Of a stretch of 64,000 nucleotides of DNA, positions 1 through 64,000 are shown in pieces. Every line of letters begins with the position of its first letter. The first letter of the stretch is position 1. The notes beneath the pieces were generated by a model that was not told the origin of the DNA, did not search any database, and was given only the letters and a program-made list of their open reading frames with translations. The stretch is from Lachnospiraceae bacterium. Lineage in GTDB: Bacteria; Bacillota; Clostridia; Lachnospirales; Lachnospiraceae. Both the position numbers and the translations under genes were made by a program. The DNA lies in assembly GCA_017552985.1 (NCBI GenBank), contig JAFZNO010000087.1, forward strand, positions 1-64,000, in the 5' to 3' direction.

Positions 1-2
1 CA

Positions 3-218
3 TTGGTTACAAGCGGCCTTTCAAAGCCGGAGTGCGTAGCTGAACTTATTAAGAACACCTACGGCGAGATTACAAAGTCGCAGATAATGGAGAAATGCCC
101 TGACATAAGTCGCATAACTGTTGAAAGAGCACTTTCAGAACTTCTGTCATCAGAAAGCATTATAAAAATCGGTGGCGGTAGATATACAAAATACGTTTGG
201 AACAGAGACAAGGAATAA
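3..218 (+). CDS. C-terminal end of a Fic-like protein (5' partial)
   Basis: The frame is open to the left edge, so the real start lies outside the window. About 71 residues are visible and read as a winged-helix segment: a helix-turn-helix (TKSQIMEKCPDISRITVERA) followed by a wing, IKIGGGRYTKYVW. This arrangement is common at the C-terminus of Fic/DOC family AMP-transferases, but the HPFxxGNG catalytic motif would be upstream and cannot be seen. The piece just downstream is from a type I restriction subunit, and Fic genes often sit inside such loci, which supports the reading. It could equally be the tail of another wHTH protein. Confidence 0.45.
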   Translation: MVTSGLSKPECVAELIKNTYGEITKSQIMEKCPDISRITVERALSELLSSESIIKIGGGRYTKYVWNRDKE

Positions 219-233
219 AGGAGAATATTCGAA

Positions 234-386
234 TTGGAGCCCGGAGTTCCTACATACGGTTATGAGCTCGGTCAGGCTGTAACCGACGGATATCTTGTTG
301 ATTTCTTGTCTGTAGAAACTAAGCTTAAGTTTATAGAACAGGGAATCGTTTATGCGGACCTTTCCGATGAAGATAGGAAAACATGG
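234..386 (+). pseudogene. Internal fragment of a type I restriction endonuclease R subunit (hsdR)
   Basis: These 51 codons (PTYGYELGQAVTDGYLVDFL, then KFIEQGIVYADLSDEDRKTW) resemble the segment after the helicase motifs of HsdR/DEAD-box type I restriction subunits. Everything N-terminal and C-terminal to it is missing. The frame runs without a stop into the signal peptide of the next gene at 387, so a naive call gives a chimeric 284-residue protein. The junction is abrupt: restriction-enzyme sequence on one side, a lipoprotein leader on the other. I read it as a deletion remnant of a type I R-M locus. Confidence 0.6.
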
Positions 387-1210
387 ATGAAGCGAACGAT
401 ACGCAGTGTGCTTCTCGTAAGTTTGATCGGTATTACGGTAATCAGCGGTTGCGGCAGTGCCACGGATGCGGGAGAGACAGCAGCAACTCCCGTGGAGAGT
501 TCTGCGCAGGACGGCGAGTCGGATTCCATGGAAGCTTCAAAGAGCGACGCAGATCCTAATGGGGAGAATGTGGAAAGGGAACACAGTCCTCGCTATATTT
601 CTGAGAACGTCGTGAAGAAAGACGGAAACACTACGGCAAAAACGGACGGCGCTACTGACCTTCCGCTCCTTTCGAAGGCGGATGCGTGGCCGGAGGAAGT
701 GGTGGAAAGAGAGTCCTGTGATACGGAGATGACCGGCTGCGTGGGAGGTTATTTCCTTATCCCCATGGACGGCGGCATTTACCGATATAAAGAGTATTCC
801 TCTTCCGGTGAAGCCATGACCGCTCAGGGAATCAGCTTAGCGACGGACGACCTGATCTTCACCTGTACGGAGAATGGGATCGGTGAGAATTATGAGATCT
901 ACTCTCTAAAGGCGCATCCTGATAGGGATTTGTTGCTTGCAAATTGTGTTGGGCATGGCAGCATTATTCTTTTCCATGCGCCGGCCCAGAGGATACGGGA
1001 TGGTGAATTGGAGGATGCGCAGGAGAATGACTTTGTCATTCGGAAAATGCTTTTACGAGCTACGAGGCCTATGATAAATACGTGTTGACAAATAATGATC
1101 AGGTGACGTGGAAAGAATTGCAACAATCCACGTTAAGTTCTGTTTCAGGTTATATCCAACATCAGGAAGTATATGGTGAATATGTTTGGAAAGAAGGCAT
1201 GGAACAATAA
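387..1210 (+). pseudogene. Secreted lipoprotein, frameshifted
   Basis: The natural start is the ATG at 387: a basic N-terminus (MKRTIR), a hydrophobic core and lipobox ISGC give a clear lipoprotein signal peptide, followed by a Ser/Glu/Asp-rich linker of about 90 residues. The original frame stops at 1088 after an implausible tail. From about 1031 the +2 frame is open and reads naturally (ENAFTSYEAYDKYVLTNNDQ) to a TAA at 1208-1210. A single indel between about 1031 and 1050 therefore splits one gene. No known domain was recognised. There is no ribosome site of note before 387, and the upstream DNA is a restriction-gene fragment, so expression is doubtful. Confidence 0.6.
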
Positions 1211-1278
1211 AATACGTTCCGTTACGGACTTCTGGAACTGATTTACAGGCTGGAAATGCAAATGGGAGGAAAGAGCAT

Positions 1279-2688
1279 ATGGATTTGCAAAAATACGTGG
1301 ATGGTTTTGGCGCTATGACGTGCATCGTATCCGTTGAGAATCTCGGAAACGGAAAGCGCGGGAAATTCCGCATTGTCACTGGAAACAAACCGTATATCGA
1401 CTCCATAGAACATCCTGCGCCGGGAGCAGAACTGCTGGTCCAAAAGTTCACTCCCAATCAGGAATATACAAACTATCTTACCAGGGATCTCAATTTTGAA
1501 GATTACTGCTATCGGGCAGCGGTTGAAAAACGGTGTCTTAATTCGTACGCCACTGCGGACAGGATACAGGGTGTCTGGTTTAACATGACGTTTCTCCCGG
1601 TGGCCTATGAAGAAGGGAATCTCTGCTATTGTACGTATACCATGGAAATCAACTTTGAGGCTAATCTGGACAGATTGGCGTCGCTTCCTGCTGACGTTAC
1701 GGCGAACGTTATCAAGATATGCTTACAGCTCAGAAGTGCAAAAGAGTTTCATGAAATGATGAATGACGTCATACGCGATATCAGAAACATGTTTGATGCC
1801 GAGCACTGCTGCATTCTTCTTATGGACTCAATCGAAAGGAAGTGCACGGTCCTGTGCGAAGCGCTTTCGGATAACACGGTCCTGACGACAATGAACAAAT
1901 ATAATGATGACGGGTTTTATGACATCGCTGACAGCTGGAAAGACCTGATCGCGGGCAGCAACTGCATCGTCGTAAAAGACGAGCAGGACATGGAAGTTGT
2001 CCGGGAGCGGAATCCCATATGGCATAAGTCGATCACTTCCGCCCATGGAAAAAACATCGTTCTGTTTCCGCTAAAGTTCAGGGAAAAGCTTCTGGGTTAC
2101 ATATGGGCGCTCAACTATGACGTGGCAAGAGCTACCAGCATCAAAGAAACCTTTGAGACCACGGCTTCCATTCTTGCCTCTGCCATAAGTAACTATCTGC
2201 TGATGGAGCGTTTGAAGGTGCTGAGTTCAAAAGATATCCTGACGGGAGTCTTGAACAGAAATGAAATGAATAATTACGTCGATAAGATAAGCATGGATAA
2301 CGCCGCATCCGACGTTTCCGTGGGAGTGGTTTTTGCTGACCTTAACGGATTGAAACGCGTAAATGATCAATATGGGCATAATAAGGGCGATAAACTCTTG
2401 AAAGATGCCGCCAAAGCGATTGAGGAAGTCTTTGACCCGGACGTGATTTACCGGGCGGGCGGGGATGAGTTTGCGATCATTGTAAACGGCATAACGGAAG
2501 AAGAGCTCAACAAGCGGGTGGAAGCCTTAAGGAACGTTTCTCAGAAATACGAACACGTGTGTTTTGCCATTGGACAGAGCTACGAGGCCAGCCAGTCGAA
2601 CGTGAGGCGCGCTTTGAGAATTGCAGATGAGCAGATGTATGAGGATAAACGCCGCTTTTATGATCAGCATCCGGAACTGAAGAGATAG
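1279..2688 (+). CDS. Diguanylate cyclase with GAF-like sensor region
   Basis: Predicted cytoplasmic enzyme that makes cyclic di-GMP from two GTP. The ATG at 1279 is preferred because GGGAGGA lies 9 bases upstream; the frame itself extends further up without a ribosome site. The 469-residue product has an N-terminal region of unknown fold (about 1-140), a GAF-like region (about 145-300) and a C-terminal GGDEF domain (about 310-465). The active-site signature is intact (RAGGDEF). No RxxD inhibitory site stands at the usual position five residues before it, so product inhibition may be weak. The EAL gene begins 12 bases after the stop, giving an opposing enzyme pair in one operon. Confidence 0.85.
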   Translation: MDLQKYVDGFGAMTCIVSVENLGNGKRGKFRIVTGNKPYIDSIEHPAPGAELLVQKFTPNQEYTNYLTRDLNFEDYCYRAAVEKRCLNSYATADRIQGVWFNMTFLPVAYEEGNLCYCTYTMEINFEANLDRLASLPADVTANVIKICLQLRSAKEFHEMMNDVIRDIRNMFDAEHCCILLMDSIERKCTVLCEALSDNTVLTTMNKYNDDGFYDIADSWKDLIAGSNCIVVKDEQDMEVVRERNPIWHKSITSAHGKNIVLFPLKFREKLLGYIWALNYDVARATSIKETFETTASILASAISNYLLMERLKVLSSKDILTGVLNRNEMNNYVDKISMDNAASDVSVGVVFADLNGLKRVNDQYGHNKGDKLLKDAAKAIEEVFDPDVIYRAGGDEFAIIVNGITEEELNKRVEALRNVSQKYEHVCFAIGQSYEASQSNVRRALRIADEQMYEDKRRFYDQHPELKR

Positions 2689-2699
2689 GAGATTATGGA

Positions 2700-3407
2700 A
2701 TGATCTATTACGACCATTTGCCATTAGATAAAGACATCATGACGGCTCTCGGGGAATTGTCGATCAATTACGTGTTCCAGCCGATATTTCTGCCGGACGG
2801 CAAAACCGTCTATGCATGGGAGGCCCTGATGCGCCCTACGGACGTGACGGTAACCGACCTTATCGCGGAATACGCGAAAAGAGATAAACTGCACGTCCTT
2901 GAAGTTGCTACCTTCTTTGGGGCGATGCAGGCATTTTTCCTAAGAGGATATGAGGAGAAAGTCGCAATCAATTCATTTCCGTGTGATTGTATGAAACCTG
3001 AAGAAGCTGACGTTTTTCTGGATTATTTTGGAGTAGACATTCGGGGAAGGATGATCATTGAGAATCTGGAATATCCCTATTTCTCCGAGGAACACTGGAA
3101 AGAAAAGAACAGATCCGTCAGATTTATGGAAAATATGCTGGCAGCAGATGATTTTGGCGCCGGGATCAACGATCTGGAACTGATAGAGCTCATGTCTCCG
3201 CACGTCGTAAAACTCGACAGAGAACTGATCTCAGGAATTGATCATATCAGTGAGAAACAGGAGAACGTGAAGAATCTGGTATCCCTTTTCCATTCCAAGA
3301 ATTATCTGATCGTGGCGGAAGGAATTGAAGAGAAAGAAGAGTTTGAATACCTTGTGGGTCTGGGAATCGATCTGTTTCAGGGGTATTATCTTGCCAGGCC
3401 GGCGTGA
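2700..3407 (+). CDS. Cyclic di-GMP phosphodiesterase, stand-alone EAL domain
   Basis: A 235-residue EAL domain with no extra sensor. The catalytic set appears complete: EALMR, the Asn of NSFP, Glu of IENLE, the DDFG acidic pair, Lys of VKLD, Glu of AEGIEE and Gln of FQGYY. This predicts hydrolysis of c-di-GMP to pGpG in the cytoplasm. It is 12 bases downstream of the diguanylate cyclase and probably co-transcribed, so synthesis and breakdown would be controlled together, with the sensory input coming from the partner. It ends 20 bases from the stop of a convergent gene. Confidence 0.9.
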   Translation: MIYYDHLPLDKDIMTALGELSINYVFQPIFLPDGKTVYAWEALMRPTDVTVTDLIAEYAKRDKLHVLEVATFFGAMQAFFLRGYEEKVAINSFPCDCMKPEEADVFLDYFGVDIRGRMIIENLEYPYFSEEHWKEKNRSVRFMENMLAADDFGAGINDLELIELMSPHVVKLDRELISGIDHISEKQENVKNLVSLFHSKNYLIVAEGIEEKEEFEYLVGLGIDLFQGYYLARPA

Positions 3408-3427
3408 TGGGTTACCGGCATACCCCT

Positions 3428-4102
3428 TTACTGCTCCAACTTTTCATAGGACACGGACAGAACGTTCATCTCAAAGATTTCATTGGTCAGTTTTACGAAG
3501 TAATCGTCGTCGAGGCCGGTGCCGACCTTGACGTTAATTCGGAATTTGTCGGGAGTGATGCTGTTCACGGCAATGGAGGTCACGGCGTTTTTATCGTCAG
3601 TGACCTTTTTGTATATGGCTTCCTTGATCTCAGGGACCTGTTCCTTCATACAGACGACATTGATGAGATAAGAATTGCTGTCGTTGTCCACGAGAATGGG
3701 AATGGGCTTGATCTTCTTGGCCGTAACGTTGAGGAGCATGTTGAGCAGGATCAAAAATAGCGTGATGACAAAGGCATATTTGAAGTAGCCGTAGGCGACG
3801 AGAATGCTGATGCCGGCGGTGCTCCACAAGGTGGCGCTGGTGTTGAGGCCGTTGACGGTGAAGCCGTTCTTGAAGATAACGCCGCTGCACAGAAAACCGA
3901 TTCCGGTCACGATGTTGGCGGACATTCGGATGTCGGGATAACCGAGCAATATCTCGATCAGGCAAAAGGAAAACGTGCCGACCGCGATCAGGAAAGTCGT
4001 CTTGATCTCTATGTGGTGACCGCCAATCTGTCTCTCAAATCCGATCAGAAGGCCGATCACTGCTACCGTGGCTAATCTGATGATCAATTCTTGTATTGTC
4101 AT
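3428..4102 (-). CDS. MgtC/SapB family membrane protein
   Basis: The 224-residue product has four or five hydrophobic segments in its first 140 residues, including the family-type stretches LIGLLIGFERQIGG and GIGFLCSGVIFK, followed by a soluble C-terminal domain of about 80 residues resembling the ACT-like tail of MgtC. Family members influence magnesium homeostasis and, in pathogens, F-type ATPase activity; the role here is unknown. It is convergent with the EAL gene and divergent from dus. A consensus promoter on the minus strand (TTGACC, 17 bases, TATAGT) lies at 4152-4180. Its -35 box forms an inverted repeat with the -35 box of the dus promoter. Confidence 0.8.
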   Translation of the reverse strand: MTIQELIIRLATVAVIGLLIGFERQIGGHHIEIKTTFLIAVGTFSFCLIEILLGYPDIRMSANIVTGIGFLCSGVIFKNGFTVNGLNTSATLWSTAGISILVAYGYFKYAFVITLFLILLNMLLNVTAKKIKPIPILVDNDSNSYLINVVCMKEQVPEIKEAIYKKVTDDKNAVTSIAVNSITPDKFRINVKVGTGLDDDYFVKLTNEIFEMNVLSVSYEKLEQ

Positions 4103-4151
4103 GCTTTTATCCCCTTGCGTGATTTTGGATGGAACTACTCTCTATAATTTG

Positions 4152-4180
4152 ACTATACCGAAACAAGAGGAAATGGTCAA
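4152..4180 (-). promoter_or_regulatory. Promoter for the MgtC-like gene
   Basis: Read on the minus strand: TTGACC (4180-4175), 17-base spacer, TATAGT (4157-4152). The -35 box pairs with that of the divergent promoter at 4185 to form GGTCAA-GCGG-TTGACC, so the two promoters are packed back to back and one bound protein could control both. Confidence 0.65.
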
Positions 4181-4184
4181 GCGG

Positions 4185-4213
4185 TTGACCGTTCTTTTCT
4201 CTTTTGATATACT
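4185..4213 (+). promoter_or_regulatory. Promoter for the dus operon
   Basis: TTGACC (4185-4190), 17-base spacer, TATACT (4208-4213), about 100 bases before the dus start. It overlaps the inverted repeat shared with the MgtC-side promoter. Confidence 0.7.
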
Positions 4214-4314
4214 AAAACATACGTGGGCTGAACGTTGCGCGGTAATTGCATGCAGTTACTGCGCTTTTTTTGAGAGAGAATCACTGTGGCAGAATGCGCG
4301 GGAGGTATGCGGAA

Positions 4315-5280
4315 ATGCCAGATACCATAACAAATAAATTAGGGACGGAGATCATGGTCGGCGGAATCCGCTTTAAGTCCAACGTCTTGATGGCGCCGCT
4401 TGCCGGGTATACCTGCTTTCCCTTTCGCCTGATGGCTGAGAGGTTAGGCGCGGGAAGCGCTTATACGGAAATGGTGAGTTCGGACGGGCTGAAATATAAT
4501 GACAGGGCGACGTCGAAGCTTCTGTATACGGACGACCGTGAGAAGCTAAAATGCGTACAGCTCTTGGGCTCCATCCCCGCGGTATTTGAGCGGGCGGCAA
4601 AGAGTGAGAGGCTGGAGAAGTTTGACGTCATCGACGTAAACATGGGATGTCCCGTTCCCAACGTCATCAAAGCCGGCGAGGGGAGCGCGCTGCTGGAAGA
4701 CCTGCCGAGGGCTTCCAAGATCATTGAGGCATGCAAGAGAAGCGGCAAGGTGGTCTCGGTGAAATGCCGGATCGGACTAAACAGGCAAAAGATCGTGATC
4801 GAAGAATTCGCGAGGATGTGTGAGCAATCGGGGGCGGACATGATCACGGTGCACGGCAGGACCAGGGACATGATGTATGACGGCGAGCCACTGTATGAAT
4901 TTATCAAGAAGGCAAAGGAGTCCGTGAAGATCCCCGTGTTTGCAAATGGTGGGATCGATTCGAAGACAAAAGCCCTGGAAATGATGGAGAAGACCGGGGC
5001 GGACGGCGTCATGCTTGCCAGATATGGCTTTGAGAATCCGCTGATCTTTGCGGAGCTGACGGGAACGCAGTGCAATGACACGAAATACAGCCTGCTCATG
5101 GAGCAGCTGGAGATCGCGGAGGAATGCTATGACGAGCTGTACGTGCTTTCGTACGTCAAGAAGCTGGCCTCCTATTTTATGAAAAAGCTTCCTGGAACCA
5201 AGCAGTACAAGCTGGCGCTGTACCGGTGCGGTAGCATTCCGGAGCTGCGGACCATTCTTGGTGAGATTTTTACATTATAG
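4315..5280 (+). CDS. dus: tRNA-dihydrouridine synthase
   Basis: FMN enzyme that reduces uridines in the tRNA D-loop. The ATG at 4315 is chosen because GGGAGGT sits 8 bases upstream, giving 321 residues, normal for the family. Recognisable elements are the N-terminal MAPLAG, the catalytic-cysteine loop VNMGCPVPNVIK, the phosphate-binding HGRTR and the FMN-binding FANGGI. The C-terminal helical domain is short. The leucine-rich-repeat gene follows 18 bases after the stop, so they are probably one transcript, though no functional link is evident. The subfamily (DusA, B or C) cannot be fixed by eye. Confidence 0.9.
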   Translation: MPDTITNKLGTEIMVGGIRFKSNVLMAPLAGYTCFPFRLMAERLGAGSAYTEMVSSDGLKYNDRATSKLLYTDDREKLKCVQLLGSIPAVFERAAKSERLEKFDVIDVNMGCPVPNVIKAGEGSALLEDLPRASKIIEACKRSGKVVSVKCRIGLNRQKIVIEEFARMCEQSGADMITVHGRTRDMMYDGEPLYEFIKKAKESVKIPVFANGGIDSKTKALEMMEKTGADGVMLARYGFENPLIFAELTGTQCNDTKYSLLMEQLEIAEECYDELYVLSYVKKLASYFMKKLPGTKQYKLALYRCGSIPELRTILGEIFTL

Positions 5281-5298
5281 GATTTGGAGTATAATGTC

Positions 5299-8200
5299 AT
5301 GTTGACGGAAAATCAATTTGAAATTGAAGAGGGAGTCCTGAAGGCATATTTGGGAGCGGGCGCCGAGGCGCAGGTCCCGGAAGGCGTGCATACGATCGGA
5401 GACGGTGCCTTCAAGGGCATGGCGTGGCTCCTGAAAGTGACGCTGCCCTCCTCCATAAAAAGAATCGGGGCAACGGCGTTTAAGGGTTGCCGACAGTTAA
5501 AGGAGATTAACTTCCCGGAGGGCCTTTCGGAGATTGGGGAATACGCATTTCACAGATGTCATCAGATAGAAGAGCTGATCTTCCCCAAGTCCCTGACGAA
5601 GGTGGAGGGCTACGCCTTCCTGTATTGCGACGGTTTAAAGAGAGTCGTGATGGAAGGGCCGGAGCGCCTTGGAAAGGCCGTTTTCTCCCACAATCTTTCG
5701 CTGGAGGAGGTCACCCTAAACAAGAACGTGGATGATTCCAACTTTAGCGAGGAAGTGTTTGAGGGCTGCGTGCATCTCCGGAAGATCACGCTGTCCGGTG
5801 AAACCTACGAGATCAGCAATCTGATCGAGGCCATGAATTCCCATTCGGCTTATCCCGGGGTCATAAAGTCCATCGCCCGGGGCGTATACCATTCCATGGA
5901 GATCGAGGATGGCGCGCTGAGCAAGTTCCACATCAACCTAAAGTCCATCTTTTTGCCGGAAGGGATCACTTCCATCGGAAAGAGCTGCTTTTTTGATAAA
6001 CGAGGGATCGTGAGCATCTCCCTTCCGGAATCCCTTCGGGGGATCAAGGCAAACGCGTTCCTAAACTGTAGCAGCTTAGAGGAGATCACCTTCCGGAATG
6101 AGAACGTGTTGTTGGATGACAGGGCGTTCCGCGGGTGTTGTAATTTGAAAAGGATCTATTTAAAGGACGAGGCATTCCTTTTGGAGGATGAAACGTCCCA
6201 TGAACTGATCAGCCGCATCCGGGATCAGGTGCTCGGGGATTTCTACGTCAGCGGAAGAACCCTGGTCCGCTATATGGGAGACGAGGAGCAGATCCAGATC
6301 CCTAAGGGAGTGGAGATTATCGGCGAGCGTTGTTTTTTTGGCAAGGAGAGGCTCAAGATCGTATTTTGCCCCGACAGCCTTCTGGAGATCCGGGAGCAGG
6401 CCTTTGCGGGCTGCGTTACCCTTCAGAACGTCATGCTTTCGGACAAGCTAAAAAGAATAGAGCGGGAAGCGTTTGCAGAGTGCAAAAAGCTTTTGAAATG
6501 TAATCTTCCCGGATCCGTGGAATACATTGGGGAATATGCGTTCCGGCGCTGCCTTACGCTTAAGCCCTTTGAGCCCTGGCCAGAGAACGCGAGGGTTCAT
6601 TCCCATGCCTTTTATCTGGCAAAACAATTTGCAGGAATGAAAGAAACCATTCAAAGCGTGGATGACGGCATTGCACCCAGCGCATTGCAGGAAGGCCCCC
6701 AACTGATCCCGTCCTATGCCCATGCAAGGCAGGAGGGACTCAAGGTCTTGGAACTGTCGGGGATCCGGGGGATTGGCAAATATGCCTATTCCGCATGCCC
6801 TGACTTAGAAGAGATCGTCATCGACGCGCCGGACTGCGTGATCGAGCGGAATGCATTTTCAAACTGTCCGAAGCTTAGAAAGGTATGTCTTCGCGTTAAG
6901 GAGATGGGAAAAGGCATTTTTTCCTACTGCAGGAATCTGGAAGAAGTCCGTCTGTCCGGGGTTTCCGTTCTGCAGGCGGAGAGCTTTGCCGGATGCTACA
7001 GGCTGTCGAAATTTGAGGCGAAGGAAGTCACGCAGATGGAGGCGCGTTGCTTTGATGAGTGCACGGCCTTGAATGCCTTTGATTTTTCCGGCATCCGGTC
7101 CATCGGCGAGCGTGCCTTTGAACGCTGTGATTCCTTAAAGAGAGTGGAACTGCAGGAAGTGGAGTGCGGCTATCACGCCTTCGCGGACTGTGCCTCCCTG
7201 GAGGCCGTGGCGCTGTCAAAGGATACGGTTCTAAAGAGCGGTGCCTTTATTGGCAGCACCCAGGTGAAAACCATCACCTTCGAGGGCGAAACCTATGAAT
7301 TTTCAAGATTTGCGGACGGCTTGAACCACGTAGGCAATCCCTATCCCCTGCCCGTCCGGGAAGTGATCGCCTCGATCTATTCCTGCTTTGACGTGCGGGA
7401 GCGGAAAATACTGGCTGGCTATGCGCAGGATGGCACGGAGGTCACCATACCGCAGGACGTGGAAGAGATCGGTCAGGACGTGTTCAGGGATCACGTGCGG
7501 CTTCGCAGGATCCATATCCCGGAAAGCGTGAAACTCTTTGGAAGCCACGCATTCTCCATGACCGCATGGCTGGAGGAACAACGAACGAAATCCGAAATGG
7601 TCATGGCAAACGGGGTGCTTTTGGATGGCACGCTCTGTAAGGGAAAAGTGGTGCTGCCTTCCGGCATCAGACGCGTTGCAAGCTGGTGCTTTGCAGGGAA
7701 CGTGAACCTTACGGAACTGGTGATCCCCTCCGACAGGATTGGCATTGAGAGCCTTTCCTTCCGGAATTGCCTGAACCTAAAGAAGATCACGGACTGGGAT
7801 CAGAAGGAGTACGTGCTGACGGACGTCTCAGACCTGGAGACGAAAGGGTATCCGGAACTGATCCAAAGAATCTTTTCTGAATGCATCAACTGTTTCAAAC
7901 TGGACGAAAATAAGAACCTAGTGGAAAGTACCGGAAACATCACGAGACTGACGTTCCCGGAGGGCATTAGGTCCGTCGGCGACGGCGTCTATAAGGATTG
8001 TCACCTGCTGGAGACGATCAATCTTTCCAGCGGTACGGAACGAATTGGAAAGTCTGCCTTTGAAAACAGCAAGTGGTTAAAACGCGTCACAAAGGCGGGG
8101 CACGTTACTGAGATTGGCGCCCAGGCATTTTCCGGCTGCCAGTCCTTAGAATCCATCGACCTGTCAGATTGCCTGCGGGAGCTGGGAAAACGATGCTTTG

Positions 8201-8439
8201 AACACTGCGGGAGTCTTAAGGAGATTCACCTTTCTGATCAACTGGAAGCAATCCCCGAAAGAGCCTTCTTCCGTTGCAAGTCACTGCAAAAGCTTGTGAT
8301 TCCAAAGTCCGTGAAAGTGATCGGGCCGGAGGCCTTCGCATTCTGCGATCAGCTGGAGGAAGTATTGATTCCCGAGGAGACGCAGCTTGGCGAGAGAGCC
8401 TTTGCATACTGTGACCACGTTACCATGCAAAGGTATTGA
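5299..8439 (+). CDS. Giant BspA-type leucine-rich-repeat protein
   Basis: About 1047 residues built almost entirely of BspA-like (LRR_5) repeats of roughly 22-24 residues with the pattern xxIGxxAFxxCxxLxxVxLPxx, seen at least 25 times. The repeats occur in four or five blocks separated by spacers such as those near residues 180, 300, 690 and 860. The ATG at 5299 has GGAG 10 bases upstream. No signal peptide, anchor or sorting motif is visible, unlike many surface BspA proteins, so it is either cytoplasmic or exported by another route. It follows dus closely. All 14 Asp/Asn/Tyr/His-Val junctions I checked use ACGT. Function unknown; probably binding. Confidence 0.8.
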   Translation: MLTENQFEIEEGVLKAYLGAGAEAQVPEGVHTIGDGAFKGMAWLLKVTLPSSIKRIGATAFKGCRQLKEINFPEGLSEIGEYAFHRCHQIEELIFPKSLTKVEGYAFLYCDGLKRVVMEGPERLGKAVFSHNLSLEEVTLNKNVDDSNFSEEVFEGCVHLRKITLSGETYEISNLIEAMNSHSAYPGVIKSIARGVYHSMEIEDGALSKFHINLKSIFLPEGITSIGKSCFFDKRGIVSISLPESLRGIKANAFLNCSSLEEITFRNENVLLDDRAFRGCCNLKRIYLKDEAFLLEDETSHELISRIRDQVLGDFYVSGRTLVRYMGDEEQIQIPKGVEIIGERCFFGKERLKIVFCPDSLLEIREQAFAGCVTLQNVMLSDKLKRIEREAFAECKKLLKCNLPGSVEYIGEYAFRRCLTLKPFEPWPENARVHSHAFYLAKQFAGMKETIQSVDDGIAPSALQEGPQLIPSYAHARQEGLKVLELSGIRGIGKYAYSACPDLEEIVIDAPDCVIERNAFSNCPKLRKVCLRVKEMGKGIFSYCRNLEEVRLSGVSVLQAESFAGCYRLSKFEAKEVTQMEARCFDECTALNAFDFSGIRSIGERAFERCDSLKRVELQEVECGYHAFADCASLEAVALSKDTVLKSGAFIGSTQVKTITFEGETYEFSRFADGLNHVGNPYPLPVREVIASIYSCFDVRERKILAGYAQDGTEVTIPQDVEEIGQDVFRDHVRLRRIHIPESVKLFGSHAFSMTAWLEEQRTKSEMVMANGVLLDGTLCKGKVVLPSGIRRVASWCFAGNVNLTELVIPSDRIGIESLSFRNCLNLKKITDWDQKEYVLTDVSDLETKGYPELIQRIFSECINCFKLDENKNLVESTGNITRLTFPEGIRSVGDGVYKDCHLLETINLSSGTERIGKSAFENSKWLKRVTKAGHVTEIGAQAFSGCQSLESIDLSDCLRELGKRCFEHCGSLKEIHLSDQLEAIPERAFFRCKSLQKLVIPKSVKVIGPEAFAFCDQLEEVLIPEETQLGERAFAYCDHVTMQRY

Positions 8440-8499
8440 ACCATAAGTTTTCTGCAGCCGTAAGGGGATGAGCCCCTTAGGTTTGCTGAAAGGAGTACC

Positions 8500-9564
8500 A
8501 TGAGATATCGAGATCTTGGCAGGACGGGCCTTCGGGTATCGGAGATTGGTTTTGGAACCATTCCGATCCTGAGCGGCCACGTGCCCGTGTTGCCAAAGTT
8601 TTACAGCCCGGATCAGGAGACGGCCGTGGCCATCATGAGAAAGGCCTTTGACTACGGGTGTAATTTCTATGACACCGCGATCCTGGAGGAATACGGGGAC
8701 GCGGAGATCAAGCTGGGAGAATTTGCGAAAACCATAGACAGAAGTCAAATCATCATTTCGGACAAGGCCAGATTCTATGACGGGGCACAGATTTACCGGG
8801 AAGTATTGCGGTCGACGGAGCATCTTGGAACGAAGCCGGATCTCTATTTTGTCCATCAGGTGGATGAGGATAATGCTGATGAAGTCTTCGGGAAAAATGG
8901 CGCCGTGGAGGCCTTGTATGACTTGAAAAGAGAGGGCAAGATCGGCTTTGTTGGGATCGCATCCCACTATTATGACGTGTTGTATCGCGGCGCGAAGGAT
9001 CCGAGGGTGGACGTGCTGCAGGGAAGCGGCAATATCCTGGAAAGAGGCATGCTGGACAGGATCCGGAAGGAAGAGGCGTTCCGGGAAAAGGGCCTGATCC
9101 TGAATAAGGTCTATGCCGCAGGACTTTTGATCGGTCCGTTTGCCCCGGAGGAGCTCATCGGCGGAATTCTGGAATATCCTTTCTCCTGTGCCCTTTTGGG
9201 GATTGGCACCTTTGAGCAGGCGGAGGTGGCCTTCGCAAAGGAACATCCTACCATGCATTTTTCTTTTGAGGAAGTGTTGGACCGGCTTCGAAAGGATTTT
9301 GAACCCATTGGCTGCGACCGCTGCGAGAGATGCGTTTGTCCCCACGGACATGAACTTCACACCACCTTCCGCCAGTTTAATTACTTCCATCTGGGGAAGG
9401 AATTCTGGGCGATCAACAAGCTAAAGATGGACGCGGACCTGACCTATCAGCACTGCAGGGCCTGCACGGAACAGGTCTGCATGAAGGATTGTGAGCGGCA
9501 TCTGTACGTTCCGGAGGAGATCGGCCGGGTACAAAAGCTCCTGGAAGCATATGGGGCTCTTTAG
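8500..9564 (+). CDS. Aldo/keto reductase with C-terminal Cys clusters
   Basis: A 354-residue protein with an N-terminal aldo/keto reductase barrel. The catalytic tetrad is present (Asp58, Tyr65 in EEYGDAE, Lys89 in SDKAR, His119 in FVHQVDE), predicting NAD(P)H-dependent carbonyl reduction. The last 80 residues carry two cysteine clusters, CxxCxxCxC and CxxCxxxxCxxxC, typical of AKRs with a ferredoxin-like 4Fe-4S tail found in anaerobes. Substrate unknown. GAAAGGAG precedes the ATG. A 4-base-loop hairpin (TAAGGGG/CCCCTTA, extended by CAGC/GCTG, 8455-8487) ends right at the ribosome site and could affect translation. Confidence 0.85.
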   Translation: MRYRDLGRTGLRVSEIGFGTIPILSGHVPVLPKFYSPDQETAVAIMRKAFDYGCNFYDTAILEEYGDAEIKLGEFAKTIDRSQIIISDKARFYDGAQIYREVLRSTEHLGTKPDLYFVHQVDEDNADEVFGKNGAVEALYDLKREGKIGFVGIASHYYDVLYRGAKDPRVDVLQGSGNILERGMLDRIRKEEAFREKGLILNKVYAAGLLIGPFAPEELIGGILEYPFSCALLGIGTFEQAEVAFAKEHPTMHFSFEEVLDRLRKDFEPIGCDRCERCVCPHGHELHTTFRQFNYFHLGKEFWAINKLKMDADLTYQHCRACTEQVCMKDCERHLYVPEEIGRVQKLLEAYGAL

Positions 9565-9575
9565 AAAAAATGAAT

Positions 9576-9604
9576 TTGACGGAAGCGCACGGTTCTGCTA
9601 TACT
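9576..9604 (+). promoter_or_regulatory. Promoter of the lipoprotein gene at 9638
   Basis: TTGACG (9576-9581), 17-base spacer, TATACT (9599-9604). It starts 12 bases after the aldo/keto reductase stop, so the lipoprotein has its own transcript. Confidence 0.75.
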
Positions 9605-9637
9605 GAGTGGTTGAAAAATGACAAAGGAGTTTAGAAA

Positions 9638-10693
9638 ATGAAGAAGAAAGCGATTTGTACCACGATCGCAGCGCTTGCGTTAATGCTTTTCCCCATGACG
9701 ATGCTTGGCGGCTGCGATGGCAAAAACAATGAGAAAGAGTCAAATGAGACTGTTTTTTCCGGTGAACCCATCAGTTCCAGTGAGGAAGCAGGATCTTCAG
9801 AATCCGAAAGCCAGGTGGAAAGCCAGGTGGAGAGCCAGACGGAGAGTCAGACCGATGCCAGCACCGAGACGCAGACGGAGCCCCAGACCGGAAGAAAGGA
9901 TGGCGAACGCTTCGAAGAGGTCCTCATGGTCGAGGGATTGGAGGAGACGGTTAAATACGAGCACGCAAAGAATGAAGAGATCGGATTCGAGCTGGATTAT
10001 GATTATGAGACGTTCGTAAGAGAGCAAAAGTCGAATCGTGAGATTTTCCGTTCCATTTATGATAATTCCGAGAATCCCGAGATCTATCTTGAGGTGAAAT
10101 ATAGTTCCAAGGATGCCGACGCCGCGGCAGCGTCCGTCAGCGAGGAGCTTTCCAAGGAGTATGATCTTACCAAGGGTTCTGTCACGCTGGAAGGTGCGGG
10201 CAGCTGCGTGAGGATTGAGGCTTCTAATGCGAAGGACAATGGCGGAACGCCGGATCAGATCCAGGTTGCGTACGTAATCCCGGCTTCCAAGGGCAGCATT
10301 ATTGCAACGGCACATTATACGTTTGAGAGCTCAGAGGGCTTTGGCAGACGCTTTTCCGCCATCCTGAACACCCTTGAGGTGATCGGCAGGAAGGAAGCTG
10401 CAAAGCTTTCGGACGATCAGGCACTCCAGGCGATCAAGAACTATTGCTACGCCGGCAACCCTTCCTTGAAGGAGATCGAAAGTGCCGGAGAATACCCGGT
10501 CAACTGGGAGATCACTTCCAGCAGCGCACAGGAGATCGTTGTTCTGTACGCGGCCTACACGGGAGCGCAGATCCGTTACTATATCGATCCGGTGACCGGT
10601 GAGACTTACGTTACGGAATTCGTGTCAGGGATCACCGCGGAGGAAGAGCGGACGAGCGAAAGCTTTAACGTGAGGGACTATCTTTCTGAGTAA
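9638..10693 (+). CDS. Secreted lipoprotein, unknown function
   Basis: A 351-residue protein with a strong lipoprotein signal (MKKKAIC, hydrophobic core, lipobox LGGC at about residue 26). A low-complexity linker of about 55 residues follows, in which ESQV/ESQT is repeated. The rest is a soluble domain of about 260 residues that I do not recognise; it ends with a PepSY-like stretch (YIDPVTGETYVTEFV). It should be anchored to the outer face of the membrane. It has its own promoter at 9576 and its own terminator at 10719, so it is monocistronic. The AAAGGAG ribosome site is well placed. Confidence 0.75.
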   Translation: MKKKAICTTIAALALMLFPMTMLGGCDGKNNEKESNETVFSGEPISSSEEAGSSESESQVESQVESQTESQTDASTETQTEPQTGRKDGERFEEVLMVEGLEETVKYEHAKNEEIGFELDYDYETFVREQKSNREIFRSIYDNSENPEIYLEVKYSSKDADAAAASVSEELSKEYDLTKGSVTLEGAGSCVRIEASNAKDNGGTPDQIQVAYVIPASKGSIIATAHYTFESSEGFGRRFSAILNTLEVIGRKEAAKLSDDQALQAIKNYCYAGNPSLKEIESAGEYPVNWEITSSSAQEIVVLYAAYTGAQIRYYIDPVTGETYVTEFVSGITAEEERTSESFNVRDYLSE

Positions 10694-10718
10694 AATAATT
10701 GCATGGCACAAGTAAGAA

Positions 10719-10749
10719 AACGGGTGGACGCTGACCACCCGTTTTGTTA
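10719..10749 (+). terminator. Intrinsic terminator after the lipoprotein gene
   Basis: Perfect 11-bp stem AAAACGGGTGG / CCACCCGTTTT with a 7-base loop, with the T tract formed by the end of the stem. Confidence 0.8.
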
Positions 10750-10802
10750 TAATTACGTGATACGGTAGGACTAAAGAGAATCGCCTTTAATTTGGGAGAA
10801 AA

Positions 10803-12182
10803 ATGAAAGAACAGAGTAAGAGTGGATACAATAAAGAGAATTTTAGGGTCGTGCTGGCCATGGCGGGACCTGCCATTATCGAATCCTTTTTTGTCGCCTT
10901 TGTAGGTCTTGTGGATTCCCTGATGGTCAGCCGTCTGGGCTCATACGCGGTGGCGGCGGTGGGACTGACCACGCAGCCAAAGTTTGTCGGACTCGCCATG
11001 TTTTTTGCAGTCAACGTCTCCGTTTCAGCGTTGGTCGCAAGGCGTTTTGGCGAAAAAGAGCGGGAGGATGCAAACCGGGTATTTCTCACGGCCTTTTATT
11101 TCGTGATCGCGGCGGCCGTGATCCTGAGCATACTGTTCGTTGTCCTGGCGGATCCGATCATTAGGCTCTGCGGTTCCTCGGATGCAACCCCGGAAGACAT
11201 AGCGACGCACAATGCGGCCGTCACATACTTTAGGATCATCATGGGCGGCATGATCTTCAACTGCATACAAATGGTGGTCAATTCGGCCCAGAGAGGTGCC
11301 GGCAATACGAAGATCACCATGAGGACGAACGTGACCTCGAACGTGGTGAACGTCATATTGAATTACCTTCTGATCGAGGGACATTTTGGTTTCCCGGCAC
11401 TCGGCATCGCCGGCGCCGCGCTGGCGACGGTTCTTGGAACGGTGGTCTCCTGCGTGATGAGCCTCCTTTCCATCGCAAAAAAGAGTACGTTTATCAGCTT
11501 GCCTTTCTTGCTTGCCAATAAGATGAAGGCTTCCCTTGAGTCCTTCAAGAGCCTGGTTCGCATAGGCTACGGGATCTTTTTTGAGCAGATCCTTATGAGA
11601 ATTGGCTTCATGGCCACTGCCGTCATGGCGGCCAAGATGGGCATGGATGCCATGGCGGCGCATCAAGTGGGCATGAATCTGATGGGACTGACCTTCAGCT
11701 TTGGCGACGGTCTGCAGGCGGCAGCAGTGGCACTGATCGGCAGGTCTCTTGGCCAGGGAGAGCCGGAGCTTGCTAAGACGTATGGCCGGACCTGCAAGGC
11801 GGTGGGCATGATGATCGCCGTGGTCCTGATCCTGCTTTATTTCTTCGGCGCAAGATGGCTGATGTCCATGTTCTTTGAGGAGGAACACATCATCAAGATC
11901 GGCGTGTCCATCATGAGAGTCATCATCTTTGTGGTGCTGTTCCAGATCATTCAGGTGATCTACATGGGATGTCTTAGAGGTGCGGGAGACACGCTCTACA
12001 CTGCTTTTGCGGCGACCATGTCCGTCACCGTCATCCGTACCTTGGTATCCTGGCTCGGAGGCTTTGTGTTCGGTCTTGGCATCGTTGGCATCTGGCTTGG
12101 CGTCCTCGCGGATCAGATTTCCAGATTCGCCTTCGCAAGCATTCGTTATCGAATGGGAAAATGGGTAAAGATCAAAATCTAG
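10803..12182 (+). CDS. MATE family efflux transporter
   Basis: A 459-residue integral membrane protein with about 12 hydrophobic helices in two related halves, the NorM/DinF pattern. The first half contains AGPAIIESFFVAFVGLVDSL and the conserved RGAGNTK loop; the second half has the equivalent LRGAGDT. Such proteins export drugs or metabolites in exchange for Na+ or H+. GGGAG stands before the ATG. It lies between two terminator-bounded units and has no obvious partner or adjacent regulator. Substrate cannot be predicted. Confidence 0.9.
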   Translation: MKEQSKSGYNKENFRVVLAMAGPAIIESFFVAFVGLVDSLMVSRLGSYAVAAVGLTTQPKFVGLAMFFAVNVSVSALVARRFGEKEREDANRVFLTAFYFVIAAAVILSILFVVLADPIIRLCGSSDATPEDIATHNAAVTYFRIIMGGMIFNCIQMVVNSAQRGAGNTKITMRTNVTSNVVNVILNYLLIEGHFGFPALGIAGAALATVLGTVVSCVMSLLSIAKKSTFISLPFLLANKMKASLESFKSLVRIGYGIFFEQILMRIGFMATAVMAAKMGMDAMAAHQVGMNLMGLTFSFGDGLQAAAVALIGRSLGQGEPELAKTYGRTCKAVGMMIAVVLILLYFFGARWLMSMFFEEEHIIKIGVSIMRVIIFVVLFQIIQVIYMGCLRGAGDTLYTAFAATMSVTVIRTLVSWLGGFVFGLGIVGIWLGVLADQISRFAFASIRYRMGKWVKIKI

Positions 12183-12293
12183 AAAAATAATTTCGAACCT
12201 TTTTCACGCTCATGAAATTATATAAGTGAAAGCAACAAAACGTGACGTCAAATTTCGAGGCTTTGCAGAAAAATATTTAGTGCGGAGAAAAAG

Positions 12294-12809
12294 ATGGATA
12301 GGGTAAAAGTGGGGAAGTTGGTAACGGAATATGGTAAAAACCTGTATTCTTTTTGCCTGTATACCACGAAAGATCGGGAGACTGCAGACGATCTGTATCA
12401 GCAGACGTTTTTGACCGTGATGGAGAAGGAAGACGTGCGAATCGATGAAAATCCGAAAGCATATCTGATCACGGTTGCCATGAATATTTGGAAAAACCGC
12501 ATCAGGAAGATCCTCTGGAGAAAAAAGATCGTTGACGTGTCTTTTGTGGAAGAGGAAGAACTGTTACAGATAGCGGTTGGCGGAACGTCTGTTGAAGAGG
12601 AAGTGGTAAAAAGACAGGAAGAGGCAAACGTCAGAAGAGAAGTGTTGAATCTTCCTGAAAAGCTACGGGTTGTGATCCTCATGTTTTACATGGAAAACAT
12701 GTCCATCGAAGAAATTGCCTCTGCACTGAAAATCCCAACCGGAACGGTGAAAAGCAGAATGAACAGTGCCAAGAGCGCGTTAAAGGAGAGGTTAAAACAT
12801 GGGAAATAA
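12294..12809 (+). CDS. ECF-type RNA polymerase sigma factor
   Basis: A 171-residue sigma-70 family protein with region 2 (about 10-75; the -10 recognition stretch includes ADDLYQQTFLTVME) and region 4 (about 115-165; a helix-turn-helix with MSIEEIASALKIPTGTVKSR). Size and domain order match extracytoplasmic-function sigma factors. The downstream gene overlaps it by 11 bases and encodes a single-pass membrane protein, the usual anti-sigma arrangement. The leader at 12190-12290 contains CGAACCTTTTTC, which resembles an ECF -35 element and may mean autoregulation, but no convincing -10 partner was found. Confidence 0.85.
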   Translation: MDRVKVGKLVTEYGKNLYSFCLYTTKDRETADDLYQQTFLTVMEKEDVRIDENPKAYLITVAMNIWKNRIRKILWRKKIVDVSFVEEEELLQIAVGGTSVEEEVVKRQEEANVRREVLNLPEKLRVVILMFYMENMSIEEIASALKIPTGTVKSRMNSAKSALKERLKHGK

Positions 12810-13725
12810 AGAATTGGACGATTTGTTAAACAGTGCGTTAGTTCCATCCGTAACGGCATCAAGTCAGTTAAATCAGAGCATTTTTAAGGCATGTGAGAAT
12901 AACAACGGGAAGGCAGTCAAAAGGAATGGAAAGAAGATCAAGACAATGAGACTTCTTCCAAGAGTTGCCGTGTTTGCATTGATCTGTTCCCTGGTCGGAG
13001 CAATTTCGGTCTATGCGGCAACGCATTTATTCAGAAAAGTAAACGTGTCTGATTTTAAGGTCACAACAGATAATATCAATCCGGACAGCGTCAAGGCCTT
13101 AAGTGCGGACGAGGCAAAAGAACTGTTTGGAGAAGAAGCATTTGAATTCTCAGAAGAAGTAATAAAAGAAGAAAAACCGGGCGAGGGAGATCTGTGGACT
13201 AAGAAAAAAGAGATTGTGCAAAAGTTTGGTTCCCGTGAAAATACTATTGAAAAGTACTGGTATGACGATTATATGAAGGCGGAAGAGGCTGAAGGATTTG
13301 AACATCTCTTTAAGGATACGGAAGGATTCATACAAAGAGGAATGGGAGCTTATGAAACCTATTGCCAGGTTTATAAGTTGGCAGATGACTCCACCGATCC
13401 GGAAAGAAAAATGTTATGGAGTGAGATGGGATTTAAGGGAGGAATGTTCAACGTTCAGTATTTCGTGAATGATGAAGAAGGCTTTTTGACGGCGTCAGCA
13501 GGTGAAGTGAAATATGAGAATAAAAGATCCTACGTATCTGAATCCGGCGTGGAATTTGATTTGTGGGATACCAGCTGGGGAAATGAATTATCTTCGGGCG
13601 AAATCGAATATATCCCCATTATGACGGACACGGTCATTTCCTATGGAAATACGAACGTCATCATAAGTTTTAGCGGCTTAGATGATGAACAGATTCATAT
13701 GATCTTGGATAAGATTGATCTTTAA
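12799..13725 (+). CDS. Probable anti-sigma factor, single-pass membrane protein
   Basis: A 308-residue product whose start overlaps the sigma gene. Residues 1-50 are cytoplasmic and could bind the sigma factor. One membrane helix (RVAVFALICSLVGAISVYA) lies at about 53-73, and about 235 residues face outward, rich in Asp and Glu. The C-terminal part (NVIISFSGLDDEQIHMILD) looks like the DUF4367/DUF4179 type found in Clostridia anti-sigma proteins. It presumably holds the sigma factor at the membrane until a signal releases it. No protease-site motif was identified. A terminator follows 8 bases later. Confidence 0.7.
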   Translation: MGNKELDDLLNSALVPSVTASSQLNQSIFKACENNNGKAVKRNGKKIKTMRLLPRVAVFALICSLVGAISVYAATHLFRKVNVSDFKVTTDNINPDSVKALSADEAKELFGEEAFEFSEEVIKEEKPGEGDLWTKKKEIVQKFGSRENTIEKYWYDDYMKAEEAEGFEHLFKDTEGFIQRGMGAYETYCQVYKLADDSTDPERKMLWSEMGFKGGMFNVQYFVNDEEGFLTASAGEVKYENKRSYVSESGVEFDLWDTSWGNELSSGEIEYIPIMTDTVISYGNTNVIISFSGLDDEQIHMILDKIDL

Positions 13726-13733
13726 AGGGATTG

Positions 13734-13763
13734 AAAAGAGAGTCGACGAGGCTCTCTTTTTTT
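13734..13763 (+). terminator. Intrinsic terminator of the first ECF sigma operon
   Basis: Stem AAAAGAGAG / CTCTCTTTT (13734-13742 and 13752-13760) with a 9-base loop and a run of seven T. Confidence 0.85.
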
Positions 13764-13936
13764 GCTATTTTTCCAGGAGCTTAGGTTCAAAGCCTTTGCG
13801 GACGGGTGCATGCGGAGGAAGCAGGTTGCCGTGAGCAGTTAGAGGTGATAAGATAATTAAAATATTTATTATTTTGACCGCACGTTTTACGGACCTCATC
13901 CGTTAATCCTAATGAAGGGAGGTCAAGATCGGATCC

Positions 13937-14386
13937 ATGGATTTAGAAGAAGCTTATGACAAAATATACCGGTATGCGTATTTCAAACTAAATAACCAGT
14001 CCGTTGCGGAAGACGTCACGCAGGAGACCTTCCTTAGATTTATCAGCCAAAAGGGCAACGTTCACGAGTATGAGATCAAGTATCTTTACGTGATCGCGAG
14101 AAATCTTTGCATCGATGAGTACAGAAGGGTGAAAGCGGATCCGCTGCCGGAGGATTACGATGCCCCGGCGCCGTTTGACGACCGCCGGGAGGAGCGGATG
14201 ATGGTGCGGGAGGCATTGGCGAAACTGCCGCGGGAGGATCAGGAGATCCTTTTACTCCGGCACGTGAACGGTGAAGCCGTCGGCACGATCTGCAAGGCAC
14301 TTGGCATTTCAAGGTTTGCCGCATATCGGCGGTTAAAAAGCGCAGAAGACAAGATGCGCGAAAGTTTGGAGGTGAATGAGGGATGA
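13937..14386 (+). CDS. ECF-type sigma factor, second locus
   Basis: A 149-residue sigma factor with region 2 at about 1-65 (QSVAEDVTQETFLRFI) and region 4 at about 95-140 (ICKALGISRFAAYRRLKSAE). GGGAGG lies 13-18 bases before the ATG, a little far. The next gene begins inside its last codons, and the four genes to 16908 all overlap by a few bases, forming a sigma, membrane protein, ABC ATPase, ABC permease operon. The neighbouring membrane protein may be its regulator. This kind of operon usually exports or detoxifies an envelope-active compound; the actual signal is unknown. Confidence 0.85.
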   Translation: MDLEEAYDKIYRYAYFKLNNQSVAEDVTQETFLRFISQKGNVHEYEIKYLYVIARNLCIDEYRRVKADPLPEDYDAPAPFDDRREERMMVREALAKLPREDQEILLLRHVNGEAVGTICKALGISRFAAYRRLKSAEDKMRESLEVNEG

Positions 14387-15096
14387 AAGAGGATTGGAAG
14401 ACTTTGCTGAGCGATGAATTCCAGGCCCCGCAGCCAAAGCATAAAAAAGAGTTTTTACGGAATCTGCGTGCACGGGAAGTGAGCATGCCAGAAATGCTTT
14501 TGCAGCAGGTAGCGTACGTACGGCCTTCGATCTGGCTGTTTGCACTGGCGCTGGTTGCCATTGCCATTGTCGGGTCTCTGATGCGAGTCGAGACGACGGT
14601 AAACGTACTGACCATGCTCATGCCTTTCTCCGCCGCGATCGCCGTCTTGGAAACCAGGCGTTCTGAAAGATGCGGCATGGCGGAATTGGAAATGACGACC
14701 CGTTTTTCCTTGCGGAGCGTTGTTCTGGCCCGCATGATGATCTTGGGAATCGTTTCGTTTTTGATCCTTTGCATCTCATCCCCCATGATCGCCGCGGCAT
14801 TTGACGCAGGGACGGTTTTGACGGCAGTGCGGATCTTGATTCCTTATCTCATCACGATGAGCATTAGCCTTTTGGCGGAAAGAAGTCCGCTGGGAAGAAA
14901 GACCGGATACGCCTCGCTGGCGATCGCATCCGGCGTTTCGATCATCATTTATTGGATCGACAACTACGAACCAAACGTGGTTGCAAATTATCTTGGCATG
15001 ATCGATAGCTGGGGAATTATGATCGCCCTGGGACTCATGGCGTTTACGGCAGTGGAACAATGGAAAACAATCAATGGCGTGGAGGCATTTGCATGA
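14383..15096 (+). CDS. Polytopic membrane protein of the sigma-ABC operon
   Basis: A 237-residue protein with a soluble N-terminus of about 45 residues and five or six membrane helices. It overlaps the sigma gene by 4 bases and the ATPase gene by 4 (ATGA). The soluble N-terminus could contact the sigma factor, making it a candidate membrane anti-sigma or sensor; it could instead be a transporter subunit. I recognise no family motif. Its tight coupling to both sigma and ABC genes is the main clue to its job. Confidence 0.6.
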   Translation: MKEDWKTLLSDEFQAPQPKHKKEFLRNLRAREVSMPEMLLQQVAYVRPSIWLFALALVAIAIVGSLMRVETTVNVLTMLMPFSAAIAVLETRRSERCGMAELEMTTRFSLRSVVLARMMILGIVSFLILCISSPMIAAAFDAGTVLTAVRILIPYLITMSISLLAERSPLGRKTGYASLAIASGVSIIIYWIDNYEPNVVANYLGMIDSWGIMIALGLMAFTAVEQWKTINGVEAFA

Positions 15097-15782
15097 AATT
15101 AACGGTTAACGGAATTACAAAACAATATAAAAACAAAACGGCGGTGGACCAGATCAGCTTTCAACTGACGGAAGGCGTCACGGGACTTTTGGGGGCAAAC
15201 GGAGCGGGGAAAACCACGCTGATGCGCATGGCGTCAGGCATTCTTACGCCGACCAGCGGCAGCGTGGATGCAGACGGCATACCGGTGGATACGGAGGAGT
15301 ATCGCGCGCTGCTCGGTTATCTCCCCCAGGATTTCGGATATTACCCGGAGTTCACGGCGAGAGAATTTGTGCAGTATATTGCTGCCCTGAAGGGAATCGA
15401 AAAGAAGAAGGCGAAGAAGAAAACAGAGGAAATCCTGGAGCTTGTGGGGCTTTCGGACGTGGCGGGAAAGCGGATCCGCACCTTTTCAGGAGGCATGAAG
15501 CAACGAGTGGGAATCGCGCAGGCGCTGGTGAATGATCCGAAGATTCTCATTTTGGATGAGCCCACGGCAGGACTTGACCCGAAGGAGAGAGTCCGCTTCC
15601 GGAACCTGATCGCGGAGATTGGAAAGGATACGATCGTCCTGTTCTCTACGCACATTGTCTCTGACGTTGAGCGTATCGCAAGCAACCTTTTGATGATGAG
15701 AGAGGGAAAGCTCATCTATGAAGGGGCATGGAACGAGCAAAAGGGTGACCTAGAGAAATTCTACATGGAGGAGTTTGAGTGA
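15093..15782 (+). CDS. ABC transporter ATP-binding protein
   Basis: A 229-residue ATPase. The ATG at 15093 is preferred to one 33 bases upstream because GTGGAGG precedes it and it gives the ATGA overlap with the previous stop. Walker A is GANGAGKTT, the Q-loop is YLPQDFG, the signature is FSGGMKQR, Walker B is LILDEPTAGLD and the switch His is in STHIV. The closest pattern is the ABC-2/bacteriocin-export group. It works with the permease that overlaps its 3' end. Confidence 0.9.
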   Translation: MKLTVNGITKQYKNKTAVDQISFQLTEGVTGLLGANGAGKTTLMRMASGILTPTSGSVDADGIPVDTEEYRALLGYLPQDFGYYPEFTAREFVQYIAALKGIEKKKAKKKTEEILELVGLSDVAGKRIRTFSGGMKQRVGIAQALVNDPKILILDEPTAGLDPKERVRFRNLIAEIGKDTIVLFSTHIVSDVERIASNLLMMREGKLIYEGAWNEQKGDLEKFYMEEFE

Positions 15783-16908
15783 CGTGAATAACATAGGAAT
15801 GCTTTATGGCTTTGAGCTAAAGAAAATATTGAAAAACCGCCTGACGATCGTCATGCTGATCATAACGGTCTTCTTTATCCTGATCGAAGCGGTGGCGCCA
15901 GGGATGGGGAACGCCGCGGGCGTGGATCCCAAGAGCCTGGACGGGCGGGTGATCGATGACGCGCTCTTGGGGGAATTGCAGGCAGAATTAGTTGCAAACG
16001 GGGGCGCGTGGAATGGCGACGCGGGAAAATATAATGGCATTGCCAAATGGAAACGTGACGTTTTGGAGAGCAATGAGAAGGTTGCCGAAGAGTATACGGC
16101 GCAGCAGCTGTATCAGGCAAGGGAAGAAAACATCCTTTCGATGATGGAGGAGAATAGCCTTAGCGATGGCGAGATCGCATGGTGGAAGAACCAGATGGAG
16201 GGCGAGACGCCGTTTACGTATTACGATTATAACGGTGCATTGATCCTTTCCCAGGGACTGGTGGGCGTTCTTTTGTGCATCATGCTCTTGTCGGCATTGT
16301 GTCTGTCTACCGTGTTTACGGTGGAGCACAGGCAGCGTACGGATCAGCTCGTGCTCAGCTGTAAAAACGGACGCGGAAGAACTTATTTTGTAAAGATTGC
16401 GGCAGGACTCTCCGTTGTCGTTGCATGCTGCTTGCTGGCGACGGGATTGCTTGCGCTGCTGACTGCAGTTCTCTATGGTTTGAATGGTTTTAATGCCGTC
16501 GTGCAGCTAGAAATTCCGGCATCGCCTTACGCATTTACGATGGGACAATTCATCGCAGTGCAGGGAGTGGTCATGATCACGGCAGGCATTCTGTTTGCGG
16601 CCTTTGCCATGGCCGTTTCGGAACTTTTGAAGAACAGTCTTGCGGTAATGGGGATCATGGTGGGTCTGTTCATTTTTGGCCAGCTCGAGATCATTCCACC
16701 CAAATATCTTTTGTTACTGAAGCTTAGGGCCATGCTTCCCTCCAATCAAGTTAGCGTTTGGTCATTGATGGAGTATCATCTGTTCAACTTTGGAGGCCAT
16801 TACTGCACCGGATACCTTGTTTCACCGATCACCTATCTTGCGCTGTCAGCCGCACTGATCGCCTTGGGCGGATGGGTTTATAACCGATTCCAAGTGACCG
16901 GGCGATAA
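15775..16908 (+). CDS. ABC-2 type membrane permease
   Basis: A 377-residue membrane protein with one N-terminal helix, an extracytoplasmic loop of about 120 residues and five helices in the C-terminal half, a layout seen in ABC-2 permeases paired with separate ATPases. Start is uncertain: TTG at 15775, GTG at 15784 or ATG at 15799. GGAGG at 15765-15769 best suits the TTG or GTG. It overlaps the ATPase gene by 8 bases. A strong terminator follows the stop by 31 bases, closing the sigma-ABC operon. Confidence 0.8.
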   Translation: MSDVNNIGMLYGFELKKILKNRLTIVMLIITVFFILIEAVAPGMGNAAGVDPKSLDGRVIDDALLGELQAELVANGGAWNGDAGKYNGIAKWKRDVLESNEKVAEEYTAQQLYQAREENILSMMEENSLSDGEIAWWKNQMEGETPFTYYDYNGALILSQGLVGVLLCIMLLSALCLSTVFTVEHRQRTDQLVLSCKNGRGRTYFVKIAAGLSVVVACCLLATGLLALLTAVLYGLNGFNAVVQLEIPASPYAFTMGQFIAVQGVVMITAGILFAAFAMAVSELLKNSLAVMGIMVGLFIFGQLEIIPPKYLLLLKLRAMLPSNQVSVWSLMEYHLFNFGGHYCTGYLVSPITYLALSAALIALGGWVYNRFQVTGR

Positions 16909-16939
16909 GGGATGGGAATAATTACGCCGCAGTTTATAG

Positions 16940-16968
16940 GCGGTGGCCGCGCGGCCACCGCTTTTTTT
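16940..16968 (+). terminator. Intrinsic terminator of the sigma-ABC operon
   Basis: GCGGTGGCCGC followed directly by its reverse complement GCGGCCACCGC (16940-16961) and seven T. Confidence 0.9.
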
Positions 16969-17151
16969 GTCATATGAAATGTTAAAAGAACTCTTTTTTC
17001 TTGATTTATTCTTTGTATGGCTTTATATTAGTGGTATCTTCTGAAATTCTTTGTCTTGCGACGCGGATATTTCTGTCGCACCATTTCCAAAAGAAAGAAA
17101 AAAAGTCCCAATTGAGTTAAGTGCATGTGAGGAAGAGATTTCTTTTGTTTC

Positions 17152-17465
17152 GCGTGTATGCTTTTTTTGAACATGACACGCAGATTAAAGATTGATGTGT
17201 TTTGGCGTGTATAATTATTTGATGTTGAAGAGGTATTTTTCAAAAATACACGCGTAATTACGATACATTGCATTTTTAGTGTATTCCATTTTTGTCGTCT
17301 GACACGAGAAATTCTTGTATTTGTTTGTTTGCGTGTCGGCGCGATAAATCTGCTACACGCAAAATAATAGTATTTCAATATTTGCGTGTCGAAATGAAAA
17401 AAAGGCTACACGCGTAACATGATTATTTCGAATTTTGCGTGTCGAGATAAAATGGCATACACGCG
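17152..17465. repeat. Array of six palindromic units, mostly 53 bp apart, with variable interiors
   Basis: Within an 860-bp, AT-rich stretch without a convincing gene (16969-17825), GCGTGT and ACACGC alternate as inverted pairs. Left arms start at 17152, 17205, about 17278 (degenerate, GTGTAT), 17331, 17384 and 17437, giving steps of 53, 73, 53, 53 and 53. Right arms end at 17181, 17253, 17305, 17360, 17413 and 17464. Units are about 30 bp (the second is 49 bp). Only the 6-8 bp arms are conserved; interiors and the gaps of about 23 bp between units differ. This fits spaced protein-binding sites or hairpins better than a simple tandem duplication. It ends about 220 bp before the BlaI-family promoter. 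Confidence 0.75.
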
Positions 17466-17683
17466 ATAATTCAAAATGTTTGTGATCGCATGCATTTAAT
17501 TGAGGATACAGACATGGACATGGTGATCATGGAGTGAGAGGAAGATTAACGAAGGATGGAACGCGGAGGTGGAGTTCTAGAAGAAAAATAAAGGAATCAG
17601 ATGAGAGTCCACTGAACGTAAAGCAGATTATAAAGAAGATAGAGAAGAATCTAATATAGGTCAAAGGCGTCTCGTAAAAATGG

Positions 17684-17749
17684 TTGACATTGACAGACTA
17701 TTATGATAGTATGGACTGCAAGAATAGTACAGACTATTATAATAGTCTG
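17684..17749 (+). promoter_or_regulatory. Promoter and twin operators of the BlaI-family operon
   Basis: TTGACA (17684-17689), 17-base spacer, TAGTAT (17707-17712). A perfect 20-bp palindrome, CAGACTATTATAATAGTCTG, occupies 17730-17749. An imperfect copy, CAGACTATTATGATAGTATG, at 17694-17713 covers the spacer and -10 box. The copies are 36 bp apart. BlaI/MecI dimers bind such AT-rich dyads, so the encoded repressor is expected to shut its own promoter. Confidence 0.8.
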
Positions 17750-17825
17750 CAAGAACAACAATAGAACCATCAAGAGTAGCACGTACAAAGTGCTGAGTGG
17801 AAGCATAACGTTTGGAGGCGGCGTG

Positions 17826-18182
17826 ATGAAAGAGAAGTTGTTTGACAGTGAGGAAAAGGTGATGGAGATCTTATGGGAGAGGGGACCGCTTTCCGCAAAA
17901 GAGGTCAGCCTGATCGCGGCAGATTCCATCGGATGGAACAAGAACACGACCTACACCGTGATCAAGAAGCTGGAGACGAAGGGCTTCCTTCGGCGTGATG
18001 AGCCGGGGTTTCTTTGCACCCCGTTAGTTACGCGGGAAGAAATGCAGAAAAAGGCAGCAACAAGCCTGCTGAACAAGGTGTTTGGAGGTTCCAGAAAAGC
18101 ACTCTTTTCCGCACTTCTGGAGGATGAGAAGCTGACGGACAAAGAGATCGAGGAGTTGCGGAAACTGATCAATGAAAGGTGA
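17826..18182 (+). CDS. BlaI/MecI/CopY family repressor
   Basis: A 118-residue winged-helix repressor. The ATG at 17826 follows GGAGGCGG; upstream in-frame codons lie in the operator region. The N-terminal half matches the family pattern (EEKVMEILWERGPLSAKEV, then NTTYTVIKKLETKGFL), and the C-terminal half is the dimerisation helix region where BlaR1-triggered cleavage occurs in known systems. Its stop overlaps the start region of the BlaR1-like gene. Targets likely include the twin palindromes upstream. No beta-lactamase gene is in the window, so the regulon is unknown. Confidence 0.9.
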   Translation: MKEKLFDSEEKVMEILWERGPLSAKEVSLIAADSIGWNKNTTYTVIKKLETKGFLRRDEPGFLCTPLVTREEMQKKAATSLLNKVFGGSRKALFSALLEDEKLTDKEIEELRKLINER

Positions 18183-18187
18183 GTCAC

Positions 18188-19111
18188 ATGCTTGGTGAGA
18201 TATTCTATTGGATTTTCAACATGAGCATTATCGCGTCCTTCATGGGGCTGCTTGTCATGGCGGTCAGGAAAACAAACCTGCTTCCGAAAAGGGGTCTTGT
18301 GTTCCTGTGGATCATTCCGGCGGTGCGCGGGTGCATTCCATTTGGGATCAGCAGCCGTTACAGCCTGATGTCCCTGATCTCAAGGCTGACCACAAGGACC
18401 ATCACGGTGTTTCAGCCCTCGGAGGAGATCAAGTTGTCCATGACAAACGCGGTCATGGCAGCGGAATCTTATTTCCCCATCACCTACAGGGAAAACCGGC
18501 TGGAGGTGATCTTTGAGGTCGCGGCGTTTCTTTGGATCATCATCGCGACGGCACTTCTGATCACTCTTGCGATCCTGTACGTCACGACGAAACGCGAGGT
18601 GCGGGACGCGGAGAAAACGGAGCAGGGATTCTATTTGTCTGAGAAGGTGAGCGGACCTGCCGTATATGGGATCCTAAGGCCACGGATTCTATTGCCGGCG
18701 GGGTACGTGAAGAAGGAAGGCGTGGACCTGAAATATGTGTTGCAGCATGAAAAGACCCATATCCGAAGGGGCGACAATCTGTGGAGAATGCTTGGCTTTT
18801 TCCTTGCCGTCGTGCACTGGTTCAATCCCCTTTCTTGGATCTTTCTGAAGGCATTTTTGGGGGACGTGGAGATGGCTTGTGACGAGGCCGCGATCGCGAA
18901 ATATGAGGAAAAAGACCGCAAGGAATATGCGCGAACGCTCCTTGACTGCGCGCAGGGGAAAAGCTTGTTTGTATCAGCGTTCGGCGGCGCAAAGGTCCGC
19001 ACCCGCATTGAAAACATTCTGTCCTATCGAAAAATGACGATACTGTCATCTGCCGGATTTACGGCGCTTATCATAGCCCTGCTGTACGTCCTGTTGACAA
19101 ATGCAGGCTGA
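18188..19111 (+). CDS. BlaR1-like M56 family metalloprotease sensor
   Basis: A membrane protein of about 307 residues with four hydrophobic helices and the zinc-protease motif HEKTH at about 187-191, followed by the conserved ACDEAA element. This is the BlaR1/MecR1 protease part without the C-terminal penicillin-binding sensor domain, so the trigger is not necessarily a beta-lactam. AAAGGTGAG precedes the ATG; a GTG at 18179 is an alternative. It presumably cleaves the BlaI-like repressor. The third gene of the operon may supply the sensing or effector part. Confidence 0.85.
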   Translation: MLGEIFYWIFNMSIIASFMGLLVMAVRKTNLLPKRGLVFLWIIPAVRGCIPFGISSRYSLMSLISRLTTRTITVFQPSEEIKLSMTNAVMAAESYFPITYRENRLEVIFEVAAFLWIIIATALLITLAILYVTTKREVRDAEKTEQGFYLSEKVSGPAVYGILRPRILLPAGYVKKEGVDLKYVLQHEKTHIRRGDNLWRMLGFFLAVVHWFNPLSWIFLKAFLGDVEMACDEAAIAKYEEKDRKEYARTLLDCAQGKSLFVSAFGGAKVRTRIENILSYRKMTILSSAGFTALIIALLYVLLTNAG

Positions 19112-19124
19112 GGAAAGGAAGCTT

Positions 19125-20102
19125 ATGAAAGATCGGAATTATCGCAGATATTATGTGTTTGCACTGCTCTTGGTCGCATTGTTGTCGGCTTATCCAATTT
19201 ACATGGGGATCCACGTGCTCGTGAAAATGACGCAGGACGGATTGATCCCAAAGGACGAGTATCCGAAGTATGTCATTCCGTACACGCCGATCGCAGTGGC
19301 GCTCATCGCCGGCGTCCTTTTGATCCCGGTATTGCAGGCATTTTTCAAGAAATTGGATTTTGTGTTTGGAGTCGTTATTTCCGTGGCGATCTTCTTTGTC
19401 TGTGAGCACGTGATGGAGACAAAGGTTCTGGTGCAGACGACAAAGATCTCGCTTGTCGGCTGGCAAATGTCCCTTTGCTACGTGCCGCCGGAAGAATTCC
19501 AGACAAGAACTTGGGAGGCGGTTGACGTGTTGCTTGGCGGTTACAATCCAGCTTTCAAGCTACACTTTTATCTGATCTCCGTCGTGATCGTCGCCTCGCT
19601 TTTAAATTGTTTTTACGGTTTCGCGAAAACGATCCGCACGGGAAATTATGGCAGAACGAAAGCGCTGATCCTGCAGGCGGTGGCTGCAGTCATCTTTCTG
19701 GCAATGTGCATCTGGGCATGCTTCACGGCGTTCTATCGCACGGGCGAGTTGATCGTTTCTCCCATCTCCGCATCGCTCATGATGGTATTCTTTGCGCTTC
19801 TTGGAATTACCATGGGTTTGTTTGCAGGGTCTTTCGCGCTCGGGAAAAAGAAGCTCTTTTCCGTGATCGTTCCTTCGGTCATCGCCATGGCGGTCACCAT
19901 CGTCATGTACGTGGGCGAGACCATTTTGTTAAACGGCAACCTGTACCGCTTTGGAAAAGGTTTTCTGTTCCAAGGCTTGGGAAAAGCCGTGGTTGCGCCG
20001 GCCGACGTGCTGGTCATTCTGGCCTCCGGCGTGATCACGCTCCTCATCTGCCAGATGGTAAACCGCGAGAAGAAAATTCATGGAGAAAAAAAGTCCAAGT
20101 AG
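19125..20102 (+). CDS. Polytopic membrane protein of the BlaI/BlaR1 operon
   Basis: A protein of about 325 residues with eight or so membrane helices and no recognised family motif. The ATG at 19125 has GGAAAGG upstream; an in-frame ATG at 19101 lacks one. It begins 13 bases after the BlaR1-like gene and is the last gene before the repeat-rich region, so it is likely the output or co-sensor of the repressor/protease pair. Several Tyr-Val junctions here use ATGT (19150, 19267), unlike most of the window. Confidence 0.65.
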   Translation: MKDRNYRRYYVFALLLVALLSAYPIYMGIHVLVKMTQDGLIPKDEYPKYVIPYTPIAVALIAGVLLIPVLQAFFKKLDFVFGVVISVAIFFVCEHVMETKVLVQTTKISLVGWQMSLCYVPPEEFQTRTWEAVDVLLGGYNPAFKLHFYLISVVIVASLLNCFYGFAKTIRTGNYGRTKALILQAVAAVIFLAMCIWACFTAFYRTGELIVSPISASLMMVFFALLGITMGLFAGSFALGKKKLFSVIVPSVIAMAVTIVMYVGETILLNGNLYRFGKGFLFQGLGKAVVAPADVLVILASGVITLLICQMVNREKKIHGEKKSK

Positions 20103-20137
20103 GAAGCCTTAAAAAAACTTCAAAAAACTTCGATAAG

Positions 20138-20280
20138 AAATCCCAATAAGAAGCCTTAATAAGAAATCCTAGTAAGAAATCCCAAAAAGAAGTCCCAATA
20201 AGAAGACTTAATAAGAAATCCCAATAAGAAATCCTAGTAAGAAGACTTAATTAGTAACTACAATAAGGAGCTTCATTAAA
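20138..20280. repeat. Degenerate 13-bp tandem array, 11 copies
   Basis: Eleven head-to-tail copies of a 13-bp unit close to AAATCCCAATAAG, with variants such as AAGACTTAATAAG and AAATCCTAGTAAG. Phase is exact from 20138 to 20280. It lies between the membrane-protein stop and the terminator at 20310, so it would form the 3' untranslated tail of the BlaI operon transcript. Confidence 0.75.
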
Positions 20281-20309
20281 ACGTCAAATAAGATTATACG
20301 GTCATTGAT

Positions 20310-20353
20310 ACCCTGCTAACCGTGAAAAAGAACGGTTTGCAGGGTGTTTTTTT
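20310..20353 (+). terminator. Intrinsic terminator of the BlaI/BlaR1 operon
   Basis: Stem ACCCTGCTAACCGT / ACGGTTTGCAGGGT with a short A-rich loop and seven T. The 3' arm is identical over 13 bases (ACGGTTTGCAGGG) to that of the guaA terminator at 52274. Confidence 0.85.
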
Positions 20354-20504
20354 ACCGTTTGTGCGCCGAAAACTGCCGCTTACGTCAAAACCATTTTCTT
20401 GTGAAGCAGGGTGATATATAGTGATCTCAGATCAAGAAAACAGAAAAGGAAACCTGGTTGATCGCATAAGAAAACATATCTTCCCTTCGCGGGAACGAAT
20501 CATT

Positions 20505-20822
20505 GGAAAAGATTACGGGCGAAAAGAAGAAAATGTGAAAACCGCCCGTAAGGAATTGGAAAAGATTACGGGCGGAAAGAAGAAAATGTGAAAACCGCCC
20601 GTAGAGTATTGGAAAAGATTACGGGCGGAAAGAAGAAAATGTGAAAACCGCCCGTAAGGAATCGGAAAAGACTACGGGCGGAAAGAAGAAAATGTGAAAA
20701 CCACCCGTAGAGTATTGGAAAAGACTACGGGCGGAAAGAAGAAAATGGGAAAACCGCCCGTAAGGAATTGGAAAAGACTACGGGCGAAAACATAAAAACG
20801 GGGAAAACGCCCGTAAGGTATC
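20505..20822. repeat. Six tandem 53-bp units, each with a GC-rich palindrome
   Basis: Six head-to-tail 53-bp units start at 20505, 20558, 20611, 20664, 20717 and 20770. Each reads GGAAAAGAYT, then ACGGGCGG, a purine-rich loop of about 19 bases, CCGCCCGT, and an 8-base linker. The linker alternates between AAGGAATY and AGAGTATT in units 1-5, so the array may have grown in two-unit steps. In unit 6 both stem arms lose the same terminal pair and the loop changes, yet the hairpin survives. The region 20354-20999 otherwise holds only a 15-bp repeat. A minus-strand open frame across it is low-complexity and not credible. Confidence 0.85.
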
Positions 20823-20860
20823 AGGAAATGAGGTGAACGACAGAAAGTAACGTAACGGAG

Positions 20861-20965
20861 AAGAACATAATAGAAAAGAACATAATAGAAAAGAACATAA
20901 TAGTAAAGAACATAATAGAAAAGAACGTAATAGAGAAGAACGTAATAGTAAAGAACGTAATAAAA
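20861..20965. repeat. 15-bp tandem array, seven copies
   Basis: Seven copies of AAGAACRTAATAGWA with exact 15-bp phase (GAAC at 20863, 20878, 20893, 20908, 20923, 20938 and 20953). Copies 1-4 contain ACAT and copies 5-7 contain ACGT at the same place. It ends about 35 bp before the ABC ATPase start and would be in its leader. Confidence 0.8.
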
Positions 20966-20999
20966 AGAAGGACATGGAGAAGAAAGGAATGGAAAAGAA

Positions 21000-21749
21000 A
21001 TGAAAAACATGATCGTCTTAGAGAATCTCTCGAAGAACTATGGAGTGAAGAAGGCTGTTGACAATATCAATCTAACCGTCAAGGAAGGGGAGATGCTCTC
21101 GCTCCTTGGCGTAAACGGGGCGGGCAAGTCGACCACGATCAAAATGCTGTCCTGTCTGACGAAACCCAGTGGCGGAACGGCCATGATCGACGGCCGGGAC
21201 GTGGTAAAGGAGCAGGACCGGGTGAAGGAAATTGTCGGGGTTTCCACCCAGGACACCGCCATCGCAAGGAACCTTACGGTGGAAGAAAACCTGTCATTCA
21301 TGGCGGGGATTTACCTTGATCCCAAGGCGTATGACAAGAAAAAGAGGAAGGAGCGGGTGGAGGAGATCATCCGGGATTTTAAGCTGGATGAGGTCCGCCG
21401 CACCAAGTCCGGCAAGCTTTCGGGCGGCTGGCAGAGACGCCTTTCCATCGCCATGGCCATGATCGGCAATCCCAAGGTGATCCTACTGGACGAGCCGACG
21501 CTGGGGCTTGACGTGCTTGCCAGAAGAGAGCTTTGGCGCGAGATCGAGAAGATCAAAAAGAACAGAACAATCATATTGACGACGCATTACATGGAGGAGG
21601 CCGAGGCGCTGGCCGACAAGATCGCGATCATGATCGAGGGGAAAATCGTCATGGCGGGAAGCTTAGCGGAACTTGAAGAAAAGACGGGGCAGAAGGGCCT
21701 GGAAAACGTGTTTGTGTCAGTTGCGGAAGGAGAATGGAAACATGAATAG
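21000..21749 (+). CDS. ABC transporter ATP-binding protein (ABC-2 type)
   Basis: A 249-residue ATPase of the drug/antibiotic-export class: Walker A GVNGAGKST, signature LSGGWQRR (the usual Gln is Trp), Walker B VILLDEPTLGLD and switch His in TTHYMEEAE. The permease gene overlaps its last 8 bases. With the LytTR and DUF3021 genes downstream it forms a set often seen in Firmicutes, in which the regulator controls the exporter. An in-frame ATG at 21009 is an alternative start. The long repeat arrays upstream are its likely leader. Confidence 0.9.
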   Translation: MKNMIVLENLSKNYGVKKAVDNINLTVKEGEMLSLLGVNGAGKSTTIKMLSCLTKPSGGTAMIDGRDVVKEQDRVKEIVGVSTQDTAIARNLTVEENLSFMAGIYLDPKAYDKKKRKERVEEIIRDFKLDEVRRTKSGKLSGGWQRRLSIAMAMIGNPKVILLDEPTLGLDVLARRELWREIEKIKKNRTIILTTHYMEEAEALADKIAIMIEGKIVMAGSLAELEEKTGQKGLENVFVSVAEGEWKHE

Positions 21750-22509
21750 AACGTTACAATTTGCAAAGAGAAATTTGATCGAGCTCTCCAGGGACGTGCT
21801 CGGATATATATTCTGCATCGCATTTCCGATCTTGATGCTGATCGTCATGTCGGTGGTCAATGACAGCATCCCCAAAGAGGCGGGCATGACAACCTTTCGC
21901 ATCGACAATTTGGCGGGCGGGATCATCGTTTTTGGACAGACCTTTGTCATGCTGTTTACTGCCATTTTGGTTGCGACGGACAGGAGCACGTCCTTCCTTT
22001 TGAGGCTATTTTCATCTCCGATGAAGAGCAAGGATTATACGAACGGATATATTCTTCCCATGATCCTCATCAGCATCATCCAGGCCATCGTGATCGTGAT
22101 CGCGTCAGGCGTGACCGCAATGATTTCGGGCGTGGAGATAAAGCTGGAGGGACTTCTTTTGGTGATTTTCCTCAGCATTCCCTCCGCCATCATGTTCTTG
22201 TCCATTGGCTTGATCTTCGGGTCACTGCTCAACGAGAAATCAGCGCCCGGCGTGTGCTCCGTCATTGTCTCCGCCGGAACGTTTTTGGGCGGCGTGTTCT
22301 TTGACGCGGAAGGCGTGGGGGGACCGATCCTCAAGGTTTGCAATAGCCTGCCGTTCCTGTATTGTACAAGGGTTGCCAGAAGTACCATTCACATGGATTT
22401 CCAGTGGGAGACCTTTGGAAAGTCCCTTCTCATCGTTTCGCTCACGGCAATGGCGATGGTCACGCTTGCCGTATGGACCTTCCGTTGCAGAATGAAGGCA
22501 GACCAGTAA
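21742..22509 (+). CDS. ABC-2 type transporter permease
   Basis: A 255-residue membrane protein with six hydrophobic helices typical of ABC-2 permeases. The ATG at 21742, preceded by GAAGGAG, lies inside the end of the ATPase gene. It should form the membrane pore of the exporter with the ATPase as dimer partner. The substrate is unknown; related systems export antimicrobial peptides or drugs. After the stop comes a direct repeat and an internal promoter for the regulator gene. Confidence 0.85.
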   Translation: MNRTLQFAKRNLIELSRDVLGYIFCIAFPILMLIVMSVVNDSIPKEAGMTTFRIDNLAGGIIVFGQTFVMLFTAILVATDRSTSFLLRLFSSPMKSKDYTNGYILPMILISIIQAIVIVIASGVTAMISGVEIKLEGLLLVIFLSIPSAIMFLSIGLIFGSLLNEKSAPGVCSVIVSAGTFLGGVFFDAEGVGGPILKVCNSLPFLYCTRVARSTIHMDFQWETFGKSLLIVSLTAMAMVTLAVWTFRCRMKADQ

Positions 22510-22510
22510 A

Positions 22511-22560
22511 TGCGCAATTGTAAATACGCAATTGTAAATGCCGTTCAAATATTCTATACT
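22511..22560 (+). promoter_or_regulatory. Tandem repeat and promoter before the LytTR gene
   Basis: Two adjacent 14-bp copies, TGCGCAATTGTAAA (22511-22524) and TACGCAATTGTAAA (22525-22538), resemble the paired direct repeats bound by LytTR proteins. The second copy supplies a -35-like TTGTAA (22532-22537), followed by a 17-base spacer and TATACT (22555-22560). The encoded LytTR protein probably acts here. Confidence 0.65.
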
Positions 22561-22642
22561 TAATCTTGAAGGAATCCAGGTCATGAGAGGTGCCATGGGG
22601 CATTTTTGGATCCGGGACAGCTGGATGAGGTGAGGTATCAGG

Positions 22643-23098
22643 GTGCAGATCAAATCCGAGATCAACGAAAAATATAAGGAATTGGAAGTTCACGTATGTC
22701 ATGACGTGATGAACGAGGAAGTGAAGAGCGTCATGGGGCAGTTGCATGCCCTTTTTGACGCGTCACTGACGGGAACGGACGAGGTTGGAAACCGTTGCGT
22801 GATCAAGCCGGCGGAAGTCATTTCCTTCTATGCGGAGGGACAGCGCGTCATGGCCATGGTCGATAAGAAAAAGTATGTCATTTCCAAGAAGCTCTATGAG
22901 CTTGAAAAAGAATATGAACCCTTGTGCTTTGTCCGGATTTCCAAGTCGGAGATCGTAAATTACAAGAAAATCCGGAGCCTCGACGTGAGTCTCACGGGAA
23001 CGATCAAGGTGATCATGAAAAACGGATACGAGACCTATACCTCCCGGAGAAACGTGTCAAAGCTCAAGGAGCTTTTGCTGCGGGGAAAGAAGTCATGA
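22643..23098 (+). CDS. LytTR-family DNA-binding regulator
   Basis: A 151-residue cytoplasmic protein starting at GTG (22643). The C-terminal 95 residues form a LytTR DNA-binding domain (VISFYAEGQRVMAMVDKKKY, CFVRISKSEIVNYKKI, YTSRRNVSKLKEL); the N-terminal 50 residues have no receiver domain. This short LytTR type is nearly always followed by a DUF3021 membrane protein, as here, and the pair may work as a membrane-controlled switch. The likely operator is the tandem repeat about 85-130 bases upstream. Confidence 0.9.
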   Translation: MQIKSEINEKYKELEVHVCHDVMNEEVKSVMGQLHALFDASLTGTDEVGNRCVIKPAEVISFYAEGQRVMAMVDKKKYVISKKLYELEKEYEPLCFVRISKSEIVNYKKIRSLDVSLTGTIKVIMKNGYETYTSRRNVSKLKELLLRGKKS

Positions 23099-23158
23099 GC
23101 TGCCGGGATTGCAAATGAGGAAAAACGCGGGAATCCGTAAGGAAGGGGTAATTCAGTT

Positions 23159-23629
23159 ATGATAAAAGGCATATTAAAAAACGGGGCCATCAGTTTTGCC
23201 ATCGGTTCTTTTTCGGGACTTCTGGTGAATTTGATCATAGACGTGGTGGCGCATGCCATGGGCGCCGAGAATTTTAGCTCCATCTCGCCCAGCTTTCAGG
23301 CGCTGTTTCCCACGTCTGCCATGGCTGCTTACGTCAACGTGCTTTTGTACGGATGCATCAGCGCGTCCTTCGCCGTCATGACCTTTATCTACGACGTCGA
23401 AAGGATCGGATTCGTGATCCAAAGCATCATTTATTTTTTGACCACGAGTGCAGCGTGCCTCTTGATCACCATGCTTTTATGGCAGCTCCAACATTATCCC
23501 GCGGCACTTTTTGGGACGCTTACCTGTTACGCCCTGACGCACGTGATCATGATCACCATGGCTTACAAGAAGCTCCGGAAGGACGTAAGTGAGATCAACC
23601 AGGAGTTATTGCCGGTGGACGCAGAATAA
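23159..23629 (+). CDS. DUF3021 family membrane protein
   Basis: A 156-residue protein with four membrane helices matching the DUF3021 family by length, helix spacing and gene order after a LytTR gene. In studied LytTR regulatory pairs the membrane partner inhibits the regulator; that role is inferred here. The ribosome site is AAGGGG. Last gene of the ABC/LytTR unit; no clear terminator follows. Confidence 0.8.
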   Translation: MIKGILKNGAISFAIGSFSGLLVNLIIDVVAHAMGAENFSSISPSFQALFPTSAMAAYVNVLLYGCISASFAVMTFIYDVERIGFVIQSIIYFLTTSAACLLITMLLWQLQHYPAALFGTLTCYALTHVIMITMAYKKLRKDVSEINQELLPVDAE

Positions 23630-23773
23630 AAGTCATTTTGAAGCTTTTTCGTAAATTGAGAAAATATAACGTAAATAATTTTCATTTTTTTTGTAACGCC
23701 GGGTGGGCTTTTGTAGGCTATTAAGGGTGAGAAGCAAATCTTCAAATACAAATTAGCCAAAGGAGCTCATAAA

Positions 23774-24232
23774 ATGAAAAGTAAAGTGATTGTAGGATTA
23801 TTGACGTGCATGATGGTGATGGCAGCTTTGACGTGTGGCACCGCATGCGGAAAGGAAACAGAAGACGTTTCCTCCAACGTACGGGTTGAGGCAACGAAAA
23901 TTGTTAGTGAGAACAAGGACGAAGGTACTGCGCAAGGTGAAGCGGGCATGGTAAGCGAAGACGGCGAAAAGAACGCGGAAAGTGCCGTTCCCTCAGGCGT
24001 GTACGTCAGATTATACACGGAGGAATTCATGGGTGAGGAAGTCACCTCAGAGTTTTATTATACCTTCCGTGAGGATCACACCGGTGAGGTCAGCATCCAG
24101 GACGTGGTTCCCTTTACCTGGGATGAAAGCAAGATCACGTTTGCGGATCACGAACGCAAATACGTGCTCGAGGGCAACGTTTTAAAGATCATGGAAAACG
24201 GAGACGATTTTGTGGAATACGTAAAAAAGTAA
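23774..24232 (+). CDS. Small secreted lipoprotein
   Basis: A 152-residue protein with a signal peptide and a cysteine at about 25 (CGTAC) as the likely lipidation site, an acidic linker, and a C-terminal domain of about 70 residues (YYTFREDHTGEVSIQDVVPF, WDESKITFADHERKYVLEGN). That end resembles the small beta-rich domain common in Clostridia lipoproteins of unknown role. AAAGGAG precedes the ATG. It converges with the AraC-type gene with one base between the stop codons and no room for a terminator. Confidence 0.7.
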   Translation: MKSKVIVGLLTCMMVMAALTCGTACGKETEDVSSNVRVEATKIVSENKDEGTAQGEAGMVSEDGEKNAESAVPSGVYVRLYTEEFMGEEVTSEFYYTFREDHTGEVSIQDVVPFTWDESKITFADHERKYVLEGNVLKIMENGDDFVEYVKK

Positions 24233-24233
24233 A

Positions 24234-25106
24234 TCATGGCTTGGCACCGTGCAGTTTGCGGTACGATGACGGTGACACGTGATGGAATTTCTGGAACGCA
24301 TTCGAAAAATGCTCCGGGGAGGAATATCCCAAAGTAGCGGAGACGGAGGCAATGCTGTTCGACGGATCCTGCAGTAAAAGGCAGGCGGCGGACATGCGTG
24401 CCTCCGTTTTTTTCTGGGCGAACGTCTTGTTATAGTGCTTGAGAAGAAGTCGCTCCGTCTGTCGGATCCCGAGATTTACCATGGATGCCAGCTTTGGCAA
24501 GGTCAAGTCCTTATAGTTATATAAAAAGGCTTCCTCGATGGTGAGGTAAGTCTGGTCAGCGGGCATCTCAAAAGAAGGTGCGGCCGAACCCTCACCCTGC
24601 AGATAGTCTTTGCGATAGTATTCCCTTGAGATCAAAAGAATGAGCTGCTGCAGGAGCGTTGGCAACACAAGTTCATAACCGATGGAGCGTTGCTCCAGCT
24701 CATTGTGGATCTGCTTCATGAGTTCGTGCATGCCAGGCGCGGCCTCACCGAACCAGAATTTTCGCTCCAGGAACTCGCGGATCAACTGCTCCTTCTTTGT
24801 GGCGGCGGTCCCCTCTGGATTTACTTGGAGATAAACGCCATACTCCGTCATGGGATCGTCAGGATCCGAAATTTGCTCGTGAAAAACGCCGGGACCCGTC
24901 ACAAAAAAGGTCCCCGGGACAACCTCATAGGTTTGCTCGTCCGTGAGCAGCTTCCCATGCCCAAAGGAAACGTAGTGCAGTTCGTAGCTGTTCTTGCTGT
25001 GGCTGTGCCGCGGGATCGGCGTGACCATTTTTTCCAAGCTGATGCTCAGCACGGTAAATTCCGTATGCTCAATCGTAAATGACAATTTCAGATTCCGGTA
25101 TTTCAT
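24234..25106 (-). CDS. AraC family transcriptional regulator
   Basis: A 290-residue regulator with an N-terminal cupin-like sensor (about 20-110, with PRHSHSKNSYELHYVSFGHG and GTFFVTGPGVFHEQ) and two C-terminal helix-turn-helix motifs of the AraC type (LTLPKLASMVNLGIRQTERL and SVSATLGYSSPEHFSNAFQK). The start at 25106 is chosen because AGAGGTAAG precedes it on the minus strand. Cupin-type AraC proteins generally sense sugars. The oxidative sugar cluster begins about 1.5 kb away, so control of that cluster is possible but not shown. Confidence 0.85.
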   Translation of the reverse strand: MKYRNLKLSFTIEHTEFTVLSISLEKMVTPIPRHSHSKNSYELHYVSFGHGKLLTDEQTYEVVPGTFFVTGPGVFHEQISDPDDPMTEYGVYLQVNPEGTAATKKEQLIREFLERKFWFGEAAPGMHELMKQIHNELEQRSIGYELVLPTLLQQLILLISREYYRKDYLQGEGSAAPSFEMPADQTYLTIEEAFLYNYKDLTLPKLASMVNLGIRQTERLLLKHYNKTFAQKKTEARMSAACLLLQDPSNSIASVSATLGYSSPEHFSNAFQKFHHVSPSSYRKLHGAKP

Positions 25107-25248
25107 GCACTTACCTCTCGTTTTCACGCATCATGAATGGAATGGTTCATGACGCTCTTCCACGACAAGAATAACATAAAATGGGAATGAATTCCATCTT
25201 TTGCCACATGGTTGCACGATAAAAGGCGTTATCGTTTGTTAGTTTCCT

Positions 25249-25278
25249 TTGCGGCATAGATTGCGAACGTGTTATAAT
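25249..25278 (+). promoter_or_regulatory. Promoter of the DUF3137 gene
   Basis: TTGCGG (25249-25254), 18-base spacer, TATAAT (25273-25278), 36 bases before the chosen start. Confidence 0.6.
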
Positions 25279-25313
25279 GAATACGTAACTGGAAATGGGG
25301 ATGGGAGGTGCGC

Positions 25314-26405
25314 ATGGATTACGATTATTTCAGGCGGAAACTGAATATTGGTGACATTGATCCAAATCAAAAACAAGACATTTTGCGGGAACGCGAGTAC
25401 TTTGCTTCCGTTGCGCCAAGGCCGTTTTTACACGGCATTCGGGAAAAATTGCGGAGTGGGAAGCATCCCGTAGCCGTGCTGCTGTTGGCATTTTTGGGAG
25501 TACTTCTGTTGTTTATTGCGTTGGTGTACGTGAAAATCTTTTTTATCGCATTTTTGCTTCTGCTTTTCTACTTAAACGTGCTTAAGCCAAAGCTCTCGAA
25601 ACGGGAATACAAGGAGTATGACTATCTTGAGAGGATCGCCGAACCAACGCTTCACCTCTTTGACGATAAGCTGACTCTGGGTTACCATGACGACAGCGCG
25701 GATCTGGTCGACGAAAAAATGCCCTACCAGAATGCCCTGGCGGAAGCCCGCTTGGTCAAGCCTTTCGGTAAACGGTGCGAGCAATCGATTTACGGCTGGT
25801 GTTCCTATGACTGGGAAAATGCGAGCAATCTGGATGCGTTTGAGTATGTTAGAACATACTTGTATTACGTCACAAGGGATTCGGAAACCGATCGCGAGGA
25901 CGTGACGTCGTACTTTAACGGGCACGTCCTGAAGTTCCGGACAAGCGTTGCCGTGAACGGAAACATCCACGTTATGAGCACCACGTCAAAAAGGTCATTA
26001 CTTGGCGGGGAAAAGAAGAAAAATCCTTTTAAGAAAATCAAGGACAGGGAACTGACTCTGATCGAATCAGGAAATCGTGAATTCGATGAAAACTTTGACG
26101 TGGCGGCAACTTTCGAGGATGAAGCGTATCGCTATTTGACGCCCGCGGTGATGGAGTCGCTGTTGGAACTTCGAAAGGACTGTTTCTTTTCCCTGTGTTT
26201 CAAAGGCAACGTCATAACGGTAGCCATTGACAACGAAACATTCCGGAGCTTAGGAAATAATAATTTCTACTTTGCCAAGCCGGCCGTTGACCCACAGAAG
26301 GCCAGCGAGGAATTTGACGAGAAAATAGATGCCGTGAGATTTGGACTTATGACCATCTGCGAGGTCAAGGAAGCAGTTGATCCCGGCAGCAGGTACGTTG
26401 GTTAA
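25314..26405 (+). CDS. DUF3137-like membrane protein
   Basis: A 363-residue protein. Residues 55-90 form one long or two short membrane helices; the rest is soluble. The C-terminal half has the DUF3137 flavour: a NREFDENFDVAATFEDEAYR stretch, TPAVMESLLELRK, then a beta-rich end. Function unknown for the family. The ATG at 25314 follows GGGAGG; a GTG two codons earlier is in frame. Monocistronic: own promoter at 25249 and a terminator 24 bases after the stop. Confidence 0.65.
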   Translation: MDYDYFRRKLNIGDIDPNQKQDILREREYFASVAPRPFLHGIREKLRSGKHPVAVLLLAFLGVLLLFIALVYVKIFFIAFLLLLFYLNVLKPKLSKREYKEYDYLERIAEPTLHLFDDKLTLGYHDDSADLVDEKMPYQNALAEARLVKPFGKRCEQSIYGWCSYDWENASNLDAFEYVRTYLYYVTRDSETDREDVTSYFNGHVLKFRTSVAVNGNIHVMSTTSKRSLLGGEKKKNPFKKIKDRELTLIESGNREFDENFDVAATFEDEAYRYLTPAVMESLLELRKDCFFSLCFKGNVITVAIDNETFRSLGNNNFYFAKPAVDPQKASEEFDEKIDAVRFGLMTICEVKEAVDPGSRYVG

Positions 26406-26428
26406 CGGCAGATAACGTAAATGAATTT

Positions 26429-26464
26429 GGGACCGTCTCCCCAATTAGGAGGCGGTCCTTTTTA
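26429..26464 (+). terminator. Intrinsic terminator after the DUF3137 gene
   Basis: Stem GGACCGTCTCC / GGAGGCGGTCC with one G-T pair and a 7-base loop, then TTTTT. Confidence 0.85.
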
Positions 26465-26559
26465 CGTATTAAGCAACGTCATGAAAGTGCATGTATTTGC
26501 GCATGTTTAAAATCTTCGAAAACACGACGCCAATTTCAAAAATGCGTCACTTCTGAATA

Positions 26560-26587
26560 TTGTTCCGGGGACGAAACGGATTATAAT
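26560..26587 (+). promoter_or_regulatory. Promoter of the oxidative sugar cluster
   Basis: TTGTTC (26560-26565), 16-base spacer, TATAAT (26582-26587), about 50 bases before the first dehydrogenase. Confidence 0.55.
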
Positions 26588-26638
26588 AAAATTATGGAGT
26601 GATGATTAGCGCACGCTGTGCAGAAAGGAAGTTCATCT

Positions 26639-27835
26639 ATGATCGTCAAAGGAACGTATTTTCAAAATGATGCCGAAAAACCATTGGTTTACGGCGACGT
26701 GGAGATCACGAACGTAAAGAGACAAAGACTTCGCGGTGAGGAACTGAAGGAGGGGATCCTTTGCGAGCCCGTCATGATCGGTTTTTGCGGCACGGACAAT
26801 GAACTCATGCGCATGGGCAGTGAAGGGCGTCTTGGAGCGAAATTCCCCGAAGGGAAAAAACGTCTCGTCAACGGCCACGAGGGCATTGTGTGGGTGCCGT
26901 CGGAGAATCGCTTTGCCATCGTATTGATCCGCGGCGGTGACAGCTACGATCCCACCCGTTACACGGAGGACGAAACCTATTTTGAATACGGCTGCGACAA
27001 GGCAGACGGACTGTTCTGCGATCAGCAGTATTTCCATCCGGACATGCTTCTTCGCATCCCCGACGGATACGTTCACAATGGAAAGCTTGACCGTTCCTTT
27101 GCAAAAAAGATGGTCTTCCCGGATCCCTTTGCCTGCATGCTGTTCCAGTTAGAGCGCATGGAGGATCTCGGCAGTGCCCACAATTTCCGCGTTTGCATGC
27201 GCAAGTACAAATGCGACGAGCAGAAGGCGCGCGAGATCGCAAAGGAAGAGATCTTTGACCGCACCGTTATTTTCGGACTGGGAACCACGGGCATGTTCAT
27301 TGGTGACCTGATCCTTCGAAGCCACAAGAACGCAAAGGTGCTCTTTGTGGCGAGAAGTCCTAAGGATTCCGCGAAGGTGACCTACGCCCTGAAACAGACG
27401 GGCGCGGCCTATCTGCAGAATACTTTTGATTCCGAGGCAGAGCTCTCGAAGGCCATCGTGGAAGCGCTTGGCGGCAGGGCGACGACCTTTATCGGCGTGA
27501 GCGGAAGCAACGTGGAGCATCGCGTGGCCTTTGAACACGGCGCGCTTGGCTGCAACGGCATTTACAACAGCTTCTCCCTTGGACCGAAGATCACCTTTGA
27601 CACGATGCCCTTCGGCTTCGAAAACCATCTGATCCTCGGCAGCATCAATTTCCGTCAGGATCACATGGAGAAAGCAATCCAGATGCTTGCGGAGAGCAGC
27701 TATGACGAGATCGTGGAACTGATCGACAAGGACGAATTTACCACAGATCCCATGGGAGCTTACAAGAATAAGATTTATTCCAAGAACGCGCCCATGAAGA
27801 CGGCGGTCATTTGGAATCCGCAGTACGTGGAGTAA
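26639..27835 (+). CDS. Glucose-dehydrogenase-like MDR oxidoreductase
   Basis: A 398-residue zinc-type medium-chain dehydrogenase. The zinc-site elements GFCGTDNEL and NGHEG are present, as is a Rossmann motif (IFGLGTTGMFIGDL). The long insert between them and the lack of a four-Cys structural zinc loop are like archaeal-type glucose dehydrogenases. It likely oxidises C1 of a free sugar to a lactone with NAD(P). The ATG at 26639 follows AAAGGAAG. It heads a group with another dehydrogenase, a lactonase and a sugar mutarotase. Sugar identity is not known. Confidence 0.75.
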   Translation: MIVKGTYFQNDAEKPLVYGDVEITNVKRQRLRGEELKEGILCEPVMIGFCGTDNELMRMGSEGRLGAKFPEGKKRLVNGHEGIVWVPSENRFAIVLIRGGDSYDPTRYTEDETYFEYGCDKADGLFCDQQYFHPDMLLRIPDGYVHNGKLDRSFAKKMVFPDPFACMLFQLERMEDLGSAHNFRVCMRKYKCDEQKAREIAKEEIFDRTVIFGLGTTGMFIGDLILRSHKNAKVLFVARSPKDSAKVTYALKQTGAAYLQNTFDSEAELSKAIVEALGGRATTFIGVSGSNVEHRVAFEHGALGCNGIYNSFSLGPKITFDTMPFGFENHLILGSINFRQDHMEKAIQMLAESSYDEIVELIDKDEFTTDPMGAYKNKIYSKNAPMKTAVIWNPQYVE

Positions 27836-27896
27836 CAACGTGCCGTTAACAGTACGTAAATTGTGAAAAAAGAAATAGATTTATTGGAGGAACGTT

Positions 27897-28922
27897 ATGA
27901 AAACAGTATTTATAGACAAGCCCTTTGAAATTGACGTAAGAGAGGCGGAGATGCCCGTGCCGAAGGAGGGCGAGGCACTTCTGAAGATTTTGTATTGCGG
28001 CATCTGCGGATCGGACGTGGCCAGCTTTACCGGCAACCAGCCGTTTACGACCTATCCCCGCATTCCGGGTCATGAGTTCAGTGCCCAGATCATTTCCATT
28101 CCGGAAAATGACAAGGGGCTGAAGGCTGGCGACGTAGTGACCGCGAACCCTTATTTTAACTGTGGTCACTGCTATTCCTGTCAGAGAGGCTTTGTGAACT
28201 GTTGCACGGACAATCAGACCATGGGCGTGCAGAGGGACGGGTGCTTCCGCGAGTATATCGTGATGCCCGTGGAAAGAATCTATGACGGCAAGGGCCTTTC
28301 CGCAAAGCAGCTTGCACTAGTCGAGCCCTTTACGATCAGCTATCACGCACTTCACCGCGCAAAGATCAACAAGGGAGACAAGGTGCTGGTGGTAGGCGCA
28401 GGCCCCATCGGTTTGTTCGCGCTGATCGCTGCGAAGGCACAGGGCGCGGAGGTGACGGTTGCCGACATTCTTGACGGAAGATTGGAAAAGGCAAAGCATT
28501 TTGGCGCTGGGCACGTCATAAATTCCAAGACCAGCGACATACGCGAGGAAGCCATGAAGATCACGAACGGCAATGGTTTTGACGTCTGCGTGGAGGCATG
28601 CGGTCAGGACGTGACGTTCCTTAGCTGCATTGACTGCGCGGCGTTTGCGGCAAATATCATTTTGATCGGCAACGGCAAGAAGGAGACGACCTTCCTGCAT
28701 TCCATTCTGCTAAAGAAGGAGCTGAACGTATTCGGCAGCCGCAATTCCTACGCAAGGGATTTCCAGGCAGTGATCGATCTGATCGCATCCGGCGAAGCAA
28801 AAGTGGATGACATGGTCAGCGCCGTTTATCCGGTGGACAAGGTGGCGGATGCCTTTGACGCGCTGGTGCACAATGACGGCAGCCTGTCTAAGGTGCTGAT
28901 CGAGGTTGCGCCTGAAGCGTAA
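27897..28922 (+). CDS. Zinc-dependent alcohol/polyol dehydrogenase
   Basis: A 341-residue MDR enzyme with the full set of zinc ligands: catalytic Cys in CGICGSD, GHE, and a structural zinc loop CGHCYSCQRGFVNCC. The NAD-binding motif is VVGAGPIGLFAL. It is in the sorbitol/threonine/galactonate dehydrogenase group. In context it probably oxidises the sugar itself or a hydroxyl of the derived aldonate. GGAGG precedes the ATG. The gap to the previous gene is 61 bases without a terminator, so co-transcription is likely. Confidence 0.85.
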   Translation: MKTVFIDKPFEIDVREAEMPVPKEGEALLKILYCGICGSDVASFTGNQPFTTYPRIPGHEFSAQIISIPENDKGLKAGDVVTANPYFNCGHCYSCQRGFVNCCTDNQTMGVQRDGCFREYIVMPVERIYDGKGLSAKQLALVEPFTISYHALHRAKINKGDKVLVVGAGPIGLFALIAAKAQGAEVTVADILDGRLEKAKHFGAGHVINSKTSDIREEAMKITNGNGFDVCVEACGQDVTFLSCIDCAAFAANIILIGNGKKETTFLHSILLKKELNVFGSRNSYARDFQAVIDLIASGEAKVDDMVSAVYPVDKVADAFDALVHNDGSLSKVLIEVAPEA

Positions 28923-29056
28923 GATACCGGAAGGCCCCGGGACTTGGCAAGGATGCTTTTAGTCATTCCCCCGAGGACATTGGATGCCGTATGCTTTACG
29001 GAGGCACGCAGAAATAAGGGGCAGAATGAAATGCATGAAAGATGGGAGGAAACGAC

Positions 29057-29938
29057 GTGAGTAACAGGATCATGATTGACGCACACTTGCATCTTTGGGA
29101 ACGGCAGCAGGGAGAAATCAAGGGAAAACCCGTGTATTCCATTGGCAATGGAAAGAGCATGTTCCTGGGCGAGATCCGGCAAATGATGCCGCCTTATCTG
29201 GCGGACGGCAAGAACACGGCGGAGCGTCTTCTTGCCAACATGGATTACGCGCAGGTAAATGCATGCGTGGTCACGCAGGAATACATGGATGGCAATCAGG
29301 ATGAATATCTCCTGAAGGTGAAGGACAAGTATCCTGACAGGTTCCGGATCTGCTCCCTCTATGAGGAAAAAGAAGGCTTTGGCCTAGACGGATTCGACGG
29401 CGTGAAGATCTGTGCGGGACGCCTTGCGGATCAAGACTTAAAAAAACTTCGCCCCGTTTTCAAAAGAGTGTGCGATGCCGGAAAGTTCATTTCCATTGAC
29501 ATGGCAGACGGGGACGCGCAGGTGGATGACCTGCAGTGGATCATCAACGAGTTCCCCAATCTCCGGATTGCCATTGGGCATTTTGGCATGGTGACGACGC
29601 CTGGCTGGCAACGTCAGATCGCCCTTGCAAAAAACAAGAACGTCTACGTCGAGAGCGGCGGCCTGACTTGGCTGTTCCATCAGGAGTTTTATCCTTACCC
29701 GTCCGCAGTTGAAGCAATCAAAGAAGCTGCTTCCATCTGCGGCATCGAGAAACTCATGTGGGGAAGCGATTACCCCCGCACCATGACGGACATTACTTAC
29801 AAAAGCGCCGTACGTTTCCTCGCCGAAACGCCCCGCTTGACGGAAGCCGAGAAGGACGCCTTCCTCGGCCTAAACGCCGCCCGCTTCTATGGATTCCAAG
29901 GTCTTACGCCCTTACCCAGTATAGATAATATGTTATAA
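29057..29938 (+). CDS. Amidohydrolase-2 family lactonase
   Basis: A 293-residue TIM-barrel hydrolase. The GTG at 29057 is favoured, with GGAGG 7 bases upstream; an ATG five codons earlier overlaps that ribosome site. Motifs: DAHLHLW at the N-terminus, IGHFG in the middle and WGSDYPR at the C-terminus, the pattern of COG3618 sugar lactonases such as L-fuconolactonase. It should open the 1,4- or 1,5-lactone made by the adjacent dehydrogenase. It lies 15 bases before a FucU-type mutarotase, which favours L-fucose or a related 6-deoxy/L-sugar. Confidence 0.8.
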   Translation: MSNRIMIDAHLHLWERQQGEIKGKPVYSIGNGKSMFLGEIRQMMPPYLADGKNTAERLLANMDYAQVNACVVTQEYMDGNQDEYLLKVKDKYPDRFRICSLYEEKEGFGLDGFDGVKICAGRLADQDLKKLRPVFKRVCDAGKFISIDMADGDAQVDDLQWIINEFPNLRIAIGHFGMVTTPGWQRQIALAKNKNVYVESGGLTWLFHQEFYPYPSAVEAIKEAASICGIEKLMWGSDYPRTMTDITYKSAVRFLAETPRLTEAEKDAFLGLNAARFYGFQGLTPLPSIDNML

Positions 29939-29953
29939 TTTTGGAGGTACAAA

Positions 29954-30391
29954 ATGTTAAAAGGAATTTCCCCGATGCTTTCCCCGGAATTATTAAAGGT
30001 TCTCTGCGAGATGGGTCACGGCGACTCCATCGTCATCGCAGACGGTAATTTCCCCGCGCAGTCCATGGGGAAAAATGGCATTGTGATCCGCATGGACGGC
30101 CACGGCGTGCCGGAGATTTTGGAAGCGATCCTTCAGGTGTTCCCGCTTGATCAGTACGTGGATCAACCCGTAAGCCTTATGGAGCGCGTGCCCGGAGACA
30201 ATGCGGACGTCTCCATCTGGAAGACGTATGACAAGCTGATCGAAGCTGCAGAGCCGAGAGGCACGGGCGTGATCCAAAAGCTGGAGCGCTTTGCGTTCTA
30301 TGAGGAATCTAAGAAGGCATATGCGATCATTGCGACTTCGGAGAGAAGCCAGTACGCTAACGTAATTTTGCAGAAGGGTTGCGTGCTGTAA
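29954..30391 (+). CDS. fucU: RbsD/FucU family sugar mutarotase
   Basis: A 145-residue protein with the FucU pattern: ISPMLSPELLKVLCEMGHGD with the catalytic His, DGNFPAQSMG, and a C-terminal ERSQYANVILQKGCVL. It interconverts alpha and beta anomers, probably of L-fucose, feeding the correct anomer to the dehydrogenase upstream. GGAGG precedes the ATG. No isomerase, kinase or aldolase of the classical fucose route is in the window, which points to an oxidative route whose later steps are elsewhere. A terminator follows 23 bases downstream. Confidence 0.85.
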   Translation: MLKGISPMLSPELLKVLCEMGHGDSIVIADGNFPAQSMGKNGIVIRMDGHGVPEILEAILQVFPLDQYVDQPVSLMERVPGDNADVSIWKTYDKLIEAAEPRGTGVIQKLERFAFYEESKKAYAIIATSERSQYANVILQKGCVL

Positions 30392-30414
30392 AACGGAGCG
30401 TAAATGGGATAATT

Positions 30415-30441
30415 AGGGAGGGCACGCGCTCTCCCTTTTTT
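30415..30441 (+). terminator. Intrinsic terminator of the sugar cluster
   Basis: Stem AGGGAG / CTCCCT (30415-30420 and 30431-30436) followed by six T. Confidence 0.75.
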
Positions 30442-30456
30442 GTGCGACGTTTTGGA

Positions 30457-30485
30457 TTGCAAACGCACCAAACCTATCGTATAAT
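30457..30485 (+). promoter_or_regulatory. Promoter of the membrane-protein gene at 30536
   Basis: TTGCAA (30457-30462), 17-base spacer, TATAAT (30480-30485). The 12-mer TATAATAAGGCT is repeated 22 bp later (30502-30513), which could be a second -10 box. Confidence 0.65.
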
Positions 30486-30535
30486 AAGGCTGAATCCGCG
30501 ATATAATAAGGCTTTGTGAGTAGGAGAGGAAGAAA

Positions 30536-31267
30536 ATGTTTAGGGAAGACGTAGTAGAAAAAGAAAGAGACCCAAGGGTCGTGATCCTTTTGGATATCGC
30601 GAAATCCGCGATTTATGGACTAGGCATTCACATTGTGAACTATAGCTTCAGGCTTCCGGCGGTCTATTCCGTCCTTCCCCTGATGCTACTCCTTTTTTGC
30701 GTAACGCTTATTACGAGAGCGACGCATGATAAAAAAAGACAATATGCCTTCGGCATTCCTTACGTACTGGAGTACTTTGGCTTCTGCCTGTACTTTTATA
30801 ACAAGGGGAGTCTCATGCCGCTTACGGCAATCTGCATGACGGCCATTTTGGCAGTTTGGTGCGTTGTCTGCATTGAGTGTTTCACCAAGGACGCAAAAAA
30901 GAATCTGATCGGTTTCCTCACATTATTGTTGGTTGCCGCCGGTGCGATTTTCCTGATCTGGAATCATTATTCCGAAAAGGCCAGGGATGCCGTGGTGAAG
31001 ATCGTTCAGGCGAAGGGACCGGAGCAGGCGCCCGCTAGCGAGGTGGACGCGCTGAGCAGGGAACTCAACGTTGTTTTTTATTCAAAGCCAAATTTGAAGT
31101 TCCGTTTTACGGAAGTTTCCGGAAACTATGAGAGTGAGAACGGAGAGTATCGGAAGCTATACGATGAATTCGTGGAAACGCTTACAACAGTAGACGGAAA
31201 ATGGATCGGAGCGCTCTTCGACGGACAGGAAAAAATGGCAAAAAGCGTGGAAAACATGGTAAAATAA
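30536..31267 (+). CDS. Membrane protein of unknown function
   Basis: A 243-residue protein with four or five membrane helices in residues 20-150 and a soluble C-terminal domain of about 90 residues rich in charged residues (VSGNYESENGEYRKLYDEFV). I recognise no family. GAGGAAG precedes the ATG. It is followed within 71 bases by the large coiled-coil gene, with no terminator between, so the two are probably co-transcribed. Confidence 0.55.
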   Translation: MFREDVVEKERDPRVVILLDIAKSAIYGLGIHIVNYSFRLPAVYSVLPLMLLLFCVTLITRATHDKKRQYAFGIPYVLEYFGFCLYFYNKGSLMPLTAICMTAILAVWCVVCIECFTKDAKKNLIGFLTLLLVAAGAIFLIWNHYSEKARDAVVKIVQAKGPEQAPASEVDALSRELNVVFYSKPNLKFRFTEVSGNYESENGEYRKLYDEFVETLTTVDGKWIGALFDGQEKMAKSVENMVK

Positions 31268-31337
31268 AGTTCTCTTTTTGACGATATATTTTATGGTGGC
31301 TTTAAATTTCAAGCGGGGGGGAAACAAGGGAGGAACT

Positions 31338-33341
31338 ATGGCAGAAGAAAAGATTGTTGACACCGAGGAAATTTTAAAAAGCTTATTTGAAAAAGAGACT
31401 GCAGCAAAGGGAAAATTCCTGGAGGACGTGAGCTACGTTCATGAGAACGTGCAGCAGGGTAAGTTCTCCAGGCGGGATTATCTTTGCGATGATCTATACA
31501 GGTATTTGGAGCAGGTGGATCCCAAGAGCGGTAAGGCACCCATGCCTGGACGCAACGTGGTTTTGGACGGGGAGAATCTGGATGCTGACTTTTTGACGTT
31601 AAACGAGATTTTGTCGTTGGAGAACGCGCCCTTGGGAAAATGGCCCGCAAAGACCAATAATACCATTTGGCAGCAGATTGACGTGAATCTTTCCGTCGCA
31701 AAGGGCGAAGGCGTGGCATTCGAGGAGACGGGAAGGTTTGTCGCCGCAAAGGAAAAGACGGAAGCGGACAAGGTTGCCGTTTTGAAGGAGCTTCTTGTCA
31801 ACAACGTGGTTGAAAGGGCGGTTCTTCTTGCAAATTATGACAAGCCGGACGACGCTTTTGAGGGTTTTAAGTTCTATCATGGCGAGGAGACGAACAATGC
31901 TTACGCAGAGTATCCGTCAAAGTGGTACATGCTTAGGAATGACGCCTTGAATAATTATTCCATGATGTTCTCTTCAGAGGACGGAGCGGCATTGGAAAAG
32001 CTTTGCAAGGACTTAAAGGATCATGAGAAGACCCTGGGAAGACTGGCGGCAACGCTTGGCAGTGACGCAGAGCGAAAGGCCTTTTATGAGAAGGTCCTGT
32101 TGCCGGAAGTGGAGGAGTTCCGCAAAGCAGACGTGGCGGGGGACCGTATTCCGAAATATGCAAAGGCAAGGGAAGCTTTTTTGGCACAGCTGAAGGTCGT
32201 ACAGGACCTGCAGGCAGAGCTTGGCGGGCTTCAGAAGGCATTTGTCAAAAACTACAAGGAAGAAAAGCTTGCGCAGAAGAATCTCAAGGAGGCAGAGGCC
32301 GCAATTGAGCATTGTAAGCGTGAGATTGAGAATGGCGAGAATACGAAGAAGCCCCTGATGGAGCAAAGAGATAAGCACAATGCCGATTATGAAGAGCTTC
32401 TCCAGCATTTGGAAGAGGTTGGCGCGGCAGCCCAGCAGGCAAAGAACGAATGGACCAAGTATAATGACGTGATCCGCACGGGCTTTGACAAGGAGAGAGA
32501 ACTCCGTGCTTCCGTCAATCCGATGATGAAGATTCTTCAAAAGAAGAAGTATGACGCCGTAATGGAGCAGGCAGATCAATGCTCGAAGGAAGCGATTGAA
32601 GCCCAGGAGAAGGCTCCGGCAGCGGAGAAGAAAATGAAAGAACTTGCCGGCCAGTATCAGGAGCTGACGGAGGTGCAGGAAAAGATCCAGGGCAATCAGG
32701 CCATCGTCACCGACAAGATCACGAAGCTGACCAAGGCCATCAATGCGGCAAAGCAGCAGATGACGCTCAAGGAAGAAGAAAGAGAGCAGGCGAAATTCCA
32801 TCTTGAGGCCGTTGAGAAAGAGCGGAAGGGACTGCTGGAGCAGTGGTCGAAGGAAAAGGGTGAAGACCAGAGAGTCCTGTTGGATATGGATTTCGTGAAG
32901 GAACTGTTGTCAAAGGACGCGAAGGTTTCCGGAAAGCGGGTTGCCCAGAATCCTTGGTTTAACCAGAAATACCAGAAGGAGCGCGAAAAGCTCTTTGCCC
33001 TTGCCATTGAACTCCATCATGCGTTTATCAGCGCCTCGGAGTGCTGCAATGCCAATCTGGCAACGCTTGCGCAGGTTTGGGGTTACTGGAAGAAGGGCAA
33101 AGAAAAGATCAACTTCCATCAGGCTGACAGGGAAGAGACCGCGCCGATCCTATGGCAGACGCTAGCCTTGTTTGTTCCCATGATCGCAGTGGATCTTCCG
33201 AACGTGGGAGAATTCTTTGCGGATGCAAAAAAGACCGGCCTGATTGGTTTGCTGGCGCTGGATGAAGCAGATGCTACGTCGCCGCAGAAGGTGATCGGCG
33301 CAATCTATCGCAGCCGGAAGGCAGTGGCATTCAAGAAATAA
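31338..33341 (+). CDS. Coiled-coil protein derived from an SF1 helicase, ATPase motifs degraded and 3' truncated
   Basis: A 667-residue protein beginning at ATG 31338 after GGGAGGA. The centre (about 210-560) is a long charged coiled coil. Residues about 140-170 (VLKELLVNNVVERAVLLANY) match the segment just after Walker A in the DNA2/UPF1-like helicases that carry a coiled-coil insert, but the expected GPPGTGKT reads KEKTEADKVA. Near the C-terminus LLALDEADATSPQKV, then IGAIYRSRKAV, matches helicase motif II and its flank, after which the protein stops where motif III should begin. It therefore seems unable to hydrolyse ATP. The long intact frame with normal codon use argues that it is still a protein, not junk. 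Confidence 0.65.
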   Translation: MAEEKIVDTEEILKSLFEKETAAKGKFLEDVSYVHENVQQGKFSRRDYLCDDLYRYLEQVDPKSGKAPMPGRNVVLDGENLDADFLTLNEILSLENAPLGKWPAKTNNTIWQQIDVNLSVAKGEGVAFEETGRFVAAKEKTEADKVAVLKELLVNNVVERAVLLANYDKPDDAFEGFKFYHGEETNNAYAEYPSKWYMLRNDALNNYSMMFSSEDGAALEKLCKDLKDHEKTLGRLAATLGSDAERKAFYEKVLLPEVEEFRKADVAGDRIPKYAKAREAFLAQLKVVQDLQAELGGLQKAFVKNYKEEKLAQKNLKEAEAAIEHCKREIENGENTKKPLMEQRDKHNADYEELLQHLEEVGAAAQQAKNEWTKYNDVIRTGFDKERELRASVNPMMKILQKKKYDAVMEQADQCSKEAIEAQEKAPAAEKKMKELAGQYQELTEVQEKIQGNQAIVTDKITKLTKAINAAKQQMTLKEEEREQAKFHLEAVEKERKGLLEQWSKEKGEDQRVLLDMDFVKELLSKDAKVSGKRVAQNPWFNQKYQKEREKLFALAIELHHAFISASECCNANLATLAQVWGYWKKGKEKINFHQADREETAPILWQTLALFVPMIAVDLPNVGEFFADAKKTGLIGLLALDEADATSPQKVIGAIYRSRKAVAFKK

Positions 33342-33360
33342 AAGCATATTTATGAAGTTT

Positions 33361-33393
33361 GGGTCGCGACTTAAGTCGCGATCCATTCTTTTT
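33361..33393 (+). terminator. Intrinsic terminator after the helicase-like gene
   Basis: Stem around GGTCGCGAC TTAA GTCGCGATCC (33361-33384), followed by a T-rich run ending in TTTTT. Confidence 0.75.
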
Positions 33394-33417
33394 GAAAAAA
33401 CGGGGTTTTAGAATCAC

Positions 33418-33446
33418 TTGCAAACGGCCGCAAAAAAAAGTATGAT
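33418..33446 (+). promoter_or_regulatory. Promoter of the GGDEF gene at 33473
   Basis: TTGCAA (33418-33423), 17-base spacer, TATGAT (33441-33446). Confidence 0.7.
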
Positions 33447-33472
33447 AATACTATACACAAGGAGGCGCGGCC

Positions 33473-34531
33473 ATGATGTTTTTCAAAGCGAAAAAGATGA
33501 CGTATGCGGTGAATACCGTGATCTTGCTGTTGGTGTTTGGACTGATGGCATTCTTTCACATGGTTGACGCGCCCTTTTTGACTTATTTCAGCATCCCGAC
33601 GGCAGGAGTCTACGTGCTGGGATATTACCTGATCCATAAGGAACGGTTAGACGCGTACGTGTGGATGGTATACCTGTGGCTCACGTTCTACATGGGAATT
33701 TCCACGGTCTTTTTGGGATATGCCTATGGATTCCATTTATACTGCTTTTCCATGATTCCCGTCATGTTCGTAACGGAATACCTTTCCATACGGATCAATC
33801 GCGAGGGGAAAAAGCAAAAGAGCCTAAAGGCCAGACCGGTAAGTCTTTTTATCGCGCTGTTTTATCTGATCTGTACGGGTTACGTGGCTTATTTTGGACC
33901 GATCTACGTAAGAGACCAGAGCTACGCGGCACTGTTTTGGATCACCAATGCCCTGATCGTGTTTGGCTTTTTGATCTTTTATACGGATTACATGCTCAGA
34001 ATGGTTGTACAGTCAGAAGATAAGCTGCGCGACATGGCGCAGGTGGACCGGCTGACGGGGCTTTATAACAGGCACTACGTGATCAGCCGTCTGGAGAATC
34101 TGCCGGAGGAGGCGCAAGGGTTCCTTGCCATGGCAGACATTGACAACTTTAAGAAGATCAATGATACCTACGGACATAACGCGGGCGACGCCATTTTGCG
34201 GGCGATCGCCGACAAGATGCGTGAACTCTGTACGGGCTGTGAGCTAGCCCGCTGGGGCGGCGAGGAATTCCTGATCTTTGTGGTCAGTGCGGCCGGCTTT
34301 GAAAATAATGCGGAGAAAATGTTCGTAAAAGACGGCGTGGATCTGATGGAACGCCTGAGAAAAAAGATCGAGGCGGAGCCCATTACGTTTGAGGATCAGC
34401 GGATTAACGTCACCATCACCGTTGGCGTGGAAGAGAGAAAACGCGGCTGTTCCATTGACGAATGGGTGCAGGAAGCGGATAAAAAGCTTTATCTTGGGAA
34501 GACTACCGGAAAGAATAAAGTCATCGCGTAG
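33473..34531 (+). CDS. Membrane-bound diguanylate cyclase
   Basis: A 352-residue protein with six membrane helices in residues 10-180 and a C-terminal GGDEF domain (about 190-350). The active-site loop is intact (RWGGEEF), and the substrate-binding DIDNFKKINDTYGHNAGD is canonical. No RxxD inhibitory site was seen. It should make c-di-GMP in response to a membrane or extracellular cue. GGAGG lies 7 bases before the start. The thioredoxin-like lipoprotein gene begins 34 bases downstream, so they may share a transcript. Confidence 0.9.
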   Translation: MMFFKAKKMTYAVNTVILLLVFGLMAFFHMVDAPFLTYFSIPTAGVYVLGYYLIHKERLDAYVWMVYLWLTFYMGISTVFLGYAYGFHLYCFSMIPVMFVTEYLSIRINREGKKQKSLKARPVSLFIALFYLICTGYVAYFGPIYVRDQSYAALFWITNALIVFGFLIFYTDYMLRMVVQSEDKLRDMAQVDRLTGLYNRHYVISRLENLPEEAQGFLAMADIDNFKKINDTYGHNAGDAILRAIADKMRELCTGCELARWGGEEFLIFVVSAAGFENNAEKMFVKDGVDLMERLRKKIEAEPITFEDQRINVTITVGVEERKRGCSIDEWVQEADKKLYLGKTTGKNKVIA

Positions 34532-34565
34532 ATTGCGCTGACGACTGGGTTGAAAGGATGGAAAG

Positions 34566-35255
34566 ATGAGACGTAAAGGAATGATCAAGGCCGTCTGTGT
34601 TGCACTGGCGGCCGTTATGCTTGCAGGCGGCGTGACCGGGTGTGCAGGCGATAAGGAAACGAAACAGACGCAGGAAAGTGAAACAAGCGCGGCGACAAAA
34701 CAGGAAAGTACCTTCGCTCAAGAGCCGGAAAGTGAAGCGGCGAAGGAGAGTTCTTCGGAGGAAGAAAAGAAGAACCGGTTCCCGGACCGCGCGAACGCAA
34801 CTTTGAAAGAGGGTAAGGTCAAGGTGCTGGAAGAGGGAGACGTGGCGCCGGACTTTACGGCAACGTTGGCAGACGGCAGCACCTTCACGCTGTCGGAACA
34901 CGATGACGACGTGGTGCTCTTGAATTTCTTTGCCACTTGGTGCGGTCCCTGCATGCGCGAGATGCCTGCCTTTGAAATGCTGAAGGCCGACGGGCTTGAC
35001 GGCGTGGCGATCCTGTGCGTTGACTGCATGGAAGAGAAGAAAACCGTGGATGCCCTTGTGAAGGAGAAAGGCTATACCTTCCCCATCGCATATGACGAGG
35101 AGGGTGTCATCGAAGAGTATTATCCCACGGACGGCATTCCCTACACGCTAGTGATCAACAAGGGCGTGATCGCCAGGGTTTATCTCGGCGCGATGGATGC
35201 CGAGACGCAATATAAAGAATACAAGGGCGCCATTGAAGAGTGCCTTGCAAAGTAA
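34566..35255 (+). CDS. TlpA/ResA-like thioredoxin lipoprotein
   Basis: A 229-residue secreted lipoprotein: lipobox VTGC at about residue 23, a Ser/Glu-rich linker to about residue 75, then a thioredoxin fold with active site WCGPC (in FFATWCGPCMREMP) and the cis-Pro region DGIPYTLVIN. It should act as a thiol-disulfide exchange protein outside the membrane, anchored by lipid. The next gene encodes a polytopic Fe-S protein that could pass electrons to it, a layout that would replace CcdA/DsbD. AAAGGATGG precedes the ATG. Confidence 0.85.
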   Translation: MRRKGMIKAVCVALAAVMLAGGVTGCAGDKETKQTQESETSAATKQESTFAQEPESEAAKESSSEEEKKNRFPDRANATLKEGKVKVLEEGDVAPDFTATLADGSTFTLSEHDDDVVLLNFFATWCGPCMREMPAFEMLKADGLDGVAILCVDCMEEKKTVDALVKEKGYTFPIAYDEEGVIEEYYPTDGIPYTLVINKGVIARVYLGAMDAETQYKEYKGAIEECLAK

Positions 35256-35285
35256 AGTGACGTCGTGAACGATAACGCATGAGTA

Positions 35286-36308
35286 ATGCAAACGGACGAT
35301 ATGGAAAAAAATCATTTCAAGCGTTTCGCAAGGCGCTACGTGCAGCTCCTTGCGGCGGTATTGTACAACTGTAATTTCAAAGGATTTTCCACGGGCAAGA
35401 TCTGGCAGGGAAGCTCGAAGGGCTTTTGCGTTCCCGGACTGAACTGCTACTCCTGCCCGGGCGCAGTCGCCGCTTGCCCGCTGGGAAGCCTTCAGACGGC
35501 GCTCCTTTCATCGAAATACAAGTTCCCATATTACGTATTGGGAACTTTTCTTTTGCTTGGTCTGTTTTTGGGAAGATTTATCTGTGGCTTCCTGTGTCCC
35601 TTTGGCTTCCTGCAGGAGCTCCTGCACAAGATCCCCACGCCAAAGCTCAAAAAAAGTAAGATAACAAGGATCCTGTCCTATCTGAAATACGGCGTTCTTC
35701 TCATCTTTGTCATTGCGATCCCGCTGATCGCGCTGGCACCGGGATTTTGTAAGTATCTTTGCCCGGCAGGCACGCTGGAAGCGGGGATCCCGCTGGTTCT
35801 CTTGCAGGAAAAGCTCCGCGCCCTGACGGGGGCGTTATTTACGTGGAAGGTTGCCGTCCTGATCGTGATCCTTCTTGCCTGCGTCTTTTGTTATCGTTCT
35901 TTTTGCCGCTTTTTGTGTCCGCTGGGTGCCATTTATTCTTTCTTCAATCCCGTATCCTTCTTTGGCATCAAGGTTGATCAGACGAAATGCATTCACTGCG
36001 ATGCCTGCGTCCGCCACTGTAAGATGGACGTAAAGAAGGTCTGTGACAGAGAGTGCATCCAGTGCGGCGAATGCATTAGCCATTGCCCCGTCAATGCGAT
36101 CCATTTCGGGGTTTCCAGCCAGGGCAGGGCAGACGGTGAAAATACAAAAAAGAGTGCGACGGCAAGGAAGAAAGCGCGGATCATCTTGCGCGTGGTCTTG
36201 ATTGTACTGGCGATCGCGCTTTTGGTGACCGGCCTGAATGACAATGGCTTTCAGGATCTGAAGAATAAAGCCATCCGGATTTGCTATGAATGCATGGGCA
36301 TCGGGTAA
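35286..36308 (+). CDS. NapH/CcdA-like polytopic 4Fe-4S membrane protein
   Basis: A 340-residue protein with five or six membrane helices and several cysteine motifs: CPGAVAACPLG near the N-terminus, the NapH/NosR-type CGFLCPFG and CRFLCPLG at helix ends, and two ferredoxin clusters (CIHCDACVRHC and CIQCGECISHCP). A final CYEC pair lies at the C-terminus after the last helix. It probably carries electrons from a cytoplasmic donor across the membrane, most simply to the TlpA-like lipoprotein encoded just upstream. The CPxxC-like pairs could also be exchange thiols. Confidence 0.8.
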   Translation: MQTDDMEKNHFKRFARRYVQLLAAVLYNCNFKGFSTGKIWQGSSKGFCVPGLNCYSCPGAVAACPLGSLQTALLSSKYKFPYYVLGTFLLLGLFLGRFICGFLCPFGFLQELLHKIPTPKLKKSKITRILSYLKYGVLLIFVIAIPLIALAPGFCKYLCPAGTLEAGIPLVLLQEKLRALTGALFTWKVAVLIVILLACVFCYRSFCRFLCPLGAIYSFFNPVSFFGIKVDQTKCIHCDACVRHCKMDVKKVCDRECIQCGECISHCPVNAIHFGVSSQGRADGENTKKSATARKKARIILRVVLIVLAIALLVTGLNDNGFQDLKNKAIRICYECMGIG

Positions 36309-36430
36309 TTTTCACCGGCCGCGCGGGGAATAAGAATTGACGAAATCCCTCCGTAACGATAAAATGAAAGTGATGGTTTGTCATAAAAGGACGGATCAAA
36401 TTCACTGAGTTTCGTTACGGGGGGATATTT

Positions 36431-38365
36431 ATGCCCAAGAATCGGATTGACGACAAGTTCATACAGGACTTTTTTAAGATAGGCGACAGTGAAGAGGACA
36501 AGCAGGAACTAGAGGAGATCAAGAAAAAATTAAAGCGCCAGCAATTTGAGAACGGCAAGGACATTTGCGTCATTGACGGGGAACCGGATTGCATGTATTT
36601 CCTGGAGTCTGGAACAGCCATTGTTTTAAGCCGCGAGGGCGAGCAGATCAACATCATGCATGAGGGACAATATTTCGGCGAATATGGCGTTTTGTCAAAG
36701 CAAAAGCGCCTTTCCACCGTGCGTTCCCTGGGGCGAACCATCGTGTACCGCCTGGATGCTGATGACATGATGGACATTTTGTCGCATCATCCGGACCTGT
36801 ACGGCGAGATGATGAAGCGCGTGTACGGTCAGGTTTCCGGCAAGCATTCGCAGATCCTGGCTCTGTCCGGCATGCGCAAGGGCATTCTGCAGCATCCGAA
36901 GAACCAGACGCCGCTTTCAAAGCGCCGCATGGTGATCCAATATGGCATTCTTGCCTTGATTTATGTTTTGGCGTGGATCTTTGTGCCAAAGGACGCGAAT
37001 GCGCCGGTTTTCTTGCTTCCGCTGATCCTGATGCTGGTCTACGTGCTTGTGACAAAGCGTACCGTGGAATCCCTGATCGTCTCCGGCATGCTGGCGGCAC
37101 TTCTCGTTTACCGGAATGGCATCGCGGCCAGTTACTCTGACGCCATGATAGAGACCATGATGGCATATGACAACGTATGGACGGTATACGTGATGGCGTT
37201 GATGGGAGGCGTGGTCCAGCTCATCGAAGCTTCCGGCGCGGTGACGGCCTTCAAAAAACTCGCTGACAGTAAGGTTAAAAGCCAGCGGGGAATGATGCTC
37301 ACGGCATATGGCATCATGGCGGCAACCTGCATTGACGACGGCCTGAACATGTCCTGCGCGGCCAATTCCACGAACGCCGTTGCCAAGGAACAGGCCATTC
37401 CGAGAGAGAAGACCTCCCTTCTTTACAGCCTGTTGCCTACGGTGCTCAGCTCATTTATCCCCCTTTCCCTTTGGGGCATATTCGTTATTGGTACGCTCAG
37501 CGCCTCGATCAAGGAGAATCCCGTTGGACTGTTCTGTCAGTCCATTCCTTTTAACTTTTTCTCCATTTTGGTAGTGATCTTTATGTTACTATACTGTTTT
37601 GGCAAGCTTCCCCTGACGAAAAGGCTCAAGAATGCCGACAGGCGAGTGAAGGAAGGCGGAAAGCTGTGGCCGGATGGTTCGGAAAAGTATCTGAGCTTAA
37701 ATGAGCCGGAAATGTGGGGCAAGATCATAAACATCATGCTTCCGATCCTTGTGCTTGCCGTAACTTCACTGGCGATCCGTTCCGTCATTGCCGGGGGATT
37801 TATGGTGGACAGCGCGGTAGGACTGACGGCGACGCTGATCTTCATGTTTTTGTTCTACTGTTGGCAGGGATTGCTCACGCCGGAGCAGTTTGTGGAGCAC
37901 CTGGTGGTGGGCATTGCAAATTCCACGCTTGCAATTCTTTTGTACCTTTTGACGATTTGTTTTTCCACGCTTCTTAGCACGCTCCAGCTGACGGAATACT
38001 TTGTTGACGCCCTGGAAGCATTTGGCAAGTTTGGTCCCATCTTCCCGATGGTCATGTTTTTGCTTGCCATGTTCCTGACCGTTGCCTTGGGTTCCTCTTG
38101 GTCCATGTACGCAATCGTTTTCCCGATCGCCGTACACTTTGCCCCTCTTCTTGGCGTGAATCTCGCGCTTTGCGTGGGTGCCATCGCAGGCGCGGGCATT
38201 GCGGGCGAAAAGAACTGTATGTTTACCGCTGACAGCATGAACGTTGGAACGGCCATAGGATGCGATCCGTATGCGGTCCTTCGGGTTCGCGTGAGATACA
38301 GCTTTGTGATCACGGGAATCGCAGCTGCATTCTATTTGGTGGCAGGATTCCTTTGTAAGCCGTGA
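36431..38365 (+). CDS. Cyclic-nucleotide-binding domain fused to an NhaC-type Na+/H+ antiporter
   Basis: A 644-residue fusion. Residues about 20-130 form a cNMP-binding domain of the CRP/CAP fold, with the phosphate-binding cassette region YFGEYGVLSKQKRLSTVRS. Residues about 165-640 form a polytopic NhaC/SLC-like antiporter with about 11 helices, including CIDDGLNMSCAANSTNAVAK and the C-terminal AGAGIAGEKNCMFT. The prediction is ion exchange at the membrane, gated by a cytoplasmic nucleotide. Which nucleotide is unknown; several key contacts of classical cAMP sites are not obvious. A GGGGGG ribosome site precedes the ATG. The Vsr-like gene starts 16 bases downstream. Confidence 0.8.
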   Translation: MPKNRIDDKFIQDFFKIGDSEEDKQELEEIKKKLKRQQFENGKDICVIDGEPDCMYFLESGTAIVLSREGEQINIMHEGQYFGEYGVLSKQKRLSTVRSLGRTIVYRLDADDMMDILSHHPDLYGEMMKRVYGQVSGKHSQILALSGMRKGILQHPKNQTPLSKRRMVIQYGILALIYVLAWIFVPKDANAPVFLLPLILMLVYVLVTKRTVESLIVSGMLAALLVYRNGIAASYSDAMIETMMAYDNVWTVYVMALMGGVVQLIEASGAVTAFKKLADSKVKSQRGMMLTAYGIMAATCIDDGLNMSCAANSTNAVAKEQAIPREKTSLLYSLLPTVLSSFIPLSLWGIFVIGTLSASIKENPVGLFCQSIPFNFFSILVVIFMLLYCFGKLPLTKRLKNADRRVKEGGKLWPDGSEKYLSLNEPEMWGKIINIMLPILVLAVTSLAIRSVIAGGFMVDSAVGLTATLIFMFLFYCWQGLLTPEQFVEHLVVGIANSTLAILLYLLTICFSTLLSTLQLTEYFVDALEAFGKFGPIFPMVMFLLAMFLTVALGSSWSMYAIVFPIAVHFAPLLGVNLALCVGAIAGAGIAGEKNCMFTADSMNVGTAIGCDPYAVLRVRVRYSFVITGIAAAFYLVAGFLCKP

Positions 38366-38381
38366 CGGATGGGGAGAAAGT

Positions 38382-38873
38382 ATGGGGAATAGGGAGAAAA
38401 GACGCCCCGGCCCTGCGAAGAAGGGAAGCGCAAAAGAGGCGCGGCACTACAACATGCAGCGCATCAAGAGCAAGGACACTTCCATTGAGCTAAAGCTCCG
38501 CAAGGCTTTATGGGCAAAGGGTTACCGCTATCGGAAGAACGTAAGGACCCTTCCGGGAGTGCCGGACATTGTTCTGACAAAATATAAGATCGCAATTTTC
38601 TGCGACAGCGAATTCTTTCACGGAAAGGATTGGGAGGTCCTAAAGCCCCAGCTGGAACGCGGCAATAACGCGGAGTTTTGGATCCAAAAGATCACGAACA
38701 CAAAGAGGCGTGACGACGAGGCCAACAAGAAACTTTTGTACCTCGGCTGGACCGTGATCCGCTTTTGGGGAAAGGACATCCTAAAGCACGCAGACGAATG
38801 CGTGAGGGTCGTGGAGGAAACCATTTTCGACATGGAGATGGGAGAGGCGTTGGACGGTTTGGAAAGTGACTAA
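38382..38873 (+). CDS. Vsr-type very-short-patch-repair endonuclease
   Basis: A 163-residue protein matching the Vsr pattern throughout: NMQRIKSKDTSIELKLRKAL (catalytic-type Glu36), LPGVPDIVL (Asp62, the metal ligand), FFHGKDW (His80), FWIQKITNTKRRD and LGWTVIRFWG. E. coli Vsr nicks 5' of the T in T:G mismatches arising from 5-methylcytosine deamination and thus restores C:G. The zinc-binding Cys/His residues of E. coli Vsr are partly absent, as in many Firmicutes homologues. No cytosine methyltransferase gene is adjacent; the neighbours are an antiporter and an ECF sigma. It may be co-transcribed with the antiporter. Confidence 0.85.
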   Translation: MGNREKRRPGPAKKGSAKEARHYNMQRIKSKDTSIELKLRKALWAKGYRYRKNVRTLPGVPDIVLTKYKIAIFCDSEFFHGKDWEVLKPQLERGNNAEFWIQKITNTKRRDDEANKKLLYLGWTVIRFWGKDILKHADECVRVVEETIFDMEMGEALDGLESD

Positions 38874-38891
38874 AAATTTTTTTGCATTTTA

Positions 38892-38924
38892 TCTAACCTG
38901 ATGAAAAGTTGCTTCGTCTAACCT
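38892..38924 (+). promoter_or_regulatory. Probable ECF-type promoter with duplicated TCTAACCT
   Basis: TCTAACCT occurs at 38892-38899 and 38917-38924, each followed by TGATGAAA or ATTGAAA. Read as an ECF promoter, TAACCT is the -35 and CGTCTA (38915-38920) the -10, with a 15-base spacer; CGTC is a common ECF -10 core. It lies about 80 bases before the sigma-sensor fusion gene, suggesting autoregulation. Confidence 0.5.
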
Positions 38925-39000
38925 ATTGAAAGACCAAAATTTTTGATTTGGTCGACAATATGGAAAGAGGAGGAGAATGCGCCTGGCGCAGGAAAAATGA

Positions 39001-41370
39001 ATGAGAGAGATGAATTATTCCGAACTGGTAAGAATGACAAAGGAAGGGGATGCGAGTGCATTCCGCACGCTGTACGAAGGGACCTGTAACAGGGTTTACT
39101 TTTTGGCAAAGAGCTTTTTGGGAAATGAAGAGGATGCAAGGGACGTTGTGCAGGAGGCTTACGTAACGGCATGGAAAAATATTTCCATGCTAAGTGCCCC
39201 GGAGAGATTCCCGGCATGGATCGAGACGATCGCAACGAATAAGTGCAAGGATTTATACCGGAAAAGGATTCCGACGCCGGTCGACGGCGAGATCCTGGAG
39301 GATCTGGTCAACGAGGAGACGGATTTCCAGCTTCCTGAGGATTACGTTTTGCAGGAAGAAAAGAGAGAGATCCTGTTCCAGATCATGCGGGACGTTCTCA
39401 GCGTCAATCAATACCAGACGGTATTGCTTTATTATTTCAGCAATCTGTCCATCAGCGAAGTTGCGCTGCAGATGGGATGTAACGAGAATGCGGTAAAGAA
39501 CCGCCTGAGCGTATCCAGGGCAAAGCTGAAGGAAGAGATTCTTCGCCTGGAGGAAAAGAAAGGCGTCAAGCTCTATTCGTTTGCGGGCGTACCCATTTTG
39601 GCGCTTATTTTCTCGGAAAGCGCAAAGTGCTGCAGTTTTGCAGAGAGCGAGGCAGTTTACGGAAGCATTACAAATGCGCTTGCAGGGGCTAATGCCATGC
39701 AGGCGGGCACGATCGCCTCTTCGGCGGCCAATGCGGCTGCCGGCGTTGCCGGTAAGGCAGGACGGGCTGCGGAAGCCAATCTCTTAAAGTGGATCATTGG
39801 AGGCCTGGGGGCACTTGCCGCAGTGATCGCGTTGATCGTTGTGATCCCGAAGCTTGGCGGCACAAAGAATCCTGATCAGGAGGGCGAGGTTGCGTCGGCA
39901 TCCACTTCGAAGTCCCAGTCAGGCAAGCAGGAAGACGGAGACCGCAAAGGCGAAGAAGGTAAGGAAGAAGGACGGGAAGCTTTGCCTAAGCTGGAGGAAA
40001 GAGTCATCACGAAGGTTACGTTCAGAAAAGCTTTCACCAGCGGATTATTAACGGTGGAGGGCTCTGACGGCACGTTTGTTACCACGGATAAGGAAAACAA
40101 AGAAGTTGTTGACGAGAAGGGGAATCGCCTGGCATTTGCAGGCAGTTCCCACGTGGAGCTTTTGGGTGATGGCTATTATGGCATTACGGACGGGGACAAT
40201 ACCTTTGTCACCATCGTGAAAGACGATCGGGAGATCCTTACGTTCCCGAGAGTGCAGCGTGACTCGGATTGCGTTTTGACGTATCATGACGGGGTTGTAG
40301 TCTATGATGCAGAGGAGGATAACGTAAAATACCTGGTGGCTTATGACCTTGAGAACAAGAAGGAGCTTTGGAAGGTAAAGGGAAATTCCCCGATCTACGA
40401 GCCGGGTTCCGGTTATATTATTTGCGGCATTGATCAGTTTATGAACTGGCAGTGTGTTTTGGATTTTGATGGCAACGTTTTGTTTGCGGATCCGGCGGGT
40501 AACGTTTACGTAAGACCAACGAATACCCAGTATTTCTACGTGGAATATCACGGCGACAGAATTGAAGTTTATGACGGCAGCAAGAAGATCAATGAGCTGT
40601 CCCTGAAGCCGGAAGCGGATCATTACTACGAATATGCGGGAATTACGACAACCGGGCTGATCGTGGTGCGTGACGGGGCGAAAAAGTATTACGCAATGGA
40701 TCATGACCTAAACGTTGTCTGGGAAATGGATGGGTTTAAGTACGCTGCCGCTTCCAAGTCGGATGAGCTTATGACGACGTATAAGACGTTTGGACCTGAC
40801 GACGTATTTTACGCGCGGAATTGTTTCAAGACGGGAGACTCAAGCTACGTGGGGGCAGATGCCATTTTCTTTGGTGACGGAACGGTCATGAAGCTGCTTA
40901 GCGGCAGAACGGCGGCTGGATCCATCGAAACCTATGGCTTACCGCAGGATACCCGTTTTGTGTGCGGAGGAATCACCAAAACGGACGCATCCGGTGAGCA
41001 CAACGTCAACGTGATCGTCAGCCTTATGAACGGAAAGACCTATGAAGGCGCGGATGACGAGTATATTGCCTTGAAATATGAATCGCCAAACGGAAGATAC
41101 CTGATCGCCACCCAGAACAGGAAGAATCAGGTTTTTGACGAGAATCTGAACGTGATTTATGAAAGTGACCAGGCGGTCTATGAGATGAAGCCCCTCAACG
41201 ACAAATGCGTGATTGAATATGCCAATAAGGCGAAGGACGAAATCTACGTGGTTGACCTTGAGACCAAAGAGAGAACCAGACTGGACGTGGAGGGAACCTA
41301 TTATAACAACAACGCCCGGGCAATCATAACGCATGCGGGTGAAGCATATAATCTGTATGAGTTCGAATAA
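39001..41370 (+). CDS. ECF sigma factor fused to a membrane-anchored extracytoplasmic domain
   Basis: A 789-residue fusion. Residues about 1-185 are a complete ECF sigma factor: region 2 (EDARDVVQEAYVTAWKNI) and region 4 (LSISEVALQMGCNENAVKNR). An Ala-rich stretch follows, then one membrane helix at about 262-285 (IIGGLGALAAVIALIVVI), a Ser/Lys/Glu linker, and about 450 outward residues made of repeating beta-strand units (YYGITDGDNTF, GNVLFADPAGNVYV) like a beta-propeller. The sigma factor is thus tethered to the membrane by its own sensor, and no separate anti-sigma gene is present. Release by proteolysis is inferred. An autoregulatory promoter is possible at 38892. Confidence 0.8.
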   Translation: MREMNYSELVRMTKEGDASAFRTLYEGTCNRVYFLAKSFLGNEEDARDVVQEAYVTAWKNISMLSAPERFPAWIETIATNKCKDLYRKRIPTPVDGEILEDLVNEETDFQLPEDYVLQEEKREILFQIMRDVLSVNQYQTVLLYYFSNLSISEVALQMGCNENAVKNRLSVSRAKLKEEILRLEEKKGVKLYSFAGVPILALIFSESAKCCSFAESEAVYGSITNALAGANAMQAGTIASSAANAAAGVAGKAGRAAEANLLKWIIGGLGALAAVIALIVVIPKLGGTKNPDQEGEVASASTSKSQSGKQEDGDRKGEEGKEEGREALPKLEERVITKVTFRKAFTSGLLTVEGSDGTFVTTDKENKEVVDEKGNRLAFAGSSHVELLGDGYYGITDGDNTFVTIVKDDREILTFPRVQRDSDCVLTYHDGVVVYDAEEDNVKYLVAYDLENKKELWKVKGNSPIYEPGSGYIICGIDQFMNWQCVLDFDGNVLFADPAGNVYVRPTNTQYFYVEYHGDRIEVYDGSKKINELSLKPEADHYYEYAGITTTGLIVVRDGAKKYYAMDHDLNVVWEMDGFKYAAASKSDELMTTYKTFGPDDVFYARNCFKTGDSSYVGADAIFFGDGTVMKLLSGRTAAGSIETYGLPQDTRFVCGGITKTDASGEHNVNVIVSLMNGKTYEGADDEYIALKYESPNGRYLIATQNRKNQVFDENLNVIYESDQAVYEMKPLNDKCVIEYANKAKDEIYVVDLETKERTRLDVEGTYYNNNARAIITHAGEAYNLYEFE

Positions 41371-41391
41371 TGCCTGAAATTTAGAAATTTC

Positions 41392-41420
41392 TTGCTATGA
41401 AGAGCTAAAAAGCTTATAAT
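41392..41420 (+). promoter_or_regulatory. Promoter of the envelope cluster
   Basis: TTGCTA (41392-41397), 17-base spacer, TATAAT (41415-41420), just after the sigma-fusion gene. Confidence 0.65.
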
Positions 41421-41437
41421 GTTATGATGTGAAGATG

Positions 41438-41468
41438 GCGCTGCGAGATTCTTCGCGGCGCTGTTTTT
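41438..41468 (+). terminator. Hairpin with T run inside the leader of the envelope cluster
   Basis: Stem GGCGCTGCG / CGCGGCGCT (two G-T pairs) with loop AGATTCTT, followed by GTTTTT. Because the promoter at 41392 is upstream of it and the gene starts at 41539, it may act as an attenuator, or it may simply end the sigma-fusion transcript. Confidence 0.6.
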
Positions 41469-41538
41469 ACGCCAGAGGAAAGTTGCATTTGCCTGTATAT
41501 TTAGAATGGGAGCGGGACTTCCCGAATAAACTATCACT

Positions 41539-42309
41539 ATGAACATTATTGTTGACGGATACAATATCAGTTATAAGATCACGGGCGAGGGCGAGGAGAC
41601 CGTCGTCATGCTGCAGGGCTGGGGGACACATCTCGGCATGTATGACAGCGTGGCGAATGCGATCAATGACAAGGTCCGCTTCGTCCAGTTTGACCTGCCC
41701 GGATTTGGCGCGAGCGATGAGCCGAGAGAGGCTTGGAACGTGGATGCCTACGCGGATTTCTTCTTGAAATTCATGGAAGCCCTAGGGATCAAAAAGGCAG
41801 CCCTGATCGGACATTCCTACGGCGGACGCGTGATCATCAAGCTTGCCGCAAGGGAGAACCTTCCCTTCGAGATCACGAGGATCGTCCTGATCGACAGCGC
41901 GGGCATCCTGCCAAAGAAAACTTTTAAGCAGAAGGTGAAGATCCGCAAGTATAAGATGCTCAAGGGAATTCTGAACGTGAAGCTGGTATATGCGCTGTTC
42001 CCGGAGCTGATCGATGACTGGCGAAACCGCCAGGGTTCCGCAGACTACCGCGCAGCCTCACCCATGATGCGCAAGTGCCTGGTCATGGCGGTGAACGAAG
42101 ACTTAACCGGGCTGCTTCCAAAGATTCAGCAAGATACGTTGCTCATCTGGGGCGACAAGGATACGGCGACGCCGATCGGTGACGCGAAGATCATGGAAGA
42201 AAAGCTTCCCCATAACGGTCTCGTGGTGCTGACGGGAGCCGGTCATTTCTCCTACCTCGAGCAACCTCAGGTATTCCGCAACGTGATGCGGGCGTATTTT
42301 GAAGCATAA
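41539..42309 (+). CDS. Alpha/beta hydrolase
   Basis: A 256-residue alpha/beta-hydrolase fold enzyme. The nucleophile Ser is in IGHSYGG, the acid is probably Asp in WGDKDTATP, and the His is in GAGHFSYLEQ. The N-terminal LQGWG supplies the oxyanion hole. It begins the cluster containing MurF, a phosphoesterase and Ddl, and in that context may act on an envelope or peptidoglycan-related ester, but the sequence gives no substrate. MurF begins 58 bases downstream. Confidence 0.8.
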   Translation: MNIIVDGYNISYKITGEGEETVVMLQGWGTHLGMYDSVANAINDKVRFVQFDLPGFGASDEPREAWNVDAYADFFLKFMEALGIKKAALIGHSYGGRVIIKLAARENLPFEITRIVLIDSAGILPKKTFKQKVKIRKYKMLKGILNVKLVYALFPELIDDWRNRQGSADYRAASPMMRKCLVMAVNEDLTGLLPKIQQDTLLIWGDKDTATPIGDAKIMEEKLPHNGLVVLTGAGHFSYLEQPQVFRNVMRAYFEA

Positions 42310-42367
42310 AGCCAAAATCTAAGGCTGGGAACGCGCGGACTTTTGCAGATTCCCGCCAGGAGGTATC

Positions 42368-44092
42368 ATGATCATTAGAACCGTCATTGCGGCAATCTTG
42401 GCCATTCCGGCCTATTGTTACGCGCTACGATACAACATGCACATGTTCCAGCTAAACGGGTACAAGAACGATGAACACCCGAAGTGGCTGAAAAAGAATC
42501 TAAGGCAGCAGTGGCTCCTTGTTTTTACGGGAATCCTTGGAATCCTCCGGATCCTTGCAAGTCTTCTTCCCGATGGCATTGGACGGGGCATCGCCCTTTG
42601 GACCACGGACGTTCTCGCCATCTTGACGCTTCTTCTTGTGCGCTTGGTATATCGGGCCATGAAGCGCCTAAACACCAAATCCAAATTTAATTACACGCCC
42701 CGCGTAAAGCGCATGATCACCACGATCGCAGTCATCACCGGCATTGTTCTGTTGACTAGCCTGATCGTGCCGTTTTGCATGGCGGGCGGGGTTTCTGAGA
42801 TCCATTGGGATCTGTTTTCCAACGATGCCCAGGAAGGCTTTCCGGGATTTCTTACGGGAACGTTCCTGATCCTGATCTCCCTTCAGCTTGTGTTTAACAT
42901 GATCTCGAACGTGATCAACCGCCCGATCGAAAAGGCGGTGAATCAGTATTATATCAATGACGCAAAAAAGAAGCTAAAGAGCGTACCGGGGCTCCAGATC
43001 ATCGGCGTGACGGGAAGCTACGGAAAGACGAGCGTGAAGTTTTATCTGCAGACGCTCCTGCAGGGCAAGTATAACGTGCTGGTGACCCCGGAGAGCTACA
43101 ACACTCCCATGGGCATCGTAAAGACCATCAGAGGCTCCTTAAAGCCCACCCACGAGCTGTTCATCTGTGAGATGGGCGCACGCCACGTTGGCGACATTAA
43201 GGAGGATACTGATATCGTGCAGCCTCACCACGGCGTGATCACTTCCGTGGGACCGCAGCATCTGGAGACCTTCCACAGCATGGAGAACATCCAGAAGACG
43301 AAGTTTGAGTTGGCGGATTGCCTGCCTGAGAACGGCATGCTTTTCCTGAACGGCGACAACGAGTATATCCAGCAACAGGCAGTGGGTTATCAGAATAAGA
43401 TTTTCTATTATTCTGACGCTGCGGCAGACTCAGTTGGCAAGGAGAACGAAAACAGCGCGGTGCATCATTCGACGGAAGCGGAGCGGGCAGCAGGCTACCA
43501 GGCGAAGGACGTCACGGTTTCCCAGCTCGGAACGGAGTTCACGGTAGTAACGCCAAGCGGCGAGGAAGAGCGCTTCCAGATGAAGCTCATCGGAGCACAC
43601 AACGTGATCAACGTGGTTGGTGCCATTGCCGTTGCCAACAAGTTTGGCATGTCCCTCAAGGAACTCAAGATCCCGGTGCGCCGCATCCAGCCCGTGGAAC
43701 ATCGCATGCAGATGCGCGAGCAGGGCAACGTTACCATCATTGATGACGCCTACAATTCCAATCCCGTCGGCTCCAAGGCGGCAGTCGAGACTCTTGCCAT
43801 GTTTGACGGCATCCGCATTCTCGTAACCCCCGGCATGGTGGAGCTTGGCGCAAAAGAGGATGAATATAACTTCAAATTCGGCACTTACGCGGCTGATTGC
43901 TGCGATTATATTCTGATCGTCGGCAAGAAAAACCGCGAGTCCATTCATAAGGGCGTTTTGAGTAAGGGCTTTCCCGAGGAGAAATGCATTTGCGTGGATA
44001 AGCTTGAGGATGCCATGACTTATGCTTATTCCATCAAGGGCCAGGGCCACAAGTACATTCTGTTGGAGAATGACCTTCCTGACAATTACTAG
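42368..44092 (+). CDS. murF: MurF-like Mur ligase with N-terminal membrane domain
   Basis: A 574-residue protein. Residues 1-195 carry about four membrane helices; the rest is a Mur ligase. The ATP loop is GVTGSYGKTSVK (about 213), the central domain has CEMGARHVGDIKE, and the third domain has IDDAYNSNPVGSKAAVETLA. It should add a D-amino-acid dipeptide to UDP-MurNAc-tripeptide or a similar acceptor. A membrane-anchored MurF is longer than the classical enzyme of about 450 residues. A Ddl gene lies two genes downstream, matching the MurF substrate. AGGAGG precedes the ATG. Confidence 0.85.
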   Translation: MIIRTVIAAILAIPAYCYALRYNMHMFQLNGYKNDEHPKWLKKNLRQQWLLVFTGILGILRILASLLPDGIGRGIALWTTDVLAILTLLLVRLVYRAMKRLNTKSKFNYTPRVKRMITTIAVITGIVLLTSLIVPFCMAGGVSEIHWDLFSNDAQEGFPGFLTGTFLILISLQLVFNMISNVINRPIEKAVNQYYINDAKKKLKSVPGLQIIGVTGSYGKTSVKFYLQTLLQGKYNVLVTPESYNTPMGIVKTIRGSLKPTHELFICEMGARHVGDIKEDTDIVQPHHGVITSVGPQHLETFHSMENIQKTKFELADCLPENGMLFLNGDNEYIQQQAVGYQNKIFYYSDAAADSVGKENENSAVHHSTEAERAAGYQAKDVTVSQLGTEFTVVTPSGEEERFQMKLIGAHNVINVVGAIAVANKFGMSLKELKIPVRRIQPVEHRMQMREQGNVTIIDDAYNSNPVGSKAAVETLAMFDGIRILVTPGMVELGAKEDEYNFKFGTYAADCCDYILIVGKKNRESIHKGVLSKGFPEEKCICVDKLEDAMTYAYSIKGQGHKYILLENDLPDNY

Positions 44093-44101
44093 GAGAACGT
44101 T

Positions 44102-45022
44102 ATGATCAAATTCTTGGTGTTTGGTGACTTGCATTATGATTATGCGACCAAGGGTGACCAGCGGATCGAAGAAATCTTGGCAAGGGCGAAGAGGGAAAAC
44201 GTGGATTTCATGATTTCCCTGGGTGACGTTACTGCCCCGTTTGAAAAATATGATCACGTCATTGAGAAATTTGACAATTGCGGCATTCCCATCCACTACG
44301 TGCTTGGGAATCATGACGTGAAGGTGAAGTTGGAAGACACCATGGCCTTCCTTCATTTGGAGACGCCTTATTCTTCCTTCACCCAAGGCAACGTGAAGTT
44401 TATCCTTCTGAATTCGAACTATGAAAAGCAGGGGGAGGAAGAGTATTCTTTTCCGAACCGCAAGGGAGAAAACGTTATTACGCCCATCATCCCGTCCTTT
44501 GAGATGGATTGGCTGAAAAAGGAATTGGAGGAGGATGACAAGTCTTACGTGATCTTTTCCCACCACAGCCTGATCAACGAATTCCGCCAGCGCGGCATCA
44601 AAAACCGCAAGGAAGTACACGCCTTGTTTTCCGGAAAGCGGGTTCTGCTGTGCATGAACGGACATGATCACGGCGAAGCTTTTAAGCTGTGGGATCAGGT
44701 GCCGTATTACACCTTAAACTCAGCATTTGGACCATGGATCGGCGTACCCAATGATGATCCCGTGATAAAAGAAAAATATGCGTATCTCCACGGCTACGTG
44801 CCCTATGACAGGGCCCTCAGCGCAGTCGTGACGATCGATGACGAGAGCGGCAGTACCGCGATCACGGTCCGCATCGACGGCATGGAGGGAGATTATGAGG
44901 CCGTGACGCCGGCGGAGATAGGTCTCGCGGAGCCCAAGTGGAACGGCGTTTCCGTGGAGCCGAAGGCGAGCTCCTGCGTCATTACGTTTTCGGATGGCGT
45001 CGCGCAGGTGACAAAGCCGTGA
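44102..45022 (+). CDS. Calcineurin-like metallophosphoesterase
   Basis: A 306-residue enzyme with the metal-binding motifs of the family: FGDLHYD, SLGDVTAPFEKYD, LGNHD, FSHHS and MNGHDHGEAF. It should hydrolyse phosphomono- or diesters in the cytoplasm. It starts 9 bases after MurF and 59 before Ddl, so it belongs to the envelope operon. The substrate is not evident; nucleotide-linked cell-wall intermediates are one option. Confidence 0.85.
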   Translation: MIKFLVFGDLHYDYATKGDQRIEEILARAKRENVDFMISLGDVTAPFEKYDHVIEKFDNCGIPIHYVLGNHDVKVKLEDTMAFLHLETPYSSFTQGNVKFILLNSNYEKQGEEEYSFPNRKGENVITPIIPSFEMDWLKKELEEDDKSYVIFSHHSLINEFRQRGIKNRKEVHALFSGKRVLLCMNGHDHGEAFKLWDQVPYYTLNSAFGPWIGVPNDDPVIKEKYAYLHGYVPYDRALSAVVTIDDESGSTAITVRIDGMEGDYEAVTPAEIGLAEPKWNGVSVEPKASSCVITFSDGVAQVTKP

Positions 45023-45081
45023 GGAACATAAATAAATCATGCATTCAAATTAATTGAGATAGAGGATGGAGGAAGTAAGAA

Positions 45082-46266
45082 ATGAAGACAAGAGTTGCAT
45101 TGATGTTTGGCGGAAAGAGCGTGGAGCATGAGGTTTCCGTCATCTCCGGCATTCAGGCGTACCTGAGCATGGATACCGAGAAGTATGACGTGATCCCCGT
45201 ATATCTCACGAAGAAAAATGAAATCTACGTGGGCGAGAAGATCGGTCAGATCGAGTCCTATAAGAATATTGACGAACTGCTGAAAAATTCCCAGCGCGTG
45301 ATCATGCTGAACGAGAACGACAAGGTTTCGCTGGTGCCGCATCCGCCCAAGAAATTTGGCAAGAACACGCCCATCGACGTTGACATTGTGTTCCCCGTGG
45401 TGCATGGCACAAACGTGGAGGACGGCGCACTGCAGGGATTCTTTAAGACCCTTGGCGTTCCGTTTGTTGGATGCGACGTTACGGCATCTGCAGTCGGCAT
45501 GGACAAGTTCATCATGAAGACTATCCTCAAGGAGTATGACGTTCCGATCCTTGACGCGGCACTTTACGTCCTGTCTGATTACGCCGACATGGAAGGTCTC
45601 ATGGACAAGATTGAAAAGAAGTTCGGCTATCCCGTGATCATCAAGCCCGTGAACCTTGGTTCCTCCGTGGGCATCAGCATCGCAAAGACGCGGGTGGAAC
45701 TTGCTAATTCCATCGACGATGCCTTCCGTTACAGCACGAAGATCCTTGTGGAGCATGCGATCTCCAACCTTCGCGAGATCAACTGTTCCGTGCTTGGCGA
45801 CGAGAACGATGCCATCGCTTCAGAGTGCGAGGAACCCTTGCACACCAAGGACATTCTGAGTTATGAGGATAAGTACGTTAGCAATGCCAAGGGAAGCGGT
45901 TCGAAGGGCATGGCAAGCGTTGCAAGAAAAATTCCCGCAGACCTTACGCCCGAGCAGCGCGAAGAGGTACGCGAGCTTGCAGTCCGTTCCTTCAAGGCAC
46001 TGGGCTGTAACGGCGTTGCAAGAATTGACTTCATGATCGACGAGGATACGGGAAAGCTTTATTTCAACGAGATCAACACGATCCCCGGATCCCTTGCGTT
46101 TTATCTTTGGGAGCCCATCGGCATTCCTTACAAGGAACTGCTTGACCGCATGATCCAGCTTGCCTTCAAGAGACAAAGAACCGATTCGGCCCTGACCTTT
46201 ACTTTTGACACCAATATCTTAAATTCCGCAAGCTTTGGCGGAAGCAAGGGCGGAGCGAAGCTGTAA
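45082..46266 (+). CDS. ddl: D-alanine--D-alanine ligase
   Basis: A 394-residue ATP-grasp ligase. The N-terminus MFGGKSVEHEVSVISG, the central KPVNLGSSVGISI and the C-terminal FNEINTIPGS are characteristic. The omega-loop segment YEDKYVS has the Lys-Tyr pair associated with D-Ala-D-Ala rather than D-Ala-D-Lac specificity. It supplies the dipeptide used by the MurF two genes upstream, while the next gene encodes a dipeptidase that can destroy the same product. GATGGAGGAAG precedes the ATG. Confidence 0.9.
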   Translation: MKTRVALMFGGKSVEHEVSVISGIQAYLSMDTEKYDVIPVYLTKKNEIYVGEKIGQIESYKNIDELLKNSQRVIMLNENDKVSLVPHPPKKFGKNTPIDVDIVFPVVHGTNVEDGALQGFFKTLGVPFVGCDVTASAVGMDKFIMKTILKEYDVPILDAALYVLSDYADMEGLMDKIEKKFGYPVIIKPVNLGSSVGISIAKTRVELANSIDDAFRYSTKILVEHAISNLREINCSVLGDENDAIASECEEPLHTKDILSYEDKYVSNAKGSGSKGMASVARKIPADLTPEQREEVRELAVRSFKALGCNGVARIDFMIDEDTGKLYFNEINTIPGSLAFYLWEPIGIPYKELLDRMIQLAFKRQRTDSALTFTFDTNILNSASFGGSKGGAKL

Positions 46267-46358
46267 GACGCAAATGAGGATGCGCCGCGCGGCCGTAAAG
46301 GTAAGCGCAGATGCACCCAAAATACAAAGGCATCAAGTTGGAACAGGGGGTCGGAAAC

Positions 46359-47036
46359 ATGTTTGGAAAAGACAAAAAATCCGATTTTGTTGAGATCGTT
46401 TCGGATCAAAGAATAGACGTTGCGATGCAATATCCCGTTCTGGGCATGACGCATGCGGAAAAGAACTGCCTGATGCGCAGGGAGGTGGCTGAAAGGCTTT
46501 ATCACGCGGCCAAAAGGCTCCCCGCAGGGTATCGCTTCCGGATCTGGGATGCCTGGAGACCCTTTGCCTTGCAGCAAGAATTATATGAGACCTATTCCAT
46601 GAGCATCATCCGTGACTTTGGCTTGGATCAGGTTTCGGAATCAGAGCGGGACGCCGTGATCCGCGGGTTTGTGTCGGAACCCGTGGAGGACAGGGAGACG
46701 CCGCCGGTACACACGACGGGTGGCGCCGTGGACTTGACCATTCTGGATGCAAGCGGGCAGGAACTGGACATGGGGACCGCCTTTGATGCCTTTACGGAAA
46801 AGACCAAGACGAACTTTTTCGAACAGGCGGACAAGGAACCGCTCCGGACGATCCGCGAGAACAGAAGACTTCTTTGCCGCGTGATGCTGAAGGAGGGATT
46901 TACGAATCTCCCTTCGGAGTGGTGGCACTTTGATTACGGCGACAGGTTCTGGGCAGATTTTAAGGGGAAAACTGCAATCTACGGCGGCGCTTTTACGAAG
47001 GAGGAAATCGGAGGTTATGGACAATTCCGCAAATGA
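46359..47036 (+). CDS. VanX-like D-Ala-D-Ala dipeptidase
   Basis: A 225-residue enzyme of the M15D/VanX type. The ATG at 46359 follows CAGGGGG by 8 bases; an ATG at 46311 in frame would add 16 residues. Zinc and catalytic elements are visible: IWDAWRP, VHTTGGAVDLTI (the SxHxxGxAxD region, with Val replacing Ser) and EWWHFDYGD. VanX hydrolyses free D-Ala-D-Ala. No VanS/VanR or D-Lac ligase is present, so this is more likely wall recycling or turnover than glycopeptide resistance. It overlaps the next gene by 20 bases. Confidence 0.8.
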   Translation: MFGKDKKSDFVEIVSDQRIDVAMQYPVLGMTHAEKNCLMRREVAERLYHAAKRLPAGYRFRIWDAWRPFALQQELYETYSMSIIRDFGLDQVSESERDAVIRGFVSEPVEDRETPPVHTTGGAVDLTILDASGQELDMGTAFDAFTEKTKTNFFEQADKEPLRTIRENRRLLCRVMLKEGFTNLPSEWWHFDYGDRFWADFKGKTAIYGGAFTKEEIGGYGQFRK

Positions 47037-48318
47037 TAAGCGCGTGAATGCGCATGATTCCGAACAACGTAAGAAGATCAACAAGCAGAACAAAAAGCTC
47101 GGTTACGTGCTTCTTTACGTGGGCGTTTTACTCTTGATCATTTTCGGCGAGATTTTTTTATTCGTAAGTGATCCGGACGCGTCGCTGATGGATCTTTTGA
47201 AGGATACCGTCGGAAATCTTATGGGCGTGCTGGCGGCATTTTTGGTATTCGACATTGCTCATGAGTGGATGTCGAAGGAGAGCTATGCCTCCGAGATCTC
47301 CGAGCAGATCCTGGACACGCTCATGTATCATCCCGAAGCCATGGAGCTCTATGAGAATGAACAGAAAAAGGTGTTCGTCAATGCGTTTATCGGTTCCATC
47401 GTCGACGACAAGGACGCGGCTGACATGATCGAGAATCATTTGGAGACCTATCTGCTCACTCCGGAAGACTTTAAGCAGAAAGCAAATCTGACGGCTGGGG
47501 ACTGTCGCATAAAGACGGCGTTCTCCTATCGCTTTGTGCTGGAGACGGAACGTACGCAGGCATTCCAGTCCCTTCGTACGGACGTGGCTCATGATCCGTA
47601 TTTCTACGTGCAGGAAGAGCTGAATTATACCGTTAAATACTTAGATCCTAAGGGAAATAACATGAACGGCGAGTTTGTCAAGATCGGTCTGATCTATGAC
47701 AACGGCGGACTGGATGCCTTCCTCCGCGGCAGTAAGAACGGAGAGGAAAGGGAAGTGTTTAAGAATTGCATTTTCCGTGAGATCCTTGACATTGAAGCGG
47801 AAGATAAGGCAATCTTCAAGGAATTGCAGGATCAGGATCACCAGGCGGAGCTGCGCGCCCTGGCGCACAGAATGTTCCGTCCCCACCTAACCATCGATCG
47901 CACAAAGGGAGAACTGTACGACGTGCAGGTAGGCTCGTTCAAAGGCCGTGATTACGGACTTCTCTTTACATTCAAGGTGGCGCATGACCAGACTTTAACG
48001 GAGCACGACGTGTCGCTGATCTTCCACATGCCGAAGCGCTGGGACAGTATCATCGAGGTGGCGCTGGTGGAGCCGACGAAGGATCCGCAGATCTCCATCA
48101 GCTACAACGAAGATGCCATGGACGTGGAAATGTATTCCTTCCTGAATAAGGGAGATGCCTCCTCCTATGATAACACGCTGGAAGAGGAGAATGGCGTATA
48201 CAGCATCGCGCTCTCCAACGAATGGGTCTTTCCCATGAGCGGCACGGTGTTCTTTGTGCGTAAGGATGCGAGAATCCGCAAATTGGAAAATGAACGTGGC
48301 GCAGGAGTAAATAAGTGA
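47017..48318 (+). CDS. Membrane protein of unknown function in the envelope operon
   Basis: A 433-residue protein. The ATG at 47017 follows GGAGG and overlaps the VanX-like gene. Residues 1-30 are basic, two membrane helices lie at about 30-80 (VLLYVGVLLLIIFGEIFLFV and LMGVLAAFLVFDIA), and the remaining 350 residues are soluble with no recognised motif. The next gene starts inside its stop codon. The tight overlaps on both sides suggest a role tied to the VanX-like enzyme and the lipoteichoic-acid-synthase-like protein, but I cannot name it. Confidence 0.6.
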   Translation: MDNSANDKRVNAHDSEQRKKINKQNKKLGYVLLYVGVLLLIIFGEIFLFVSDPDASLMDLLKDTVGNLMGVLAAFLVFDIAHEWMSKESYASEISEQILDTLMYHPEAMELYENEQKKVFVNAFIGSIVDDKDAADMIENHLETYLLTPEDFKQKANLTAGDCRIKTAFSYRFVLETERTQAFQSLRTDVAHDPYFYVQEELNYTVKYLDPKGNNMNGEFVKIGLIYDNGGLDAFLRGSKNGEEREVFKNCIFREILDIEAEDKAIFKELQDQDHQAELRALAHRMFRPHLTIDRTKGELYDVQVGSFKGRDYGLLFTFKVAHDQTLTEHDVSLIFHMPKRWDSIIEVALVEPTKDPQISISYNEDAMDVEMYSFLNKGDASSYDNTLEEENGVYSIALSNEWVFPMSGTVFFVRKDARIRKLENERGAGVNK

Positions 48319-51197
48319 TGAAAGAAAATGCTTCTCTGATGAAGTGCATAAAAAAATACTCCCAATTGATCTTTGTCAAAAGCAAGGTGCGATTGATCCT
48401 TGGCATCCTGCTTTCCCTTTCGATGATTGGCGTTTTTCTGTATTTCAAGCCCAACGGGTTTAAGCATCTGCTGTTGGGATGCGGGTTCGCCGCGTTAAGC
48501 GGCATTTTGGTCAACTGCAAAAAACTGCCTGTTTGGCCAGCCTGGATCGCACTGGGCGTTTATCTGATCATTGTACCGTACAAGCTCTTTCAAAGAATGG
48601 AATTTCCGATTACTGACGTAACCATTTTATACCGGAAATCCACGCTCCTATGCGTTGCGATGATCTACGTCATCTATCTTTTCTTCTTCCTGTTTACGCA
48701 GAGAATTCCCTTGGCAATCGCTTTCGGCAACGTGTTTTTGACTATCGTGACCATTGCCGAGTTTTACGTGATCTCTTTTCGCGGACAGGCGATCAGCTTT
48801 GAAGACCTTCGCGTGATCAATACTGCCGCGATGGTCATGGGCAACTATGATTATACGCCCTCCAGCGAACTGATCTATAGTTTGATCTGGTTTATTTTCT
48901 TTACCGTCTTTATTCTCAAGTTAGACATTCATTGGAAAAGCATTCAAGCAAAGCATCCGAAATATCGTGCGTTGCTCGTCCACGTGATCGCAAGCATTGC
49001 GTCCGCAGTCTGTGTTTTTTCCTTCTTTTTCATCCTGCTGGGGACCTCCTTCCTGAAGGACCACGGCATAGATGACAGTCTGTGGCTGTATTACCGGACG
49101 GATACCCTGCACGGGTGTTTGCTCTATCCTTTTGTAGAGTATAGCTGCAATAAGATAGAAGTCCCGAAGGATTATTCGGCGGAGACCGTTCTCCAGATTG
49201 GAAAAACGGCGGAAGAGAAATTTGTCCCCCTTAAGGAGGAAAGTGATCAAAGACCCAACGTTATTGTGATCATGAACGAGGCCTTTGGCGATCCTCGCGT
49301 ATTGGGCGACTTCGAAACCAAGGAACCCATTATGCCGTTTTTGGATTCCCTCTATTCGGCAGAAAATGCCATTCGTGGAAAGCTCTACATGTCTATTCTC
49401 GGGGGACTGACGGTCAACAGTGAGTTTGAAGTGTTGACGGGGAATTCCATGAGGTTTTTGCCCTATACCATGATTCCTTATTCCAGCGGCGTTGACAGGG
49501 AAATGCCTTCCCTTGTTTCTGAATTTGAAGCCCTTGGTTATTCCAGTATGGCCATTCATCCCAACGTAAAGAATGCCTATGATCGCGACAGAGTGTATCA
49601 GTATTTTGGATTTGACCAGTTTGTTGATCTGCTTACCTTCGAAACGGAGGTGGAATACGTCGGGAATTACGTTTCGGACCGTTCTAACTATCAGGAACTG
49701 ATCTACAGGTATGAGAACAGGGATGCTTCAAAGCCGCTCTTCGCGTTTGACGTAACCATTCAAAATCATTCTCCTTACTGGGATGCAAAGCGCCCGCAGA
49801 GGATCCTAAGCATAGGCGGCGTGGAAAGCCAGGTAAAAGATGAGTACTGCATGGAAGAATCCTACTTGAGCTTGTTAAGACAGTCGGATGACGCGCTGCG
49901 GGAATTGCTGGCATATTTTGAGACGGTGGAAGAGCCAACCGTGATCTGCTTTTTTGGAGATCATCAGGCCATGCTTTCAGATGAGTTTTATTCCGCGATC
50001 TATGAAGGCAGGGAGTTGCCTGAAGAGAGCAAAACGCAATTAAAATACAGTGTTCCCTACTTGATCTGGGCCAATTACGATGCGGATTTCTTCCATCCGG
50101 GTGACGTGAGCGCAAATTATCTGGGCGGCATTCTCATGGAAGAACTGGGACTTCCGCTGTCGCAATTCCGGATGTTTCAATCTGAGCTTCGCAGGGAATA
50201 TCCCATTTTATCTGCGAGACAATTGTCTGACGCAGGCGGAATAAAGCATGACGATCTCAAGAAGAATGGTCTGCAGGCGTTAAGGGATTATTGGACGTTT
50301 ACTTATGACGGAATGTTTTCGTCGAAGGTTACGGAAGAAACCTTCACACCCAAATCCTATCGGGATAAAAGTCCGGAAAAGACGGGCGGAGTCCAGAAGG
50401 GCGGGAAATGGTATGAGGAATACGCGTCCGTCACGCATGCGCTGGGAATGACGGGTGAGGGAGACGTTATGACGAACTCGCTGGAAGCATTCCTGTACAA
50501 TTATCAATTGGGACAGAGAGTATTTGAGGCAGACGTCCAGATCGCGGCGGACGGCGTTATGGTGCTGCGGCATGATTGGGAAAGCAGTCTGGGCCAGGAT
50601 GCAGCGTTTGGATGGACGGATGACGCACGGCCCGTTCCCACGTCAAAGGAATTTAAGGCAGCACCCATCTACGGTAAGTACACGCCGCTCACGCTTGAGG
50701 ACTGGTTTGGCATCATGGAAGAGTATCCTGACGTATGGTTTGTGACCGATACAAAGTACAGTCCCACCGTCTCGAAAGACATGCAGATTTTTGTGGACAC
50801 GGCGAAAAACAGTCACAGGGAAAACGTGTTGGACCGCGTGATCGTTCAGCTCTATTATCAGGAAATGTATGACGAAGTGAATGCGGTTTATCCCTTTGAT
50901 AATTACCTGTTGACGATCTATTATACCGGATATCCGGAAGACAGTGCGTCCATGCTAAGGTTTATGGAGGAAAAAGGGATCGGGGTCTTAACGATGCCTG
51001 CGGACACTTGGGCAGGGACTGCCAGAATACGGGAAGAACTCAAGGACAAGAGCTTTAAGGTCTATCTCCACACGGTGGACGATCCCGAGGCGGCAGCGCG
51101 CTATCTAAAAGAAGTCGGCGGCTTGTATTCCGATTGCATCACGGAACCCCAAATGGACTTTTTAATGTGTCACGGGGACGCACCTGGTGACACGTGA
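48318..51197 (+). CDS. LTA-synthase-like sulfatase domain fused to a GDPD-like phosphodiesterase
   Basis: A 959-residue fusion starting at ATG 48318 (a GTG three bases earlier is possible). Residues 1-260 hold about six membrane helices. Residues about 310-620 are a sulfatase/lipoteichoic-acid-synthase-type transferase with the nucleophile Thr in GGLTVNSEFEVLTG and the metal motif FFGDHQAML. Residues about 700-955 resemble a glycerophosphodiester phosphodiesterase: THALG, TNSLEAF, FEADVQIAADGVMVLRHDW. The His-Arg pair of classical GDPD reads His-Ala. One polypeptide would thus carry both a glycerophosphate-transferring and a glycerophosphodiester-cleaving domain on the outer face. Confidence 0.8.
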   Translation: MKENASLMKCIKKYSQLIFVKSKVRLILGILLSLSMIGVFLYFKPNGFKHLLLGCGFAALSGILVNCKKLPVWPAWIALGVYLIIVPYKLFQRMEFPITDVTILYRKSTLLCVAMIYVIYLFFFLFTQRIPLAIAFGNVFLTIVTIAEFYVISFRGQAISFEDLRVINTAAMVMGNYDYTPSSELIYSLIWFIFFTVFILKLDIHWKSIQAKHPKYRALLVHVIASIASAVCVFSFFFILLGTSFLKDHGIDDSLWLYYRTDTLHGCLLYPFVEYSCNKIEVPKDYSAETVLQIGKTAEEKFVPLKEESDQRPNVIVIMNEAFGDPRVLGDFETKEPIMPFLDSLYSAENAIRGKLYMSILGGLTVNSEFEVLTGNSMRFLPYTMIPYSSGVDREMPSLVSEFEALGYSSMAIHPNVKNAYDRDRVYQYFGFDQFVDLLTFETEVEYVGNYVSDRSNYQELIYRYENRDASKPLFAFDVTIQNHSPYWDAKRPQRILSIGGVESQVKDEYCMEESYLSLLRQSDDALRELLAYFETVEEPTVICFFGDHQAMLSDEFYSAIYEGRELPEESKTQLKYSVPYLIWANYDADFFHPGDVSANYLGGILMEELGLPLSQFRMFQSELRREYPILSARQLSDAGGIKHDDLKKNGLQALRDYWTFTYDGMFSSKVTEETFTPKSYRDKSPEKTGGVQKGGKWYEEYASVTHALGMTGEGDVMTNSLEAFLYNYQLGQRVFEADVQIAADGVMVLRHDWESSLGQDAAFGWTDDARPVPTSKEFKAAPIYGKYTPLTLEDWFGIMEEYPDVWFVTDTKYSPTVSKDMQIFVDTAKNSHRENVLDRVIVQLYYQEMYDEVNAVYPFDNYLLTIYYTGYPEDSASMLRFMEEKGIGVLTMPADTWAGTARIREELKDKSFKVYLHTVDDPEAAARYLKEVGGLYSDCITEPQMDFLMCHGDAPGDT

Positions 51198-51226
51198 TTG
51201 CGGATTTTGGGTCCGCATGCTATACT
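51198..51226 (+). promoter_or_regulatory. Promoter of the guaA gene
   Basis: TTGCGG (51198-51203), 17-base spacer, TATACT (51221-51226), overlapping the last codon of the upstream gene by one base. No purine riboswitch is visible in the 56-base leader. Confidence 0.75.
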
Positions 51227-51282
51227 ACCAATAGGGATTGAAATTAGTAATACAAGAATAAAAACAATTTAAGGAGGATGAC

Positions 51283-52263
51283 ATGGCAGACGTAAGACCG
51301 GAATCAATGGAAAGAATTACCACGCCCGAGCAGGCAAACGCTTTTATCGCTGAGCAGGTAGAAGCAGTGAAAAAACAGGTTGGTGACAAGAAGGTGCTCC
51401 TAGCCCTTTCCGGAGGCGTTGACTCCTCCGTTGTGGCAGCGCTCCTCATCAAAGCCATTGGCAAGAACCTGGTTTGCGTACACGTAAATCACGGTTTGCT
51501 TCGCAAGGGTGAACCTGAGCAGGTTATCGAAGTATTTAAGAATCAGATGGATGCAAACCTGATCTACATTGATGCAACGGATCGCTTTCTGGACAAGCTC
51601 GCAGGCGTTGCTGAGCCTGAGAAGAAGCGTAAGATCATTGGCGAGGAATTCATCCGTGTATTCGAGGAAGAGGCCCGCAAGCTTGACGACGTAGATTTCC
51701 TTGCACAGGGAACCATCTATCCCGACATTCTTGAATCCGGTCCCGTTAAGGCACATCACAACGTGGGCGGACTTCCTGAGGACATTCACTTTGAAGGTCT
51801 CGTAGAGCCCATTAAGCTCCTTTTCAAGGATGAGGTTCGCGTGATCGGCCGTGCCCTTGGACTTCCCGTAGGCATGGTTGAGCGTCAGCCCTTCCCCGGC
51901 CCCGGACTTGGCGTTCGCTGCACTGGTGCCATCACCAGAGACCGCCTTACCGCCCTTCGCGAATCCGACGCCATCCTGCGCGAGGAATTCGCAAACGCAG
52001 GCTTAGAGGGCAAGGTATGGCAGTACTTCACCATCGTTCCTGATTACAAGTCCGTTGGCGTAAAGAATGGCCTCCGCAGCTTCGAGTGGCCCTGCATCAT
52101 CCGCGCCGTCAACACGAAGGACGCCATGACCGCCACCATCGAGGAGATCCCCTACGCCCTCCTCGGCAAGATCGTAAACCGCATCACCAACGAAGTTCCC
52201 GGCATCAACAGAGTGCTGTATGATCTGACTCCGAAGCCAACCGGAACCATCGAGTGGGAATAA
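51283..52263 (+). CDS. guaA: GMP synthase, ATP-pyrophosphatase subunit only
   Basis: A 326-residue protein containing only the ATP-PPase and dimerisation domains of GMP synthase: the P-loop LALSGGVDSS, VNHGLLRKGEP, QPFPGPGLG and the C-terminal TGTIEWE. The N-terminal glutamine amidotransferase domain of the usual enzyme of about 520 residues is absent, and AAGGAGG directly precedes this start, so the short form is real. It converts XMP to GMP using ATP and ammonia; a separate glutaminase subunit would be needed for glutamine use. Its 3' end is duplicated at 58345-58370, which marks it as a probable integration site. Confidence 0.9.
   Translation: MADVRPESMERITTPEQANAFIAEQVEAVKKQVGDKKVLLALSGGVDSSVVAALLIKAIGKNLVCVHVNHGLLRKGEPEQVIEVFKNQMDANLIYIDATDRFLDKLAGVAEPEKKRKIIGEEFIRVFEEEARKLDDVDFLAQGTIYPDILESGPVKAHHNVGGLPEDIHFEGLVEPIKLLFKDEVRVIGRALGLPVGMVERQPFPGPGLGVRCTGAITRDRLTALRESDAILREEFANAGLEGKVWQYFTIVPDYKSVGVKNGLRSFEWPCIIRAVNTKDAMTATIEEIPYALLGKIVNRITNEVPGINRVLYDLTPKPTGTIEWE
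52238..52263 (+). repeat. Left copy of the duplicated guaA 3' end (possible attachment site)
   Basis: The last 26 bases of guaA. Twenty-two match the sequence at 58345-58370, including an uninterrupted GAGTGGGAATAA. Confidence 0.55.
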
Positions 52264-52273
52264 ATCACAAAAC

Positions 52274-52314
52274 CCCTGCAAGCCGTTGTAAAATACGGTT
52301 TGCAGGGATTTTTT
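52274..52314 (+). terminator. Intrinsic terminator of guaA
   Basis: Stem CCCTGCAAGCCGT / ACGGTTTGCAGGG with one G-T pair and an 8-base loop, followed by ATTTTTT. Same stem family as the terminator at 20310. Confidence 0.9.
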
Positions 52315-52424
52315 CTTTCCGCGCTTTTTGGATTCTTTCTCATAGAGGGCCGTCTCTCAGACGGTGTCCCTCGGTATTGAAAAGAACCACCCCATGATCG
52401 CTTATGGGCTTTGGAGCTGAACCG

Positions 52425-52799
52425 CTATTTCAAACTTAGACTGACTAGCATGCAGACAATTGCCATCAGGGAGAGAAAGGTTGCCGTGCCAATCTCTATT
52501 AGGAGCTCCTCTTTTTGAATGCGCTCCAGCTCTGCCTTTTGAAATTCCTCGTCCCCTTCCGCGTGAAATTCTGGTTTATTAACCTTGGAGAAAAGTGTCG
52601 CTACGAAAGTTAGTAGCGGCAGGGCGACGCCAAGCAGGGCACCAGCCTTATGACCATAGGTGCCGCTTCCTACATGAAAGAATTTGGTATTTTGGAAGAC
52701 GGCCGGCATGGCGAGCCAGATTAGAAAGCTAATGAGTATGCCAATGAGAATGATACTATTTCGGACTCTTTTTAAGGTTTTTATGGACAGCTTCTTCAT
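52425..52799 (-). CDS. Small membrane protein, DUF1648/SdpI-like
   Basis: A 124-residue protein with three membrane helices. The segment after the first helix (MPAVFQNTKFFHVGSGTYGH, then KAGALLGVALPLL) resembles the DUF1648 part of SdpI-type immunity proteins, but it is short and the match is loose. It is 22 bases downstream of the MerR-DUF3887 gene on the same strand, so it is likely the target of that regulator. Its single His-Val junction uses ATGT, unlike most of the window, consistent with a foreign origin. Confidence 0.55.
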   Translation of the reverse strand: MKKLSIKTLKRVRNSIILIGILISFLIWLAMPAVFQNTKFFHVGSGTYGHKAGALLGVALPLLTFVATLFSKVNKPEFHAEGDEEFQKAELERIQKEELLIEIGTATFLSLMAIVCMLVSLSLK

Positions 52800-52821
52800 A
52801 GATTTCCCTTTCTACGTCATG

Positions 52822-53580
52822 TCAATTTGTTACGTATTCAAACCATAAACCGTAAATCCGTTCCCCGTGAAAGACAAATTTTATTTGAATATTGATTTTT
52901 TCAAAATGCAAAACCTGATATAAAATGTTTTCCTGAGATGGGTCAGCCCAGGTTTTTCCATAGCGATGAAACTTACCTGCTCCCATCAGGAGATCCTCGC
53001 GGGCGGAGGTGAAAACCTCCTTCGGAAGGTAGGCCTGCATTTTCGGACTAAAAAAGGTACTGAGCTTCTCATAATCGTTTTTCAGAATATAATTGGCGCA
53101 GGCTTTTGCTGTCTTTTTGTAGTCGAGCTCATGAGCATCCAAAAGAGTCGTCAGATGCTTTGTAGCCATGCTCGCGTCAAGGTCCTCTCTCTTGTCATTT
53201 GGCAGGTTTGCCTCTAGGTCGCTCGGATTCCAGACGGTACCCAACATATCCTTTCCTTCTCCCAGTGCCGCAAGGGCTTTTTGCAACAATCGGATTTCTT
53301 CAAATTTCCCATGAATGGCTGCTTCCAATTCTTTTTCCCGAAAGCGCAGGATCTCCTCCAGAGGTTTCCCATCCTTTAGGCACTCTTGAATTTCCTTGAT
53401 GGGAAGACTAAGGGCACGCAAGGTCAGAATGCTTTGCAGTGTCCGCAGGTCATCCTCGGTATATTGACGTCTGCCAGAGGCTGATAATTTCTGGCTCTGA
53501 ATCAGGCCCTTTTCTTCATAAAAGCGAAGCGTGCGGGAAGTAATTCCGTAGCGCTTACACACCTTGTTAATGTCGATCAT
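52822..53580 (-). CDS. MerR family regulator with C-terminal DUF3887-like domain
   Basis: A 252-residue protein. Residues 1-70 are a MerR DNA-binding domain (ITSRTLRFYEEKGLI, then SGRRQYTEDDLRTLQ), about 75-105 form the dimer helix, and about 140-250 resemble DUF3887 (ACANYILKNDYEKLSTFFSP, LPKEVFTSAREDLLMGAGKF), a domain more often found on secreted or ligand-binding proteins. The C-terminal part is probably the ligand-sensing module. The promoter at 53623-53653 has the 19-base spacer and internal dyad expected for a MerR-controlled promoter, so autoregulation with the membrane gene is likely. Confidence 0.8.
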   Translation of the reverse strand: MIDINKVCKRYGITSRTLRFYEEKGLIQSQKLSASGRRQYTEDDLRTLQSILTLRALSLPIKEIQECLKDGKPLEEILRFREKELEAAIHGKFEEIRLLQKALAALGEGKDMLGTVWNPSDLEANLPNDKREDLDASMATKHLTTLLDAHELDYKKTAKACANYILKNDYEKLSTFFSPKMQAYLPKEVFTSAREDLLMGAGKFHRYGKTWADPSQENILYQVLHFEKINIQIKFVFHGERIYGLWFEYVTN

Positions 53581-53622
53581 GATTTTTCCTTTTGATTGCT
53601 ATGATTTTTTATTGTTAATTTC

Positions 53623-53653
53623 ATTATACAACTTGACGCAGCGTCAATGTCAA
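53623..53653 (-). promoter_or_regulatory. MerR-type promoter with 19-bp spacer
   Basis: Minus strand: TTGACA (53653-53648), 19-base spacer, TATAAT (53628-53623). The spacer contains the palindrome TTGACGCAGCGTCAA (53633-53647). The overlong spacer and internal dyad are the hallmark of MerR activation. Confidence 0.8.
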
Positions 53654-53830
53654 GCGAATGCATAAGAATTCTATTGATATTTTGAATGGAAGGTTTATGA
53701 TAGATTTAGTGAGAATTTTGAGGGTATGCGCTTGCATTTATATCCTTCGATAAGACTTTTATTCAATTAAGGAAAACTGAGGCGGGAAGATGAAGGGAAA
53801 GATTGATTTCAAAAATGAGTAAAACCCTCT

Positions 53831-53861
53831 TGACCTTACAGTTCACTGTAATGATATAACT
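53831..53861 (+). promoter_or_regulatory. Second MerR-type promoter with 19-bp spacer
   Basis: TTGACC (53831-53836), 19-base spacer, TATAAC (53856-53861). The spacer begins with the dyad TTACAGT-TC-ACTGTAA (53837-53852). It drives the MerR gene at 53883 and is presumably bound by its product. Confidence 0.8.
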
Positions 53862-53882
53862 GTCTCGAAAGGAGATAGCGGC

Positions 53883-54725
53883 ATGACAATCAAGGAATTT
53901 GCGAAGCTTTGTGAATGTAATCCTCGGACGCTTCGATATTACGACAGCATCGATCTGCTAAAACCGGTTGACGTAGATCCGTGGACGGGATATCGATACT
54001 ATGATGAGTCTCAGGGTGAAACTTACGTGAAGATCAAAAACCTGCAGAAGGCAGGCTTCACCATCGATGAGATCAGAGCGCTCCTTGAAAAGGATGATCG
54101 CGTAATCTACGACGCCTTTGAAAAAAAGATCGAAGAGGCAGAGGCGAGACTTCGCGAAGTCAAACGCATCCGCCAGTCATATCAGAGTGAAATGAGTACA
54201 ATTCAGAGTAGAATTCAAGAAGTAAAAAACAGATTGTTAAGTGACGTAAAGAGGTATGATCCGGCCGTGGAATTCGGACTGAGTGCGGAAGAATATGCAA
54301 AGATTCTGAGCACGATCGAGCATTGCATCGACGCGGCGCCCCTTCCCGAGGACGAGCTTTCCGGGCTTCAGGGCGTGCTGGATATGACGCCGCCGGAGAT
54401 CCTCGACAAGATTTCCAAGATGGAGAATATGAAGCCGGAGCTCCCTGCCTTCCGCAAGGATCCCAAGTGGCAGATGATCTACGAGAAGCATGGCTGGGAG
54501 AACGTCAAGGATTTCCTGGCGGACTTCGAGAAGCTCGAGCCTGGCACCTACGGACTGGATTTTCAGGTTGTGGACGAAAAGTATGATAATACCGTTGCCT
54601 TCTCGGGCACGCTCCTGAACCTACTTCTCATGAGGAATCCGGACGTTTCGAAATCGGTTGTCTGCAACGTGGATCGGTCCAAGGACGGGCAGAATCATTT
54701 TTGGTTATATCAGAAAAGCATATAA
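53883..54725 (+). CDS. MerR family regulator with effector domain
   Basis: A 280-residue protein: a MerR helix-turn-helix (NPRTLRYYDSIDLLKPVDVD, then GYRYYDE), a long coiled dimer helix (about 85-125), and a C-terminal region of about 155 residues with no recognised fold. Its six Asp/Asn/Tyr-Val junctions that I checked all use ACGT, so this gene behaves like the bulk of the window. Its last codons (GGTTATATCAGAAAA) are repeated 31 bases downstream, just past the stop. AAAGGAG precedes the ATG. The target may include only its own promoter or the genes downstream. Confidence 0.85.
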   Translation: MTIKEFAKLCECNPRTLRYYDSIDLLKPVDVDPWTGYRYYDESQGETYVKIKNLQKAGFTIDEIRALLEKDDRVIYDAFEKKIEEAEARLREVKRIRQSYQSEMSTIQSRIQEVKNRLLSDVKRYDPAVEFGLSAEEYAKILSTIEHCIDAAPLPEDELSGLQGVLDMTPPEILDKISKMENMKPELPAFRKDPKWQMIYEKHGWENVKDFLADFEKLEPGTYGLDFQVVDEKYDNTVAFSGTLLNLLLMRNPDVSKSVVCNVDRSKDGQNHFWLYQKSI

Positions 54726-54819
54726 ACACTTCTGGTTATATCAGAAAAACGCATAAAACATACATAGGGCATGCAACTCCGTAAAGAAAAACGGCATTAC
54801 AAGAAGGGGGGAAACAAGA

Positions 54820-54930
54820 ATGGGAGCCTATGTCTGGCCGGGTTTTACGAAGGAGATCGTTGAGTCCTATGAGCTGTTGGCAAGCAACCGCACGCGGAAC
54901 AAAAGTCTCTTATATGCTGCGGCCGGGTAA
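54820..54930 (+). CDS. Possible 36-residue ORF
   Basis: An ATG at 54820 with the strong purine-rich ribosome site AGAAGGGGGG opens a 36-codon frame (begins MGAYVWPGFTKEIVESYELL). No similarity is recognised. It could be a small protein or the truncated start of a lost gene at the island breakpoint. The remaining non-coding DNA from 54726 to 55292 holds the riboswitch region and, at its left end, a repeat of the MerR gene's last bases. Confidence 0.35.
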   Translation: MGAYVWPGFTKEIVESYELLASNRTRNKSLLYAAAG

Positions 54931-55031
54931 ATCATGGCTTTCAGGAAATGTGTGCCTGTGGTCAGCGCAGGGATGATAATTAGAAATGAAGGCATAGAAT
55001 TATAGCGGGTGATTTCGTGTCAAATTTTGGG

Positions 55032-55064
55032 TTGACAAGCCGCAAGAGTAGGTGATAATATAAT
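55032..55064 (+). promoter_or_regulatory. Promoter of the riboswitch-ABC transcript
   Basis: TTGACA (55032-55037) followed at 16 bases by GATAAT (55054-55059), or at 21 bases by TATAAT (55059-55064). Transcription would begin just before the aptamer. Confidence 0.6.
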
Positions 55065-55073
55065 GGCAACCCA

Positions 55074-55202
55074 TGGGGGAGTAGCAAGCCCGGTTCAAAA
55101 TGAACCGAGCAGCAAGTCAACATCCTGGTATGAATTAACTGCCTGGCTTGTTTTAAATTGCGAGACTCATGTATGCTTTGTCATACATGGATTTTGCCCC
55201 CT
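55074..55202 (+). ncRNA. yybP-ykoY-type (manganese) riboswitch
   Basis: The region opens with GGGGGAGTAGC and closes with TTTTGCCCCC, pairing as P1. Inside are a hairpin CGGTTC/GAACCG, the loop AAGTCAACAT flanked by CAAG/CTTG, an inner stem CCTGGTA/TGCCTGG with one U-U mismatch, then GCGAGAC and a hairpin CATGTATG/CATACATG. The GGGGAGUAG, GUCAACAU and GCGAGAC blocks in this order are the signature of the yybP-ykoY family, which binds Mn2+ and usually raises expression of Mn exporters. A terminator-like hairpin follows at 55224, consistent with control by termination. The gene controlled here is an FtsX-type ABC transporter, an unusual partner. Confidence 0.72.
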
Positions 55203-55223
55203 CTGAATAATAGAGATGATCGG

Positions 55224-55262
55224 TGAACCGGATATGACGAAAGCATATCCGGTTCATTTTAT
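55224..55262 (+). terminator. Expression-platform terminator of the riboswitch
   Basis: Perfect 13-bp stem TGAACCGGATATG / CATATCCGGTTCA (55224-55236 and 55244-55256), then TTTTATTTC. It sits between the aptamer and the ABC ATPase start. Confidence 0.75.
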
Positions 55263-55292
55263 TTCTATCTATTCGAAAGGAGCAGGAATCAC

Positions 55293-55994
55293 ATGAGTTT
55301 TGTCGAAATCAAGAACGTGAAAAAGCATTACGGCGAGGGCGAGGCCAGGGCGGCCGTGCTGACGGGCGTGGACCTCAGCATCGAGAAAGGGGAGCTTTGT
55401 GTATTGCTTGGTCCCTCCGGAAGCGGAAAGTCAACGCTTCTGAACATCATTGGCGGCATCGATGACGCGGACGAGGGGTATGTTGTGATCAACGGGGAAA
55501 AGACCGCTGACATGAATGAAAAGAGGCTCACCCAGTACCGCAGAAACCACTTAGGATATGTTTTTCAGATGTATAATCTGATCCCGAACCTTACGGTGCG
55601 CGAGAACGTGGAGGTTGGCGCGTACCTTAGCAAAAAGCCCCTTAAGGTTGATGAACTGTTAAAAACCCTTGGCCTTTACGAGCACAGAAACAAGCTGCCG
55701 AACCAGCTCTCCGGCGGTCAGCAGCAGCGCACTGCCATTGGCCGCGCGGTCATCAAGAACCCTGACATTTTGCTTTGCGATGAGCCGACGGGCGCCTTGG
55801 ATTACAACACTTCGAAGGAAATCTTAGCTCTTCTCGAGCGAATCAATCGTGAGTATGGAAACACTATCATCATGGTGACGCACAACGATGCGCTGAAAAA
55901 CATGGCGGACCGCGTGGTGAAGCTGCGCGACGGCCGCATCAGCCGCAATTACCTCAATGAGAAGCGGATGCCCGTTTCTGAGATTGAGTGGTAA
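55293..55994 (+). CDS. MacB/LolD-type ABC ATPase
   Basis: A 233-residue ATPase with Walker A GPSGSGKST, Q-loop VFQMYNLIP, signature LSGGQQQR, Walker B LLCDEPTGALD and switch His in VTHNDA. This is the type paired with FtsX-like permeases. GAAAGGAG precedes the ATG. Tyr-Val junctions here use ATGT (55480, 55558) as well as ACGT, unlike neighbouring genes, suggesting a different genomic origin. It is preceded by the manganese-type riboswitch and terminator and followed 10 bases later by its permease. Confidence 0.9.
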   Translation: MSFVEIKNVKKHYGEGEARAAVLTGVDLSIEKGELCVLLGPSGSGKSTLLNIIGGIDDADEGYVVINGEKTADMNEKRLTQYRRNHLGYVFQMYNLIPNLTVRENVEVGAYLSKKPLKVDELLKTLGLYEHRNKLPNQLSGGQQQRTAIGRAVIKNPDILLCDEPTGALDYNTSKEILALLERINREYGNTIIMVTHNDALKNMADRVVKLRDGRISRNYLNEKRMPVSEIEW

Positions 55995-56004
55995 GGAGGC
56001 GCCC

Positions 56005-58320
56005 ATGAGAAACCCAATGAATCGCAGATACCTTAGGGAACTAAAGGCAGACTTTGGAAAATATCTTGTGATCTTTTTGTTTATCATCATGGTCGTCTCG
56101 GTGGTTTCAAGCTTCCTTGTCGCAAATGCCGGCGTTGCGAAGGCATATTATGGCGCCATGGAGAAAAACCATGTGGAGAGCGGCCACCTGGCCTTCAATG
56201 TTCGCCCGGACGACGAGCTTTTGGAGCGGATTTCCTCCAAGGCGAAGATCACTTTTTATCCGGCGGACTATTTTGAAGAGGAAAACGATGGCGTGACCAT
56301 GCGCGTCTATCGCTTAGGGAGCGACGTCAATCTCCCGGAACTCATGGAAGGGCGGCTCCCTGAGGCGCCTGACGAGATCGCCATCGACAATCTGCACTCC
56401 TTAAACGCAGGGATAAAAATCGGCGACCGCATTCAGGTCGACGGGCATTTGGTGACGGTCACGGGCTTTGTGGCGCTTCCCAATTACACGGCGCTCTTTA
56501 AGGACAATGCCGACCTGATGTTTGACATCCAGGGCTTTGGCGTCGGCGTGATGTCTGAGGAGGGGTTCGATGCGTTTTCCTCCGAGCACGTGACGATCGG
56601 ATATGCGTGGACATATGATGAAAAGCCCGAAACGGACAAGGAAAAGAACGACGCGGCCCAGAAGGTCCTCGAGGCCCTTCGCGAGGAGCTGACTGAGGTC
56701 AATACAAAGATCATCATGCGTGCCATGCAAGGCGAGAAGGATCTGACCATGCTTGAGGTCACGGACTTTGTGCCGGGCCATGAGAACAAGGCGATCAATT
56801 TCGCGGGCGAAGACATGACGGGCGACAGCGCCTCCATCTCCGTTTTCTTATATATTGTCGTGGGCGTTCTTGCTTTCATTGTGGCCGTGACGACGCTGAA
56901 TACGCTTTCGAAGGAGGCAACCGTCATCGGAACCCTTCGCGCATCTGGCTATACGCGCGGCGAAATGATCCGTCATTATCTGGTGCTTCCCTTCGCATCC
57001 TTTTTTGTCGGCATGGCAGTCGGGAACCTTTTGGGCTATACCGTCATGCGCGATTTCATGCTGGGCGTCTACCGTTCCATGTATTCCTTCGGCAGGGCCG
57101 AGACGCTGTGGAACCGGGAAGCATTTCTGAAGACGACGCTGATTCCGAGCCTGATCATGATCACGATCAATTACGTGATCCTTGCCTGGAAGCTGCGCAT
57201 CAAACCCTTACGCTTCCTGCGCAGGGAGATTTCGGGCCGCGAAAGAAAGCGCGCCATGCGCCTTTCCCGCAAGATCCCCTTCACTTGGAGATTCCGCATC
57301 CGCATTATCATTCAGAACATGTCCAATTACGTGATGCTGGTCATCGGCGTGATATTAGCGGGCGCGATCATCATCTTCGGATTAATGTTCCAGCCGCTTC
57401 TCGACGAGGTTTCAAGGCGGATCGCGGACACGCCGATCAGCCGTTACCAGTATATACTCAAGTCGCCGGAGGATGTTTTGGATGAGGCGGCTGAGAAGTT
57501 TGCGCTTGCTTCGTTGGAGACGACGCGCAGGGACTTCAAGACGGATGAGATCTCGGTTTACGGGGTTTCTGAGGGCAGCCGGTATGTCAAAAAGGAGATT
57601 CCCGAGAACCAGGCGCTTTTGTCGAATGGTTACATGGAGAAATATGGCGTGGAGGAGGGTGATCGCGTCAGCCTTTATGACAAATATGCGGACAAGACTT
57701 ACGAATTTACCGTAGCGGGCGAATATCCTTACGAGGCTTCCCTGGCGGTTTTCATGAATTTGGGTGAGTTCAATGAGATGTTCGAGAAGACGCCTGATTA
57801 CTACAGCGGGTATTTTTCGGACCGCGAGCTGGAGGGCCTGACCGAGTCCAACGTATACGTGAAGATTGACAGCGCAAGCCTTGGAGGCCTTGCGACGCAG
57901 CTTTGGGAGTCCTTCGCGGGCATCATGGGGCCCGTGCGCTGGTTTGGCGTGATCATGTTTGTCCTCATGGTATATCTTCTCGCCAAGCAGATCATCGAGC
58001 GGAATCAGACAAGCATTTCCATGACGAAGATTCTTGGCTTTTCCAATGGAGAGATTGGCGGCCTTTATATCGCGTCGACCACCATCGTCGTTGTCGCGAG
58101 CCTGTTTTTGGCTATTCCTCTGGTTGACCGGCTTCTTCGCCTAATCTTCGAAAACTATCTCTATAAGCGCGTGAGTGGCTTCCTGCCTTACTGTGTAAGC
58201 AACGACTGCTATGTTAAAATGGTCCTTCTTGGCATCGCAAGCTACGCTGCCGTCGTGATTCTGCAGCTCCTCAAGATCCGCGCCATCAAAAAGAGCGACG
58301 CACTCAAGACGCTAGAGTAA
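56005..58320 (+). CDS. FtsX-type ABC permease
   Basis: A 771-residue membrane protein. The ATG at 56005 follows AAGGAGG. It has an N-terminal helix, an extracytoplasmic region of about 240 residues, three helices near 295-400, a second N-terminal-type helix near 450, another outer domain, and three C-terminal helices (from about 650). This is the duplicated FtsX layout of large permeases. With the ATPase it probably forms a type VII ABC mechanotransmitter or lipid/peptide exporter. Val junctions with ATGT are frequent (56171, 56198, 57473, 57585, 58210), again unlike the rest of the window. Confidence 0.88.
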   Translation: MRNPMNRRYLRELKADFGKYLVIFLFIIMVVSVVSSFLVANAGVAKAYYGAMEKNHVESGHLAFNVRPDDELLERISSKAKITFYPADYFEEENDGVTMRVYRLGSDVNLPELMEGRLPEAPDEIAIDNLHSLNAGIKIGDRIQVDGHLVTVTGFVALPNYTALFKDNADLMFDIQGFGVGVMSEEGFDAFSSEHVTIGYAWTYDEKPETDKEKNDAAQKVLEALREELTEVNTKIIMRAMQGEKDLTMLEVTDFVPGHENKAINFAGEDMTGDSASISVFLYIVVGVLAFIVAVTTLNTLSKEATVIGTLRASGYTRGEMIRHYLVLPFASFFVGMAVGNLLGYTVMRDFMLGVYRSMYSFGRAETLWNREAFLKTTLIPSLIMITINYVILAWKLRIKPLRFLRREISGRERKRAMRLSRKIPFTWRFRIRIIIQNMSNYVMLVIGVILAGAIIIFGLMFQPLLDEVSRRIADTPISRYQYILKSPEDVLDEAAEKFALASLETTRRDFKTDEISVYGVSEGSRYVKKEIPENQALLSNGYMEKYGVEEGDRVSLYDKYADKTYEFTVAGEYPYEASLAVFMNLGEFNEMFEKTPDYYSGYFSDRELEGLTESNVYVKIDSASLGGLATQLWESFAGIMGPVRWFGVIMFVLMVYLLAKQIIERNQTSISMTKILGFSNGEIGGLYIASTTIVVVASLFLAIPLVDRLLRLIFENYLYKRVSGFLPYCVSNDCYVKMVLLGIASYAAVVILQLLKIRAIKKSDALKTLE

Positions 58321-58344
58321 AGCAAGTCAAAAACGACATCAACA

Positions 58345-58370
58345 CCACCGGCACCATTGAGTGGGAATAA
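58345..58370 (+). repeat. Right copy of the guaA 3' end (possible attachment site)
   Basis: ACCGGCACCATTGAGTGGGA then ATAA, encoding TGTIEWE and a stop, with no guaA gene in front of it. It matches the true guaA 3' end at 52238-52263 in 22 of 26 positions. It lies 24 bases after the ABC permease stop. Confidence 0.55.
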
Positions 58371-58379
58371 GGTGACTTT

Positions 58380-58417
58380 CCCGCGAACCCTTATATAAGG
58401 GCTCGCGGGATTTTTTT
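58380..58417 (+). terminator. Intrinsic terminator after the ABC permease
   Basis: Stem CCCGCGAACCCTTA / TAAGGGCTCGCGGG with one G-A mismatch, followed by ATTTTTTT. It is nearly the same element as the terminator at 63423. Confidence 0.85.
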
Positions 58418-58471
58418 GCCTCCGTGACCCAATCTTGACCAAAATCTGCAGATAATTATCCAGGCAACGTG

Positions 58472-58502
58472 TTGACTCGTCCCTTGGGGCAGGGTTTATA
58501 CT
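58472..58502 (+). promoter_or_regulatory. MerR-type promoter of the split ABC exporter
   Basis: TTGACT (58472-58477), 19-base spacer, TATACT (58497-58502), with an imperfect dyad CCCTTGGGGCAGGG in the spacer. The operon's last gene encodes a MerR protein, the likely activator. Confidence 0.75.
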
Positions 58503-58526
58503 TTAGCAACAAAGGAGGAGAAACCT

Positions 58527-59450
58527 ATGCGGGTACTGGGCTGGCTAATAAAGAAAAACCGGGGGTGGGTCATCTTGGCGCTTCTTGCGGCGATCCTTTC
58601 CAATGGTTCGCAGATTGCCTTCATGTTCTTTGTCGGGGAGCTGGTGAATCAGATTGAAGGAAGAAGTAAGATAGAGCTTTCGTTTTTCCTGCTGATGGGA
58701 GTTTTTCTTCTCTCTAACGCGACGACGCAGTTTCTTTATCAGCTGACGGGACGCTATTGCACGGAGAGGGCGGCGCATACGCTGAGGATGGGATATCTTC
58801 GGGCGAAGCTGCAAAGCTCCGTGCGCGAGGCGGAAGAAGACAGCGTGGCGCATGCCATGTCCGTGGTGCAAAATGAGCTGAGCAACGCAAACCAGTATCT
58901 GAGCAGTACGCTGTTTGAAATGGCGGGCATGTCCGTGAGTGGGATCATAGTCTTTGTCTTTTTGATCTTTGTAAACGCAAAACTTACCATGGTTTTTTTG
59001 TGTCCAACGGTTCTCACGCTTATCTACGTGGTGTTGTCGGGAAAGAAGCTTTCGAAGATCGTGACGGCGACCCTGGAGGAGAAAAACCATCTAAATCGCA
59101 TCGCTTACGGCTGCGTTGACAGTTTTCCCATGATCACGGTCTTTGATGCCAAAAGTTTTTTGATGGACCGCTTCGAACAGGTCTTGGAGAAATGGGGGAT
59201 CGCGGAGGTGAAAAAGGACCGGATGTTTGCGATCTTTAATTCCCTGTCCGGCGTGCTTTCCAGGCTTCCGCTCCTTTTGCTGTTACTGGCGGGAAGTTAC
59301 ATGGTGCTCACGGGGGAGATCCTTCTGGGCACGCTGATCACGTTTTTGAATCTGCAAAAGAGCGTCACGCAGTTTGTCATGAATCTGCCGTCTTGGCTCG
59401 CGGGATTTAAGACCTTTACGGTGAACCTGTCAAGAATCGACGTGGCATGA
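58527..59450 (+). CDS. ABC exporter transmembrane subunit without ATPase domain (first)
   Basis: A 307-residue protein with six membrane helices and the long cytoplasmic loops of a type I exporter domain; it ends where a nucleotide-binding domain would normally begin. It includes FEMAGMSVSGIIVFVFLIFV and VLSGKKLSKIVTATLEEKNH, typical exporter coupling regions. AAAGGAGG precedes the ATG. The ATPase is a separate gene downstream, and a second half-transporter follows that. A promoter with the MerR-type 19-base spacer lies just upstream. Confidence 0.8.
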   Translation: MRVLGWLIKKNRGWVILALLAAILSNGSQIAFMFFVGELVNQIEGRSKIELSFFLLMGVFLLSNATTQFLYQLTGRYCTERAAHTLRMGYLRAKLQSSVREAEEDSVAHAMSVVQNELSNANQYLSSTLFEMAGMSVSGIIVFVFLIFVNAKLTMVFLCPTVLTLIYVVLSGKKLSKIVTATLEEKNHLNRIAYGCVDSFPMITVFDAKSFLMDRFEQVLEKWGIAEVKKDRMFAIFNSLSGVLSRLPLLLLLLAGSYMVLTGEILLGTLITFLNLQKSVTQFVMNLPSWLAGFKTFTVNLSRIDVA

Positions 59451-59527
59451 CCAAGACAATCGGTGCGCATGAATCTGAAAAAACGAAGTGTATGAAACAA
59501 CGGCAATCAGTCGAAGGAGAGAACGTC

Positions 59528-60139
59528 ATGAACGTGATAGAGTTAGATCAAGTGAGTTTTTCCTATGGAGAACGTAAGGTCGTAAACCAGGTGACTTTGG
59601 CCGTTCCTAAGGGAAAGCACGTAGGGATCGTGGGGGAGAGCGGGTGCGGAAAAAGTACGCTCCTAAAGCTTCTTTCGGGGCTGTACGCGCCCACGGAAGG
59701 GACGATCAAGATCAGTAAGTCTGTTTCCATTGTCATGCAGACGCCGCAGCTCCTTCCCATGACCATTCTCGAGAATATTACTTTGGGACGGGAGTATCCT
59801 AAGGAGTGGATCCATCACGTCGTAAATCTGTCGTGCCTGGATCAGTGGGTTGCTTCGCTACGGGATGGGCTGGACACCTATCTTGGGGATCGTGCCAATG
59901 AGTTGTCCGGCGGGCAGGCGCAGAGGATCGCCATCGCCAGGGCCGTCTGCAAGAATTCAGAGATCATTCTCTTGGATGAGCCCACTTCCGCCCTGGATCA
60001 TGAGACTGAAAAGTCCGTGCTGGAGGCGCTAAGGAGGGCCACTGAGGGGAAGACGGTGATCCACGTAACGCATCAGAGGAGCCATTTGGAAGCGTATGAC
60101 AGTATCTACCAGATGAGAGAGGGAAAGCTGTATGGATAA
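59528..60139 (+). CDS. ABC exporter ATPase subunit
   Basis: A 203-residue ATPase: Walker A GESGCGKST, signature LSGGQAQR, Walker B IILLDEPTSALD and switch His in VTHQRSH. The ATG at 59528 follows GAAGGAG; the frame is open 27 codons further up to an ATGA overlap with the membrane gene, but there is no ribosome site there. It is probably shared by the two flanking membrane subunits as a homodimer. Its end overlaps the next start by 8 bases. Confidence 0.88.
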   Translation: MNVIELDQVSFSYGERKVVNQVTLAVPKGKHVGIVGESGCGKSTLLKLLSGLYAPTEGTIKISKSVSIVMQTPQLLPMTILENITLGREYPKEWIHHVVNLSCLDQWVASLRDGLDTYLGDRANELSGGQAQRIAIARAVCKNSEIILLDEPTSALDHETEKSVLEALRRATEGKTVIHVTHQRSHLEAYDSIYQMREGKLYG

Positions 60140-61097
60140 ACGAGTATGGAGAATGCTGCGGGAGATCGGGGCGGCGAAGGTGATGCTGATCATCTTGCTG
60201 CTTCGGGCACCCTTTGATCTTTTGAACGCGATCCTGACGGCCAACGTTCTGGAGCGCTTTGTCAGGATCGCTGAGCTTGGAGAGAAGGAAAAGCTTCTTG
60301 GCACTTTTCTGACCTTTTTGCTATTATCCGCATTGCTCTTTGTTTATAACATGACGGTCTGGATGACGATCTCCGTGAAGGGAACCGTTGCCATGCATCA
60401 GAAATTCCGGCGGAAAATGCTTGGGGTCATTCTGGCTAAGGATTATGGCGAGATTGAGAAGAGGTCCAATGGGGACTGGATCACGAGACTTGGCACGGAC
60501 ATAGACAGAACCTGTGATTACTTGGTCGCGCCAGTGAATTTCATGCACCTTTTCATCGCGGCGGTGAGCTTTCTCGGGAGCAGTATGATCCTGATCAGGA
60601 TGAATGCATCGTTATTTTTCATTGCCATGGCGGTCATGATCCCGTTTTTCCTGCTTGGAACCATAGTCATGACCCGAAACGTGCCAAAATATAAGAAAAG
60701 AGCCATGGAAAAGCTGGCAGAGTATACCAACTGGGTGGAGCCCGTGCTTGCGAGCCAGGTGACGATCCGGGTGTATGAGGGAGAAGAATTTGTCCTAAAA
60801 AAAGTGGAAGAGGTCAGCCGGGCCGTATTGCGCGAGAACGTGAAGGCGCACCTAAGGATCGCGGGGAGTTCCCTTTGCAATGTCTTCTCGGGAAACCTGG
60901 GCTACCTATTGCTTCTCTTTGTGGGAAATAGTATGATGGGAGAAGAAATACAAGACTTCGCAATGCTGTCAAAGATTACACAGTATCGCGGCGAAATGAC
61001 GCGTGACGTGATGATCGCCAGTAGCTGTTTTGGCAACATGCGAACGAATTTGGCAGGCGTTTCACGAGTGAGCGAGGTGCTCGAAGAGAGAGGGTGA
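60132..61097 (+). CDS. ABC exporter transmembrane subunit without ATPase domain (second)
   Basis: A 321-residue type I exporter membrane domain with about six helices and a GDWITRLGTDIDRT coupling segment; it too ends before any ATPase domain. Together with the first subunit it should form a heterodimeric pore served by the single ATPase gene between them. Such a TMD, NBD, TMD split is less common than fused half-transporters. The gene overlaps the ATPase gene, and the MerR gene follows at once. Confidence 0.8.
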   Translation: MDKRVWRMLREIGAAKVMLIILLLRAPFDLLNAILTANVLERFVRIAELGEKEKLLGTFLTFLLLSALLFVYNMTVWMTISVKGTVAMHQKFRRKMLGVILAKDYGEIEKRSNGDWITRLGTDIDRTCDYLVAPVNFMHLFIAAVSFLGSSMILIRMNASLFFIAMAVMIPFFLLGTIVMTRNVPKYKKRAMEKLAEYTNWVEPVLASQVTIRVYEGEEFVLKKVEEVSRAVLRENVKAHLRIAGSSLCNVFSGNLGYLLLLFVGNSMMGEEIQDFAMLSKITQYRGEMTRDVMIASSCFGNMRTNLAGVSRVSEVLEERG

Positions 61098-61102
61098 CCA
61101 AA

Positions 61103-61585
61103 ATGAATTTGGACGGGGAGTTTCAGTTACTCAAGATTGGAGAATTGGCGGCCTTGGCGGGGATTTCCGTGAAGGCTTTGCGGGTGTATGAAAAGAAGAA
61201 CGTCATCAAACCAGTCCGGGTGGATGAAGCAAGTGGATACCGTTATTATTCCGCGGGGCAACTGGAGCAGGTGGAATCTTTGATGGAGCTGCAGGACATG
61301 GGATTTTCGCTTGCGGAGATCGAGCAGATCCTGTCCGGAGAGCGCTCGAAGGAGGAGATCCTGAAGCTTTTTGAAGAGAAGGAGCGCTCGCTTCAGGAGG
61401 TCCTTTGGAAAACGCAGGCAAAGCTGGAGGAGCTTGGCTCCATCAAGGATCGGATGGAAAACGGACAGGACGCACGGCGCATCCAGGAGATGACGGACGA
61501 AGAGAGGGCCTGGTATCTTGCAAAGCTCGTGAGAGTCAACGATCATAACGTAAGACAGGCGCTCAGCGAAGCCATCTGGTTGTGA
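61103..61585 (+). CDS. MerR family regulator of the split ABC exporter
   Basis: A 160-residue MerR protein: helix-turn-helix LKIGELAALAGISVKALRVY, SGYRYYSAGQLEQVE, and a dimer helix with Leu/Glu-rich heptads (about 80-125), but only a short effector region. The ATG at 61103 follows GAGAGGG; a GTG at 61094 overlaps the previous stop. It ends a four-gene operon whose promoter (58472) has the MerR 19-base spacer, so positive autoregulation by an exported compound is the simple model. Confidence 0.85.
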   Translation: MNLDGEFQLLKIGELAALAGISVKALRVYEKKNVIKPVRVDEASGYRYYSAGQLEQVESLMELQDMGFSLAEIEQILSGERSKEEILKLFEEKERSLQEVLWKTQAKLEELGSIKDRMENGQDARRIQEMTDEERAWYLAKLVRVNDHNVRQALSEAIWL

Positions 61586-61793
61586 TCCGGGAAGTGAAAA
61601 GTAACGATCGGTTGCGGCAAACGCATGCACGTTATTTGCCTTGAACGTGAAATGACGGTGCGGAAACGGAGACGATGGATTTAGAAAGTATGAAAAAATA
61701 ACAATGTATGAAACTTTTTAAAATAAACCCCGTCTATATGGATGGAACCGCCTGAAATAAGGCATGGAAAACAGATAAGACGAGGGAAGGGAA

Positions 61794-63395
61794 ATGAGGG
61801 AAGAGTTCGAAAATCAAAACAATCAGAAGGCAAAAATACGAGTCGTTGCAATGGCACTTTTGGTGCTGCTTGTCAGCTGTCTGCTTGGCGGGTGTGGTTC
61901 TGCCAAAACGAATGGCAAAGATGGATCCACGCAATCTTCCGATGGGACGGATGCCCAGACGGGATCGGGGAAAGAGAATGAAGATGAGAAAGCGGAGATC
62001 CTGCTGGTATACCGGAGATCGAACTATGCCTGGGGTTTTAATGACAATGGATACGTAATTGACACGAAGGGGCGGTTCTACGCATATGACAATGGCTGTC
62101 CTCGGCCCTTGGACGGCGATGAGGGCGGAGACATTCTTTCCCTTACGGAATATTTGGAAGTCATTCTTGAGAATGATCAGGGCGTGCAGGTGTTTGACGA
62201 AGAATTTGTTGAAGAGATCTCAAAGCTTGGCGCGGACCTTACTCCGGAGGATGAGTTTTCGAATGATCACAAAATGTGTGATTACGGTCAGGAAACGATC
62301 TATTATTTTAATCCCGTAACGAGGAAGCTTATGAAATGTCAAAGCACCGGTGACGTGGATCAGAAGCCCAAGAATAAGAGTGCGGCCAAGATTGTTAAGC
62401 TTTTGGAAAAGGCGATCCGAAAGGAAGCGAAACTTGCGAAAGATACGGATGAAGTACGGGACGTGCCCAAGGTATATTCCATGGGCGAGTGTTTTGAGAT
62501 GGAATTTGAAGTGAGTATTATAAGTGAGTGGACGGGAAAGTGGATCGTGAAGGATGCCGATCAGCTTAACGACTTTGCGGCCATGAGTGGAATTAGGGTA
62601 AACGAGATCCTGGAGAAGATGAAGGACGCACGCATGGAGTCCCCCGCGTTCTTTATCACCATAGAAAATGCCGGTAAAGAAAAACAAGTGCAAAATCCCA
62701 AAGCCTTTTGGGTGTGCGGTGAATGCTGTGATTTCGTGATTGACAAAGATAAAACGGAAGCGGCGGATCACTTTTTGTGCCGCGTCGCCGCGGTAAAAGG
62801 CAGCGTGCTCCCCGCAGACTTAAATTCCATACGTGATCTGGATGGTCAGGCATGGAAAGTATATGGTGAAAGCACTGCCCACCGCGAAGTGACCATAGCG
62901 GATGATTTAAGCATTGGGCACGTAGAGGACGAAGAATTTGTGGTGATGCACGTCGGAGAGGATTACGTGCTTTTGCCTGGCGGAAGCAGGCAAGTGTTTT
63001 TGGGAGACTGTGCGGGAGACGTGCAGATGGAAGACGGACAGATTCTTCGCATTGTGGCGGATGGGGAGATTTATAATGGCGGCGAAGCGGGATTTATGAG
63101 GGACGTGTTTCTTGAGAAAGTAAAAGAAACGACGAACGTTACCTATCAGGAAGCGATCGAGAAAATGGAGTTCCCTGGCACGGAAGGGGCCAGGTTTTGG
63201 TGGGGAGAGCACGTGGTCAAGTATTGCGAAGGGGATCACGTTTTCCTTGTGGCACTCAATCGTGAATACGTTAACGTCTATTTGGACGGAGAACTGGCAT
63301 TGCGGTATGAATTCGATGAAACAGAAGGAATTCTGACGCCGTTTTATGAATATTTGGAAACCAGCAACGGCGACGTTGAATTTTCTGAGGAATGA
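61794..63395 (+). CDS. Large secreted lipoprotein, unknown function
   Basis: A 533-residue protein with an N-terminal extension of about 17 hydrophilic residues, a hydrophobic core and the lipobox LGGC at about residue 34, then a Gly/Ser/Asp linker. The remaining 450 or so residues are soluble, mixed alpha/beta, with four or five cysteines (e.g. VCGECC), and no recognised domain. GGGAAGGG precedes the ATG. It is a single-gene unit ending in a strong terminator. Confidence 0.7.
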   Translation: MREEFENQNNQKAKIRVVAMALLVLLVSCLLGGCGSAKTNGKDGSTQSSDGTDAQTGSGKENEDEKAEILLVYRRSNYAWGFNDNGYVIDTKGRFYAYDNGCPRPLDGDEGGDILSLTEYLEVILENDQGVQVFDEEFVEEISKLGADLTPEDEFSNDHKMCDYGQETIYYFNPVTRKLMKCQSTGDVDQKPKNKSAAKIVKLLEKAIRKEAKLAKDTDEVRDVPKVYSMGECFEMEFEVSIISEWTGKWIVKDADQLNDFAAMSGIRVNEILEKMKDARMESPAFFITIENAGKEKQVQNPKAFWVCGECCDFVIDKDKTEAADHFLCRVAAVKGSVLPADLNSIRDLDGQAWKVYGESTAHREVTIADDLSIGHVEDEEFVVMHVGEDYVLLPGGSRQVFLGDCAGDVQMEDGQILRIVADGEIYNGGEAGFMRDVFLEKVKETTNVTYQEAIEKMEFPGTEGARFWWGEHVVKYCEGDHVFLVALNREYVNVYLDGELALRYEFDETEGILTPFYEYLETSNGDVEFSEE

Positions 63396-63422
63396 CGGAA
63401 CGGGCATCTAAATTGCAGATTT

Positions 63423-63463
63423 CCCGCGAACCTTTACATAATAAGGGTTCGCGGGATTTTTTT
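63423..63463 (+). terminator. Intrinsic terminator of the lipoprotein gene
   Basis: Stem CCCGCGAACCTT / AAGGGTTCGCGGG, then ATTTTTTT. Nearly identical to the terminator at 58380. Confidence 0.9.
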
Positions 63464-63557
63464 ATTGCCTTTTCCATTAAAAATAGCTATCTAGAGGGGG
63501 AATACGCGGTCCAAGATGATGAATTAAAAAGGATTTCTTTGGGAAAATAAATAAAAA

Positions 63558-63589
63558 TTGTCGGAAAAAGTAAGAAAACGTGGTATGAT
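63558..63589 (+). promoter_or_regulatory. Promoter of the 3'-end sensor gene
   Basis: Extended -10 TGGTATGAT (TATGAT at 63584-63589) with a TTGTCG at 63558, 20 bases away; the TG motif may compensate for the long spacer. Confidence 0.45.
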
Positions 63590-63656
63590 AGATTTGGGTA
63601 TGTTTTAAAATGCGTGGTACTCATGCGCATCAACGAGAATGAAAGAGTGAGACAAA

Positions 63657-64000
63657 ATGAAAAAAGGCATGATGATCATTGGAAACATCGTGATTTTTAT
63701 TGCGATTTTGGCTTTTGTTTTGCTAGACGTCGAAAGTGAACGGCAGAGGATGCTTGCATCCAAAACGGAAGCCTTTGAGAATATGACCGTGGCCATGGAG
63801 AGCGTGACTACGAATTATCTTTTGGGAGAGCAGCAGGTCTGTAACAGCTGGGCAAACTACGTCAATGCGAACCAGATGACCGAAGAGGAAGCGATCGCCT
63901 ACGTGCGTGATTCCGTAAGCACTCCGGGAGTCATGGCGCACGTCTTGTTCCTGGAGAACGGGGAATTCTCCGGTCTGTCCACCATGGCCAGCGCCGCCAA
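63657..64000 (+). CDS. N-terminus of a membrane sensor protein (3' partial)
   Basis: An open frame from ATG 63657 to the window end (114 codons). It begins with a basic residue pair and a membrane helix (MIIGNIVIFIAILAFVLLDV), followed by an outward, helix-rich region (VTTNYLLGEQQVCNSWANYV) like the start of a Cache-type sensor domain found in front of GGDEF, kinase or chemotaxis modules. The output domain lies beyond the window. All four Asp/Tyr/His-Val junctions I checked use ACGT. No strong ribosome site; GAGTGAG is weakly complementary. Confidence 0.6.
   Translation, partial: MKKGMMIIGNIVIFIAILAFVLLDVESERQRMLASKTEAFENMTVAMESVTTNYLLGEQQVCNSWANYVNANQMTEEEAIAYVRDSVSTPGVMAHVLFLENGEFSGLSTMASAA

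Follow-up and report, generated by a model that had tools for sequence, protein, structure and literature searches.

Genome-wide replacement of VTGT by VCGT in a Lachnospiraceae bacterium, probably driven by a Vsr endonuclease and a cytosine methyltransferase of new specificity

In the genome of a Lachnospiraceae bacterium (GenBank assembly GCA_017552985.1), VTGT (V, any base but T) has almost entirely been replaced by VCGT at synonymous sites. The replacement is directional, strand symmetric and at the DNA level: C-to-T change is suppressed at the motif, and T is short-lived there. We consider it very likely that a Dcm/Vsr-like pair of new specificity, consisting of a Vsr mismatch endonuclease and a C5-cytosine methyltransferase, drives VTGT to VCGT. 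In the following, the window is the 64,000-nucleotide stretch that was analyzed (contig JAFZNO010000087.1, positions 1 to 64,000), carriers are the genomes of the genus that have both genes, and a hyphen within a motif marks a codon boundary.

Results

Codon junctions in the window and in the genome

An earlier note on this DNA had claimed that junctions between NAY codons and Val codons read almost exclusively ACGT and not ATGT, and we found this to be true both in the window and genome-wide. The NAY-GT junctions of the window had 17 T and 278 C (17/295 T), versus 460 T and 405 C in the control NAY codons before GA, GC or GG (odds ratio, 0.054; P = 7e-55). T was present at 36 of 619 NVY-GT junctions. 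When synonymous codons were shuffled as the reference, junction ATGT was the most depleted of the 4-mer/frame combinations with more than 20 expected occurrences (24 seen, 151.2 expected, z = -19.7; the shuffle used a cruder gene set, which gives 24 in place of 17). An Rfam scan of the window gave no match at the gathering score.

The sigma-factor fusion gene had ACGT at every junction, as the note had said (Table 1). In the leucine-rich-repeat gene the 14 ACGT junctions it reported were all counted, but a single NAT-GT at 5295 had been overlooked; this site is 11 bases past the called TTG start, and the start call may be wrong. Nine of the ten exceptions listed in the note were located within a few bases, while that at 1180 is outside a called gene. 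The list omitted 5295 and seven exceptions at 55481-58212.

Table 1. Features of the window and the methyltransferase gene outside it
Feature	Position	Strand	Evidence or remark
VTGT to VCGT (and ACAB to ACGB) replacement at synonymous sites	1..64000	.	Genome-wide, throughout window; Thr ACA-B also low
Called gene with highest residual VTGT of the window	234..1088	+	VTGT 5/8; ACAB 3/11; no Pfam match
LRR (BspA-type) gene	5284..8439	+	PF13306; NAC-GT 14, NAT-GT 1
Vsr (very short patch repair) mismatch endonuclease, 163 aa	38382..38873	+	PF03852, 93.5 bits (cut-off 27); TIGR00632, 120 bits (cut-off 97.85)
ECF sigma-factor fusion gene	39001..41370	+	PF04542, PF08281; NAC-GT 18, NAT-GT 0
ABC transporter and FtsX-like permease gene pair	55293..58320	+	7 of 17 NAT-GT exceptions; VTGT 3/9 and 6/31
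Orphan C5-cytosine methyltransferase, outside window, beside murG	G000:C108:36448-37521	-	PF00145, E = 4.6e-72; TIGR00675, 218 bits (cut-off 100.65)

We then counted the same junctions, for which the note had proposed a genome-wide comparison with controls, in 791 kb of the 3.86-Mb source genome (window included; 727 kb beyond the window). T was found at 226 of 3,434 NAY-GT junctions in the sample and at 209 of 3,139 beyond the window, versus 58% T before other G-starting codons; the depletion of T thus held, and equality with the controls was not seen. In the same sample, CTGT (159/2,015 T) and GTGT (139/1,922 T) were as low as ATGT, whereas TTGT was not depleted (1,454/2,702 T). The motif is therefore VTGT. 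The note had been wrong to call the effect specific to ATGT, and its control, TTTGTC, belongs to the spared context. The effect was also seen in a nonsynonymous frame, where GTG/(GTG+GCG) before T was 588/1,310 in the source genome versus 401/683 in non-carriers, with 0.53 versus 0.54 before other bases. The density of ACGT in coding DNA was 5.8 per kb in the source genome (4,094 in 710 kb) versus 1.2 (398 in 327 kb) in non-carriers of the genus.

A weaker VTAT effect accompanied the VTGT effect. Ile ATA was halved (0.095 versus 0.209), the drop being only slightly larger before C, G or T than before A. VTAT may be a weak Vsr context. Lys AAA and Leu TTA were lower than in relatives before all bases, unrelated to the motif, which counts against the Vsr pair.

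Strand symmetry, intergenic DNA and direction of change

The earlier note had cautioned that a translational codon-pair effect was possible and that intergenic ATGT was not rare, and had suggested checks of the complementary strand and of intergenic DNA. On the complementary strand, Thr ACA/(ACA+ACG) before C, G or T was 0.05-0.12 in the source genome versus 0.40-0.75 in non-carriers of the genus, and before A it was 0.33 versus 0.62. The NCR codons of Ala, Pro and Ser showed little difference from eight genomes of the family. In an intergenic screen of 64 contexts, AYGT, CYGT and GYGT ranked 1 to 3 (z = -13.2, -7.3 and -6.6; that of AYGT is inflated because the palindromic ACGT is counted twice), and the remaining contexts ranged from -4.4 to +5.5. 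Since the reverse complement is depleted and the VTGT contexts rank first of 64 between genes, where a codon-pair bias should be confined to the frame, the effect is not one of codon pairs.

The intergenic T-fraction of AYGT was 0.39 in the pooled carriers versus 0.78 in non-carriers of the genus, so that depletion is present there too, if less strong than in coding DNA. That it is much weaker (0.39 versus 0.07) counts against the Vsr pair. The C/T difference was about 0.06 in intergenic DNA versus 0.235 at synonymous control sites, and slow intergenic divergence may be the cause of the weaker effect.

We also examined codons in which VTGT or ACGT could be chosen as a word. Arg CGT was 0.16 after A versus 0.20-0.21 after C, G or T, and CCGT and GCGT were saturated equally to ACGT; the selection for ACGT sites that the note had offered is unsupported. 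Cys TGT was 0.34-0.38 after A, C or G versus 0.34 after T, so V-TGT is not exchanged for V-TGC, and avoidance of VTGT words was rejected. GTG before T occurred 63 times in the window, a low count against the 109.7 expected from the shuffle. We do not read this as word avoidance, because the GTG share of Val codons before T is low in relatives too (0.24, versus 0.20 in the source genome).

On the branches of the source genome and of the genome G070, C-to-T change occurred at 11 of 200 VY-GT sites versus 59 of 164 VY-GA or VY-GC sites. At VY-GT, T in the outgroup with C in the ingroup was found 46 times and the reverse once, versus 90 and 41 times in the controls. Where either genome had T, 48 of 59 VY-GT sites differed, versus 368 of 978 control sites. 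The change is thus directional, from T to C, in a fixed short context and on both strands, as very short patch repair would have it. C-to-T change was suppressed as strongly at VY-AT (12/240), a context beyond a model of ACGT alone, and this counts against the Vsr pair as proposed.

The Vsr gene and the methyltransferase

A PF03852 search of the source genome gave only one match, the Vsr gene of the window, and its product aligned with E. coli Vsr (1cw0) at E = 1.2e-14. The profile scores and the alignment place it in the Vsr family with conserved catalytic residues: E36, D62, H80 and D111 align with E25, D51, H69 and D97 of E. coli Vsr. T63 and H64 of the E. coli enzyme align with C74 and D75 here, which counts against the Vsr pair.

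The C5-cytosine methyltransferase is likewise the single PF00145 match in the source genome and is unlinked to the Vsr gene. In 21 loci that have a methyltransferase homolog (54-67%) but lack a Vsr match, the T-fraction of NAY-GT was 0.87-1.00, and NAC-GT was absent (exactly 1.00) in 14 of them. This rarity of NAC-GT points to ACGT as the methyltransferase target, and from these sequences ACGT is probably also the target of the carriers' own enzyme. In 25 pooled loci of genomes of this kind, the T-fractions of AYGT, CYGT and GYGT were 0.98, 0.59 and 0.52, versus 0.79, 0.42 and 0.48 in non-carriers of the genus. The methyltransferase alone goes with the opposite state, ACGT loss, and was rejected as the cause.

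In these methyltransferase-homolog genomes the value for Arg CGT following A is down to 0.05, with a shift to CGC and CGA, which favours restriction-driven word avoidance over deamination. A counterpoint is the sister genome G138, which has a 61% methyltransferase homolog and no Vsr match: its NAY-GT junctions were 60/60 T, and the assembly (79% complete) had no match to one putative restriction endonuclease. A recurrent gene of unknown family, a putative restriction endonuclease, was found within two genes of the methyltransferase homolog in 8 of 18 neighbourhoods, and the eight align. Two such neighbour-gene families, distinct from a third type at L194 and L201, had no match in the nine carriers (E = 1e-5; completeness of the assemblies, 84-100%).

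Four loci have a Vsr-like gene near the methyltransferase homolog. Two of them escape ACGT loss (L178, 10/47 and L196, 24/52 T at NAY-GT; methyltransferase homolog 73%, Vsr-like gene 38% and 2.5-3.5 kb away), and two hardly do (L197, 39/46 and L200, 13/16, with the Vsr-like gene adjacent).

Distribution among relatives

Among 138 genomes of the genus, nine were carriers, with the methyltransferase at at least 85% and Vsr at at least 79% in the same nine. The log odds ran from -2.95 to -1.28 in the carriers. Their range was -0.83 to +0.74 among the 26 sampled non-carriers of the genus and -0.42 to +0.67 among 17 genomes from other genera in the family. The comparison of relatives with and without the Vsr-like gene proposed in the note therefore separated them: all nine carriers showed the effect and the 26 sampled non-carriers did not, with G098 a weak exception. 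The T-fraction of AYGT varied from 0.04 to 0.45 among the carriers, which counts against the Vsr pair. The carriers form one clade in a murG tree (support, 100/98), so gene and effect have one origin. Within the clade the two genes never separate, and any other clade-specific gene would fit equally, which counts against the Vsr pair.

A Vsr match at E = 1e-8 was present in 46 of the 138 genomes. Sampled genomes with 61-74% Vsr homologs had no VTGT effect, apart from a weak NTGT effect in G098, and the idea that any Vsr will do was rejected on that ground. The screen behind the G098 signal also gave z = -5.1 for CYGT in G087, a genome without a Vsr match. When contexts were screened genome by genome in others that have a Vsr (about 20 kb per genome), nothing reached the scale of the nine carriers.

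Discussion

Of the options raised in the earlier note, the best supported is its first, mutation or repair that turns T into C in one specific context, in connection with which the note pointed to the Vsr-like gene. We infer Vsr as the agent, and the mismatch sources, ACGT methylation and action on VTAT are equally part of the proposal. The methyltransferase would methylate ACGT. Vsr would nick at the T of a T:G mismatch in VTGT, where the preceding base is not T, the following one is G or, less well, A, and the one after that is T; the nicked patch would be refilled with C (very short patch repair, T:G to C:G). When T:G comes from deaminated 5-methylcytosine or from T misinserted opposite G, repair would prevent C-to-T change; when G is misinserted opposite a template T, repair would fix a T-to-C change. 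Over evolutionary time both routes would shift VTGT towards VCGT on either strand, and genes would come to have NAC-GTN instead of NAT-GTN.

Vsr could instead be a bystander while another clade-specific agent acting on DNA drives T to C at VTGT, for example a thymine-DNA glycosylase specific for T:G, or an unusual variant of a polymerase or of mismatch repair. We consider this unlikely. In its favour, the effect is at the DNA level whichever agent acts, and the co-occurrence of the genes reflects a single origin. However, the Vsr family is known for context-dependent T:G to C:G repair, this Vsr is the genome's only Vsr match and is conserved in 9/9 carriers, and L178 and L196, with both homologs, escape ACGT loss, though L197 and L200 hardly do.

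Translational selection against NNT-GTN could draw on the strongest signal being at codon junctions and the weaker one between genes. We regard it as highly improbable, since complementary-strand Thr codons follow the same flanking rule, the same three contexts lead the intergenic ranking, NTT-GT is spared, and the 26 sampled non-carriers lack the effect, with one weak exception. Equally improbable is selection for ACGT sites, which might serve as methylation signals, or avoidance of ATGT words imposed by restriction. The ACGT excess in coding DNA speaks for this reading, but CCGT and GCGT saturate equally, Arg CGT is not enriched after A, V-TGT is not exchanged, and two putative restriction endonucleases had no match in the nine carriers.

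The proposed Vsr pair resembles Dcm/Vsr of Escherichia coli (CCWGG/CTWGG), which likewise combines a Vsr-family endonuclease with a C5 methyltransferase and repairs T:G to C:G within a short sequence. The probable targets here are ACGT (methyltransferase) and VTGT (Vsr) rather than CCWGG, the genes are unlinked, and CTGT and GTGT, outside the probable methylation target, are rewritten equally strongly. Because the motif is common here, codon choice has changed genome-wide, unlike in E. coli. In passages of PMC4687349 and PMC5591236 that refer to Bhagwat and McClelland (1992), Dcm/Vsr is held to have altered oligonucleotide abundance (CTAG loss). In a 50-kb stretch of E. coli we counted 3/68 T at CYAG versus 69/229 at other NYAG, but CYAG is no specific control, because non-carriers of the genus are equally low (24/545).

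ScmA/VsrA of Caulobacter crescentus (PMC12907096) also pairs a solitary cytosine methyltransferase with a Vsr-like protein that is linked to it in function but not genetically; the target, YGCCGGCR, is unlike that here. The words "underrepresent," "overrepresent" and "enriched" are absent from the main text of the paper, so a composition effect seems undescribed there. V.NgoAXIII and V.NgoAXIV of Neisseria gonorrhoeae likewise have more than one T:G context; according to the main text of PMC6116569, an in vitro study in which the string ACGT is absent, one acts in all contexts and the other in specific ones. PMC4702332 merely names a vsr gene in passing. Our literature search, with most subscription papers beyond its reach, listed no account of Vsr rewriting VTGT or ACGT.

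The putative ACGT restriction-modification systems (L161, L185, L190 and others) have methyltransferases 54-73% identical to that of the carriers and probably the same target. ACGT is nearly absent in most of them, whereas the carriers have an ACGT excess and no match to the recurrent putative-endonuclease gene. The T-fraction of NAY-GT is about 0.8 in non-carriers of the genus, about 1.0 in loci that have the methylase family but lack a Vsr match, and 0.07 in the source genome with both. We think it more likely than not that a Vsr of relaxed context (VTGT, with weak action on VTAT) is a chronic directional mutator of the whole genome, well beyond the methyltransferase-modified sites. On this reading, genomes of one ACGT methylase lineage would have almost no ACGT where a cognate Vsr is not at work and be saturated with it where one is, so that one repair gene reverses the motif equilibrium between sister lineages.

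In most mutation spectra the traces of many processes blur together. The present case, with a single motif, clade and candidate gene pair, is a clean natural experiment on the way in which base composition and codon choice are set by a repair enzyme. It offers a reading of Vsr specificities directly from genomes, T still present at the motif is a possible marker of recently imported genes, and the case warns that a strong codon-junction bias is not necessarily translational. In these gut bacteria, one repair gene may have respelled the whole genome.

Depletion of VTGT at codon junctions

Genes of Lachnospiraceae bacterium GCA_017552985.1 (3.86 Mb, 137 contigs; the window is G000:C121:1-64000) were called by script with a two-round ORF caller, and third-position T and C were counted for each following dinucleotide (V is A, C or G; Y is T or C; a hyphen marks a codon junction; T-fraction is T/(T+C)). 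In the window, NAY-GT had 17 T and 278 C, whereas NAY before GA, GC or GG had 460 T and 405 C, which bears out the earlier note that this junction is almost always ACGT there. The bias was also present in the 727 kb sampled outside the window (209 T and 2,930 C, versus 6,003 T and 4,434 C in the G-starting controls). Of all 4-mer/frame combinations expected more than 20 times when synonymous codons in the window were shuffled, junction ATGT was the most depleted (24 observed, 151.2 expected, z = -19.7). Counting E. coli junctions in this way gave 94 T in 163 NAY-GT.

Over 791 kb of the genome, the T-fraction was 0.066 for AYGT, 0.079 for CYGT, 0.072 for GYGT and 0.538 for TYGT, versus 0.38-0.68 for AY, CY and GY before GA and GC. 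The depleted motif is VTGT. The effect had seemed specific to ATGT in the earlier note because the control used there, TTTGTC, is the spared context; CTGT and GTGT are equally low. Among coding third positions, AYGT, CYGT and GYGT were the most T-depleted contexts, followed by CYAT, AYAT and GYAT.

Within the window, an ABC transporter/FtsX permease gene pair accounts for 7 of 17 NAT-GT junctions, and may be a recent import in which rewriting is incomplete. A called gene with no Pfam match has the highest residual VTGT of the window (5/8).

Co-occurrence with Vsr and methyltransferase genes

The C5 methyltransferase is found at at least 85% identity in 9 of 138 genus genomes, and the same nine (the carriers) have the window Vsr at at least 79%; the next-best genus homologs reach 61-63% and up to 74%, respectively. 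The log odds of T at VY-GT versus VY-GA/GC were -2.95 to -1.28 in all nine carriers, -0.83 to +0.74 in 26 sampled genus non-carriers and -0.42 to +0.67 in 17 genomes from other genera, the genomes compared being mostly metagenome assemblies and many relatives being sampled at only about 20 kb. In a murG tree of 30 genomes the carriers form one clade (support 100/98; nearest G138, then G190), so the co-occurrence of genes and effect has a single origin. The regions holding the two genes align among this genome and the carriers G070 and G077, and both genes are therefore probably long resident. In this assembly they are on separate contigs; in G104 about 108 kb lies between them.

The alignment of the window Vsr to its E. 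coli counterpart spanned residues 18-131 (E = 1.2e-14). The window protein keeps the acidic and histidine residues that we take to be catalytic in E. coli Vsr, and has C74 and D75 where the E. coli enzyme presumably has T63 and H64. The protein encoded directly upstream of vsr has cyclic-nucleotide-binding and Na+/H+ antiporter-family domains.

In G098 (loci L082, L253 and L254), the lowest non-carrier, a Vsr homolog of 62% identity is encoded near another C5 methyltransferase, and all four NTGT contexts are mildly depleted (AYGT 65/143 T, TYGT 26/88 T). G098 is possibly an independent second case, with a signal near the noise of the screen.

Coordinates of the genes discussed
Feature	Location	Strand	Remark
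Vsr endonuclease gene	window 38382-38873		sole Vsr match in the genome
C5 methyltransferase gene	G000:C108, beside murG		sole C5 methyltransferase match in the genome
Gene directly upstream of vsr	window 36431-38365
ABC transporter/FtsX permease gene pair	window 55293-58320
Called gene with highest residual VTGT	window 234-1088
Recurrent methyltransferase neighbor	L185:11877-12716	-	about 275-290 aa
Recurrent methyltransferase neighbor	L161:9869-10711	+	about 275-290 aa
Recurrent methyltransferase neighbor	L190:11119-11946	+	about 275-290 aa; five more members
Further recurrent neighbor type	L183:11745-12467	-
Further recurrent neighbor type	L194:11034-11834	-

Replacement on both strands and in intergenic DNA

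The complement of VTGT to VCGT is ACAB to ACGB (B is C, G or T), which is read synonymously as Thr ACA versus ACG. The ACA fraction before C, G and T was 0.052, 0.051 and 0.116, versus 0.421, 0.399 and 0.753 in genus non-carriers, so that the complementary-strand check proposed in the earlier note gave the same bias; with A following, which corresponds to TTGT on the other strand, the values were 0.329 and 0.617. Ala, Pro and Ser NCR codons (R is A or G) were used much as in eight family genomes. Before all four bases, Lys AAA and Leu TTA were lower than in those genomes, which is a codon preference unrelated to the motif.

A screen of 64 contexts on both strands of intergenic DNA covered 97 kb in six carriers and 38 kb in non-carriers. 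The T-fraction in carriers versus non-carriers was 0.39 versus 0.78 for AYGT, 0.40 versus 0.59 for CYGT and 0.35 versus 0.57 for GYGT. These three contexts were the most T-depleted of the 64. The effect is weaker there than in coding DNA. Since C/T divergence from G070 was about 0.06 in intergenic DNA versus 0.235 at synonymous control sites, constraint probably holds many intergenic sites. The replacement acts on DNA.

VTAT at codon junctions was also depleted in this genome and the other carriers (CYAT 0.04, GYAT 0.11, AYAT 0.26; non-carriers 0.25, 0.42 and 0.68), and Ile ATA was halved in them. In intergenic DNA of carriers, CYAT and GYAT were shifted and AYAT was unshifted.

Direction of the change

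Depletion of VTGT could reflect avoidance of the word or preference for ACGT. However, following A, C or G, Cys codons did not shift from TGT to TGC, and Arg CGT showed no enrichment after A. The Val fraction GTG/(GTG+GCG) fell before T (588/1,310, versus 401/683 in non-carriers) and only there (0.53 versus 0.54 before other bases), as expected from T-to-C pressure at nonsynonymous sites. When changes on the branches to this genome and G070 were polarized with G077 or G104, outgroups distant enough at synonymous sites to make single events uncertain, C-to-T change was found at 11 of 200 VY-GT sites versus 59 of 164 VY-GA/GC controls; it was suppressed as much at VY-AT (12/240). T-to-C change at VY-GT comprised four events versus one retained T, a number too small for a rate. 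Outgroup T with ingroup C occurred 46 times at VY-GT and the reverse once, versus 90 and 41 in controls. Between this genome and G070, 48 of 59 VY-GT sites with T in either differed (controls 368/978), showing that T is short-lived at the motif. The change is directed from T to C.

Likely target of the methyltransferase

The METHYLTRANSFERASE evidence points to ACGT as the target of the methyltransferase. A scan of named genomes for its homologs gave 39 loci, 21 of which (Clostridia, Oscillospiraceae, Treponema, Selenomonas, Saccharibacteria, Helicobacter, Campylobacter and others by record title) exceed 9 kb, have a 54-67% homolog and have no Vsr match in the locus. NAC-GT was absent from 14 of the 21, and the remainder were 0.87-0.98 T; all NAY-GT were T in L181 (72/72) and L202 (44/44, 54% GC), as in the sister genome G138 (60/60). 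CYGT and GYGT T-fractions were mostly below AYGT, except in the most AT-rich loci. Pooling 25 loci, including G103 and G133, gave 0.98 for AYGT, 0.59 for CYGT and 0.52 for GYGT, and 37 coding ACGT in 370 kb, versus 4,094 in 710 kb in this genome and 398 in 327 kb in genus non-carriers. ACGT was missing from all three frames of called genes in L181, L183, L184, L185, L202 and others, and CCGT and GCGT showed no similar depletion in the pool.

Five homolog-bearing genomes have a Vsr outside the locus, which presumably serves other methylases. Four loci have a Vsr-like gene close to the methyltransferase, and their NAY-GT T-fractions were 0.21 (L178), 0.46 (L196), 0.85 (L197) and 0.81 (L200); thus two of the four escape ACGT loss and two hardly do.

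A putative restriction partner recurs within two genes of the methyltransferase in 8 of 18 neighborhoods read. The one member tested had no Pfam or NCBIfam match, and the gene is possibly an undescribed restriction endonuclease family. It is present in G103 and G133, and a search of the nine carriers and G138 found no match.

Probable VSP repair with a new specificity

PMC4687349 and PMC5591236 already describe effects of very short patch (VSP) repair on oligonucleotide abundance, with loss of CTAG, and PMC6116569 describes relaxed-context Vsr enzymes. An unlinked pair of solitary methylase and Vsr appears in PMC12907096, and the carriers resemble that system in that the two genes are unlinked. 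Our literature search found no Vsr with a VTGT context, none paired with an ACGT methylase, and no case in which Vsr changes a frequent codon junction throughout a genome.

The simplest account of the directed change is VSP repair with a new specificity. Vsr would restore C at T:G mismatches in VTGT, and its repair would shield ACGT against m5C deamination; it may also act weakly at VTAT. When G is misinserted opposite a template T, Vsr would convert that T to C, and such conversion would explain why CTGT and GTGT, where methylation is not required, are rewritten as strongly as ATGT.
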